From Apteryx mantelli (taxonomy: Eukaryota > Chordata > Aves > Apterygiformes > Apterygidae): a stretch of 64,000 bases of DNA. The translations under genes were made by a program, and so were the position numbers. Under the pieces are notes generated by a model that did no database searches, was not told the DNA's origin, and saw only the letters and a program-made list of their open reading frames with translations. Every line of letters begins with the position of its first letter. Positions within the stretch are counted from its first letter, which is position 1. This document shows, piece by piece, positions 1-64,000 of the stretch. The DNA is taken from contig NC_089979.1 of NCBI RefSeq assembly GCF_036417845.1, forward strand, positions 118,391,415 through 118,455,414. The letters are read 5' to 3'.

Positions 1-870
1 CAGATGAGCTGGCAATGCTGTGGTGCCAGTTTCATCAGTTCTGTTCACAGAAATTAGAAGCTGTTCCTCTTGCTGCTCTTTTGTCCATGTAACGGCCTCA
101 TTAATCTGTTCTTTGACGTGTTGTTTCACTAGGGGCACAAGTTCAGTTCTTTGCCCACAATGGCATAAAATATTTCTTTAAGCATCTGCTTTTCAGGAGG
201 AAACACCTCCTGCTCTGTAGGTATTGTGCTTCCTTAGGTTTCACTGTAACACTTTGGCCTCAATAAATGGCCAAGCATTTACACATCTGTCTCGTCCCAC
301 TGATTGTTTTCTACTCCACCAACCTGGATGGCTCCTTTGAATTCTATCAGTGATGATTTTTGTTGATTTCCAGATGAAGCAGTGAATAGAATTGCATCCA
401 GATATGGTCCCTCTTCTACCTCATAAGAACCCTTCTTGGTTAAGGGATGATTTCTCACCACCAGCAACCTTTAGAGGTCTGTCCACCTGTCCTTAACATA
501 TATGCCACGCTTCAGATATGCTTCTGATTTTTCAGTCAGAGTGTTACCAGAGACCAAGTATGCAGCACTATGAATGCCAGATTAACACGATTTGTATGAC
601 ATGAAGAAAGGGCCTATCTGGCATATTTCCTTTCCCAGAGTCCTTCCTCGGAGGAAAGACTCTCAAATCGTGAATGCTTCTTAAGCAACTGAATGCATCT
701 TTCTGTATCTGCTCGCTGCCTTGAGTGGAAAGCTGGGCTACTGCCACCATAGGAATAGGGTGGGAAAGGCTCCTTGTGTGGAGCAGCTGTGGTAGGAGGG
801 AGGAGTGGCTGGACCACAGTGGCTTGTAAAGCAGCAGTGGCATTGCAGAAGTCTGCTAAATCAGTGCGTT
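1..870 (-). pseudogene. Unidentified coding-like remnants at the left edge
   Basis: On the minus strand this stretch contains several open or nearly open protein-like segments in the same direction: about 614-874 (proline-rich, then charged, ending LWERKYAR), about 279-560 (one stop inside, with a segment reading NHPLTKKGSYEVEEGPYLDA) and about 1-230 (KQHVKEQINEAVTWTKEQQ), the last crossing a frame change near position 150. Their composition looks more protein-like than the surrounding DNA. I see no splice sites that would join them neatly, and stops and frame changes separate them. I do not recognise the family. It could be a decayed processed copy, 3' exons of a gene lying to the left, or chance. 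The expected left neighbour by synteny, XIRP1, does not match what I can recall of that protein. Confidence 0.25.
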
Positions 871-2536
871 TCATGTTACATTGTCAAATGAGAAGTGCCC
901 TCTTCGTAAGAAGACTTTGAGCAAGAGTGTGTCTTCAGAAAGAGGAGTGTTCAGCCACAAAAAGAGAAGAGAGACTATGGCTAGAAATGATGAAAACTTA
1001 GGATGTATGAACTTCAGAAAAAGTATCTGCCAGTTCATGAAAATCAAAAGGATAAAAATGAACCCTGAGGCACCTTCTGATGGCCTGCCAATGGAAAGAG
1101 TCCCTGGGAGAGCCTGTAAGGAAAACTGAGGAAAAGAAGAAAAGCCTGAAAAAAGAAGAAAGTCTCTGAGCAAATTAGAGAAAGCTGAAAATGGATGAGA
1201 GGTATTGTGAGTGAAGGGTCTTCAATGGCTTAGAGAGAAGGAAGAGTAAAAGGACTAAGTATAACTGTAGTCCATAATGGGGGAGCTCTGAGGTCCCCTT
1301 CAAAAGTGGCAAGGTGTAATATTTCAGTTCCTAATCAGAGAATAAGAACCTGGCAGAGATTAACAAAAGGGATGTTTTGCCATTAACCCAATGACATAAG
1401 ACAGTGACATTAAAAGGAAAGGAGAAGCAATCTCAGTGAGATGTAGAGGATGTTGCTGTAAAACTAACAGGCTGGCAGGGGAAGAAGAGAAGAAAGAAGA
1501 GGTCTTACCTATTGCCTAGTTGGTATCAGATATGTGGCGTTGACCAAATGAACAGAGAATCATGGCACTACAGAGAAGTGGACCAAAACTGATTAGCCTG
1601 GCTGGGAGGAGACTAAATCTCTATATGGCAAGTGGAGGCTACATTAAAACCAGCAGAAGGGAACTTAATAAAAACAAAAAGCAGAACAACCCAGACCAAG
1701 AAAACCTTGCTTCTCACCAAGAGAAGATGTCAGCCACTTCCCCTTATTAAGGAAAGCCTTATCATTAACTTGCTATTTCACAGGATGCCCAAGAGGCTGG
1801 CCAAAGGAATGATTGGAGAGGTATGCTTATCTAGTCCACTAGCTGGACCTGTTGCTGAGAGATACTCGCCGTTGACGTGCCAGTGCACGATCTATTCCCT
1901 GTGATATCAGCAGTGGCTGGTGGTAGATGATTCAGAGGTGTTTATTAGAGAAGTCCTTGTCTGGAAGAGGCTGTTGCTGGAAAGAGGCAGTAACTGAAGG
2001 AAGAGAAGTATTGCAAAAATCAGTACTTTGACAAGTACATGGTTCAGACAGCCAAAGCCACAGTTGCACAGATGTTTACCTTACTCAGCAGTCTCCTCCA
2101 TCAGATGGCCAACCCCTTCTTGCGTGATCAGGCCTCGTGCAGTTCTCTTGCAATTGAGTTGAATTTGAATCACTCAGTTTACATCGTTGTAGTGCCAATC
2201 CTTATTTGTTAGCAAGGTATTTGTGCTACCCAGTCGCCGTGTAGTTATCTTCCTGGTAGTTTTCAATTTATGCCAAACTTACTGTGCATTACTAAAACTG
2301 CAGCAGTCTGATCAGAGAACTAAAAAAGGAAGTGAATTAATTTCCTATTTGTAGAGACAACCACCATCTACGCTGTTTTCCCAGTGCATTCATAATTTCC
2401 CTGCAAACTTCTTGAACATTCAAATTTCCTGTGCCTAAGATGGCTGTTTGTCCTGGCAAGCATAAGATTTACGTCTAAAATAGTCATGACTATTTTCCTT
2501 GCATGACAACAATGTTAAGTTGCAGTTCCCTATATC
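871..2536. other. Non-coding stretch, purine-rich on the plus strand
   Basis: The plus strand is rich in A and G between about 900 and 1,500 and gives short lysine/arginine-rich frames (for example 881-1,129), which is what purine-rich DNA yields by chance. No gene, RNA or transposon is recognised. Confidence 0.3.
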
Positions 2537-2568
2537 TTCTTTCTTTCTTTCTTTCTTTCTTTTTCTTT
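2537..2568 (+). repeat. (TTTC)n microsatellite
   Basis: About seven tandem TTTC units, with one slightly longer T run near the 3' end. Confidence 0.85.
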
Positions 2569-5500
2569 AAGTTGTCCAGTCCTATCCATTCTGCCTTTTG
2601 TATCCACTGGCAATTTTGTGAAGTGGTACTGGCTGTCATTTTTCTCAACCTAATTTGCTTGCTTTCCACATGCTGTGCTTGCAAAGCTGCTATATTCAGA
2701 ACTCCTCATAAAAAAGAACTGAAACTTTAAATCTTAAGCATGACAGAAACAGTCTTTGTTTATGCTGAATTTTACTTAAAATAAAAATCACTGATGCAAA
2801 AAACATGAGTTGTATTCTTAAATGTGAACTGACACTGTAAGGAACTTTCTTTGTAGCATTCAGTGACGTATCAAATGTTCCCAAACTGTTTGTACAGGAA
2901 GATGATAAATTTGCACTGTTTCCACTCTGAGGAGCAGTTGACACCTGAGATGATACAATTTTTTTGTTTAAGTTTCACAACCCTCACCTAACTGTCACCA
3001 TGATGTCCCTTTTAGAGTCTGGTCACCCCAAAGGAAAAAAAGGCAAGGCAGCAGTGAATAGCAGAGTCTCTGCAGGCCAGTTTGTTTAATGTACATTGTA
3101 ATGAATTTAGATACAAAAGGATGATGGCATTCTGGCATAAATGGTTTCAGTCTGCTTTGTGGTAGTGCCCTCAAGTCGGTAGTCTGTTGGTAGTCTTCAA
3201 AAGCTTGTTAAGGGACTGGCCTTATTCTAAACATCTATATAACAGGTATCTTCAGAGTCTCTCCTGCCATGTTCCTAGGATGGCAGTTGTAACATGAATG
3301 TAGAAGAACAAACAAAGTACTTGCACAGGATCAAGACTGAAAAAGAACCAACAATTGCTGTTATCAATTTCTGTAATGTTTTTTTTTCTGTTTGTTAAGA
3401 CCAAGGCACTCTGTTATTACATAGTAAAAGCCATTTCACTGTAAGTCCTGTTCAAGACAAGCTGTTAGGCAACATGTGTAACACTCAGTTCTTTTTTAGG
3501 AGCCGGGGAAACCACTCAGGGTACAGAAATAAAACTGCGATAGGAACAAAGAAAATGCGCTGAATGAGTATTATTGGTTTTCAGTGGAACTTCTCTCTCA
3601 GCTTTGTGATTCACAAGATAGTCTGATGTGTTTTGTGAGTCATTGGTGAAACCTCTTGTAGTTAAACATCTTATTATTCAATAACAACATGCCAATAAAA
3701 TAAAAACTGGAAGAAATTGATGTTTCTTCCAGTTTTAGGATGTAGCAATTAAATTTTGTGCTTGTACTTGTTCATCAACTGTGTACTTGTTCATCAGTGA
3801 CTCCAATTGCTTGGCTCTCTACAGCGTGGTGTCCTGCTTGACAACGAAAGACTTAAAAGCCAAGTAGAGTTTAATGGCACCACCTGGTGGAAATGCAAAG
3901 AGAGTAGTGACACTAGGGATGGGCAGAAGGAATGGAATGAGATTAGGGCAGAGGGTGCTGGCATGAGCAAGGGCGATTACAGGGATAGTGAGAGGTTATG
4001 GTAATGCTGGAATACGTGGCTCCAGGAGCCTTTAGCCTTGTGTCAAAAGGTGTATGCCATTGCCTACAGTCACTTTTTTTGAACCTTTCTCAACTTGTAA
4101 ACTTTGGCCTGTGCTTTCAGTACCATTTTTATGGTAGCCTGTATTTTGTCCTTCACTTACACTGTGGCCTCCTGAAACCTGAGCTACCAGGAGGCTGTGG
4201 AGAGGAGGACCTGGCAAAGGGACCAAGAAGAAGGAAGCAAACAAGGGGCCAAATCATGATGATCCTTAATGATTCAAATGAAGATTCCCTTAGAAAAATC
4301 AGCTGACTGCAGTATGAGGATACCCATTTCCTGAATTGGGACTCCAAGGGGAAGAAGGGCTAAAATTAAGAAAAGTGTGGCTGGAGGTGGGCTCTGAAGC
4401 CACTGAGCAGATCATGTCCTAGACAGGTTTTTGTCAACTCTAATACTACTGTGGTGCAAAACAGACAAACTCAGCTTTGAGCCTCCTCAGACACTTTTCC
4501 TCTTGGGCAAAGGTGAAGGTCTTCTGTCTGTACCATGAGGTCCAGCAAGATGTCCCTAGGAAATGCCGAAGAACCAATTCCTGTATACTCTTACCTGATT
4601 CCCCACCCCTGAGTGTTTTTAGGCCATTAGAAATGTTACTTGAAGCCATTCCAGTGGGGAATGCTCTTCATTTCCTTGTGCTCCAGCTATGGCCATGCTG
4701 AGGTCTGTGTTGCTCAGCAATTGCCCAGGGCAAAGGGGATGGTGAAGAGCTGCAGATGAAGGTGATACAAAAGCCTGCTCCAGCTGCCTCTTAGAGAAAC
4801 GATTTCCTTCTACGCTGTTTCTACCTGCTTAGAGCCCTGAAAAATAGTTGAAGTTTTGGCTTACGGCTTCAAGCAGTTTTTATATATAAGGAGCTGTTTT
4901 GGTAAAGTCGCAGGCAAAAGAAATTGCACATAGAAATAGCAGCACGTCCCTGTCACTTGAGTGAACTACCTTGTCAGCAGAAGTGTGGAGCCATCTACTG
5001 TTCTGCTTTATTAGCTTCGTCAGTGCCCTTCAGTGTACCCTGCAAATCTTGGTCATCACAAACTGTGCTGCTGTTTCTTTGTGTCGTGGTGCTGCTGGTT
5101 TAATTTTAATGTAAAAAAAGTAGCATTTATGGCCTAAATGCAAACTTCTTGAGGGAGCTGTAGCTTCTGGCACTTGCCTGCATATCCTGACATGCAGCTC
5201 TGTTCCAGTCCCAATGGTTTGTAGCTAGACTGTTGGGCTGGAGTTGAATACGGAGCACTGACAAGTACATGCAACTTATCAGAAACTTAAAATCTGGTTG
5301 GGGTGGAAAAAAGACTGCTCCCGTTACAACTGAAGTTGGTAAGCGGATAATACCCCGTATAGTGAGAAAGCTGTTCCTAGAGTCCTTGCTTGCATTCTCT
5401 CCCATCCACTAAAACTCTGTCTTCAGTGATATAAAGTTAGCATGCTGCTTCCTGCAGATCAAAGGATCACTGGTTGGAATTTGGTAAATACAAACCTCAA

Positions 5501-7429
5501 ACTTCTTTTTCACAAGCAAACCATTTTCCTGTGTCCAGTAGGAGCCATTTTATGGTATTTTCTGAAGGGAGAGGAATGGTAAATACAGTGTATAACTGTT
5601 GGTATTTGTGCATTGAAAATTAATGTAACAAACAAAAGTATGCAGGAGCAGTTGGTGGATTTTTTTTCCCCACATTGAAAACAATGTGTTAACATTAAGT
5701 CTTCAAAAACCAAGTTTTGAGGCTTGGGTGCATCTATGTTTAAAACCAAACTCTTAAAGTAATTACCAAGTGAATTAGGAACTTATTATTAGCAATGGCA
5801 TGAACTCAGCAGAAGTTGTATGTATGTGACAAGTGTCAGAAGCTATCTTTTAATATTTCTAAATTGTTCTTAATTTTAGCTTCAATTACTAGATCTGAAT
5901 CTCTGAATACTAACTTTAGAAGTCACGGGTTTTCATTAGAGTTCCAGATGGCTTAGAGCTTGATAAATTGAAGTGCAAACAGTGAAACCTTTGAGCAGGG
6001 CTGGGTAAGTCCTTAGTACAGAGAATATTTCATTCAGTGCTAAAATGAGGCCATTTCAGGAGTGGTATGTAAATGGCCTTTGGCACAGTACTTCAGGCAA
6101 TCACTGCAGAATAAAGATGTTATCAGCTAGGAATTGCAAAAGCAAATATGGGTAGAGAGAGGGCAGCTTCTTGAATTAGAATTTGACCTGAATAAAGCCG
6201 CCAACTGAGTTTTTCTTTGAAAAACTCCCTTATGTTCTTTAATGATTAGTAGGACTTGGGACTTGCATAGGTAGGACTTGTCCCTTTTTGGCAACGCAGT
6301 CTCCTGCCAGGACAATGGTTTTATATTACCTGCAAGATGGCAGTATGGCACCTTGCAATGTGATAGAGACAAAAAGTGGAAATGACAGAACTTAACTAAT
6401 AACCAGTGCATTTATAAAGAGTTTCTCTCTGAAATATAACCTTGAAACTTCAGATAAGACTGATCCAGAACTTCGAATCCACTCCCAGAAAATTCTAAAT
6501 CCAAAGGAAATAGCTGGATAGCGACTCCTTCTGATGCCAGTTTTGAAAACTACAGTTTTCACCACTGAGCAATTTCCAAGCCCAGTATGATGCTCTGATC
6601 TGCTTCTTTCAAAATCCTGAAAGTTTGTTGTACAAACTAAAACCCCCAGGAGGTCAACAAAAAGAATTCAAAGCTGCCATGTTTGCTTAAAAACAAGGAA
6701 ACATAAATGCTATGATTTTGGGACTGTGATGTGATATTTGAATGAGTGGGATTAGCAGTGACTCTGAAAAAGATACCAATATCCGTATATCTCTCTGCAA
6801 GTGGTTTGGCTAAATATGTCTCTTGCTCATTCTATTTATAAGTGGAACATGAAGTATAGGTACAAGTCTGCTGAGAAAATCTGGATTCAGATTTTATTAG
6901 TTACTCAAACTGTAACCCAGCTGGGAAAAGATTTATGTAAGTGTCAGTGTGATTTCGAAACAGGAAAAAAAGTTTTGATAATGAAGAAAAGGATGCAAAG
7001 GTAGCTCACCAGCCCTCAAAACCCCAAAAACCCAACCAAACCCAGAAAATACTTGACCTCACTTTTCAGATAACCAAATACTACTTATCAGATAAATGTA
7101 AGAAGGGTGTGCTTGTGTGTGTGCGCATGCATTTTCGTGAGTAAATTGTAACTTGCTGGAGTATATTTTTATATCAGGGAAACCTTTGAGTTTTCAGAGA
7201 ACAGTAAAACAGCTAGCTCAAAGGCTGTTGCAATGCCTTGTGGGCGCAGTGTGTGCCATTCTCCTCCACAGGCTGGGCTTCCTGGTCAGATTATATTTCC
7301 TGGGAGGAACTGTGGTCTCTTCTTTGGAGGGCTGGAAACAACTGCAGAACATGTTCTGATTTTTGTGAGTCAAACACTGCAATTTTTGGAGGTTATATTC
7401 CTTTTCACCTGAAAACGGAGGGATGGAGA
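2569..7429. other. Intergenic, no gene seen
   Basis: AT-rich intergenic DNA with only short chance frames. The one local structure I note is a perfect hairpin at 3,703-3,736 followed by a 15-base direct repeat at 3,763-3,796. No CR1 tail, tRNA or splice-bounded exon is recognised. Confidence 0.4.
3703..3736. repeat. Perfect 14-bp inverted repeat (hairpin)
   Basis: AAAACTGGAAGAAA is followed by a six-base loop (TTGATG) and its exact reverse complement. Just downstream, TGTACTTGTTCATCA occurs twice (3,763-3,777 and 3,782-3,796). It may be the remnant of a small palindromic element or a chance fold. Confidence 0.6.
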
Positions 7430-7977
7430 GGAAAACTACATTGATGAAATTCAACAAGGACAAATGCAAATTCCTGCACTTGGGAAGGAATAACTCCGTG
7501 AAATGATATAGGTTAGGGACTGCCTGACTAGGGAGCAGCTCTGTGGAAAAGACCCAGGGGGGCCTCAGCAGCTCAGCAGCTGAACATGAGCCTGCAGCAT
7601 GTCCTGGCAGCAACAGAGGCCAACAGCATTGACAGGGGCATAACAGCAGCCTTCCAATACCTATGAGGAGCTTGTCTAGAAGATAGAGCCGGGACCTTCA
7701 CAGTGGTGCACAGTGGGAGAACAAGAGATAACATTGAGAAATGAGAGGTTCCAACTGGATTTAGAGAAAAAAAGTTCACCATGAGGACAGTCAAGCACTG
7801 GAGCAGGTTGCCCAGAGAGGTTTTGCTGTCTCTATCCATGGAGATTTTCAAGAACAATGGACTAAAGCCCTGAGCAACCTAGTCTAGGTTCAGAGCTGAC
7901 CCTGCTTTGAGCAGGAGGTTGGACAAGAGACCTCCTGAGGTACCATCCAGCTTGAGTTATTCCATGATTCTGTGACC
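7430..7977 (+). mobile_element. CR1 LINE, 5'-truncated 3' end
   Basis: The segment follows the 3' part of avian CR1 elements: the phrase around AATTCCTGCACTTGGG, the GGTTGCCCAGAGAGGTTTTG block near 7,806, a GAGCAACCT block, a GGTTGGACAAGAGACCTCC block, and the terminal TTCCATGATTCTGTGA at the right end. Orientation is plus. It is 5'-truncated, as is usual for CR1, and carries many substitutions, so it is an old, inactive copy. Long minus-strand frames across it (7,218-7,857) are antisense noise. Confidence 0.9.
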
Positions 7978-8131
7978 TCATTTTTCCTACAAAAGATTAG
8001 AACCTGCCATGGAAAGAGTCTTTCTGTAAAAGACTTACGGAATCAAGAACCTGAGTTTCAGACAAACATAATTCTAACAGACATTTTGCCACCCTAATTC
8101 TTGCTGTTTAGTAATTGTTGCTTTTTTATAG

Positions 8132-8202
8132 ACTAGAAATGAAGCATGTGAAGTGGCTGTTGTTTCTGTCTATGCTGTGGGGTTGGGATGCAGCAAACAC
8201 AG
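8132..8202 (+). CDS. Orphan exon-like segment encoding a signal peptide
   Basis: A pyrimidine-rich tract ending TTTTTTATAG (a good splice acceptor) precedes this segment, and CACAG followed by GTAATT (a good donor) closes it. Inside, an ATG at 8,139 opens 21 codons plus one base. They begin MKHVKWLLFLSMLW and end AANT. The residues form a textbook signal peptide: a lysine-containing start, a leucine-rich core and small residues before the end. The segment finishes in phase 1, as many signal-peptide exons of secreted proteins do. I cannot find matching downstream exons by eye in 8.2-11 kb, and I do not recognise the gene. It may be the first coding exon of a small secreted protein, an exon relic, or chance. 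Confidence 0.3.
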
Positions 8203-11160
8203 GTAATTTTTCTTTTTCTGGAAGCCAAGTCTCTGGAAAGTACATTGGCTCCCACTGCCCTTCTAGTGTTCAAAACAAAAATAGCTTACTAATATTTGTA
8301 ATATACTTTGCAAGGCCTCAATGCTCAGAGGCACCCAAAGAATCAGAAGAGTTAAAGAGTCATGACATAACTTACCTGGATGAAGTTAGTTGTGTGTCTC
8401 CTGTCACTAGAAAGCAGATTGCACTGCCACATAGTTCACTGATGACAACACAGCACTTAGAAAAGCAGTGGAAGACAAAGATGACTTGAGTCTACAGCCT
8501 CTTTCCCAATTGCGTAGGTGAGATATTAGCTGCTCATAGGGGCCAACACTCTCTCCCCAGGACTCCTGTATTGACTCCATTCTGTTGTGGCAAGTCTTTA
8601 TGGCAGGACATACGTGCAGCTCCGTGTAACATCCCTTAATGCCGGAAGCACTTACAGTTCAAAGCCTTTCTGCCTGTAGAGCTGGTAGGGCTTTGACAGT
8701 CCTGGCACTGAAGTAGCAGAGTTTAGGGAGCTATATCAGGAGCAAGAATCCATCCTTAATTTCTGGCAGCTGGAAAGGGTATATCCCATCCTGATGGACT
8801 GGTTTAATTTCTTATGTAAATGGATAAGGACCGGATGCTGCTGGTCCTCTGGGACATGTTGATTCAGTCTAGGGATGCAGTTTTAGTGCTGTATATGGAA
8901 AAAACCTCTGTTGTAAAATAACCAAGGAGTTAGAAAACACCAGTGTCCTGCTGCAGAGTTTTTTAAAGAGAAGTGATATCTTTGAATAAAGGCTTCAGCT
9001 GACTGGAAGTCCAGTGGAGAGACTTAAAGAGACACCAATGGGCCTTCCGTCAGGCTTGAATGGCTCAAAGAATACCTCAAAGAGTATAATGTATAAAATG
9101 AGCAGAAACCCAGGGAACCACACAATATTAACTGTCACAGATCACGACAGATGTGCTGTGGAGCTGCAGCCCCCTGCAAGCATGCTTACAGGGTGCAGTA
9201 CAGCGAGGAGCATTGGTGCCCATCTCAGCTGCAGCTGAACCCAAGCTGGCAAACTGTTACTGGTTACTCTCTGAGTGCTGACACAGTTCTTGGGGGCTGA
9301 AGAGTTTTAAGGGACAATTACAAGAAGACTCTTCCTGCTAATGCAAACAAAGCAAAAATGGTGATTTTGTTTTTTTAATGGTTTTCCATGGACTTACCAC
9401 TTCTGCTATGAGGAGGCATCTCTGACAATTCAGCACAAACCAGCTGCTGGCTGCAGAGACCAATGCCTGGAACCCCCCCCCCCCCCCCGAAGTTTTTAAT
9501 CCCATACAAATGTTCAAAAATTGAGCAATGAGATTTTATACATAAATAGCAAATTCTGTATAAGGACTCCCAAATACTTAGCATCCTGATAGTCCTTGAA
9601 AGTTTCCCATTACACAGTGTGGAAGACAGAAAAAAGGAAAGTTGTCGGGAGGAGCACTTGACTTGCAAATGAAGGATTTTTGCAGATGCAGTTTTGCACA
9701 ATGTGGCTTACAGAGGGCCCAGGCCTGTCAAGATGGTTGTGATTCACAGTAGCCAGGCTGTTCTGCCAGATGAGGATGCATCTGGAAGGCATATGTACTC
9801 TAATTGCTGACAGAGTGGCACCTTTTTATTATTCCTACAAGGAGACACATCCCCTGTTACAGGACTGGTGACTTTGCTGGTGAGTGGTAGGATTCCTGTG
9901 AAACCACTGGGTCTAGTCATCGAAATGCTCTCTTTTTCCTAGACAGTCAGCAGAAAGCTCTGGGCTTAGGCCTTTAGTTCTGGCAGTAACACACAGGTCA
10001 TGTTTAAAGGTGCCCTTTATTCTTTCCTCTCAGTAACTCACCATGGTCTGAAAAATAAAAGGAAGATAAAATAAGCCAAATGAGATTGCATTGCTCAACC
10101 AGCAATATACCCTACTCAGGCTGACTTCATGCAGATGACTTCTTGTTTTGACTCCAAATGCCTTCCTCTTTCTTTCTGCACATCTTAGCAGTTCCTAAAA
10201 ATACCTTCCTCAGGCAGGGAATCACTTGCTTGGGGATGGGAGAGAGGAGAGAGTTGTCTTATCTGACTTGCTTAGGCTGACTGAATTTCGAAAAGTAATT
10301 TAATGTCAGGTGACACCCACACTACACTTGATCTTAATCAAGAGGTCTGGAGTCTGAATGTCTGCTTATAGTTGAAATTTTGAAGGCTGAGTGTATATAA
10401 TATTTTTGCACTTAATATAAGGTATTTAATGAAGAAGATCCATTATGCTGTAGACTGTGCTGAATGTTCAGAAGCAAAAAATTGGAATATTTAATTTTAG
10501 TTGAATTATTGCATATGGAAAATTACTCAATAGAGAGGCTCACCTCTAGGCTTCCTTAGAAACATGGTGGTAGTGAGGTCCAGAATGCTATGACCTAATC
10601 CTTGCACTGGTATTGCTAGAACAACTCTTTTGTATTGGTCAGAAAGTGAGAGTGTTTATTCAGATTAGATATATTTGTCAGTTCCATCAGTGATTTTTCT
10701 GTATAGAAATAGGGTTGCATCCACATGGACTCATTTTATAAGTTTAGTCCTTGATTCTTCTTTGTAGAGATGATCTCAGTTTTGTAGATGGGAACTGTAC
10801 ATTTTCCATTTACCTACCTCTGATCCGCAATGCCTACAAAATCTCATTTGCCCTTGTAACAGATAATGGCAGGACCTTTTGAGAGAGGCCTTGGGAAAAG
10901 ACTCTTGGTTGTCTTGTCTGACTGACATTTTCCCACCAAAGTGATTGTCATTTCAAGAGTAAAAAGTGTACCTGGAGGCTGTGGAGTGCAGATGGTAAAT
11001 GTGTCCTCAGGGATGCCTGTCAGTTTGGATCACCTGACTTTGGTCAGGTCCCAAATCCTTAAGAAGAGTTCTTGCTCTGATTACTGCAAGTTGTACAACA
11101 CTAAGTGTACTGTCGACACTAAACACATATTCAGAAAGAACTCTTCTTTAACACTAGACA
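8203..11160. other. Intergenic, no gene seen
   Basis: No family-like coding sequence is recognised. It contains a 16-base C tract (9,473-9,488). If the segment at 8,132 is a real first exon, its partners should be here, but none stands out. Confidence 0.35.
9473..9488 (+). repeat. Poly(C) tract of 16 bases
   Basis: Sixteen consecutive C residues. Such tracts are error-prone in sequencing, so the true length is uncertain. Confidence 0.8.
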
Positions 11161-11166
11161 TTTATT
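11161..11166 (-). other. Candidate polyadenylation signal for CX3CR1
   Basis: TTTATT on the plus strand is AATAAA on the minus strand, about 520 bases past the CX3CR1 stop. It is the first canonical hexamer I noted downstream of the gene, but its use is not shown. Confidence 0.3.
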
Positions 11167-11340
11167 AGGTATGAAAGCACAGGTAAAACATTTGTTACAA
11201 CCAGTAACCCCCAAATCACTTTCATATGAATATAAGTCAATATATAACATAAAAAATATCCCTCTTTACTAACAGTCAGCTACCGTCTTTACTTAAGGAA
11301 GGGTTTATATCCATGTACATTTGCACCACATGTGGATATA

Positions 11341-11362
11341 CACACACACACACACACACACA
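11341..11362 (+). repeat. (CA)n microsatellite
   Basis: Eleven CA units, lying in what is probably the CX3CR1 3' untranslated region. Confidence 0.9.
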
Positions 11363-11683
11363 GATGCTAACATGATAAAACTGTTTAACAGCTTCCCTAT
11401 CCTCAATTATTGAATTCTTCTCCATCTTCTCCATCAGAGGACTGTTTTTTTCTTCTACTTTCCCTCTTCCTCTCTCTTGATTCAATTCTATACTCAGCCT
11501 TGACATATTGTACTGTTTTTGTTTTTAAAATATTTACTATTTTAGAACACTTAATGCTTAACAAGAACCATGCCAGTAATTCACTGAGGTCATAAGTCTT
11601 TTCTTATGGGTAATGGCAATCTCTCAGTGGCTGCCAGCCCTATGGAAGACATATTTACATGGATTTCTTCTTCACAGAGCTTT

Positions 11684-12748
11684 TCAGAGGAAGACAGAGC
11701 CATCCTGGTCATTGGTATTTAAGGTTATGTTGCTGTTCAGGATGCTTTCTGCATAACTAGTTGAAGAACTGACCTGGTAGCGGTTGCAGGGCCCACAGAA
11801 ACACATGAATGGACAGTACTTTAAGCAGACACGATAAAGGTATTTTCTGAATTTTTCCCCAGCAAAAGCATAGATAACAGGATTGAGACAACAGTGACTG
11901 AATGCAACAGTTTCAGTCAGGTGCATTGCATAGTCCAATGATTTAATTTGGTTGCAACTTACAAATAAATCATAATGCTTTAAAGTTTCTAGAAAAATCA
12001 GCACATTGTAGGGGGACCAAAACAGAAAAAACACAACCACCACAACCAAGATCAGTTTTATGGCTCGTGTTTTTTTCTGATTTTTGCAGGACAGCAGGGT
12101 TTTGATGATCCCAAAGTAACAATAGCACATGATACAGACTGGGATAAAAAAACCAATGGTGTTCAATTCGACATTGCAGAACACCATCCAGATATTCTTA
12201 AGCTCATCGGGATACACAGAAATGCAGTCAGTTTCTAGCTTTTGTGTGAACACAAAATGTGGCACTGAAGCTAAAACTGCCATTGCCCAAACTCCACAAG
12301 CTATAAGAAAGCCATGGCTCATTGTTCGGGATTTCAGAGAATATGTTGCCCGGACAATAGCCAGGTATCTGTCAATACTGATAACAGTAATGAAAAACAT
12401 TCCCCCAAAGAAACCAATATAATAAAGTGAAGAAACAGCTTTGCATGGAATAGTCCCAAGGGTCCATCCATGCACCACGTTGGAAGCCCAGAAGGGAAGG
12501 GAGATCACAAAGAGAAGGTCTGAGACTGCCAAGTTCAGGAGATAAATGTCAGTGATGCTCTTTTTACTGCCTTCTTTCACAATGGCAAAAACCACCAGTA
12601 TATTCCCTGTGAGGCCAAGGGCAAACACTGCAATGTAAAATATTGGCAGAAATACTTTCCCAAATTCCTGGATATCAATTTTATCGCAGAGAAAAGCATA
12701 TTCATCATAAGTGAATTCAGTCGTTGCTTCGGGAAGTGCTTCCGTCAT
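11684..12748 (-). CDS. CX3CR1: CX3C chemokine receptor 1 (fractalkine receptor)
   Basis: This 354-residue class A GPCR matches the human CX3CR1 length of 355. It binds the membrane-tethered chemokine CX3CL1 on monocytes, NK-type cells and microglia and couples to Gi. The acidic, tyrosine-bearing N-terminus (residues 11-18, EFTYDEYA) suits tyrosine sulfation. Seven hydrophobic segments start near residue 33. Cys102 and Cys175 form the expected extracellular disulfide, DRYLAIV sits at 126-132 and the NPVIY motif at 289-293. Segments such as TDIYLLNLAVSDLLF and ETVAFSHCCLNP are diagnostic of this receptor. The tail is Ser/Thr-rich. The coding region is a single exon. On the minus strand a pyrimidine tract ending CCCTCTAG lies 14 bases before the ATG (intron beginning at 12,763), so an upstream non-coding exon is expected. 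The reading frame is intact. The order CX3CR1 (minus), CCR8 (plus), SLC25A38 (plus) matches human 3p22. Confidence 0.96.
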   Translation of the reverse strand: MTEALPEATTEFTYDEYAFLCDKIDIQEFGKVFLPIFYIAVFALGLTGNILVVFAIVKEGSKKSITDIYLLNLAVSDLLFVISLPFWASNVVHGWTLGTIPCKAVSSLYYIGFFGGMFFITVISIDRYLAIVRATYSLKSRTMSHGFLIACGVWAMAVLASVPHFVFTQKLETDCISVYPDELKNIWMVFCNVELNTIGFFIPVCIMCYCYFGIIKTLLSCKNQKKTRAIKLILVVVVVFFLFWSPYNVLIFLETLKHYDLFVSCNQIKSLDYAMHLTETVAFSHCCLNPVIYAFAGEKFRKYLYRVCLKYCPFMCFCGPCNRYQVSSSTSYAESILNSNITLNTNDQDGSVFL

Positions 12749-12762
12749 GCTGAATTTTCTGG

Positions 12763-15267
12763 CTAGAGGGAATGTGAAAAGGGAAAAGAGAATGTTAGAG
12801 AGAGATCCAGCATCAGCTATGGAACAATACTGAGAAACCTCATCAACACAAACACTTTGGGATTATGTCACTATTCGGTTTCACGAGACTTGTATTACTG
12901 CAGAGGTGGTGGTAGTTTCTAATAGAAGCCTAGACTCTTCTGTTACCTGTACTTCACTGAAAATTATTCTTTATTTTAAGAAAAAATAAATGAGAATTTT
13001 AAAGGCTGTCAAATAGGCCCTTTCTTATTGGAAGAGCAGCAGAAGTAGCAGTAAGCTGACATCAGACTAACTCTGTAGGTGGTGCATTGCACCGTGAGAA
13101 ATGCGCTCTCCTGGTCTGTCGGGCAGTGTTCAGCAGGAAATGATACTTGAAATGTAACTGTTAATCAGTATATGTTACCTGCCAACACCAACAAAAGCAG
13201 ACCTAACCCCATGTGATAACCCTGGGGTAGAAGTGTGTGAGACACCCAGCTTGGCTTGGCCTGAGCCGATGCCTGTTGACATGGCCATAGCAAAGATGGG
13301 ACAGGGATGCAAGCATATCTTTGATGAGATTTAAAAAAAAAAATCATCCTATAATCAAAAGAAGAGAAACTATATTGACACTTCCCCTCAAGCACTGAAG
13401 CATCTTATGACTGCCCTGGCCTTGGGTGCAGGGTAGTCAGGGTAGAGCCAGGGCTTGTTAGCTCAGAGGCTATACTGCATCTAACTGGTTAGTATATGTG
13501 AGGCAGACCTGTGACCTCTGCGCTCGCTAGTTTGCATCCATTAGTTCCTCTGCACTCCCTCAGGATGCTATAAAGATTTCTATTGGCAGGGGATCAAAAA
13601 TCTTAAAGGGGCACATTTATTACTACATTGGGTCTGCTCCTGGTTTGGGTAAAGAACTGTTAAGTATCCATTATTTGCTTTCTCTGTAGGAAATGAAGGG
13701 AAATTGAGCATGATACACTGTACAGAAGCTGAGGGACATGACTGCAAGGCCAAAACAGCCTGTTAAAGCTAAGCTTAAAGAGAAAACTCACTGATAACAA
13801 AGTTGCAACTAATAACTACCCCTTGGTCACAGTGTCAAAACCTTCTTACAGGAAGCCATTGACTATAGCCCGTTGACTATAAAGGTGGGATTCAGTTCAG
13901 TGAACTTAAAGCATCTCTAAAGTGGGTGTTTATGTCTCCTGTTATTGGGAGAGGTAGGCAATACAGTCAATGAAAAGCAATGTCAAAGGCAGGTCCAACC
14001 AAATCTGCCTTAAGACGAGATGGACTGCTTTCTAGGCTCCACTGACTGTATTGCCAAAATTCCTTTTGACTGTATTGAGCAGAGGTACATTACTCAGTGG
14101 TAGATACAAATGTTGTCACTACTTCCACTCCTGACGCTTAAAGTGGAGCGGGTGGAATCCTCGCCTACATTTCCTTGTTTCATTGATAGCGATAATTTTT
14201 ATAGCCTATGTTTAAAATAAGCCTTGCAAGGCTAAGCATGAAGTAAAAATCTCTTGAGGTGTAAGACAATCCTTGCCCAAGAAGTTTCATATGACTTAGT
14301 GATAACTACAACAAACTCCCCTACTGACGGTTAATGTGGCCATATTGACGTTTTCTCCTAATGCCTCATTGCTAGACTGTTGTTTCTGGTGTGGGGCACG
14401 AAGTTCTGACCTCTTATTTTGTAGTCATTTCTCAAGCTTTTTTTCTGTGCTAGTTGGAAACACACGCTCTCCATTTTAAAGTATCTTATTCTGAAAGTTC
14501 AAAACCTAGTTGTCCCTGAAACATTTAAATGAGAAGTGCCCATAGCCATTAGAAAACAATCTCTGTGGTTTTGCACAGGAAAAATGGGCTAGCAGAAAGG
14601 CAGAGCTGGTAATTTCAGGGCATGGGCACAGTGCGGGGAAGGCTGTTTGCCTCAGGCAGTCACACCCACAGGCTGAGCAACTCTTGCAGAGCATTTTCAC
14701 TTGAACTGGGAACTGAGCCTGCCTGCAGACTCCATCCAGCCCTTTGCTTGCAGCCCTGTTTAATTCTCCAGTTTCTGGAGGTGTGGTATCTGATACTAGC
14801 AGAATTAAAGGAAGATTAGGAGGAAATACAGAGGAGCTGGGGCAAAGCCCAATGCTGATTGCAAACAAGATAATCATTTTCTACACGTGAGATGACTAAT
14901 TAGAGCTGACTGCAGGGATATGTGACAGTTCCCCATCCCTTCATGTGTCTGTCCAGTCATTACTTTATCTACACTGTAGAGGGATACAGAAATGAGCTGG
15001 AGATGTATTACACAATCCCAGTGGCCAATCTTTTTCTGCCTTCCCATCCTGACATTTTCTTTCTGCTCTTCAGAAACTAAATGTAGCTAGCAGGTTCCTC
15101 TAAAACGACAAGAAGTGTCAGGAATGCATCGTCTCTTATGCTGAGTGTGAGTCACTAAGTGAACCCGGCTCCCCACTGCTGAGCTTTTACTTGGCCCATC
15201 TGCGCAGTGCCTAAGCCTCTTTCCTACTCAGTGGCTAGCACGCTCTGCACTTGGATTTTTCACTCAT
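12763..15267. other. Region upstream of CX3CR1, probably 5' intron and flank
   Basis: The splice acceptor at the CX3CR1 coding exon implies that an intron and at least one untranslated exon lie in this direction. I cannot place that exon or its promoter. No other gene or repeat is recognised. Confidence 0.35.
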
Positions 15268-15703
15268 GCACTGGAGTGAGTCCAGCCAAGGGCTACCAGG
15301 ATGGTTGGGGGCTGGAGCACTTGGCATATGACAAGAGGCTGACAGCCTGGTTAGATCAACCTTAAGAAGAGATGGCTTGAGGGGGATCCTCCTGCTGTCT
15401 GCAGCTACCTAATGAGAAGGTGTAGAGGTGAAGCAGGTAAACCCTTCTCAGAGGAGTAACAGGCAATGGCCACAAGCTGCAACGTGGGAGATTCTTACTC
15501 ACTGTATGGAAGAATTTTTCACTGTGAGGATGTCAAACAATGGAATATGGCCCCAGAGAAGCTGTGAGATTTCCATCCCTGGAGATATTTGAAACTCAAC
15601 TGGACATGGCCCTGAGCAACCTGCTCTAACTAGTCCTGCTCTGAGCAGGGGTTTGGACTAGAGTCCTCTGGAGGCCCCTTCCTAACTCTGTGGTTCTGCG
15701 ACA
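15268..15703 (+). mobile_element. CR1 LINE, 5'-truncated 3' end
   Basis: CR1 landmarks appear in order: a GAGTCCAGCCAAGGGC block, TGGAGCACTTGGCATATG, a TTTCACTGTGAGGATG block, CCCTGAGCAACCTG, and the TTTGGACTAGAGTCCTCTGG block, ending CTGTGGTTCTGCGAC. Orientation is plus. It is diverged and inactive. Confidence 0.9.
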
Positions 15704-18289
15704 AAGCAGGACAGAGGTCACAATGTCCCTGCAAAGTGCTCTGACTTCTACTTTGCCACGTAAGCTCCTCTTGCAGACATGTCTCTCCCTATGTGACAGG
15801 CGAGAGTCCTCTCACACGCGGAAGAAAAAACTAAGCGGTGCCTGCTTGTATTCTTTTGGCATCTTTGCTAACCACACAGGCAGAGTAAAATGTGGCAGCC
15901 AGAGAGGGCTGTTGGATTGTGCTTACATATACTGTATGTGCCATGTGAAGTTTATGATTTGGAGAGAAGGAGTTCACTTTGTTTTACTTTCTCCTCTCTG
16001 AGGGCCCCTGGCTGTGCTGGTCTTTCCCATGCTTGCTCCCTTAATTCATGTCTAGAAACACAGCTAGTTCCCCCGGAGAGTTTCAGTATGAATCTGTACA
16101 TGCAATTATATTTTGTTTGACTCAGAAAAAATATCCAGATTGATAAGAAAATACAGTTCCCAACAAGGTCTGGCAGACTTCTGCACATCCTGCTTCCACT
16201 GGCATCTCTTGGAGGGAAAGCTGGACTTGAGAATGGTTAACTTCTTTACAGGAGCACGTTAACACAGAGGTGCAGAACGAAATCCTGGCCTTACTGAGGT
16301 AAGGAGGAACTTCACCTGGGCTGGGATTTCTCCTGAAGTACTTTTCACTGAAATAATTTCCACTAGCTCACTAAGCCTGTGAGACCTATGCCAATGGAAA
16401 GGGTAAGATACTGCATGACACACACAGGAGCAAAAGAGAACTGCGTTTACCAAAGTGACATTTGCAGTATCCAAAATTGCTGGCACAGTCTGTGGTTTGT
16501 TCATCCACTAGTGCACAGATTTTGGATATCACCAGCTACATACTCATACCTTTCCATTGCCACCCATTTTGAATATGCAATATGGTCACTTCTTTTTGAA
16601 AATGTGGCTCACATGACACTAGTTTTCTCAGATTAAGCTAATGTTTCTCAACAGGTGGTCTGCAAACTCCAAAGAGCTCACAAAAAAACAGCCCATATCA
16701 GATAGGCATAATGTGATGAAATTTTGTTAAACTTTAAAGCAAGGAAACTTAATTCTGTCCACTCTTCATGCTTCCCTGACGGATATTCTCTGTCAGTCTT
16801 GCAAAACCCACTGCAGTATGTGCTATAGTCTTTTCTCTGTCTGCTTCAACCCATTTTTTCTCTCTTGCATTTATGATAAATATTCAAATAAGGGCAAAAG
16901 TTAACTGAAAAGGTAGAGGATACTGGAAAATGTTGGCCCATGTCTGTAAGATCTCTCCTTCAGACATTTTCCCTTGCTGAATACAGGAAATAATACATTC
17001 ACTTCTGCTTCTCATGGAACTCTTCAACTGCTTTTCCCTTTCTCCAGATTGCCCCAGCAGTTTTACACCCTGCTCCCCACAAAACTTCTGCTTTTAATTA
17101 CATTTATAGCTGTCTGAAAGATTATATTCTGCAGGACAAAAAACGTGTTTCTCAACTCAGCTATTCCCAGCCATTCTGTATTGTGTGTGTTGTATGTAAT
17201 GTATAGGGAAGTGAGATTATGACAGATTCACAAGCTCATCTAAACAACAGAAGTTACATTTCAACCCTCAAACAGCATTAACATCAAGCTGGGTGAGACA
17301 AGATTGAAATCCTGTTTACACATCTGGTTGTTCCAGTTATCATCCTTGGTACTTCAGTTTGTGCCAAATGCCATGTTGCAAGCTTTACTGACAAGAAGAC
17401 AGATCTACAAACACTTTGGCTTTCAGTGAATGAAAAAAAAAGTTAAAAAATAACCCAAACCAGATCTCTGCCAGAGGTTCATGTTTCAGATTTGCACAAT
17501 ATGCTGATAAGGAAGTATTTAACTCTCAAACAATTTTCACGCCTTAGTCAGCATTTCTGGGTGACATTGGCTAACTTGCTTTTCTCATGCAAACAAAGCA
17601 TATTTTCAATGCAGTCTGAATTTCATACTAAAAATTCAGACTTACGCTGGCCCAGGGAAGGTGGTAGGCTTTGCAGGAGCCTCCGTGAAACCATATGGGT
17701 GCATATCCCATTCTCACCCTTAAAGATGAGCTGTCACCACCCTACCCACACCTAAACACAGCTGCTTTTGTGTGTTTGTGACTACACCCATCTGATTTTT
17801 GCCTGCCCATGATTCTCAGAGATGCTGTAGGGATGCAACTCCAAATGAAATGCCATAGCTTCTGGTGGCATTTCTTAAAAAAAAAAAAAAAAAAGATTCA
17901 AGGGACTGAACAAGGATTGGTGGAAACAGCAGCAGAAGAGATGTAAAATCTTAGTAGTGCTCTGGGTGACACTCTTGACCAAGTCCAGCTACAAGCACTT
18001 AATCACCAGGCTGCTGTGAATGCTGTTGACTGCAGTTTCAATTATAACCAAAACAACATTTAGATTATGGGCAATACACTAAACAGAGTCAGGGCCCATT
18101 TTTTAGTCCTGTACACAACTGGTTCATGCAATTCACTTAGCTTAGCTTTAAGAATAGGGTGGCAGTGGGGATGGTCTCTGGAATTGCTTGGGATCATGTT
18201 AGTTACCCAGAGTCAAAAACACACCCAGTCCAGCAGATGCAGTTATTTTAAACTGAGTCTTTCAATCAGTCCTGAAATGAGGAGACTTC
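15704..18289. other. Intergenic, no gene seen
   Basis: AT-rich intergenic DNA with short chance frames. An A18 tract lies at 17,877-17,894. No recognisable gene or transposon was seen. Confidence 0.4.
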
Positions 18290-19410
18290 CACAAGTATTG
18301 GAAGCAGCCAACACGATGCCAATATTCAAAAGCAGGAAGCAAGATGAAACGATGTCACCTAACACTTATCTTGGGCAAAATAAGATTTAAATAGTAAAGG
18401 GAAAGAGTGTAGCTAATGCTAGTCTGTGTGGCTTTATAGAAAATAAGCTTTAGTTTTGTCATCTGATGACATTACAAGGTTGATAAAAGGTTCTGTGTGG
18501 AAGCTTTGATTTGAATTGCCTGCTTATTTGATTGATCCTCTCTCCAGTCTAAAAAAACACAATAGGATTTGGACTGACTGGCTGTCAAATCTCAAAAAAT
18601 AGCTGTCAGTGAAGGAAGCCTTATTGAATCAGGAATATTGCTTGTAAAATTCTGCAGAGACTACTACTCCAAAGCTTAAAACTCTTCAATATTTTCATCA
18701 ATGGTCTGAAAGCAGATGGGCAATCAGAGCTAGCAAGGTAAAGTGATAAAAAAGGTTGAGAACCAGACAGTGATTCAGAGCTATCTGAGCAATCTGGGGC
18801 TCCTCAGATGATTCAAGTTTGTTTTAATTCAATCAGAATTGCGTATGTGGAAGCTAAACAACACAAATTGTGTCTAGAGAGTGGGGGTGCATCTCCTAGG
18901 AAACATTGACTCTGCAAACACAGGCAGACACTGAAACTGAGCTTCCAGCTAGAGGTTTCAGTAAGAAAAGCTGATGCAATCTTTGGGTGTTTAAAGAGAT
19001 ACCAAGTGGGAAGGAATAAGAGAGGGAAGATTCTACTGTTGTTGAGCTTGGTGCTGGAGCTGTATGCATACTTCGGGTGTCCACACTCATAAGAGGTTGA
19101 GAAAGTATAGAAAACAGTCACTGAAATAATTTGTGGGCTAGGGAAAAACCCTCTCATTGAAAAACAGAGAGTGGTGCTCGCTGAGCTGCTAAAAAGAAGC
19201 TGACTTGACAAAACAGTATAACATTTGTTGGTGATAACAATCGTGACAATCTAGTGGGATTAGGCATATGATAAATCAGTGAAATTAATGGAAATTCAAG
19301 CAAGAAACATCCAAGCTAGAAATCAGACATACATGTTTAACAGTGCAAGGCTGATGACTGGAACAGACTTTCATCAGGAAAAAGTGGTTTTTGCATGTCT
19401 CAGGGTCTCC
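18290..19410 (+). mobile_element. Ancient CR1/L3-like LINE fragment
   Basis: Degraded landmarks of the reverse transcriptase and 3' part of CR1-superfamily LINEs occur in the expected order. They are a GCAGCCAACACGATGCCAAT block near 18,305, an AACTCTTCAATATTTTCATC block near 18,680, a run resembling the classic 'aatctggggctcc' segment near 18,792, and the closing GATGACTGGAACAGACTTTC block near 19,350. Orientation is plus. Divergence is far greater than in the two CR1 copies above, and no open frame survives. The family assignment is by resemblance only. Confidence 0.55.
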
Positions 19411-22400
19411 ACATCAAGAGAAAATATCACTCTGGGAAACAGACTTTAGCCAGTCACAGTTAAGGAGCTCAGCACTGGAGGTACCAGATAAAACCCTACA
19501 GTCTGGGATACGCAGGAAGGCAGAGCAAATGAGCTATTGGGGACACACTAGCCTTAACAACAGTGACTTTGCTTTGGTAACTAATGACTGAGAAAGGCAA
19601 ACTCTCCTCTCCCCAGCTACTTCACCAGCACTAGGTAGCCCAGATCCCAGGATGGGACCCTCTGGAAGAAAGCGAGGTCCTGTGAAGAGCAGGGAGTAGC
19701 TGCTGAGGTTGGTTTAGAGGAGGGGCTGTATGATGTCTGTGGAAAAAAAGCAGTACAGTTTGGGGACTAGGATGTTGTTATCAAATAGCCAGTCTGCACT
19801 CTGTCTGTTAAAACCTGTGCATTTTTTTCTACTTCTAATCAGTCCTTTCACCATTCCTCCATCACTTCTGAGCAGATATGGTGTAATTCCAGGTGCATCC
19901 TTGCTCCCTGCTGCCAGAGTCCTTCTCTGATGACTTTAAGGTGAAGAAATTCCTTTCTTTGGTGTTTCTTTCTTGCATGATTTATTCTCAGATCAGTTGG
20001 ACTATTTTTGTGGACAGGCAGAGTTCTGCAAAGTTAATACTTGCTTATGCATTTGGATGATGTAATTTCTGAAGGCTTCCCCCAAGACTTTGAGGGTAAG
20101 CTTTTTAAAAGTGAGCAGTGATCTGGGCTGCTTCATTTTGGAGTTTTCCAACTCAAGGTGGAGTTCAAGGTGCAGAGGAAGGGTGCTGAGTGCTTTTGAA
20201 AAATCACAGCTTTTAAGGTATCCAAAATCAGATATTCAGAAATGGAAGCCTATCAAACCACTGCTGATTAAGAAAAATATAAACCTGAATATTGCAGAGG
20301 CTTGTGGTCCCCTAAAATGCATCCATCACAAATTAAATCAGAAGCAGACTCCATTAGCTGGAGATGAACACCCTGTACATTTACAAATTTAAACCAATAG
20401 TTTTGGTGAAAAAAATGTACTTGAAAAGATCAGGCCTCACTGGTAGAGGACAGGAGGGGATAGTACAGAGTCCAAAACCCCAAGATCTCTCTAACCTTCA
20501 CATAAAGTTTTATAACATTGGAAAGTGCTGGCTCAAATAAATTTAGAGAGCTAACCTGGAGATAACCAAAGCACAGCAAGTAACCAGAACACAAGTTTCA
20601 GCTCAGCCCATTGCATCAAGATCAGATGTGCTCTGATAAAAAGCCCCATGGAGTTATTACTGTCTCTGACAGCAGTGATGGCTTCACTGCCTGCGCTTCA
20701 GAGCAACCACAGAGCTATTATTTTGAGCAAGAGGCGCTCACACCTTGGTCTGTCAATGCACAGTCCCACCCAGCTGACCAGGCTAATGGCTTCATTCAGA
20801 CTGTTTGCGTTAACTCCACAGCAAAGTGGGCACAGTGGACTGAACCCCATTGCCCTGGGCAAATCCTGCCCTCAGCAACATTCCTGTATTTGCTGGTTTT
20901 GTTCCTCCACCTGGAAGACTTGCTAAGAGCTCTCCAGGAGGGAGAGCAGTGCCACAGTGGTGTGTGGTTTGCTGGGGCTGTGGCAGTTCGTCTCTGTGGT
21001 TATTGGTGTGTTTATAGTAAAAGCAGTAATCTGAGAATTTAATGCTTTCAGCTCATTCGCTCGACTTCAGAGAGGACAAGCCCCGCTGAGGCTGACACTG
21101 TAGCAGTGCAGGAGACTTGGTGCCTGCACTCTGGGGTCCCACCTGCTCCTTGGCCCAGGTCACCCAGCTCTTGGCAGCTCCTAGACGTGGAGCCCGCAGC
21201 CCAGCACAGGCAGCTGGACCTTGGGATGGCAGCGCCTGGGAACCTGGTGAACAGCTGCTACTGCCGCAGGCTGCAGTGGGGCAACTCTGCCAGATGCCCA
21301 CTCCACCTCCCTGAATCTCTTGAGCCCAAGGCTGCTTGTAACACTGAGTAATTTCAAACCAATCCAAGCCTAAGCAACAACAACTGAAAGCAACTTTCAA
21401 AGATAATAAAGATTAGTTTTGAATAATCCACACCACCCATTCTTCTCCCTGCTGCTGCTCTCTAGGTGTGCATGGTGAGATCTTTCTCTTTCTCCAATTT
21501 ACTCAAAGGTCTCAAGCCACTTTGAGGCTCTTTGGGTCCTCCTGTATCATTAGACATCCCTTCAAACTCTCAAGTGACTTGCTGGAGCATATTTATTATT
21601 ACTGCTATTCCTTAAATAGCAACAGAAGTGAACATGGCCTTACTGGAGCAGGCTCTTGAGCAAGTGAAGACACAGAGAGCTACATGAAGGCATTTTCCTA
21701 GAGTGCCTCAGTGCCTAGTTCCTGTATAAATCAATTATCATTGATTCAAATCATTCTTCTGAATGAAAGCTAAGCACTGAGGTGCTTCTGAAAAATCCCG
21801 CAAGGCATCAGTTTGAACCTCTAGCAGTCAAAGTACCTTTAGAAATCTGGCCCTAAGCAACCCAGAGCCCTAAATTTCTGTTTCAGGAATGACTTATGCA
21901 CTTAAGAGACTATAGCCTGAGAATATGATCCAGGCATCTGTGTTCCCCACAGGTCTTAAAATTGAGATTTGAAAATTACTTAAATGATTCTGAAATTTTC
22001 ATCCATTCCTCTCAGGTTCATGATTTTGTGGCCTTGATCCTGTGACCAAATGCAAGGATACCGGTGCTAGGGTCCTCTGCAGAACCAGTGCAACCCGACA
22101 TGGGTTCCAGGCAATGTCCTGCCCCTAGAGACATGCTACAGGGAAGGGAAACTAGATAAACAGTACGGGAATAGTACTGAGCACACACAGCTAACTGGGA
22201 TCATTTGAAGAACAGTATTTTTATCCTTGCAAAGACTGTGGAGCACTTCAACAGAAGAGGCACTCAGCTGCTGGGGCCTGACGTCTAACCAAAGGGCAGT
22301 GGCAGAGCTGGAAAGGGAAGAGGCTTCCCCAGAGGGCTGCCTACTGGGCAAGGGGAGTTTGGGGTTATCATCTTACTGGATGTTAACTCCTAGGATCACC

Positions 22401-25400
22401 CTTGGAAAATTTGTTTCACAGGTATTTCCTCTAGCCTGCTATTCTGCCTATTTGCCCTTTCTTTTTAGACCATCATTAGTAATTCTCTGCATCTTTTAAA
22501 ATGTGTATAGTTGAGTGTTTTCCCCGTGTGTTCTCTTACCTGCTCTTCCTCAGTATTTCTTTTTCCCAGGCCTTCCCTCCTTAAGGGGCACTCAAGTTTC
22601 TTTTGTACTTTCTGTTGAAGGGACAGTTAAAACAGAAGATTGTTTGTAGCTGTGTGCACTGTTTGCAGTTGTTTCTAGCTGCCATTAGCTCCATCCTCTC
22701 AGTGCCTTTGTAATTGCATCTATTTACTTCCTGCCCCCGTTTTGTTATTAATAAGGTCATGTTGTCATGGCATCCTTGAGATTAGAAACAAGAGATCTGT
22801 TAAATCATCTACTCCGTCTTTCTTTTAGAGGGCAGCGCATGTAACCCTTTAATTGCGTCTGCATGAAATTTAAGTAATGGAGCTGCCAGCCCTTTCCCGG
22901 GAAGAAGACATTATCATGACAGACCTCTCAATTTACTAGTCATTTTTGTATCTTTGTCAAATTTTAGCTTTTCTCTTCCTTACAGACACTCTGACCAGTT
23001 CTTCTCCCCTTTTGGTATTTTTCTGCACTGCTATATCCTTGTAATTCATTGCGGTTGCTTTCTTTCATTTATTCTATTAACCAGTTCACTGCCTCTGGTT
23101 GCACTGCCTCCACACAGGGTTTACCCCAACTGACTAGATTTTGGGAACTGCTATTTCTGGATATATGTTTATACCACACCACTACTTAATGGACTGCCGC
23201 CACTGTATTACACAAATGTCTCATAAAAATGAACAGATATCTTTTTACATCTTTCCTATGGAAAGCTGAGTCACAGAGAAATTAAGTAATGTAGTCATAC
23301 AGAAAGTTTGTCAAATTTTTGAATCCGTCATTACTACGCCAGTCTGTCCACATAGACTATTTCTATCCTTTCTCCAGATTTTCTGTACTAGCCTGTCTTT
23401 CATCGGCATTGATGTTCATGATTATGGTTCGTTGGCCAAAACTAAAAACATGCAATGCTGGTGAGTTTACTATCTGTGAAATCCAAGCAGACATCAGACA
23501 AAAACATTAAACAGAATAGAAGAGCTGTATCTTCTTGGTCCATCCTTCTGTGCTAATACTATACACCCGCATTCATTTATTAGCATTTTGCTTTAGCCTT
23601 GAAGACTTCTGGCAGGGTTGAATATTTCTTTTACCACAAGATGCCACATATAATTAGTCACCAAGTAGAATTTCTCTGCCCTGGTTCACTGTGGCTAATA
23701 TAAGTGTTCCCCTTTCTACTTTCACGTTTCACGATGGTGTTGCCTCCACCATCTTTGCCCAAATGAACTATCGTTCAGACTCTGAGAGCTATGTAGTGAT
23801 GACCTTCCTTAAGTTCATGAGACGCACCATTCCTTGTCATCCAGTTCTATCAAATTCTAGGTAAAATATAATTGTCTCTTACCTTAATTCATAGTTGCAT
23901 TGAAAACCAATGTTTTCTTCACGCTGAGCCTGATGGTTTTTAAGTATATATTTCCTCTTCTCTAGTGCTTATGTGTACCCTATGCAACATGTGAACTTTG
24001 GCAGCGGAGCTTCCTGGGCTGAGCTTCAGGGCTGATCTGAGAAAGTATTAATGTGCTCTGCTCAGGTCCTGCTGTCGCATTATGAAATAGTGAAGCAGGA
24101 TGAGGCCAGTCAGAGGGGCAGAAGTGCTTATAAAAGGATTGCAAAGAAGCCAGAAATGCTTTAGGAGCTTCATACTGAGAGTGTAAAACCTCTCATCCTT
24201 TTGCTTCCCCCTGCATGCTCTAAGACTGGATGTTTTTTGATGTTATTTCCATTTTGGGTGATTTCCCCCTCCTTGCCCCCCAGTTGCCCCTTGAGAGGCA
24301 CAGCAAATGTTTGTCCCGGGAGTGAGACCTGTGGGATTCAGTCCCAGCAAGGAAGGCGGGAACAGCTGACTCCTGGCAGCGAATGAAATGGGATCAAGGC
24401 ACAGGCTCAAGCTTTGTCAGGACTGATGGCACCACTGCTTGGCACATGCGAACTGGTTCTCCCCAGATAGTGCCAAGGCCTGTCTTAGCACAGGCTAAGG
24501 GTTCTTCCCAGCAGGCATTTTGGATGCATCTACGCTGTCTGGGAGGCAGAAGGGGCAGTTTAGACATGGGCATGCTGCCCACCCAATGCCAGTTGTCTCA
24601 GGGGCAGCAAAGGGTCCCTGGCCCATTTCAGTTGGTGCTGCCTCTCAAGTATCTAAAGCAGTCAGGAAGGAGGCGCTGGGCCCCGCGGACAGACAGCTCC
24701 CGTTTACACTGTGACTTAGACACCTTGCAGAGCAAGCCAGCCTAATCCAGATCGCACAGCTAGTGCAGTTTCTCCTTGGCAAATGAGGGGAAGCACCAGG
24801 AACAGAGCTGCAGACGCCTGCGGCTGTGGGTTGGAAGCCCTCTGAGAGCTAGAGGGCCTCTGGGTTGTTTCTAAGTGCCCTGGCAGGAGCCTGTGGGGCA
24901 GAATGCAAAGTGAAGGGATTTTCAAAGGCTGGGGAAAGGCAGAGGCTGGGAGGATGCAGCTGTGTGGGCAGTGGTGGGGTGGGCACCAGGCTCACAGAGA
25001 CCCATGCTGTAGGTGCAGCCATGCGGGAGCATCCCTGGAATGCTGCCAGGTTGTCCCAGACAGGGGGTATTCCCTCTGCACGCCTGTGTGGGGTGAAGGA
25101 CAGCAGGGAGCAGCGGGGAGGGAGCAAACCTCTGTGCTGGGGACAGATGTGGCTGTCTGGGGCTCAGGGGAGCATGGGTGGTTGTGGGGCCAGGCTGGCC
25201 CGAGGCCGCTGGTGTTGCTACATGAGCTGCAGGCGGTACCATTTCTCTGGAGAGGAGTAACAACATGGGAAGGCATCTTTCCCACCCTGGCTCCCTGTAG
25301 CCATTTAGCCCTGTAATATGGTGTTGCCATTACTAGGAACAGGTCATAAGCTTTGTACTGAGCTTGCAAGCCCTCAGGACTGAGGCTTGTCAGACTTGCT

Positions 25401-28400
25401 CTGTCTGAACCTTTCTTCAGCTGCCTGCGGCTTTGTTCTATTTGGTCTAGCAGTGACAGTAAATTCTCTAATTGACCAGGTGTCTGTGGCTAATTTCTTT
25501 TACTTTTCTTTGTGAGGTTTTACAAAGATAGCAGTACGTGGCAGTTATTCTATGCAGAATGAGAATTTATGACTCTAACACAATGACGTAGTGTAAAGAA
25601 ATACAGACTTGCCATGGTAGCAGAGGCCTTGAGAAGTGGAACCACGGGCTGCAGTGTAGAGGACAGGCATGGGATGGTAAGAGATGAGGCACTGGCTGGC
25701 ACTGGAGACCCCCAGCTTTGAACAGCTCACTAACGCTTAGTTAACAAAATGCAGACCTGGAACTGGACAAGACTTGTTTTAGGGGTAACAGAGCAGAAAT
25801 AGTATCTAATATATGTAAAGGACACCGTTCATAGTAAATTTGGATGTAACAAGGAGCTGCAGATGAATGAAGAAAAAGGTATAAAAGTGTGTTAGCACAT
25901 AAAAATGCCCCCGAGTGGATCTTAGAGGAAAGCAGAAGAAACCATCAACATGAATATCACATTACTCCCAGCTGAGGACCCCAGATGATGACAACTTGCT
26001 GTAACACCCCACCACCATTATGACCCAGAGGAGAAGGGGAAGGGTGAGCACAACACCAGGAAAAGAAACTAAGTGTGTGTTAACAATTTTAACTGCATTA
26101 CTATTCTTTCTTTTTCTGTAACAATTAGATTTGCAGTAATAATGATTAGAGTCTTAAGATTTCCATTCTACTAACAATAAATGCTTGGCTTATATTTATG
26201 CTCTGCTTCCTCTTTGCCCATAAACAAGATTTTGAGCATAATATCACGCTGCAGCCAGGGGTTTCCTATGTACCGGAAGAGACTGAGATTTTAAAGCTTT
26301 AGTATGTTCTTTTATCAAGAAACATTTCTGGCCCCAGACTTGACCTCACCTCCTGCTCAAGGCTGCATGAAGGGTGTGGCCATGGTAGTGGTTTAGCACA
26401 CAGCATGATGCACCCACAGCTGGGATTCTGCACAACGCATCTCCAAGCGCTGTCAGGGCACTTGAAACAGCTCATCTGGGGTGAACCCAAGCAGGAAGTT
26501 GGGCATCAGCGTACACTATTAAAGGGGACACAAGACACCCTGCATCCAGGTGGGGCGATACACCAATACCGACGTCCACCTGCGCTGTCCTAGGCAGGCA
26601 TATGAAGGACTACAGCCCTGAAAACACCTACTGGTGTTGTCCCTGCCTCGCATGTAAAGGAAACTTAAAATGCTGGGAAAGTTGCAGGGTTCAGGCTCTC
26701 TCAGACCAAAACAATGTCACATGGCAGTACCATTGATGCCTATAACTGCATCTGTGACCCAGGGAGTTAAAGAAAAATTTAATTTCTTCAGGAAGTGCTC
26801 AAAAGAAATTCTGCAACTCCCCAGCTACAACATCATTTAGGCAAATTTGTGATAGTCTCTGAGGATGCGCATCCCAGCTGATCCTGGGCAAGGATCATAG
26901 GGTGCGTCTGGTCTCCTCCTGAAGCAACTCTCTTAGGAAACTTTTATGGGAGAGGGCTTAAAACTGTGTAAAGGGCCATGCAGCTTGAAACACTGATATG
27001 GTTTAGATCAGGACAAACTAAACAGATGCATTAATAATTACACAATCATTGGATCCATGTGAAGGAGTCTGGATATTTATTGCCTCTGCAGAAGAGTGAT
27101 TAATAATGTAAACACTACAAGGTTATAGAAACATGGTTATCTGTACTCCCCCTTTCCTTGCTGACAAGTGTGGTGGTTGTCAGTAGTCAGGAGAAGTAGG
27201 GTGCCAACGTGTCTGTTTGAGCCCTGCGAGTTTGGTGACAGGCATCCCTGGAGGTCCCCCACACTCAGGCATCCCTGAAAGTGGAGTTGTGTCACCCTCC
27301 TTCAGGCTGAGGTGAATGAGGTTTGTGAGGTGGAGAGCATCTTTCAGTCTTTCATCTCTACTGATTGCTGGCCTGCCCTGAGCTGTTGCTCATTGACTGC
27401 TGAAGTAAATTGCTGGGCAAATATTCTTTCATAAGTTCAGTTCCGCTATTTCTACTAATTATTTTTTTTTCATAACACCTGTCTAATTGTGCTGTATCTA
27501 ACAAGAATTACAGCCCTAATAACTACATAACAACATCCTGAAGGTTAAACTATGGGCCTCCAACATCAGCCTGATTACTTGAGTTATGTCACCTCAGTAG
27601 ACCAGGACAAGCATACATGGAAATAATTAGGGAAATGATACCTAGGTGTTAGGCAAGAACAGGAAAGACACATTTCTGAAAATAAAGGCTAAAGGTTAGG
27701 GTCAGAGCAGCAGATTTTCAAAACCAACTTTTTCTCCTTTTTCTCTGACAAGATCTGCTCATTCTTTAAAAATAAATGTAAAGAATTGCACGCCTTTTTC
27801 CAGGAAAGCATCAAAAGTCTTGATGCTGATTTCTCCCCACACATTGAATGTTGGTGCTATGGCTGCCAAAATTACAAACTTCCACCTTTCAGAAAAGTAA
27901 ATTTCTGGTATGTGGTATTAAGGAAAAGTTTGCATTGTGTGAGAATTCTAAGATTCAGAAAGGTGGATTAAAACTTCCTCAGTGTAAATGATTGGTCAGA
28001 GTTATGCCTTCAGTGCTGCCCTGTCTGTGGATCCTGCAGAAGATGTGCTGTAGTTCAGAAGACACCAAAATCTAAACCAGTCTCCACACCCTCATGAGGA
28101 TGATGAAGGGCACAGCAGGCACCAACCATATGTTGACATGCATTGCAATGGAGAGGTACCTTTCTGGCTGATGGGAACCCTTTGCAGGGTACCTGAGAGT
28201 GGTGGCTGCCATCCCCAGTGCCTGCACAATTAGGAAACACCCCCAATGCAAATCCACTTTGCCTGTGTCCTCCCCACAGCCCCCCTTCTGCAGACAAGTT
28301 TTATAAAAAGAGTATGGGTAATCCAATATGATCTTCACAACTGTGTGCACTTGTACACACCAAACTGGTTTGCTACTGACCTATAAAATGTGGGAACTCA

Positions 28401-29529
28401 CAACAGGCTGTACAGTTCAGAGATCCTCATTAAAGTTGGGCAGTGAGCAAAGACTGAACTCCTGAGTCCTGAGCTATCTGATTTAGAACTTTCTTCCATG
28501 TGTCAGTCGTGTGGCACTGATACATGCATGATAGCTGTGACTGCAGTGAACCCTGCTGGCCATTTTTTACTTCTTTACATTTCTCTTCCAAAACTCTCCT
28601 ACACCTTTTCTCTCAGGAGAGCTGGCCAGGTGCAGACACTCATGGAGACACACTCCTTCTGCAGAAACACCTTGTTCCAGTCCTCTGTGGAAACAGGTGT
28701 GCTCTCTGCCCAGAGCCCACCCAGCAGCTTTTGGCATGGATACAGGCACCTTTTACCACTGATCACATGCATCTCCTCAATGATTCTTTCCTTCCCTCAC
28801 TTCTAAAGGAAAACCCAGCAGAGGGAGCCTCATTCCTTCATATCGCTGTGTGTTACAGATGCAAGAAGACATGCTCAGCTCCCAGGGCTTTTCAGCCACC
28901 AGTAGCAGAGACGGGTTTATTCTTCTGTCATTAAAAAGGTGGGGAGGCAAAAATTACTCTGTGGGAGGGAGAAGCTATGTCTAGGGATCAAAATCTTTTA
29001 GCCCAAGGGTTGAGGAAGGGAAGAGCCACAGGAAGCTGAGAAGGGCTTGCACCTGAGTTGGAAGAGGAGGAGATGCCCATGGCCTATGGAGGAATTGGCA
29101 TCAGCAGGGGCAGAGGTGACAGACCTGAGAGCCCCGTGTCCTTGCAGGCTGAGGGGACTGGGAGCCCAGCACATCCCATCTGTCCAGCTGTCTACACTCA
29201 GTGTAGGACAGCAAAATCAGGATGTGGGGTAAGGGGACATTTATCAACTTCTCCCCTCTTTTATCGAGTCCTCACCTCCACGCTGCTGGCCTATTTCTGA
29301 GTGTGCAGCCCCGACCCCTGCTGCACAGCCCCCCCAGCCCCATGCCAGGGCAGAGCCATGCACCCTCTTTCCTGTCATATCCCACACAAGGCACAGAAGG
29401 AGCTTGGGAAAGTTCAGGAAAACCTCCTGTTCACCCATCCTGGGACAGAACCCGTCGCTGCTGGGCTTCAAAACCTGCCCAGGCTACATTTTGCCTTGTC
29501 CTTTGAGCTTCTTTCGCCACTTGGTGCTG
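19411..29529. other. Ten-kilobase intergenic region, no gene identified
   Basis: No long family-like frame or CR1 tail was recognised. The part at about 24.2-25.3 kb is GC-richer and yields overlapping 120-137-codon frames on both strands, the usual result of GC-rich DNA. A single-frame stretch at 20,611-21,042 (143 codons) matches no family I know. A TATA-like box sits at 24,129. In the human order this interval separates CX3CR1 from CCR8 and holds no gene. Confidence 0.4.
24129..24137 (+). promoter_or_regulatory. TATA-like box TATAAAAGG
   Basis: A consensus TATA box on the plus strand, followed by purine-rich sequence. No transcript or coding exon can be tied to it. It is reported only because the match is good. 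Confidence 0.15.
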
Positions 29530-32500
29530 CCAAGTGTTTCCATTTGGCATCAGCTTCTGCTAGCTGAAACAGGAGACTGGGAAGAGCATTTTGGGTTGCA
29601 CAACTTCACAAAGCACCGCAGGGCCTTCCGGCATGGAGAGAAGAGGCTGTGAGTGAGGGAGACTCCTTGCCACCTTGACAGCTCCAGCGTCTTTCCCAGA
29701 GACTTTTGTATGGCTCTCTGGGCACAGCAGGGACAGCTTCAGCTGATGCCCAGGTCATTCAAACACTCTTTTTGCACAGCATACAGCTTTCTGCGAGCAA
29801 ACAATGTGGCCCAAACAGACACTAAACCTGAAGAGGAACACTTATCCCCAGATTAGAAATAAAACCCCAGGGATAAGGGCATGTAACGAGCTGACTGCTT
29901 TAGGGATGTTGTACTACCAGTGGCCTTGAGGTCTAGCCGCGTGCTTACATTTGGCGTGAGTGGATCAGCACACCGCTATCAGCCCAGATTTGGCATATTT
30001 CCCTGAACGCAGGCACTGCTCCAGGCAGGGGGTGCTGGGCTCAGTGCAAAGCTTGGCTGGGCTGCACCTCCTCTGTGCAATGCTGCATTGGGGCAGTTTG
30101 GGCACAGCCTGGGGAGGACGGACAGCATGAGACTCTTCCCTGGGCTCACTCAGCGTGGGCTTTGCCACCATGCGTGGGTTTGGAAGCCATTCGGTAGCCT
30201 CCCTTTGCTCAAGGTGGGTACAATGTCATCCTCTCTTGGCAAGGTGTCAGGAGGCTCAGCCAGGCCTCCCAGGGGATGCCCTCGCCCCGTGGCACAGGTG
30301 CTGGGCACACATCACTTGGGGTGCTCAGATCTGCCGGTTTCAGTGTCTACCTAAATTACACACCTCACTCAGAGCGCATTGCTGGGGCTGTGCTGCTTGT
30401 GGGGACGGTGCAGTCAGGACCAGTAAGATCTGAGAAAGTCAGCAGGGAGCTGTCGGCTGGGCAATCACATTCATCTCTCCTAGACCCATCCCAGCAGGAG
30501 AGATGGGCTCCTGCTCTCACAGCTGGAGGCCCCAGCAAGTTGTTATTCAAAATGTTGTGATAAAATCCTTTCCTTTTCTTTTCCTGGCGTATGCGAGGCC
30601 TTGGACTGACTTCACGCAAAGGCAGGGTACACTTGCATGGTCTGCCTCTGGATCTGTCCCTGCTCAGGGATGTCTGCAGCTGGGGTTGTCCAGACACTCT
30701 GGCCATCACCTATCTCATGGCTCTGTCAGCGGCCATGCTCCCTTCTGCCACCTGTGCTGCGCACTGCAGTCACGTCACACACGCAGACGAATTGCTACAA
30801 TAACCAGAGTTCGAGGAGGTAGACGGGAATGGAAGACGAGGTGCTGCTGATTCTGCTGAGGGATGCAAATCTCTCTGCAGAGCCAAATACTGCTTTGAGC
30901 AAATGTCGGTGTAGGAGGGACACCCACCAAGATATTTAGATATTTTCCATTGATAGTGTGCCCGTAAAATCACCTCCACGTCAGCAGCAACAGTATCTGG
31001 GCTGGGGGCCCGTCACACCTCCCACAGCGCCTAACCTGCGCAACGCCCAGGCAGGGGCACGGCCCCAGACCAGCGTGGCCCCAGACCAGCAGAGTCACAC
31101 TGCACTGCTGAGGGCTCAGAAATGTTAAACTGAACTTCATTTCCTGAACCTGAACTTCAAAGCACATGAATCAGCATCTCCTACACCAGGGGGAATCTCA
31201 GTGCTTTTAGTATCTCCTTGCCATTGCCTGGGTTTGGAGAGGAGCAGCTGTTTAGCTCCCCCTTTCCTTAAAAGCCCGAATGGAGGAGGGGGCTGTGGTC
31301 CCACACTCTCTGGGACCCAGCGCCCCTTTGGCCTCCCACCAGGACAGCAAAGCTCTGCCGGCTGTGCCCAGACCCAGCCAGGGCACAGCAAGCCCAGCCC
31401 CAGGGACCTGACGATGCAAGCAGCGCTCCCGTGGCCTGGCTCTCTCTTCTAGGCACTTTCTCTGTGCTTGGCGGACAACAGCACACTCACACACATGCAC
31501 TAACACATGATGTGGGCAGGAACATCAATTATATTCCATAATGATATCAGCAAGCCAGAGAGCGTGAGCGAGGTGATGTCCTGATGTGAATGTCACAGGT
31601 TGCCCCAACCCTACCTGCTGAAAACCACAGGGAAAGATGAAGCAGCCGAAGAGATGCTGCCATATGCAGAGCCACCAGCACAGAGCTCAGAGACAGAAAA
31701 AGGAAATGACTGTCAAAGAGGAAAGAAAACCGCAAAGCGAGACCTGGTGGCTGCCACCAGCCGTCCCAGCTGCCAAATGACCCCCCCACCCCAGCAGGGG
31801 CAGAGGCAGGACCTGGGAGGCCCGGACATTAGGTCACTCAGCTCACTCTTAGACATTGAGCCCTCCGAGGAGACAAGAGTCCTTCATAAAGACCCCCCAC
31901 CTCTCTCAGCCTCCATTTTGTGGGCTGGGCCCCCTCTGGCCTTCTGCGAAGGGGTCACTGAGCAGCTCCGTGGCAAGTCTGTGCCAAGGGCTTCTTGAAC
32001 ATGACTCAGTTCTGCCCCTCGGCTGACCACAACCGCAGGCATCTCCAGTACATCCCCTCTGACCATCTTCCCTCCCTCCACTCCTGCTGGCTGTGAGCAC
32101 AGTGGGCAGAGAAGAGGAGCAGACCATCTCACACAGACAAACAGTACAAATCATCCTGCTTCTTCTGCTCGTATGAAAGGAAGGAAAGAAAGCAAAATTT
32201 GCAAGCCAAGTTGAGTGTGCCCCCCACATCTTCCCCTCTACCTGCTAATGGAGGGGAAGCAATGGGGAACTCCGACTCTGTCCCCAGTTTGCCAGGCCTT
32301 GTTCATCTCCTCGACCCACCACAGCCATTGCCCTGGCGCTGGTGTCTACGGATGGAAAGTGGGAAGAAAACATTCACCAGCTGTTAAGGGGCAAGAAAAC
32401 AGCTGATCAAGATTGGCAACTGGCCTTGACATCGTTACCGGAAGAGGGCTGCTCAACAGATCTGGGTTTGTCCACATCCTACCTAGTACTGGAAGCAGGA

Positions 32501-32888
32501 CTGCCTCTGCCCTGAAGAGTTGCTCCACGTCATTTTGATTAATGCTCAGGTTAACCCTGGAGGTCTTGGCGCTCATGCTGAGCCCTGTAACCATTCCTGC
32601 ACTTGCTTGGCTTGGCCAGGATTATCCTCCCTGCTAGGGAAGTCTGTACTCTGCTCTCACCCTGTCGGAACAACTTAGCGTTTGGGAACAAGACCCATTT
32701 CCTCACTCACTGCTCTTGCGTACGAGAGGTGCTGCGTTCTGATAGCTGGTTTGCAAACACTTGGTGACACGAACATGTCTTTGCCTTGCTGGGTATTGTG
32801 GTAAAAGCTGATGCTGAGCTAAACACAACTGAGAACACTTTTATGATTTCCCAGTTGTCTCTACTAAACTGTGGCTGGGCCCTCTCCT

Positions 32889-32920
<32 letters not shown>

Positions 32921-34710
32921 GTTCATCATCACATGCTGCATGTGCATTCACATCATGAGATCAACTTTTTGTCTGAAGCACTTTTCAGAATAAACCATTT
33001 ATTTGCATCTCCATCTTCCTAATCTTTATTTCCCTTCCTCCTGACACTGTAACAGTACCTCAGTGAGCCAAAAGAGTGGGCACAAGAGGCAGCATTATAT
33101 AAGCTCAGTTTTCCAACGATATTCTCAACTCTGCGCATGAACTCCCTCATCAGGATTTTAGGAGGCCATTGCACTGCCACTTTTGCTGGCGGCGACAAAT
33201 GTCATCAATGCTAACAAAGCTAGGAAGGCCTTTGAAGGTTTTTGAGGTAGGAAATTAGGGCCTGTGCCAAAAGGTTTCCCTCCCCCGCAACATGAAATGG
33301 CCTCACAGGACAACTGACTAGTCAGGGTAGGGATAGCGGTACCTCACTGCAAAGCAGGATGCCCTGTACAGGGTTGTTCAGCTCAGCAGTGGCCATACTC
33401 AGACCAGCAGACAGGAGGAGTGTGGGGGGCAGAGAGTGTGACATCCAGTCTGGGCGGCCGAGTTGCTCTGCGTGTGCGGGGGACATCTGCACCCTGGACA
33501 GTTCTTGTGCCACGTGGTGGGACATGATGGGGAAGGAGTCAGCAGCTGGTGTGGGCCTTTGCCCCTGTCGAGAGTTCAGCCATGTCACAGCCCAGGATTG
33601 GTCTCCCTGCATGTGCTGCTCTTCGGGGCTGTGGGCACCTCAGTGGTAACGAATCATGCTGGCTGAAGTGCACACTATCAGCCAGGGCTGCATCCTGCCT
33701 GGCAGGGAGGTTTCCTAGGGACGTCTTCAGGAACAACAATACTTAAGGAGATAACACAGCAAACACTGCCCTTTGCTTTGTAATATTGTTCTTTTCCATG
33801 TATTTTGTACTACGTGAGAAGTCTGTCACAGCTACTCACACCAGCATTACTTTGGCATTTACCGGTTGAACTACTAGCTAAAAAGCACATCCGTCTCATT
33901 TAGCAAATTCCAACAAGCTGTAGAACAGAAAAAGTGTTGCGTCAGGACTGGGGCCAAGCAGGTAAACTAGTCAGCAAAGTCTGGAAATCAACAGCATATG
34001 ACTGCTATTCACACCTTCACTTCATTGTTAGTCTCCAAGAGCATCCAACATGGTATTTGTTTTGAGAAGGAAGAGTGATGCAATCATTTTCCTTGAATAT
34101 TCACACATGTATGTGTGTGTCAGGGCAGAGGGGGTGTTCTTCCAAGGAAAAATGTCAAAGTAAAACTGATATCCTTTCTCATCACTGCCTATTGGCACTG
34201 TTGGGCCATCAGTCACAGACATCTTGACCAAAAATCCTTGGGCTACAAAAGAAGGAGTCATGCTTCCCCTCCCTTAACAAATTGGGGCTGCAGAGCAGAG
34301 TCTGCAGATAAAGTTGGTGGAATCAGGTGAGGCAGGGGGCACTTTGCAAGTGCATGGTGCAAATTGCAAGTCTATTCCTTTGACATTCTTATTCTTGTTC
34401 AATAAGTAAAATGACATACTGATCTTCAGAGGATGAACCTGATGCAGGTTTCTGTTTCCTTAGTTTCAACTGATGATAAGCTCTTTGGTTTGTGGTTGCT
34501 ATAGGTCTTTAATACGATACGTAACACATAAAGGAAGAGGCAGTTTGTGACTAGCTGCTGTTATGGTGCAGATCTTCGCTATCAATTGGCATTGAAAGAA
34601 ACCCAAGTTGAGGTAAATACTGCCAGGATGCATGAAGATATACTCACCTCTCAAAAAATGGTGTTATAAAGACATTTCTTTTGATACTCATTCAGACACA
34701 GTGTTGGATT
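29530..34710. other. Upstream part of left arm, no coding gene seen
   Basis: GC-rich in its outer part, with many short overlapping frames that recur mirror-wise in the other arm. These identical frames are not evidence of coding, because the whole DNA is identical. It probably holds the 5' flank and regulatory DNA of the receptor gene. A TATATAAG motif occurs near 33,096. Confidence 0.4.
32888..32920 (+). repeat. (TTTC)n microsatellite in left arm
   Basis: About eight TTTC units. The mirror tract at 52,626-52,658 has the same length, which is notable for a fast-mutating repeat. Confidence 0.9.
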
Positions 34711-34764
34711 ATGGATGAGAACCTGACATACCTGCTGGCTGGAGAAAGCCTGGAGAACTTGGAG
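34711..34764 (+). CDS. Candidate first coding exon of left CCR8-type receptor
   Basis: An ATG at 34,711 opens 18 codons (MDENLTYLLAGESLENLE) ending exactly at a strong donor, GAG|GTGAGT. The exon ends in phase 0. The acceptor TTGTCCTTAAACAG at 37,365 also leaves phase 0 and begins VDYPSPTF, so joining the two keeps the receptor frame and gives a 377-residue product. The peptide is short, acidic and carries a possible N-glycosylation site (NLT), as expected for a chemokine-receptor N-terminus. Several related receptors, such as CCR9, are known to split their N-terminus in this way. Splicing is inferred, not shown. Confidence 0.5.
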
Positions 34765-37365
34765 GTGAGTCATACCCAGCTAGGCTGCTACCCTGCTAGC
34801 TGAGTAGGGGCACATCTAGTGTTCCTTCTCTGCTGTGATATCTAGTTCTGCTGTGATATCTAGTCCTGCTAGTGGCAGCTAGGGTTTAAAAGAAATCAAT
34901 GTGATCATTGTTCTCTGGAAAGAAATAGTGTGTGAAAATATCTTTCACTGATAAAACTGTGTGTCAAAGACACCCATTATAGTAGAGAAAATACTGGGTA
35001 GTTAAAAAAAAAAGATACTGGAGATATCTAATGGAGACAGTGTCCTGAACAGTGGATGAATACGGTGTCACTAATGTTGTTTAGCACTGTTTGTCATCAT
35101 GGGTTGACTTTAGGTTGACATTGTCGCTGTTTAGTTACTAAGAAGGGCCAGGAAGTAGGGAAGCAGGGTGTACCTACTGCTGGGTGGATTTTGACAGGTG
35201 CCAGGGCTGAATTAAGATTAGAACTGCTGATACTGACAGGGTCCGGTTTATGTGCTTCTGCCCCCCTGGCATTTGGTTCTTCTTTACTGTTTATTCACTT
35301 CTGGGCTCTCTGGAAAAGCTGTCTATTTTGAAGATATAAATGTATTCAGTTCAGCTGATCCTGGCAACCAAGCTCTTTTACACCTGGTGATTCAGACACT
35401 CTCTAGTCACCACTTGAGAAGGGGCCCCCAATTACACCAGTCTCATTTCCCAGGGAAGCAAAACTGCAGCACCTGTGCAGACCTGACTTTGGAGGCTCCT
35501 GACTGCAGGCAGCTGCCAACACATCAGTGTGTCTGAAGATCAGGCTCTTGCTTCATGCAGGGCTTCAACCCCTGTCCTCTGAACTGTCATACTTTCAGAG
35601 GGAAAAGGCTGCCACACCAGAGGACAGCACAGCCTTTAAGCCCTCTTCTTAGTCCTGGTTCAGCCTCTGTCTCTTACTGACACGAGCAGGACACTGCTCC
35701 TGCTAGCAGGAGCTCTGCTGTGGCCACCCGGGCCAGCAGGAGCTGCCTTCCTGCAGCCCAGGGTAAAATGGCCAGGGGCAACCCAGAGGCATCTTATGAA
35801 GGCACCTCTTGCAGTGTACGGGGAGACGGCACAGGAGGCTCTCCAGTCTCCTTCCTCAACAGAGTCCTTCCCTTGTGCCTGTCCCTGGAAAGGAATGGGG
35901 GGCACGAGAATGCCCAAGAGCTACAGGTGCCCCCAGTGCCCCCTAAGCCCACAGGGTGCTGAAGCATCTTAAACAGCAGCAGAGCTCTTGCAGGCTCCTT
36001 CGTGGTCTGGTGCTGGTGAGAAACTGAGGGCTGCAGCCAGCACTTCTCAGTGGCTGCCTCCAAGGACAACCAGAGCAGAGACACTGCTGAAATGCACAGG
36101 CTGATACCTGGGACTCTGCTCTCTCAGTGTTAGGCTCTGAAATCAGCCCAGCCTGACTGCAGAGTCAGGCACATGCTCGCCCCTTGCAACTGGCTGGATG
36201 CTGAGCTGAGGTCTTTATTGCAGAAAAACAGAAAAACAAAATCACTTTTTACACAGATGGGCATGCCTGATCTTTGCTTCAGAAACTCAGAAATCCAGCC
36301 ATCCCTGTTACCTGAATAAAGGCCTGGTGGGAATCAGCCGCTGCAAATAGCTGGTTGTTTGGGCAGTTGCAGAGAGAGGACAAGGCTTTTGCTGGGGAGA
36401 AGGGGCAGAAGCAATCGAGCAGTTTTGCTCTTTAGGAAATCATCACTTGGACTACAGCTGCAAATGCTGCAAATGCACTTGTGATGTGCACAACCCACTT
36501 GTGAACTGTAGCTGCTGGTACCTTTACAACTGAAAACCTATTTTAACAATGCTAGGAGCCTCTGAAAAAGTGACTTGTCACACTGTGGGCTATTTCTGGC
36601 ACTCAGTAACTAAAAGTAGAGCTTTTCTGGAGGTCAGAGTTCATGTGTGTATTCCTCCCTGAACACTGCTCCCTTTCTCCTTTCTGAAGAATAACGTGGA
36701 ATACAACCACAAAACCTTTGGCAGGGAGCTCTCAGCACACTGACTGTGTCCATCTTGGTACTGGTTTGATGATGCTCCTTGGCTCCAGCCCCACTTCCTA
36801 ACAACCTCCACTGGGACTGCAGGCACAGTGCTGGCAACCCTACAGAGAGCAGGCTGGTGGGTTACTGGTAACCTCTGCTTTCCCACAGCAGCTGAGTTTT
36901 CCTTGATCTTCCCTATCCCCTCCTCTGCAACAGCCTTATCCTGGCAGGGAGGACTGGCCGGTGATATTCACTCCTTGTTTGCACTCTACCGGCCTGGACA
37001 AGGCGAAACCCCAAATGTGTGCTAAGAATAGACTCTGACTCCATACAGACTTCCAGGCAGATCAAGCACAGTGCATTTCTCAGTCCTATATATAGCAAGT
37101 AGACCCCAGCTTCTTGCATCTGCAGACAATGTGCAGGAAAGAAAGACTTTCTTTTTCAGAGATTTCCTGCATCATTATTTTCATTGGGGAAGCAGGAATG
37201 TGAGAAGAGTGTTTAGCTAGTCTTTAGCTACAACATGAAACAACTCACAGAAGAGGAACTCCATGTCTCCTCAAGTGCTTTGGTATGAGCTGAATTGTAC
37301 CTAATATATCTACTAAGAATTTAAGTTGTGATACGTGTCTCATGAAATTATTTGTCCTTAAACAG
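34765..37365 (+). other. Likely intron 1 of the left CCR8-type gene, with an internal TATA motif
   Basis: Bounded by a GTGAGT donor and a pyrimidine-rich acceptor ending ACAG. A TATATATAG box at 37,087-37,095 lies about 250 bases before the second exon and could drive a shorter transcript that starts within the intron. The GC-rich middle holds only chance frames. Confidence 0.4.
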
Positions 37366-38445
37366 GTAGATTACCCATCACCAACATTTAATTCCTCTGC
37401 ACCTTATGATGGCGGTTTCCTCTACCCTGACATGGACATCAGCTGTGGTCTTGAAAATATTTCATCATTTGTATCTACATTTTTTCCAGTGCTGTACAGC
37501 ATATTGTTTGTGACAGGTCTCATGGGAAATGCTTTGGTTGTTTGGGTCTTAATAGTCTTCAAGAAAATCAATACCATGACTGATGTGTATCTGCTGAACC
37601 TCGCCATCTCAGATCTCCTCTTTGTCTTCTCCCTCCCCTTCTTGGTTCAGTACTCCATAGTGGGCCAGTGGACTTTTGGAAATGCAATGTGTAAAATAAT
37701 CAGTTCTGCTTACTTCATTGGTTTCTACAGCAGCGCATTCTTCATAACCATCATGAGCATCGACAGGTACTTGGCCATTGTCCGATCTGTGTATGCTCTG
37801 CAGGTTCGGACCACCGCACATGGGATACTTACAAGCCTGGTCCTTTGGGCGGTAGCCGTTTTAGCATCAGCACCAGCCTTCCTTTTTTTCCAGGAAGAGG
37901 ATGATAACAACAGAACTATATGCATCCCGCATTATCCCGACAGTAACAATGGCTGGAAGATCTTTTCTAATTTCGAAGTCAGTGTCTTGGGCTGGCTGAT
38001 CCCCCTTGGCATCCTCATTTTCTGCTACTACAGCATCTTGAAAAACCTGCAGAAGTGCCAAACTCAGAACAAATACAAAGCAACGAAGCTCGTGTTCATT
38101 GTTGTCACTGTGTTCTTCCTTTTCTGGACCCCCATCAACATTGTGCTTTTCCTGGACTCTCTGAAGAATATGTATATCATAGATGACTGTCACGCAAGCC
38201 AAAGGCTAGCTCTAGCTGTAGAGCTGGCCGAGGCGTTCTCCTTCATCCACTGCTGCCTCAACCCAGTCATCTATGCTTTTGTGGGTGAGAAGTTCAAGAA
38301 GTATGTCTGTGAGGCTTTCGGAAAACATGCACGGTTCCTACTGATCTGCAAAGACTACAGGACTTTCAGTGGGCACAGCTTTGACAAGCGTTCCTCTCTG
38401 CACCCAGCATCCTCACAGTCTTCCTTCATTGATACTGTCTTATAG
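37342..38445 (+). CDS. CCR8: CCR8-type CC chemokine receptor, left copy
   Basis: A 367-residue frame for a class A chemokine receptor. It acts at the leukocyte surface, and the mammalian CCR8 ligand is CCL1. Seven hydrophobic segments run from about residue 45. TDVYLLNLAISDLLFVFSLP lies at 80-99, the Cys117/Cys194 disulfide pair is present, DRYLAIV is at 141-147 and NPVIYAF at 307-313. The tail is Ser-rich and ends IDTVL, close to the VDYIL end of human CCR8. The resemblance to CCR4 is also high, but synteny between CX3CR1 and SLC25A38 points to CCR8. Some bird annotations call such genes CCR8L. The ATG at 37,342 gives eight residues (MKLFVLKQ) that overlap a good splice acceptor, so the coding exon more likely begins at 37,366 and is joined to the exon at 34,711. 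The frame is intact, and orientation matches the ancestral order. Confidence 0.9.
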   Translation: MKLFVLKQVDYPSPTFNSSAPYDGGFLYPDMDISCGLENISSFVSTFFPVLYSILFVTGLMGNALVVWVLIVFKKINTMTDVYLLNLAISDLLFVFSLPFLVQYSIVGQWTFGNAMCKIISSAYFIGFYSSAFFITIMSIDRYLAIVRSVYALQVRTTAHGILTSLVLWAVAVLASAPAFLFFQEEDDNNRTICIPHYPDSNNGWKIFSNFEVSVLGWLIPLGILIFCYYSILKNLQKCQTQNKYKATKLVFIVVTVFFLFWTPINIVLFLDSLKNMYIIDDCHASQRLALAVELAEAFSFIHCCLNPVIYAFVGEKFKKYVCEAFGKHARFLLICKDYRTFSGHSFDKRSSLHPASSQSSFIDTVL

Positions 38446-40000
38446 ATCAGGAAATCAAAAAATTTCATCCTGAATGGGTGACCTGAAGGTGAGAATTTCT
38501 GCCAGCTATTTAGTTAATATAGTCTTCATGTTGCTTTTGGAGAAGTTGTTTCAGTAATGCCCCAGCAAGAATGGGAAACCTTACAGTACTAGAGCAATGG
38601 ATATCATTGCTTGATATTCTTTGATACTGTTCTAATAGGGAACCTCACAGACATTACTCTTCTGAAATACTGTCTTGTGGGTAGCAAATGGGAATGAAAA
38701 CTTCAAACCTAGAAAATAATATCAAGCAGCTTTTCACCCATCCCTCTGCCCACCAGCTGAATGGTTTATCAATGGAGATTTTTTTCTCCTTTTCAGCTGA
38801 GCACAGGAGTGTTCAGGCCTTGAGGCACTGTGTGGACAACCTTTTAGGATATGAGATATGAGAAAAGTTGAAGGAGCTGCTTAAACCTGCTCTTACCATG
38901 GTTTCCTTTGGGGTTCTTACTTTTTAGCTTCTTCCTGAAGGCTGTATACCCCTTTCCTGTGACACTTCCTGCCATGTCTGCTTTGTGAAGGGGAGGCCAA
39001 AATTACAGGCAGACTCCCTCACTGCCTGGGCAACACAGAGAACTCCATCCAGCCTCTCCAGCTCAGGGCACAGAGGTCTCAAAGATCCCTAAAGAAATCA
39101 TGACATAGGCATCAAAGGAGAGGGAGGAGGCAGCCTCTCTTATTAGCCATGAAGTGAGGGAGTTCATCAAGGACTTGTTACAGAGCTTGTAGCATCTTCT
39201 GTCCCAAAGGAAGATGTTAGATGTGCTGTTGAAACAATTAACTCTCCCCCAAGGAATTGTCATTAGTTTGCACAATAATAAGGTAAACAGTTGTTGATAA
39301 CCGCACAAAGATTGAAAGACATTGCCCTCCTAGGTGCCACGGTAACACAAAGGGTAATAGCTGGGGAGCTCACAGAGCCTGGCATTTCTGGCAGCTCCCT
39401 GGGCTCCTGGGCTACCAGGGTTTTGAAGTCATAGCCTAGAAATGATTGTTTTAGACAGCTGCTGGTAGACTGTGGGTATCTTAAGAAAAAACACTTATGG
39501 GAATGAACATGTGCCCCTAAGTATAAGTGGAGAAATAGTTACCTGAAGAAAGAGCTGAAGAGTGGAAAAATACTAAGTGTGTGCTGAGACCTGTAAGAAC
39601 TGTATGTAAAAGCTTCCTGGGGACTGACTGGCTGGTAAGCTGTGGGCCAAAGAGGTGGTTGGCCTCCAGCAGAGCCCTGACCCACCAGGGGAAGGGCTGG
39701 GTGTTCTGCTGAATGCCCAAAACAGAATGGAGAGAGAAACAAACAGCAGTACTGCACAAACATCCTGTAACTCAGATGGTATCTAAAGCAGATGGCAGTG
39801 GCTGATTTGAGTGACCAGAGGCATCAGAAATGTATAAAATCCGGACAACACTGAAAACCTATGAGGGAACTGTTTTGCTCTAAGCAACTGAGGCACCAGT
39901 ATGATCTCCACTTTGAGCATACAGCTGGGGTTGACTTCTCAGTTACTGTTCCAGCTCAGTAACTATGAATGAATGATTTACACATGAATGGATACCCATG

Positions 40001-40099
40001 CATATATATATACACACACATATATGTGTATATACATATATGCATACATGCATATATAGATATATGTATGTATGTATGCATGTATGTTTACATATACAA
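40001..40099 (+). repeat. Mixed AT / CA / GTAT microsatellite
   Basis: Alternating purine-pyrimidine tract of TA, CA, TG and TATG units (for example TATGTATGTATGTATG). It is able to form cruciform or Z-like structures. Confidence 0.85.
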
Positions 40100-41379
40100 A
40101 CACTGATGGATCAAATACAATGCTATTCTGAAACTTTTGGTCCTGGTCTACTTCTCCCTGCAAGATATCACAACATTTTAATTTTTATAATGCAGATACT
40201 GCATGCAGTACAATTCCACAGTCCTTGCACCTCAGGAACTTTACTATTTTTTCATTAATTCTTTCAGCTTGTGCATTTTCTTCTGTTCTGGACAATTCTA
40301 CAAAACTGACAATTCCTCCATCTCCCTCTTCCCTCTCTCCCCCCCCTCCACAAACCTCATAGTAAACTATCTTTTATTCTAGAACTTGAACTCATTATAA
40401 GTCTGCCTCCATTCTATTCCCACACATACTGAATACTCTTGGGCTTACTTCCTAGAGCAGAGCAGAACAAAACATAAAATACAGTTCCGTTAAACTTTTT
40501 CTTCAGATTCAGATTCAGATTTTCTTCAGATAGGATTTACTATTTTAACAAGTACTAGTATTTGCAATCTGCAGGATACAACATTTTGCAAGAACAGGCT
40601 AGTAGCGGTATGTGTAGAAATAAATGCTCCATCATGTGGACCACAACACATTCTCCAAATTCTAAAGCAAAGGCTGTGAACAAAGGAAAAGGTTCAACTT
40701 CTTTCTAGATCACAGCAGCAAGATCTTCGACGGGAAGTCAGGCTCAGCACTACAGCTCCTACCATTTAGTTGCCTTGCCACCCTGGCGCATTCTTGCGAC
40801 TTTTTTGATAACCAGGCTCTTTTTGTATATGTAAACACTCAGATGCCTAAGAATGGGATCCACAGAAATTAAGGACAATGCCAAAGGACAGTGTGCAGGA
40901 GGACAATACCAGGTATTTCCTTCCACTGGAGATTCACAGCATGTGCCATCTAGATCAGACTTTTCCCTCCTGAAACATGAAAGGTGACAACAATTTTTGG
41001 AGCCCCTTTTTCATCCGCAGACCTGGTCTGCAGTCCTTCTGTAGCTGTTTAGGGGCAGGAATTTGAACCCGTATACAAGCTGGCAAGAGAATGGCCACTC
41101 CCCAGGGCTGCTGAATGCGTCTGCTAAGGAATACCTCTTTTCAGAGATTTCATTGGGTTATTGCGTAACTACTGGAGCAAGGGCTTCCCTATGATGGCTG
41201 AAAACCAGGACATTGTGCAGCCACCCTCCTTCCCCTCTCTCACGGCCAGGCAGCGTTCAGCTGCGGCCACTGGACTGATGGACTGAGTCCGTGCGGCAGT
41301 AAATGCCCATGCGCCCTCCCTCAGTTCTGTTTGGGGTTTTAGAAGACGTCTTTGCCCTCAACAGCTAAGTCGTGACACC

Positions 41380-41770
41380 CAAGAAGAGCATACGGGGCCG
41401 CGGGGTGGGGGTACTGGGTCGCCCTGGCTGCCCGCCGCGTCCAGGGCCCTGAAGCAGCGGGGCGGGCACAGGCGGCACCAGCCCAGGCGGTGGCTGGGCG
41501 CAAGGTGCCGTCGCCCGCTGGCCATTGGGGACGGTTTGCGCCCCGGCTAGGGGAGATACTGGCGCAGGCGCAGAGAGCGCGGCGGGGCAGCATGGGCGCG
41601 GGGTCCGTTGGCGCTGGCCGTTGGTGGTGGCCGTTGGTGGGCGCGGCGCGGCGGGTCCGGCCGGTTCAGCCGCCCCCTGGGAAGCCTCGCCACTGTTTCG
41701 GGGCCGCAGTCCTGCCGCCGTCGCCCTTATGTGTGGCGTGGCATGGTGTGGCGTGACGTGGCATGGTGTG
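41380..41770. promoter_or_regulatory. CpG island in the spacer, gene unassigned
   Basis: A sharp GC- and CpG-rich block in otherwise AT-rich DNA. It contains CCATTGG (41,522), an NRF1-like GCGCAGGCGCA (41,562-41,572) and a TGACGTGG CRE-like site (41,753). An ATG at 41,592 opens a 54-codon frame rich in Arg, Trp and Pro with no acidic residues. Longer frames in other registers (41,525-42,088 plus; 41,365-41,823 minus) match nothing I know. This looks like a broadly used promoter for a transcript I cannot identify, either a small protein or a non-coding RNA. Direction is undecided, though the motif order favours plus. Confidence 0.55.
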
Positions 41771-44700
41771 AGGAGGAACTGCTCACTTATCAGAGCTTGG
41801 GGGGACTTGGCAGCTACTTCCATGCTCTCAGAAGAAGAGCAGCTTCAAAAGACAAAAAGAAGAAGAAGAAGAAAAAGCTTCCAAGCTTTATTTAAGCATT
41901 CAGCTGTGGCAAGGAGAGGGGGCAGGGACGGGACTGGCTACTTAAGACTATTTTCAGGGTTTGAAATCCTCATTCCTATTTCCTATCCGCAAGATACAGT
42001 ATTTCACAAGAAGCTGTTTTTCTCTCTCGGGGCATGTCTTTTCCAAGTTACACAGGTGATACAATTCAGTATACACATTACACTGTAGGATTTAATGGTT
42101 TTCTTCTGACAGAAGAAAAACAGTAGGGGGATTCTGCACTATTGACTTACAGAAAAAAAAAAATCTTCCTTTCACAGCACAGGTTACAAGTTCTTCCACG
42201 AGTAGCTCAAGTAGTCATTTAATTTGCATCATCAGGTTACTGCAGAAAAACAGCAGTCCCTTCAAAACTGCAGAATAACAGGAAATGCAAAACTATTTCC
42301 ATCTCTTCTCACTCACCTACGCTCCCTCCCTGCACAGGTAGTCCTTGTGCCAAGCAGCTTCAGAGTGGCTCACCAGAGTCACCTAGAAAATACCCAGCTG
42401 GTTTGAACTGTCTAGTGACACAATATTATTTGGCAGGAAGTGGAGGCAGTTTCTCCATTTCTTAATAGATGTTTGAAGGTAGGTGTTTGAAGGAGGTGTT
42501 AGAATTGCCCAGTGCTGCCAGATGAGTGGGGTCTGGGACTGGCTGGCTATAATGAGTGTTGACTGCAGGTGCATTGAAAAACGTGTCTTCGATCTGTGGG
42601 TGTCTCCTGACTTGTCAAATGCATACACCCTCAATTTCTACTTTTCCCCCAGCCACCTCTGTTCACTGACACAGATCAGACACAAAAAGTGATCTTGAGA
42701 AACAAAATTTCTTGCATTTGTGCATAAATAAAAACTGTTCTTGTTTTACTTGGTCCATGCCTACCCTTTCCATTTTACCCACAAATTTGGTCAATGCAGC
42801 CCTTGTTCAGCCCCTTGTCTGCACAAGCATTTCAAGATTTGTGTTCAGATGTGAAATGGCCAGCGCATCCAATAGCATGGAATAAGCCCTATTCATGCCA
42901 ATGTGTGGGGGAGGTTTTCCATTCAGAAGAAGCCTTTTTAAGAGAGAGAAATTAATCTACGGCCTACAACTGATTCAAACCATGTACATGAAATGTGAGA
43001 TAATTCTTTCAGAGACATGTGTTTCTGAAGTTTTACAGAAAATCAGACCTCCCTCCCAGGGATCACATTAGGCAGCTGATGACTTGCTCTTTTGAAGCCC
43101 AGCAGTATTCATGATCTGTTCTTAGGCTGTGCTTCCAGAGAGTAGTTATTTTCAGATAGAAACAAATATAAACTGAAAAACTGTTTTATTCCATATTGTC
43201 AAAAAAAGGGGGGGTGGTGGAGGTGAAGCTTAGGCAAAGTCACCAAAATAAGATGTGTATTGATTACACTGAAGGTTGGGCGCAGAAGAGGAGTATATGA
43301 GAAGACAACAAGCTAGGATGTGCTTTTTCTTGATTCCGGGATCTACCGTAATTTTGGGTTACACCCTGAGGCTACAGTGAATGAGAACATTTTGAACTGT
43401 GTAGTATTCATTTGGGTTCCAAACAGTCATTTGGTTCATCCTGTGACAAAATGTACCACAGGACTCAGGAAACTGCTGGTTTCTATTAATGCACTAATGA
43501 TAAAAGGTGTTAAGAGTAATCTCAAGTGAGACAAATGAGCACTGAAAGCATTCAAGCATTGAAAACGTCTCTGTGGTTCTACTGCAGCCTGGCCTTCTCT
43601 GGTCAGGTAGATTGGTAAATTCACTTCACTGCTCCTCCTGTGAGGCATCCTCCCCAGCTGTGAGCACCCATGTCCAGCATAAGTGGGCACATTTGACTTT
43701 AATTAAACTTTACATTTCTGTTCCTGATCAAGGTTCAATGCTCCTAGTCAGTAGCAACCTAGTTAGGAAGATGTTACACTACATGGAGGAACCGGAAGGT
43801 AGCAATCATTGCAGAATCAGCTCTCACCAAAGCTGTTTGTATTTTGCACCTGTGCAGAATAATTACTGTATACTCTCCTTAACTAGGCATAGCCTTGCAA
43901 AGGAAGAAGAACATTTAAGACTCCCTGAGTATCACTGTTGTGATGGGAGCAGGGAGCCTCTGGGCTGTCTCCCCTCTGTTGTTCAGCTTCCCAGAGATGC
44001 CTTGGCCATGGCTTCCTGGGCAGAATCCCTCCCTCTGGCAAACACTTGGCACTTCCAGCTCCCAGCCCAGCCCTTCCAGTTCAGCGAGACTCCTGCAGAT
44101 GCTTGGTGAACTGCTGCCTTGATGTGGCTGTTTGGCTTTATGCGGGTTAATCCATCTGAGTTTGTCATTCTGCAGGGAGTGGAGTGCCTGAGCCTTGCCA
44201 ACCACCCTGAAACTGCGCTTGGCTTTTCCAGCAAGCAAGAGGACTAGAGCAAAATCTGGTCTAAGTGACTGAAGGCAAGCTGAAGACACCAGCCCCTGCT
44301 GTCTGTGGTGTCAGACGCAGAAATATGAAACAATAATGTGCCTGACAGTTCCCCCCACCCCAGCCCTGAGCTGGTCTTGAGAGGTTGTTTGTGTCTTCAG
44401 CCCAGACCCAGGCATCCCACTGCTGCCCACACGCATCTGTGCTGCTCCCTAAGCTGAGACTGAGCTCTTTAAGCAAGCCTGTCCTTAACTCCAGCCTTCC
44501 CTGCATCTCTCAGGGGCAAACAATCTCCTTAACATACTCCCTCATAGCTCTTCCTCACATGGTGATTTTTTTCATCTCCTTCCTCAGAGCTCCCTTATCC
44601 CCAGCTGTGCTAACAATCTGCACAGAGTGCCCACATCTCTCTCTTATCTGATCCAGGCCTGTCACCTACTGCCAAAGTGTCCTTCCCTTGCACACAGGGT

Positions 44701-46917
44701 GCTGGGGAAGAGGTGTGTCATCACTCCAGTCAAGTAAATATAGTGTCATGCAGAAAGGGAACTCTTTCACTGGGTCAGTGGGAACTGAGAACACACGTTA
44801 TCGGCTCTGGAGGGAGACTTGCTGTAGGAAAACCCTTGGGAAAGAGATAATCTTGTTCTGCTCCCCTCCTCCCCCACAACCAGGTGTGCTGAGTTTGTTG
44901 TGCCCAAAATATGACAATTTTTCCAATTGTTTTCATTGCTCTGCTGTATTAATAGCTGCATTCTTCAGTGTATGCTTACAGTGGAAAAATGACAAAGTGA
45001 AAGTACATCTTTGTTATATTTTATAAATTTAGAAATAAAATTAAACATGAGAAAAAGCCATCTTTGTAAAGTCTTTCACTTCTCTAGTGCCTAGTAGACT
45101 CTAAAGGGCATCTTTCCCCTACTGCTGCCTCAGACAAAGCCTTCCAGTGGGAAGGTGGGAGATGCTTTCTGCGGCACAAAGGATTCCTTGCCTGAGGCCC
45201 CTGGCTTCCCCCACTTGCAGTAACCAAACAGGGAGTCCAGAGCTGGAGCTAACCTGAGCTCTTCCTTGCAGCCCAGCTGCTCACAGCTGTTGCAGCTTCC
45301 TGCCTGTGAAGGTGAGACCCACATCTGGCCCCTGCATGGCCAGCAGGGCCTCCCCCATTTGACTGAGAGAGGGCAGGAACATCCCTGCAGATCTCAGAGC
45401 TACTTTCCCTTATGAAAGGGATGGGGAGGGGGCAGGACAAGCCTAGGAGCAGCCTGCTGCCACACCAGTGTGCGTGTGGAGACTGAGAGCACAGGAGAGC
45501 AGGAGGCATCTTCCTGCATTTGCACAGTTGGCAGAGCCCCGAGCTGAGGGGCCAGGAGGGTAATGCCAAATTGTAGAGTTGTCCCAGGAGCTGGAAGCAA
45601 GAAAAGCACCCAGCTGTTGAGGCTGGACCATTCTGCACAGAACTTACGCATGTTCACCTGCTTGGATAAAAGCTACCCATCACAATTTTTATATTGCTTC
45701 TGCTCACATCTGCTCTTCAGCTTTGTAGCCTGATCTTGTTTTTTTTCTTTTTCCTGAGGTGGTACAGGTTAAAAAGAATTCAGAATGGTGTTGGCACATT
45801 AAATATTCAGATAGTCTCTTGTTCTGGCTCAAGTGTGATGTCTTAAAACATGGAATACAAAGTCATAGTTACATTCAAGGTTAAACTGCTAAAATGTGTA
45901 TTTGTTTTCTTTTGATTGACTGGTAGTATTTGTAAAATACAGAGTAGAAAGGAGCGGAATAAGTAAAAGCTGTGTTCCTAGAGAAAACATGCACATGCAC
46001 AGTGTGACTCCCCTTACAGGTTCATGTGTAAGAGGCTGACCATGCCCGTGGTCTTTGGTCTCCTCTGTATTCTCCTGCATAGTATATCTATCATGTTTTC
46101 CAAATTAGAGGAACCCAGTTACTCTCTTAGGGGAGCATCAGGGAAAGAGCATGGCATTCAGTACTTTCAGAGTATTCAGATCAAATTAATTCTAGAGGGT
46201 TGCTGTGAGATGACCATGCACTGCCGATCATTTTGGTGTGTTTTCTGTGCTATATCAGTTTGAATAAATCAGCCGCATTATCCTTGCTTGAGGAGATACT
46301 TGCTTCCTAGAGACAGGCAGCCAAATGGCAGGAACTTTTTCCTGAAATAGATTATTATGTTCCATTCAAAAACATGTAAAATGACAGGGAAAATTATTCA
46401 TTACACTCACCTGGGTATCACAAGAATCTTTTGATCCATTACATCTCTGTAACTCAGAATACAGAGAAGCTTTCGGAAGTAAAAAACAAAATAAAGTAGT
46501 GCTGCTGTATGTGCTACTTTATCAATGTCCAGCTCTCTTAAAGGATGATAGTATCTATTAGAAAGATGGAGTCCTAATGACACCCACTATGCTCTACAAT
46601 TTATTCTACTTTGACCTCTCAGATGGAAAGGTCTTGAAGAGCTTCACTCATTCAGTGTTACAGTGGCATTAGGGGAGTTTGTATTATACAAATGTCACTC
46701 ACTGCAAACCTGTGCAGCAGGTGTGGAATGGAAAGTACATGTTTAAGGATACACACCAGCAAAAAGTTGGATATATGAAGACATACTTGCTTACATGGTT
46801 GCTAAATCCCACAGCAAATAGTGTGAAATAAGATACAGTGTGTTGTTCCACATCTTTCACCTGTGAGCTACAGGATTGTCAACTGAGCACTGCTAATAAC
46901 AGTCTCAACCTCCCCTT
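41771..46917. other. Right half of spacer, no gene identified
   Basis: Follows the CpG island. It includes an AGA-rich stretch near 41,856 and short chance frames. A TTTATT near 46,600 (AATAAA on the minus strand) is a possible polyadenylation signal for the right receptor copy. No recognised exon was found. Confidence 0.35.
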
Positions 46918-48204
46918 TCAAACTACTCCATGTGTAGCTTGCTCTGGCATGATACTGAAACATCTTTCCCAAGGCAAGGTGAAGGTTTTATAAGCTGAAT
47001 CATTGGCAGAATTACTTGTTTTCAAGTCATTTAGCTCTTCACCTATTCGGTCCTCTGCATACAGTCTGGAAGGGAGCATGGGAGTTTTTAACTCCTTGCT
47101 CTGTAAGACAGTATCAATGAAGGAAGACTGTGAGGATGCTGGGTGCAGAGAGGAACGCTTGTCAAAGCTGTGCCCACTGAAAGTCCTGTAGTCTTTGCAG
47201 ATCAGTAGGAACCGTGCATGTTTTCCGAAAGCCTCACAGACATACTTCTTGAACTTCTCACCCACAAAAGCATAGATGACTGGGTTGAGGCAGCAGTGGA
47301 TGAAGGAGAACGCCTCGGCCAGCTCTACAGCTAGAGCTAGCCTTTGGCTTGCGTGACAGTCATCTATGATATACATATTCTTCAGAGAGTCCAGGAAAAG
47401 CACAATGTTGATGGGGGTCCAGAAAAGGAAGAACACAGTGACAACAATGAACACGAGCTTCGTTGCTTTGTATTTGTTCTGAGTTTGGCACTTCTGCAGG
47501 TTTTTCAAGATGCTGTAGTAGCAGAAAATGAGGATGCCAAGGGGGATCAGCCAGCCCAAGACACTGACTTCGAAATTAGAAAAGATCTTCCAGCCATTGT
47601 TACTGTCGGGATAATGCGGGATGCATATAGTTCTGTTGTTATCATCCTCTTCCTGGAAAAAAAGGAAGGCTGGTGCTGATGCTAAAACGGCTACCGCCCA
47701 AAGGACCAGGCTTGTAAGTATCCCATGTGCGGTGGTCCGAACCTGCAGAGCGTACACAGATCGGACAATGGCCAAGTACCTGTCGATGCTCATGATGGTT
47801 ATGAAGAATGCGCTGCTGTAGAAACCAATGAAGTAAGCAGAACTGATTATTTTACACATTGCATTTCCAAAAGTCCACTGGCCCACTATGGAGTACTGAA
47901 CCAAGAAGGGGAGGGAGAAGACAAAGAGGAGATCTGAGATGGCGAGGTTCAGCAGATACACATCAGTCATGGTATTGATTTTCTTGAAGACTATTAAGAC
48001 CCAAACAACCAAAGCATTTCCCATGAGACCTGTCACAAACAATATGCTGTACAGCACTGGAAAAAATGTAGATACAAATGATGAAATATTTTCAAGACCA
48101 CAGCTGATGTCCATGTCAGGGTAGAGGAAACCGCCATCATAAGGTGCAGAGGAATTAAATGTTGGTGATGGGTAATCTACCTGTTTAAGGACAAATAATT
48201 TCAT
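46918..48204 (-). CDS. CCR8L: CCR8-type CC chemokine receptor, right copy with extended tail
   Basis: Residues 1-367 are identical to the left copy, with the same seven-helix layout, DRYLAIV, NPVIYAF and disulfide cysteines. At the position of the left TAG stop this copy has CAG (47,101-47,103), and the frame continues 61 residues to a TGA, giving 428 residues. The added tail has several Ser/Thr residues, acidic patches and one cysteine, and ends THGVV. It loses the terminal TVL of the left copy. Human CCR8 (355 residues) ends near the left copy's stop, so the extension is probably derived. A 61-codon frame stays open by chance about 5 percent of the time, so the tail may be translated but is not proven. 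As on the left, the eight-residue start overlaps an acceptor, and the true N-terminus may come from the exon at 50,782-50,835. The name is tentative. Confidence 0.85.
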   Translation of the reverse strand: MKLFVLKQVDYPSPTFNSSAPYDGGFLYPDMDISCGLENISSFVSTFFPVLYSILFVTGLMGNALVVWVLIVFKKINTMTDVYLLNLAISDLLFVFSLPFLVQYSIVGQWTFGNAMCKIISSAYFIGFYSSAFFITIMSIDRYLAIVRSVYALQVRTTAHGILTSLVLWAVAVLASAPAFLFFQEEDDNNRTICIPHYPDSNNGWKIFSNFEVSVLGWLIPLGILIFCYYSILKNLQKCQTQNKYKATKLVFIVVTVFFLFWTPINIVLFLDSLKNMYIIDDCHASQRLALAVELAEAFSFIHCCLNPVIYAFVGEKFKKYVCEAFGKHARFLLICKDYRTFSGHSFDKRSSLHPASSQSSFIDTVLQSKELKTPMLPSRLYAEDRIGEELNDLKTSNSANDSAYKTFTLPWERCFSIMPEQATHGVV

Positions 48205-50781
48205 GAGACACGTATCACAACTTAAATTCTTAGTAGATATATTAGGTACAATTCAGCTCATACCAAAGCACTTGAGGAGACATGGAGTTCCTCTTCTGTG
48301 AGTTGTTTCATGTTGTAGCTAAAGACTAGCTAAACACTCTTCTCACATTCCTGCTTCCCCAATGAAAATAATGATGCAGGAAATCTCTGAAAAAGAAAGT
48401 CTTTCTTTCCTGCACATTGTCTGCAGATGCAAGAAGCTGGGGTCTACTTGCTATATATAGGACTGAGAAATGCACTGTGCTTGATCTGCCTGGAAGTCTG
48501 TATGGAGTCAGAGTCTATTCTTAGCACACATTTGGGGTTTCGCCTTGTCCAGGCCGGTAGAGTGCAAACAAGGAGTGAATATCACCGGCCAGTCCTCCCT
48601 GCCAGGATAAGGCTGTTGCAGAGGAGGGGATAGGGAAGATCAAGGAAAACTCAGCTGCTGTGGGAAAGCAGAGGTTACCAGTAACCCACCAGCCTGCTCT
48701 CTGTAGGGTTGCCAGCACTGTGCCTGCAGTCCCAGTGGAGGTTGTTAGGAAGTGGGGCTGGAGCCAAGGAGCATCATCAAACCAGTACCAAGATGGACAC
48801 AGTCAGTGTGCTGAGAGCTCCCTGCCAAAGGTTTTGTGGTTGTATTCCACGTTATTCTTCAGAAAGGAGAAAGGGAGCAGTGTTCAGGGAGGAATACACA
48901 CATGAACTCTGACCTCCAGAAAAGCTCTACTTTTAGTTACTGAGTGCCAGAAATAGCCCACAGTGTGACAAGTCACTTTTTCAGAGGCTCCTAGCATTGT
49001 TAAAATAGGTTTTCAGTTGTAAAGGTACCAGCAGCTACAGTTCACAAGTGGGTTGTGCACATCACAAGTGCATTTGCAGCATTTGCAGCTGTAGTCCAAG
49101 TGATGATTTCCTAAAGAGCAAAACTGCTCGATTGCTTCTGCCCCTTCTCCCCAGCAAAAGCCTTGTCCTCTCTCTGCAACTGCCCAAACAACCAGCTATT
49201 TGCAGCGGCTGATTCCCACCAGGCCTTTATTCAGGTAACAGGGATGGCTGGATTTCTGAGTTTCTGAAGCAAAGATCAGGCATGCCCATCTGTGTAAAAA
49301 GTGATTTTGTTTTTCTGTTTTTCTGCAATAAAGACCTCAGCTCAGCATCCAGCCAGTTGCAAGGGGCGAGCATGTGCCTGACTCTGCAGTCAGGCTGGGC
49401 TGATTTCAGAGCCTAACACTGAGAGAGCAGAGTCCCAGGTATCAGCCTGTGCATTTCAGCAGTGTCTCTGCTCTGGTTGTCCTTGGAGGCAGCCACTGAG
49501 AAGTGCTGGCTGCAGCCCTCAGTTTCTCACCAGCACCAGACCACGAAGGAGCCTGCAAGAGCTCTGCTGCTGTTTAAGATGCTTCAGCACCCTGTGGGCT
49601 TAGGGGGCACTGGGGGCACCTGTAGCTCTTGGGCATTCTCGTGCCCCCCATTCCTTTCCAGGGACAGGCACAAGGGAAGGACTCTGTTGAGGAAGGAGAC
49701 TGGAGAGCCTCCTGTGCCGTCTCCCCGTACACTGCAAGAGGTGCCTTCATAAGATGCCTCTGGGTTGCCCCTGGCCATTTTACCCTGGGCTGCAGGAAGG
49801 CAGCTCCTGCTGGCCCGGGTGGCCACAGCAGAGCTCCTGCTAGCAGGAGCAGTGTCCTGCTCGTGTCAGTAAGAGACAGAGGCTGAACCAGGACTAAGAA
49901 GAGGGCTTAAAGGCTGTGCTGTCCTCTGGTGTGGCAGCCTTTTCCCTCTGAAAGTATGACAGTTCAGAGGACAGGGGTTGAAGCCCTGCATGAAGCAAGA
50001 GCCTGATCTTCAGACACACTGATGTGTTGGCAGCTGCCTGCAGTCAGGAGCCTCCAAAGTCAGGTCTGCACAGGTGCTGCAGTTTTGCTTCCCTGGGAAA
50101 TGAGACTGGTGTAATTGGGGGCCCCTTCTCAAGTGGTGACTAGAGAGTGTCTGAATCACCAGGTGTAAAAGAGCTTGGTTGCCAGGATCAGCTGAACTGA
50201 ATACATTTATATCTTCAAAATAGACAGCTTTTCCAGAGAGCCCAGAAGTGAATAAACAGTAAAGAAGAACCAAATGCCAGGGGGGCAGAAGCACATAAAC
50301 CGGACCCTGTCAGTATCAGCAGTTCTAATCTTAATTCAGCCCTGGCACCTGTCAAAATCCACCCAGCAGTAGGTACACCCTGCTTCCCTACTTCCTGGCC
50401 CTTCTTAGTAACTAAACAGCGACAATGTCAACCTAAAGTCAACCCATGATGACAAACAGTGCTAAACAACATTAGTGACACCGTATTCATCCACTGTTCA
50501 GGACACTGTCTCCATTAGATATCTCCAGTATCTTTTTTTTTTAACTACCCAGTATTTTCTCTACTATAATGGGTGTCTTTGACACACAGTTTTATCAGTG
50601 AAAGATATTTTCACACACTATTTCTTTCCAGAGAACAATGATCACATTGATTTCTTTTAAACCCTAGCTGCCACTAGCAGGACTAGATATCACAGCAGAA
50701 CTAGATATCACAGCAGAGAAGGAACACTAGATGTGCCCCTACTCAGCTAGCAGGGTAGCAGCCTAGCTGGGTATGACTCAC
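48181..50781 (-). other. Likely intron 1 of the right CCR8-type gene
   Basis: Mirror of the left intron, with the same donor, acceptor and TATATATAG box (48,451-48,459). Short frames here are copies of those in the left arm. Confidence 0.4.
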
Positions 50782-50835
50782 CTCCAAGTTCTCCAGGCTT
50801 TCTCCAGCCAGCAGGTATGTCAGGTTCTCATCCAT
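50782..50835 (-). CDS. Candidate first coding exon of right CCR8-type receptor
   Basis: Mirror copy of the 18-codon exon at 34,711-34,764, identical in sequence, with the same GTGAGT donor. Joined to the main exon it would give a 438-residue right receptor including the extended tail. Confidence 0.48.
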
Positions 50836-52625
50836 AATCCAACACTGTGTCTGAATGAGTATCAAAAGAAATGTCTTTATAACACCATTTTTTGAGAGGT
50901 GAGTATATCTTCATGCATCCTGGCAGTATTTACCTCAACTTGGGTTTCTTTCAATGCCAATTGATAGCGAAGATCTGCACCATAACAGCAGCTAGTCACA
51001 AACTGCCTCTTCCTTTATGTGTTACGTATCGTATTAAAGACCTATAGCAACCACAAACCAAAGAGCTTATCATCAGTTGAAACTAAGGAAACAGAAACCT
51101 GCATCAGGTTCATCCTCTGAAGATCAGTATGTCATTTTACTTATTGAACAAGAATAAGAATGTCAAAGGAATAGACTTGCAATTTGCACCATGCACTTGC
51201 AAAGTGCCCCCTGCCTCACCTGATTCCACCAACTTTATCTGCAGACTCTGCTCTGCAGCCCCAATTTGTTAAGGGAGGGGAAGCATGACTCCTTCTTTTG
51301 TAGCCCAAGGATTTTTGGTCAAGATGTCTGTGACTGATGGCCCAACAGTGCCAATAGGCAGTGATGAGAAAGGATATCAGTTTTACTTTGACATTTTTCC
51401 TTGGAAGAACACCCCCTCTGCCCTGACACACACATACATGTGTGAATATTCAAGGAAAATGATTGCATCACTCTTCCTTCTCAAAACAAATACCATGTTG
51501 GATGCTCTTGGAGACTAACAATGAAGTGAAGGTGTGAATAGCAGTCATATGCTGTTGATTTCCAGACTTTGCTGACTAGTTTACCTGCTTGGCCCCAGTC
51601 CTGACGCAACACTTTTTCTGTTCTACAGCTTGTTGGAATTTGCTAAATGAGACGGATGTGCTTTTTAGCTAGTAGTTCAACCGGTAAATGCCAAAGTAAT
51701 GCTGGTGTGAGTAGCTGTGACAGACTTCTCACGTAGTACAAAATACATGGAAAAGAACAATATTACAAAGCAAAGGGCAGTGTTTGCTGTGTTATCTCCT
51801 TAAGTATTGTTGTTCCTGAAGACGTCCCTAGGAAACCTCCCTGCCAGGCAGGATGCAGCCCTGGCTGATAGTGTGCACTTCAGCCAGCATGATTCGTTAC
51901 CACTGAGGTGCCCACAGCCCCGAAGAGCAGCACATGCAGGGAGACCAATCCTGGGCTGTGACATGGCTGAACTCTCGACAGGGGCAAAGGCCCACACCAG
52001 CTGCTGACTCCTTCCCCATCATGTCCCACCACGTGGCACAAGAACTGTCCAGGGTGCAGATGTCCCCCGCACACGCAGAGCAACTCGGCCGCCCAGACTG
52101 GATGTCACACTCTCTGCCCCCCACACTCCTCCTGTCTGCTGGTCTGAGTATGGCCACTGCTGAGCTGAACAACCCTGTACAGGGCATCCTGCTTTGCAGT
52201 GAGGTACCGCTATCCCTACCCTGACTAGTCAGTTGTCCTGTGAGGCCATTTCATGTTGCGGGGGAGGGAAACCTTTTGGCACAGGCCCTAATTTCCTACC
52301 TCAAAAACCTTCAAAGGCCTTCCTAGCTTTGTTAGCATTGATGACATTTGTCGCCGCCAGCAAAAGTGGCAGTGCAATGGCCTCCTAAAATCCTGATGAG
52401 GGAGTTCATGCGCAGAGTTGAGAATATCGTTGGAAAACTGAGCTTATATAATGCTGCCTCTTGTGCCCACTCTTTTGGCTCACTGAGGTACTGTTACAGT
52501 GTCAGGAGGAAGGGAAATAAAGATTAGGAAGATGGAGATGCAAATAAATGGTTTATTCTGAAAAGTGCTTCAGACAAAAAGTTGATCTCATGATGTGAAT
52601 GCACATGCAGCATGTGATGATGAAC

Positions 52626-52657
<32 letters not shown>

Positions 52658-55600
52658 AGGAGAGGGCCCAGCCACAGTTTAGTAGAGACAACTGGGAAAT
52701 CATAAAAGTGTTCTCAGTTGTGTTTAGCTCAGCATCAGCTTTTACCACAATACCCAGCAAGGCAAAGACATGTTCGTGTCACCAAGTGTTTGCAAACCAG
52801 CTATCAGAACGCAGCACCTCTCGTACGCAAGAGCAGTGAGTGAGGAAATGGGTCTTGTTCCCAAACGCTAAGTTGTTCCGACAGGGTGAGAGCAGAGTAC
52901 AGACTTCCCTAGCAGGGAGGATAATCCTGGCCAAGCCAAGCAAGTGCAGGAATGGTTACAGGGCTCAGCATGAGCGCCAAGACCTCCAGGGTTAACCTGA
53001 GCATTAATCAAAATGACGTGGAGCAACTCTTCAGGGCAGAGGCAGTCCTGCTTCCAGTACTAGGTAGGATGTGGACAAACCCAGATCTGTTGAGCAGCCC
53101 TCTTCCGGTAACGATGTCAAGGCCAGTTGCCAATCTTGATCAGCTGTTTTCTTGCCCCTTAACAGCTGGTGAATGTTTTCTTCCCACTTTCCATCCGTAG
53201 ACACCAGCGCCAGGGCAATGGCTGTGGTGGGTCGAGGAGATGAACAAGGCCTGGCAAACTGGGGACAGAGTCGGAGTTCCCCATTGCTTCCCCTCCATTA
53301 GCAGGTAGAGGGGAAGATGTGGGGGGCACACTCAACTTGGCTTGCAAATTTTGCTTTCTTTCCTTCCTTTCATACGAGCAGAAGAAGCAGGATGATTTGT
53401 ACTGTTTGTCTGTGTGAGATGGTCTGCTCCTCTTCTCTGCCCACTGTGCTCACAGCCAGCAGGAGTGGAGGGAGGGAAGATGGTCAGAGGGGATGTACTG
53501 GAGATGCCTGCGGTTGTGGTCAGCCGAGGGGCAGAACTGAGTCATGTTCAAGAAGCCCTTGGCACAGACTTGCCACGGAGCTGCTCAGTGACCCCTTCGC
53601 AGAAGGCCAGAGGGGGCCCAGCCCACAAAATGGAGGCTGAGAGAGGTGGGGGGTCTTTATGAAGGACTCTTGTCTCCTCGGAGGGCTCAATGTCTAAGAG
53701 TGAGCTGAGTGACCTAATGTCCGGGCCTCCCAGGTCCTGCCTCTGCCCCTGCTGGGGTGGGGGGGTCATTTGGCAGCTGGGACGGCTGGTGGCAGCCACC
53801 AGGTCTCGCTTTGCGGTTTTCTTTCCTCTTTGACAGTCATTTCCTTTTTCTGTCTCTGAGCTCTGTGCTGGTGGCTCTGCATATGGCAGCATCTCTTCGG
53901 CTGCTTCATCTTTCCCTGTGGTTTTCAGCAGGTAGGGTTGGGGCAACCTGTGACATTCACATCAGGACATCACCTCGCTCACGCTCTCTGGCTTGCTGAT
54001 ATCATTATGGAATATAATTGATGTTCCTGCCCACATCATGTGTTAGTGCATGTGTGTGAGTGTGCTGTTGTCCGCCAAGCACAGAGAAAGTGCCTAGAAG
54101 AGAGAGCCAGGCCACGGGAGCGCTGCTTGCATCGTCAGGTCCCTGGGGCTGGGCTTGCTGTGCCCTGGCTGGGTCTGGGCACAGCCGGCAGAGCTTTGCT
54201 GTCCTGGTGGGAGGCCAAAGGGGCGCTGGGTCCCAGAGAGTGTGGGACCACAGCCCCCTCCTCCATTCGGGCTTTTAAGGAAAGGGGGAGCTAAACAGCT
54301 GCTCCTCTCCAAACCCAGGCAATGGCAAGGAGATACTAAAAGCACTGAGATTCCCCCTGGTGTAGGAGATGCTGATTCATGTGCTTTGAAGTTCAGGTTC
54401 AGGAAATGAAGTTCAGTTTAACATTTCTGAGCCCTCAGCAGTGCAGTGTGACTCTGCTGGTCTGGGGCCACGCTGGTCTGGGGCCGTGCCCCTGCCTGGG
54501 CGTTGCGCAGGTTAGGCGCTGTGGGAGGTGTGACGGGCCCCCAGCCCAGATACTGTTGCTGCTGACGTGGAGGTGATTTTACGGGCACACTATCAATGGA
54601 AAATATCTAAATATCTTGGTGGGTGTCCCTCCTACACCGACATTTGCTCAAAGCAGTATTTGGCTCTGCAGAGAGATTTGCATCCCTCAGCAGAATCAGC
54701 AGCACCTCGTCTTCCATTCCCGTCTACCTCCTCGAACTCTGGTTATTGTAGCAATTCGTCTGCGTGTGTGACGTGACTGCAGTGCGCAGCACAGGTGGCA
54801 GAAGGGAGCATGGCCGCTGACAGAGCCATGAGATAGGTGATGGCCAGAGTGTCTGGACAACCCCAGCTGCAGACATCCCTGAGCAGGGACAGATCCAGAG
54901 GCAGACCATGCAAGTGTACCCTGCCTTTGCGTGAAGTCAGTCCAAGGCCTCGCATACGCCAGGAAAAGAAAAGGAAAGGATTTTATCACAACATTTTGAA
55001 TAACAACTTGCTGGGGCCTCCAGCTGTGAGAGCAGGAGCCCATCTCTCCTGCTGGGATGGGTCTAGGAGAGATGAATGTGATTGCCCAGCCGACAGCTCC
55101 CTGCTGACTTTCTCAGATCTTACTGGTCCTGACTGCACCGTCCCCACAAGCAGCACAGCCCCAGCAATGCGCTCTGAGTGAGGTGTGTAATTTAGGTAGA
55201 CACTGAAACCGGCAGATCTGAGCACCCCAAGTGATGTGTGCCCAGCACCTGTGCCACGGGGCGAGGGCATCCCCTGGGAGGCCTGGCTGAGCCTCCTGAC
55301 ACCTTGCCAAGAGAGGATGACATTGTACCCACCTTGAGCAAAGGGAGGCTACCGAATGGCTTCCAAACCCACGCATGGTGGCAAAGCCCACGCTGAGTGA
55401 GCCCAGGGAAGAGTCTCATGCTGTCCGTCCTCCCCAGGCTGTGCCCAAACTGCCCCAATGCAGCATTGCACAGAGGAGGTGCAGCCCAGCCAAGCTTTGC
55501 ACTGAGCCCAGCACCCCCTGCCTGGAGCAGTGCCTGCGTTCAGGGAAATATGCCAAATCTGGGCTGATAGCGGTGTGCTGATCCACTCACGCCAAATGTA

Positions 55601-56016
55601 AGCACGCGGCTAGACCTCAAGGCCACTGGTAGTACAACATCCCTAAAGCAGTCAGCTCGTTACATGCCCTTATCCCTGGGGTTTTATTTCTAATCTGGGG
55701 ATAAGTGTTCCTCTTCAGGTTTAGTGTCTGTTTGGGCCACATTGTTTGCTCGCAGAAAGCTGTATGCTGTGCAAAAAGAGTGTTTGAATGACCTGGGCAT
55801 CAGCTGAAGCTGTCCCTGCTGTGCCCAGAGAGCCATACAAAAGTCTCTGGGAAAGACGCTGGAGCTGTCAAGGTGGCAAGGAGTCTCCCTCACTCACAGC
55901 CTCTTCTCTCCATGCCGGAAGGCCCTGCGGTGCTTTGTGAAGTTGTGCAACCCAAAATGCTCTTCCCAGTCTCCTGTTTCAGCTAGCAGAAGCTGATGCC
56001 AAATGGAAACACTTGG
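50836..56016. other. Upstream part of right arm, no coding gene seen
   Basis: Mirror of 29,530-34,710. It would supply the right receptor with the same 5' regulatory DNA as the left. The TTTC microsatellite appears here as GAAA at 52,626-52,658. Confidence 0.4.
52626..52658 (-). repeat. (GAAA)n microsatellite in right arm
   Basis: Mirror of the TTTC tract at 32,888-32,920, with the same repeat count. Confidence 0.9.
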
Positions 56017-59000
56017 TGGCATTATTGCAGGCACTGCTTTGCTTGAGGAAATGACACAAATGTCTGTTTCAGCTACCCCCAGAGACAGTGCAATTACCTT
56101 TTAGCCACAGCTGGGGGCTCTGGAGGAAAAGAGTATAGATGGCTGCATACAGACTTCAGCTCCATACAAGAACATTGCAATTTTAGGTTTGTCAGCTTTA
56201 TCAGAGTCGTGAAGTTCACTCCTCTAAAAAGTCATTTAAATATGTTGTTACTGTTTCTTCAAAGGAAAAGCCAAATAAACTGTTATGGATAAAGTGAAAA
56301 CTAGTTCTGAGAATAAAACATCCCAGTAAGTTCTCTGATACTCCCAACCTAGCCCAGCAGAAACATGCCAAATGCCATTACAGGAAACCAACCCAAGAAG
56401 CTTTTGGAAAACCACTTGTACTTCTAAGTCATCTTCCTTATATAAACATTGATTAATTATGCATGATACATGTGATCCTGTAAGAAATTCAGCATATCAT
56501 AGACTATTAATTGAACATAGCTATCTTTCACTAATACTGCAATATGCTTGCTATCATAACCTTAACCTTGAAAATATATATTACAATTTATATATTATTT
56601 TATATATTATTTCTGTATTACATTCAGAATTTATGACATACCTTAAAATCAAAATTGCTTATCTCATAAAATGTTAGCTGTAAGTGTCAAACTATTTGTT
56701 TATTTAGTGTGATGGATGTTATGTGAGTGTCTGTCCACAGATAAGTGTTTCATTTTAATCTGGTACTCACTTAGAAAGACTGCAGCTGGGCAACAAGGAA
56801 AAGGCTCTTTAGCTCCCTTGTGCTAACAGCTGCAGGCTGAATTTGATGGGACCTCCAGAAGAAGGGAAGATTTCCCTGAGAGCTGCTGAGCTTTCCCTGG
56901 GGATGAGAGAGGATTCAGGAGAGGAAGAGGGATGTGGGAGACAGGGCGCTGGAAGCTGGCAGCACAGCTGAGATGCCCCCCCCAAACCTGCTGAGTGCCA
57001 GAGAGAGCGAGCCTTTCCCTTAGCATCCTGAGGTGCCTATGTGTAAGCTTAGGAAGCCATGGAAATTTACTGCAATGAGGGAAAAGAGTGGTCGGGGAAA
57101 AGTGCCTACACACCCCTATTAATTATGTTGTCTAATAAATTTCTTTACCATGTAACTTTTGTCTAGTACAAGTGTTCCTGCCCCTTTTTTCTCCTGACCA
57201 AATTTCCAGTCTTTAATTTTGCACCACATCATTTGCAAGGCCACGGAATGCTACAGAAACATCACTCATCTGTGCAAAAAATAAACACTTCTACCTCTTT
57301 TCTACTTTTTTTCCAAGGCCATCCGCCAATTCTTCTGATGTTAGAAGGGTTGCACCTTGTGGCTGAGCCATTTGCAGTGGAACATTGTTATGCACTGGGT
57401 AGGTGCCAGTGCTTTGCGTGTATTGGTAAGAAATAATGCCCATTCAAATCTATAAGTATAATACAATGTTTAATCAGAATATTTAAAGATAGGAGAAGAA
57501 TAAATGATTAGCAGTTAAATCTTACATCCTTTCTGATGCTGGGAACCTCGACATGATACAACATCATATGGACCTCTCAATCAGGACACAGCACACTGTG
57601 CAGATCCTGTCTGTGGTGAGATTCGTCAGCATTTTGGTCTTTATAGCTCTTACAGTATTTTCTTAGAAGAAAATAATTCTATTCATTAATTCTACAGTCA
57701 AGCAAAAGGATGTTCACATGAGAAATTGCCGTTTCACTTTTAGATAAAGATGAGGACATACAGGCTGCTGGTGCCAAGTGGGAACTGCCTACAGGCTCCT
57801 CTGTTACAATTAGCCAGCCAAGTTAATCCTGCAGCCAAGGAGCATGGCACAGGCCTGTACCTACTTAAGTAAGTGGATCACTAATTCCTAAGTGTACAAT
57901 AGTCTTCTGCACAATAGAGGCTCTGCAGATGGCAGTATATCGAACAGCATCCAGCCAGAGAGCCTGGCTCCAGCTTTGTTTTGCCCTAAGATGTGCTTTC
58001 CTAGGGAAAGCACCAGGAGAGAAGTGGGTGGGCTGATCCTCTTTTCCACGAGTTTGCAGGCAGGGTCAATCCAGGAAACATAAGAAGACAGTCACTCCCC
58101 TGAGGAGGGAACTGCATAATGAGAGAGAGAAGCTCACCAAAGAGAAGTCGACTGCAAAGGGCAGAAGGAAGCCCTCATGAAAAGCTTTGGTAACAGCTAT
58201 GTTACATTTTCTCAGACAAGAACAGTCTCTCTTTCTTCAGGATTGCTATGTGGCAAAGTGAACAAACAAGTAGAAGTGGTTTGTGCACATGATTATTTCT
58301 GTGCCCAAGTTTTTCTTTCTAGGAATAACTCAACTTAGCTGAAGTGTGACATGTCTCTAAGCGCCTCCCCCTACACGGGAGGGCAGGCCAGGGCTCAGCA
58401 AGCTGGCAAGAGATTTCTCAGAAAAGCCGATCATTTAAGCAGCTGCGTAGTCCTCCTGTCTTCCTCCTGCTTCACAGATAAGAAAGGGACAGACCTGAAG
58501 AGGCAGCAGAGAAACCCAGTCTTGAGAGCTGAAGCATGTTTAAAATAAATCACCTCATTTCAGTGTCTAACTTCTTAAATTAAAATTTCTTAAAAACAGG
58601 CTTCCTCTGCTCCAGGCTCAAGATGTAGAAGACAAAGTAGAAACATAAATGGTAAGAAAATGATGGAGAGAAACTTGTGCTTTTGAATGCCACTATCTCC
58701 AGAACAAGACCTCTAGGGGGAGGGATGGGAAGGAAGAAATTAAAACAATACATTGTAAAATTTCCCTTCTGTATTGCCTTTGTTTTAGAGAATTCACTAC
58801 ATCTGTGCATTGCAGCAATTTAGTTGCTGGATATCAAACTAGCTGGGAAATGATGTAATAAAGAAGAGATCTTTTGGGGGCAGTGACTTAAATGTTTCCT
58901 ATAATTTTCATTTAATAAACTCGCAGTCTTTAAATAATAACCGAAGAAAGCCAGCTTTCAAAGTGAGCCTTGAAGAAAGTATGCCAATGGTGGTACAAAA

Positions 59001-59200
59001 AAATTCAGTGGCAATAGGTAACATATGTATCTGTTGAAAAAGAAACATTCAGTAATAGTTCAGATCACTTAAATTCCACTCTTGGTAGGCTCTAGTATTT
59101 TGAGCCCTTAAAGACAGGCTGGTGTGTTTCTGCAGGGGAAGGTTTCAGTAGATTGGAAATTACACGCAGAAGACCACAGCGGCTGGTGTGGATAGGGGTG
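56017..59200. other. Unique flank between right arm and SLC25A38, no gene seen
   Basis: AT-rich, with a palindromic ATATATTATT-rich patch near 56,570-56,620. No recognised coding exon or transposon was seen. It separates the divergently placed right receptor (minus) and SLC25A38 (plus). Confidence 0.4.
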
Positions 59201-59205
59201 GCAGC

Positions 59206-59241
59206 ATGGAAAGTTTGCAGGAGGAGACCGCTCTGCAGCGG
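59206..59241 (+). CDS. Possible alternative first exon of SLC25A38
   Basis: An ATG at 59,206 opens 12 codons (MESLQEETALQR) ending exactly at GCGG|GTGAGT, a consensus donor, in phase 0. SLC25A38 exon 2 also begins in phase 0, so a join would be in frame. It lies at the upstream edge of the CpG island. It may be an alternative N-terminus or chance. Confidence 0.25.
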
Positions 59242-59900
59242 GTGAGTTCTCTGCGTGCGGCAGAGCGGGCACCAGCACGGGAAGGACGCCCGGGCACGTC
59301 GCCCTTTAGGTCCGGCGACGCTCTCGCAAGTTACCGGAGCAGACCCACGCCGAGCCGCCGGCCGGGGGCTGCCGCTCGGCTCCCGGCCGCTGGGAGCGTC
59401 GTCCCCCGGGAGCAGAGGGAAGGGGCCGGTTCGGGGCGCGCTGCGCTGAGGAAACAAGGGTGCCCTCGGGTGCGCGCTCGCGCCCGCCGCCAGGCCGGCT
59501 GGGCGACGCGGGGCAGCGGGCCGCAAAGGGGGGCAGCGCGGGCCCGGCCGGCCTCCAGCGGGGGCGGCGGAGAGCTCCAAGGGAGGCGAGACCCCGGGGC
59601 CGCCCGCCGCAGACCGGCGCTGACCGGCCGCCGCGCGCAGCCGCGCCCTCCCCCACGGCAAGCGACGGGTTAAAGCAAGCGCGCAGACGCCCCTACGCGG
59701 CCGTGCTCTGCCCCCCGATTGGCTCGCGGCGGGCTGCTCGGATTGGCCAGCGGCGGCGGAGCGCTGCGAGCGTCACTCTGCCCCGCTTCGCTCACTGGTG
59801 GCGGCGCGGCTCCGGGATGCCGGGGCGAGCGGCGGAGGTAATGAGGCGCGCTCGTTCCCTTCCGTTGCGTGCCGCGCCGCGCCCCGCATGCTGAGTTAAG
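59220..59900 (+). promoter_or_regulatory. SLC25A38: CpG-island promoter of SLC25A38
   Basis: A dense CpG block with no TATA box and two inverted CCAAT boxes (ATTGG at 59,718-59,722 and 59,742-59,746), 70-100 bases before the likely start codon. This is the layout of a housekeeping promoter. Long frames on both strands across it are a product of the GC content. Confidence 0.8.
59817..59837 (+). CDS. SLC25A38: SLC25A38 exon 1, coding part
   Basis: Seven codons (MPGRAAE) ending GAG|GTAATG, phase 0. The start was chosen because it sits in the CpG island after two CCAAT boxes and splices in frame to exon 2. An ATG at the first codon of exon 2 could also serve. Confidence 0.7.
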
Positions 59901-62900
59901 CAGGGTCTGCCTGGGGCAGCAAGTGGATGGGCGACCCCGTGGGGCTGCGTCCCCCCCTTACCATCGTCCTCCATGTCGTGGGGCCGAGCCGGTGCAGTAA
60001 GTGGGTAGGAAGCCCTGGTGTACCCATAAGCCCCCAGTGCTTAGCTTGCCCTGCCGGGGGGCGGGGGTGGCTGCGGTGTCAGGCCGGGTGCTTGGTGGCG
60101 CTGATGCGTGTGTTGAGCCAGGTACTGCATTGCTTCAGTGTAAATGTGTCTTCTTTTCCAAATCTTGTGCCTGTTTTCAGAAGGCCACTTCTTTCTTTCT
60201 CCTAGACCAGGTTATATCTTTTTTTTTTTTTGCCTCGTAACAGAGTCAGCGGGGATGTATCAGGCTAACGTGCTGTCGGAGGTGCGCACCAGCGTGCGTG
60301 TAGTTGGGAACCTGAAGGTGGTCTAGGCTGCCGAGGGGCTCACGCGTGAAGGGTGCTTCATGGCCTAGCAGCCGCGTGGTTATCAAGCGCGTGTTGTGTG
60401 TGGGACACGAGCTGTGCCGGCCCATTGCTCTGCCCCCCCCTCTGCGGGGAGCCTGGGGTGCCCCGGCCAGGAGGGCCCAGATTTGGCCACCACCAGGATG
60501 CTGTGGGATTAAGGACATCTTGGGAGTGTGCCCATGTCCTCTCGCCTATGGTTGCTCCCAACAGCGATGTGTTTTAGGGAACATGGCTGAAGAATCATAA
60601 TGTATTTTGTTAGTAATGAGAAGTTTAAAAGTAAGCATTAGAGAATAGGAAGATGTAATTTACTTTAAAAGATTTATTATTACAAGAACACCAGCCATCA
60701 GGCTTTTGAATGTACCCCTCTAGAAACCATCACGCTACCAAAATGTTCTCTGCTGTGGTTCTGTCTGAGGGGCATAAAACATTATTATTCATTAGAATCA
60801 AATCAAATGATTGTATTGGAAATAAATCTCTGCCCTGCTTTGAGGTTTATGCCTTCCAGCTTGTCATCCAAAGAATACTGGGAGATGACGGAGTATGTGG
60901 ATAAGAAAAAAGGAGCTTAGCTGACCTGGCAGCAGCTTGCTTTGAGTATGCTTGAGCTATGTTTGGGTGGAACACATCTTTCTGTCTGAAAAGTCAGGTT
61001 TTAAGGGAGACTCTCACTTGTTTCCATGGTAGTTAGGAGGCCTTGGTCTGTGGATCAGGCAAGGGTAAACTCGGAGACCTGCAAGCAGAATGCTGAACAG
61101 AAGCAGATTGAATCAGGGCTAAAGCACAGGTAGTTGGTGGGATGGTAGGAAGCTGATGCAGATTCCCTCTAATATGCATAAGAATGGTATTGACAGAAGA
61201 ACAAATGGTTACCAAAGGGTTGCTAATGCATTTAAGTTTGACATTCAGAAGACTCTTTTCACCCATTAAAATACAAGGAGATTCTGGAACAACCTCCCAG
61301 GAAACGCAGAGGGAACAAAAACGTCAAATAAAACTTGATCAGTCTCTGAAAAGATCTGTGACATGGTTTCCTATATGAACAGCTGTACTCAGTGTTTGGG
61401 TCTGTCTCTTGTTCTTTTCCTGTGATATGTTTCCTCTTATGCCACTCTTAATCAAATAGCCACTTTAATATTAAAGCTTTATTCTTCCTCTTCCAGATGC
61501 ATCCAGTCCTAAAGGCCTTTGTGTGTGGTTCCATCAGTGGGACTTGCTCCACCCTCCTGTTCCAGCCCCTCGACCTGCTGAAAACCCGCCTGCAGACTCT
61601 GCAGCCTTCTGTGAATGGGTGAGGGTGGGTGAGTGCATGGGTGCGTGCTCCATCATGGGCTTCTTCCTGGTTTCCTGGCCAGGGCTTAGAGTTCAGAGGC
61701 GTGATTCAGATGTTGAGAGTCTTTCTGAAACAGAGATGTGTTTTTATAGCATGGAGAAGATTCAGTATTTTGCCCCAAAGGAGTGAAGATAGTAGTTCTT
61801 GTGAACTCTACCAAGATGTAGGCACAGCACCTGTTGGTACTCATCTGAGAGCTCCATGTTTGCTGGAGTGGGTGCCAGGCAGTTTAACTGGGTGTCCTCT
61901 ATGGTCTAAAAAATCCTGTGCAACTGCCATGTAACCTTTTCACATGCATGCAACTGCTTCCGTGTGCCACGTGCAGTCAACCATGACAACATCAGGTGTT
62001 GTTAATAAAGGAAGCAATCAAAAATGCTACTGAGAGTTGGCTTTACCTTGTGTCACAAGTGATGGATAAGCAGGAGGTGGCAGTGAAGCACTGGGCAGGA
62101 TGACCAAGGAAATCAGGCTGAGAAGAGACAGAGCACCTCCGAGGTGCTGTAGCTAATGCACAGATATACCAGTGGAAGGTGGGGTAGCTGTAAAGTGTGC
62201 CTGACAGAGAGCAGAAATAGGTCACCTCTGTAGTCTTTGTTTCTTGTGTTCCTTTCAGGTCCAGTCGTGTTGGGATGGTAACACTGATCTTTAGGGTTGT
62301 TCGTACAGAGAGTCTCCTGGGGCTCTGGAAAGGTGTCTCTCCAGTAAGTGGCTGTTTTAACCCTGCCTTCTAAAAATAAATCCATAAATATATCTACTAT
62401 TTATTACTAACTCTGGGCTGGATTTAAATGGGCAGCTCTTGTCTCTTGCAAAATTATGAATGAAACCATGTGATTAAGATGGTTCCATCCCATTTTAAGG
62501 AGTTAATATCATGAGTTCCACTGATTTGGTCATAGTGGTCACTGTGGATTTGCAGTGCTGAGCAGCTGAGCATTTGAATACCTTTGCAAATCTGGAGTGG
62601 CATCTGCACCAGCCTCATTTTCATCTGGAATATGCTTGTTGCTAGAAAACTGGAAGTGAGGAATGCATTAAATCCTGGCATCATTTCAACCGACTGGCTA
62701 ACTCTGTGGTGTATTTCTTTTATCTTGTTTTCTTTCCTTAGTATATTAGTGCTCTTTTTTTCTTGTACAAAGCTTCCTGTCAAGTGTAATAATCTCTGTA
62801 AAGTTCTGTAGTACATTTTCTCTCACGTATGCTTTTTCTTTCTTCATCTGATTCTGTTTCTTCTGAAGTCTTTTGCAAGATGCATTCCTGGAGTTGGGAT

Positions 62901-64000
62901 TTACTTCAGCACTTTGTACACAATGAAACAAAAGTTTCTAGTGGACCGTTCACCCACAGCCCTGGAGTCTGTCTTTCTGGGTGCCACCTCCCGTGCAGTA
63001 GCTGGGATTTGCATGCTTCCGGTGACTGTAGTGAAGACCCGATATGAGGTGAGTGTGACTTTAAGAGCTTTCTAATTAGTTCCCTGTTAATGATGTTGCA
63101 CCCTTTCCCATTATGAAAAAGAAATTTCTTTTGTGTGGAAAAACCAAGGACAGTGAATCAAGATAGTCTGATTATCTGTATTGATATGTGATATGATGCC
63201 ATGGAAATGGGCTGCTTTCTTGGCAAAAGATCCTGCTTTTTTTTTAAGCATAGTGTCCTCCCAGCACAGGTGAGCATACAGAAGCATCTTAGGCAGTAGC
63301 CTTAGATTTGCAGTGCTTTTTCATTATCTGGTAACAGTGTGTGTATTTCAACTTACCATGACTTCTGCTTAGCGTGGTAATGGTTTAGGGGGCAATGAGA
63401 TTTCCCTCATTGAGAATGAGAACTGCTTTTACTGAGAAAGAATGCTGTGGAGGCAGCAAGCTGAGCCATCTTTGGGAACCAGTGCTAAGGACTTTACAGA
63501 GGAAGTGGATGGAGCAGGAGAAGTTACACTGAAAAAGCAGATATGTTCTAAGGCATGCTGGAAGTTCACCTTGTGCGCTAGCAAAACTGCAAGTTCCTAG
63601 CACTGAGGTAGAGTGGGAATTGTAGTTCTGATTTCATCATGGTTCACACATTATACAGAAAATGTCATGCCACGCCACTGATTTGTAGGCAAGGAATATA
63701 AGATGGGACAAAATTCACCCTAAGATTTTTAAGTTTCAATTTTATGCAATGCCTGTCTAATTATAGCATCTTTCATATTTTACCTTCTTGAAGGACTGTT
63801 TTAAAGGCTGAGGTAGATTGGAACTTAGTTGTGCCCTTGGAGCATCTTTTATATTGCCATCTTAGCCATCACATGGAGTGCATACTAACATCTGTTTGGA
63901 CACAGTGGCCTCAGGGTGTGTAGAGAACTTGTTGGTCTGTGCCTGGCACATAGATGTCTTTTGTCTACCTTTGCAGAGTGGAAGATTTGGCTATGGGAGT
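59817..64000 (+). CDS. SLC25A38: Mitochondrial glycine transporter SLC25A38, 5' part (runs off the window)
   Basis: Mitochondrial carrier family protein of the inner membrane that imports glycine for the first step of haem synthesis; the human gene is mutated in congenital sideroblastic anaemia. Five exons are visible: 59,817-59,837, 61,497-61,618, 62,259-62,343, 62,869-63,048 and 63,977 onward. All have GT/AG borders, and their phases agree. The product begins MPGRAAE, then [20 protein letters not shown]. The first carrier signature is [10 protein letters not shown], followed by [24 protein letters not shown] and the second signature [10 protein letters not shown]. The last lacks the usual acidic residue, as in human. 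About 140 residues of roughly 300 are present, covering the first repeat and the start of the second. The N-terminus is shorter than in human. The match to human is high throughout. Confidence 0.95.
61180..61375 (+). mobile_element. Old LINE 3'-end fragment in SLC25A38 intron 1
   Basis: Contains the block GGAGATTCTGGAACAACCTCCC and upstream text resembling the 3' end of CR1/L3-type LINEs, and resembles the end of the fragment at 18,290-19,410. Plus orientation, heavily diverged. Confidence 0.4.
61497..61618 (+). CDS. SLC25A38: SLC25A38 exon 2
   Basis: Acceptor TCCTCTTCCAG before it and donor GTGAGG after it. Encodes the first transmembrane helix and the [10 protein letters not shown] carrier signature, and ends within a glycine codon (two bases). 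Confidence 0.95.
62259..62343 (+). CDS. SLC25A38: SLC25A38 exon 3
   Basis: Acceptor TTCCTTTCAG and donor GTAAGT. It completes the glycine codon, then encodes SSRVGMVTL through [13 protein letters not shown], the matrix helix and second conserved block of the first carrier repeat. Confidence 0.95.
62869..63048 (+). CDS. SLC25A38: SLC25A38 exon 4
   Basis: Acceptor TTTCTTCTGAAG and donor GTGAGT. Sixty codons starting [13 protein letters not shown] and ending [10 protein letters not shown], covering helix 2, the link and helix 3 with the second signature. Confidence 0.95.
63977..64000 (+). CDS. SLC25A38: SLC25A38 exon 5, start only
   Basis: Acceptor CTACCTTTGCAG. Eight codons (SGRFGYGS) match the human SGKYGYES, and the exon continues beyond the window. 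Confidence 0.9.

Follow-up and report, generated by a model that had tools for sequence, protein, structure and literature searches.

Background

Large inverted repeats whose arms are homogenised by gene conversion have been described as palindromes on the sex chromosomes, among them the X and Y chromosomes of primates (PMC11168930, PMC8981503) and, in birds, a W-linked palindrome of New World sparrows and blackbirds, which is cited in PMC7692361. In PMC11168930, a palindrome is defined by arms of at least 8 kb, an arm identity of at least 98%, a spacer of at most 500 kb and a repetitive content below 80%. A raised GC content has also been reported for the palindromes of the human X chromosome (46.3% vs 41.2%; PMC8981503).

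Gene conversion is likewise known between paralogous genes of the immune system. For TLR1-family genes from birds and mammals, adding the 3' UTRs did not shift the boundaries of the converted tracts, one pair of cattle genes excepted (PMC3125219), and among chemokine receptors the conversion of CCR2 and CCR5 has been reported in mammals, for example in bats (PMC8877049). On chicken chromosome 2, the chemokine receptor genes CCR4, CCR8 and CX3CR1 are described as lying together in a first cluster, and CCR2, CCR5, CCR8L1, CCR9 and XCR1 in a second (PMC1082905). Judged by titles and abstract openings, the literature that we searched did not report a bird CCR8 duplication with gene conversion, and the search for autosomal palindromes gave no paper.

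In this study, we describe an inverted pair of CCR8 genes in the genome of Apteryx mantelli, and compare it with these systems. The pair belongs to a known kind, that of palindrome-style gene conversion or of gene conversion between immune paralogues; what sets it apart is that its setting is probably autosomal and that one of the two copies has a 3' tail of its own.

Methods

The stretch of DNA analysed here (the window, 64 kb) corresponds to C2:118,391,415-118,455,414. Contig C2 measures 173 Mb, and the assembly as a whole comprises 1.50 Gb in 408 contigs. Open reading frames were taken from stop to stop, and 145 such frames were listed (53 in the spacer, 41 in an arm and 51 in the right flank). 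Eighty-seven of these (53, 13 and 21, respectively) were scanned against Pfam as single exons, a procedure that can miss short exons. The position of the end of the receptor gene was judged from where human CCR8 ends when aligned with it. Divergence was converted to time using an avian substitution rate of 2e-9 per site per year, and the resulting dates are rough.

Results and discussion

The receptor frames and their neighbours

The reading frame of arm 1 matched the Pfam family 7tm_1 (E 2e-65), and its best four PDB matches were human CCR8 constructs, the top one with an E value of 1.1e-98. In the alignment with 8xml_R, a human CCR8 chain, the final residues of the chain and of the arm-1 frame are paired with each other, and we take this end of the chain to be the native C-terminus of human CCR8. 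The frame is thus identified as CCR8 by PDB and Pfam matches: it is closest to CCR8, alignable over most of its length, and has a CX3CR1-like neighbour. A CCR8 frame is present in each of the two arms, so that a previous reading made from the letters alone (the sequence-only reading), in which each arm was said to carry a whole chemokine receptor gene, holds in this respect. The coordinates of all features are collected in Table 1.

Table 1. Features of the inverted CCR8 duplication and its surroundings, in window coordinates
Feature	Position	Strand	Basis or remark
CX3CR1-like receptor frame, left neighbour	11684..12862	-	7tm_1 match and frame
Arm 1, probably the native copy	29530..38442	+	arm alignment; smooth outer GC; CCR8 stop kept
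(TTCT)8 microsatellite, 33 bp	32888..32920	+	equal length in the mirror copy, 52,626-52,658
Arm-1 CCR8 frame, coding for 367 aa (C-terminus ...SSFIDTVL-stop)	37342..38445	+	putative start is the first ATG of the frame
Sole difference between the arms	37794 (mirror position 47,752)	+	T vs C in the mirrored codon, synonymous
Spacer, 8,661 bp	38443..47103	.	53 stop-to-stop frames of at least 60 aa, with 0 Pfam matches at E <= 0.01
Putatively old, diverged inverted homology, arm-1 side (stop codon and 3' UTR)	38443..38569	+	alignment, blastn
Putatively old, diverged inverted homology, arm-2 side	46938..47103	-	alignment, blastn
Arm-2 CCR8 frame, coding for 428 aa (the same 367 aa and 61 residues)	46918..48204	-	CAG replaces the stop codon
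Private 3' extension of the arm-2 frame (61 codons and stop), beyond the identical block	46918..47103	-	frame comparison
Arm 2, probably the derived copy	47104..56016	-	one mismatch to arm 1; GC step at outer edge
Partial mitochondrial carrier family match, right neighbour	62812..63072	+	33 residues, E 1.7e-6

The name CX3CR1 for the left neighbour is assumed from the human protein, and the carrier frame on the right is presumably SLC25A38, by synteny with the human gene order, which we take to be CX3CR1-CCR8-SLC25A38. The duplication therefore seems to sit inside a conserved interval. Other receptor frames on the same contig were found at 118.39 Mb (CCR4-like), at 120.51 Mb (XCR1-like, 2.1 Mb away) and at 120.55 Mb (CC-type), these names being our assumption. 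Because this grouping of receptors on a contig of 173 Mb resembles the clusters of chicken chromosome 2, the locus is likely to be autosomal.

Two arms of 8,913 bp with a single difference

Arm 1 is the reverse complement of arm 2 over 8,913 bp, with one mismatch and no gap. A base-by-base recheck reproduced exactly the arm coordinates and the constant coordinate sum of 85,546 that had been proposed before, and the one mismatch, already described as synonymous, was located at the third base of codon 151 (TAT/TAC). The earlier remark that non-coding DNA is as alike as coding DNA was borne out as well, since the portion of the arm upstream of the receptor frame (29,530-37,341, 7,812 bp) and the microsatellite within the arm contain no difference at all. 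A BLAST match can be carried on to 38,452/47,093 only at the cost of two extra mismatches and one gap.

In 134 kb of contiguous sequence around the locus, the arm pair was the only near-identical repeat among the matches longer than 400 bp, the remaining ones being in direct orientation, shorter than 1 kb and 72-89% identical; no duplicates longer than 400 bp were found in 70 kb of the XCR1/CC-receptor region. A genome search with positions 36,000-38,442 gave five matches, namely the two arms and three weaker ones, with identities of 68%, 72% and 83%, which fall within other receptor frames. All five matches being explained, there is no third copy of 36,000-38,442 on another contig.

Identity ends at the stop codon, and a diverged homology continues beyond it

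The identity of the arms ends on the base preceding the CCR8 stop codon, the next triplet being TAG in arm 1 vs CAG in arm 2. Past this inner edge, a diverged inverted homology runs on in the same orientation, with 87 matches among 126 aligned bases. The first 36 ungapped columns contain 20 matches, 7 transitions and 9 transversions; after a length difference of 38 bp, a second block follows with 67 matches in 90 columns, 13 transitions and 10 transversions (K80 0.32). The second block reached a local score of 44. Dinucleotide shuffles (n = 2,000) averaged 12.75 and did not exceed 24.5, and the best of 2,000 pairs drawn at random within the window scored 26.5. An extension anchored at the inner edge scored 12.25, while 60 random pairs scored 2.75 or less. 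The homology was also recovered by blastn, when the inner flanks were searched against the window (93 bp, 72.0%, E 1.2e-8) and, with a weaker E value, within 104 kb (75 bp, 74.7%, E 1.2e-5). At the inner edge, identity thus falls in a single step from 99.99% to about 70%, and an abrupt step of this kind favours copying between older copies. Such a step would be expected of an old inverted CCR8 duplication homogenised recently over 8.9 kb, but not of a plain fresh duplication or an assembly duplicate. On the evidence of this edge, the arms appear to be younger in sequence than the duplication that produced them.

Two other readings bear directly on these observations. According to the first, a plain 8.9-kb inverted duplication has arisen freshly, and the likeness of the inner flanks is either fortuitous or due to a diverged repeat present in both. 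The near identity of the arms and a clean outer edge would suit such an event, and whole-genome searches with each inner flank found only that flank itself, missing even its mirror partner; they therefore exclude close copies, while being too insensitive for a repeat family diverged to about 70%. Against it, the residual homology lies far above the shuffles and random pairs, begins at the edge itself and has the same orientation, and in the sensitive comparison of 104 kb the inner-flank block matched its mirror partner only. This reading is strongly disfavoured, and we give it very little weight.

The second holds that the pair is a product of assembly, one arm being false, or true differences between the arms having been erased by consensus polishing. 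Identity as high as that seen here would also be expected from an artefact, and polishing could still have wiped out true differences. The inner 3' ends, however, differ by about 30%, so that the arms are not one locus shown twice, which argues against an assembly duplication; the outer flanks are unrelated, the inner ones are homologous and diverged, and the two CCR8 3' ends appear real. The window contains no N and lies on a 173-Mb contig, and one difference between the arms has been kept. A hairpin read resulting from a missed adapter leaves no spacer, and would not have left the 8.7 kb found here. We regard an assembly artefact as improbable.

The outer edge and the probable native copy

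No residual homology was detected at the outer edge, where the local score was 13.5, compared with the mean of 12.75 for the shuffled inner pair, and where the anchored extension of 2.0 was inside the range of the 60 random pairs. The signature of an older duplication is therefore found on one of the two edges only, and the outer edge may be either the original breakpoint of the duplication or the point at which one recent round of copying was joined without homology. The GC content (1 kb on each side) passes smoothly across the outer edge of arm 1, from 0.555 inside to 0.527 outside, and drops in a step from 0.555 to 0.394 at that of arm 2. Since the stop codon of arm 1 aligns with the end of human CCR8 and its GC content is smooth across the outer edge, arm 1 is probably native and arm 2 the copy.

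The GC excess of the arms was considered as a proof of recurrent conversion and was rejected as ambiguous. The non-coding part of the arms has a GC content of 0.506, above the maximum of 0.482 in 126 overlapping windows, yet the value just outside arm 1 is again high; the excess may therefore be ancestral rather than derived from recurrent GC-biased conversion.

A single recent event would account for much of this pattern. A break near an older, diverged copy or remnant of CCR8 would have been repaired by invasion of the native 3' coding end, 8.9 kb would have been copied outward by break-induced replication or a template switch, and the far end would have been joined without homology. Homology at the inner edge and none at the outer one is the one-ended pattern expected of such a repair, the GC step at the outer edge of arm 2 and its lack at arm 1 agree with it, and the one mismatch in 8,913 bp fits an event of recent date. 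A clean outer edge without above-chance homology across it is, however, equally expected of an original duplication breakpoint. We regard a single event of this kind as possible, though rather unlikely.

The 3' tail of arm 2

The replacement of the stop codon by CAG lets the frame of arm 2 run 61 codons further, through what would be a diverged former 3' UTR, to a stop at 46,918-46,920; the resulting 61-residue tail is a prediction. By sampling, a frame stays open for 61 codons or more with a chance probability of 0.068. When the tail was compared with the arm-1 side over 63 ungapped columns, the differences numbered 5, 10 and 5 at codon positions 1, 2 and 3; a coding signature in the tail was rejected, and this lack of a third-position excess gives no sign of a lengthy constraint on the protein. 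The changed base was also seen by eye to make a pyrimidine-rich stretch end in CAG, in the manner of a splice acceptor.

A more far-reaching idea is that of a maintained two-tailed receptor system, in which conversion equalises the ligand-binding and signalling bodies of the two CCR8 genes, while a barrier at the stop codon has shielded their different cytoplasmic tails, on an avian autosome and over tens of millions of years. If this were true, one receptor specificity would be coupled to two regulatory outputs, arm 1 keeping the ancestral ...DTVL end and arm 2 burying DTVL under its extension. We consider such a system highly doubtful.

A proposed old duplication with recent homogenisation

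The reading that we prefer, with somewhat better than even confidence, is an old inverted duplication of CCR8, whose arms have been kept alike by arm-to-arm gene conversion with its last rounds in recent time. The arms, their one difference, the abrupt step, the residual homology and the lost stop codon are observed; the age, mechanism, direction and recurrence, as well as translation of the tail, we infer as follows. An ancient tail-to-tail duplication, in the interval bounded by CX3CR1 and the carrier gene, would have comprised CCR8, about 8 kb upstream of it and no less than 130 bp on its 3' side. The arms would since have paired and copied one onto the other by homologous repair, each tract starting at the outer edge of the duplication and halting where the coding sequence ends; beyond this point the 3' ends, already only about 70% alike, would have been too diverged for pairing or repair. 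Non-reciprocal copying of this kind makes old copies identical over kilobases and spares the adjacent 3' end. The outcome would be an identical receptor body, with the ancestral stop codon and 3' UTR in arm 1, and a lost stop codon and a predicted extension in arm 2. An edge at the stop codon fits such a loss of homology, if selection holds the coding sequences alike while the 3' UTRs drift.

On this reading by conversion, the duplication is old and the identity young, since a K80 of about 0.32 at the 3' ends would correspond to about 80 million years, and the one difference in the 8,913 bp of the arms to some 28,000 years, with a Poisson range of roughly 0.7-156 kyr, which is also the range that the single recent event would fit. 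That event would leave an identical picture, which speaks against taking conversion to be recurrent.

Comparison with known systems

The sequence-only reading had likened the locus to the gene-conversion palindromes of sex chromosomes. The likeness stands as to length, identity, spacer and the step at the inner edge, the arms of 8,913 bp with one mismatch and the spacer of 8,661 bp lying within the limits of PMC11168930. Recurrent conversion would be a further likeness, though one event would give the same result. Repeat content, judged on 36,000-38,442 alone, is represented by the genome matches to the two arms and to three receptor genes. The locus shares with the sex-chromosome palindromes inverted arms of more than 8 kb that are more than 99.9% identical in coding and non-coding DNA alike, a unique spacer, a whole gene on each arm, and an arm GC content above that of most of the surroundings. 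Unlike them, the CCR8 pair is probably autosomal and small, holds one receptor gene, and shows a GC excess that continues outside arm 1.

A second likeness is to the bird pairs TLR1A/TLR1B and TLR2A/TLR2B, which are also duplicated innate immune receptors that have been partly homogenised with the 3' UTR spared, save in one cattle pair (PMC3125219). The TLR tracts, however, are parts of coding sequences exchanged between old paralogues, whereas the arms here comprise the whole coding sequence and 7.8 kb upstream of it. Sequence exchange among related chemokine receptor genes is shared with CCR2 and CCR5, in which, as outlined in the source cited above, chimeric genes have resulted and the exchange includes extracellular domains; in the CCR8 pair, the entire body is identical and the 3' end alone is private.

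If confirmed, the locus would be a compact, probably autosomal case in which an immune receptor gene is homogenised in the manner of a palindrome. Recombination between homologues is available at such a locus, and protection from a lack of recombination therefore cannot be the reason for it. The sharp edge at the stop codon offers a clean natural test of what limits conversion tracts, whether loss of homology in the 3' UTR or selection on the tail. In practical terms, with two identical receptor genes, short reads would give a misleading picture of CCR8 gene counts, expression values and knock-outs in this species.

The spacer, other frames and minor observations

Further genes were sought in the arms and the spacer by the single-exon scan, and the candidate frames were rejected: one of the 87 matched Pfam, namely that of the carrier, which lies outside the arms. 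Among viral contigs, none of five pattern matches was confirmed as a relative. Within the spacer, positions 38658-38791 and 41866-42011 form an inverted match of 148 bp (71%, E 2e-13), possibly an old dispersed element.

To the right of the arms, lengthy overlapping open frames on both strands occupy 59092-59894, and the GC content is 0.552 over 58,001-60,000; this stretch may be a CpG-island promoter belonging to the gene on the right. Several direct repeats with identities of 61-95% lie immediately right of the window (91712-97991 of the joined stretch). About 14 kb to the right of the window, at 118.470-118.472 Mb of the contig, two frames of 314 and 250 codons resemble, by eye, pieces of the gag and protease/polymerase regions of an endogenous retrovirus, a resemblance based on motifs that we take to be characteristic of these regions.
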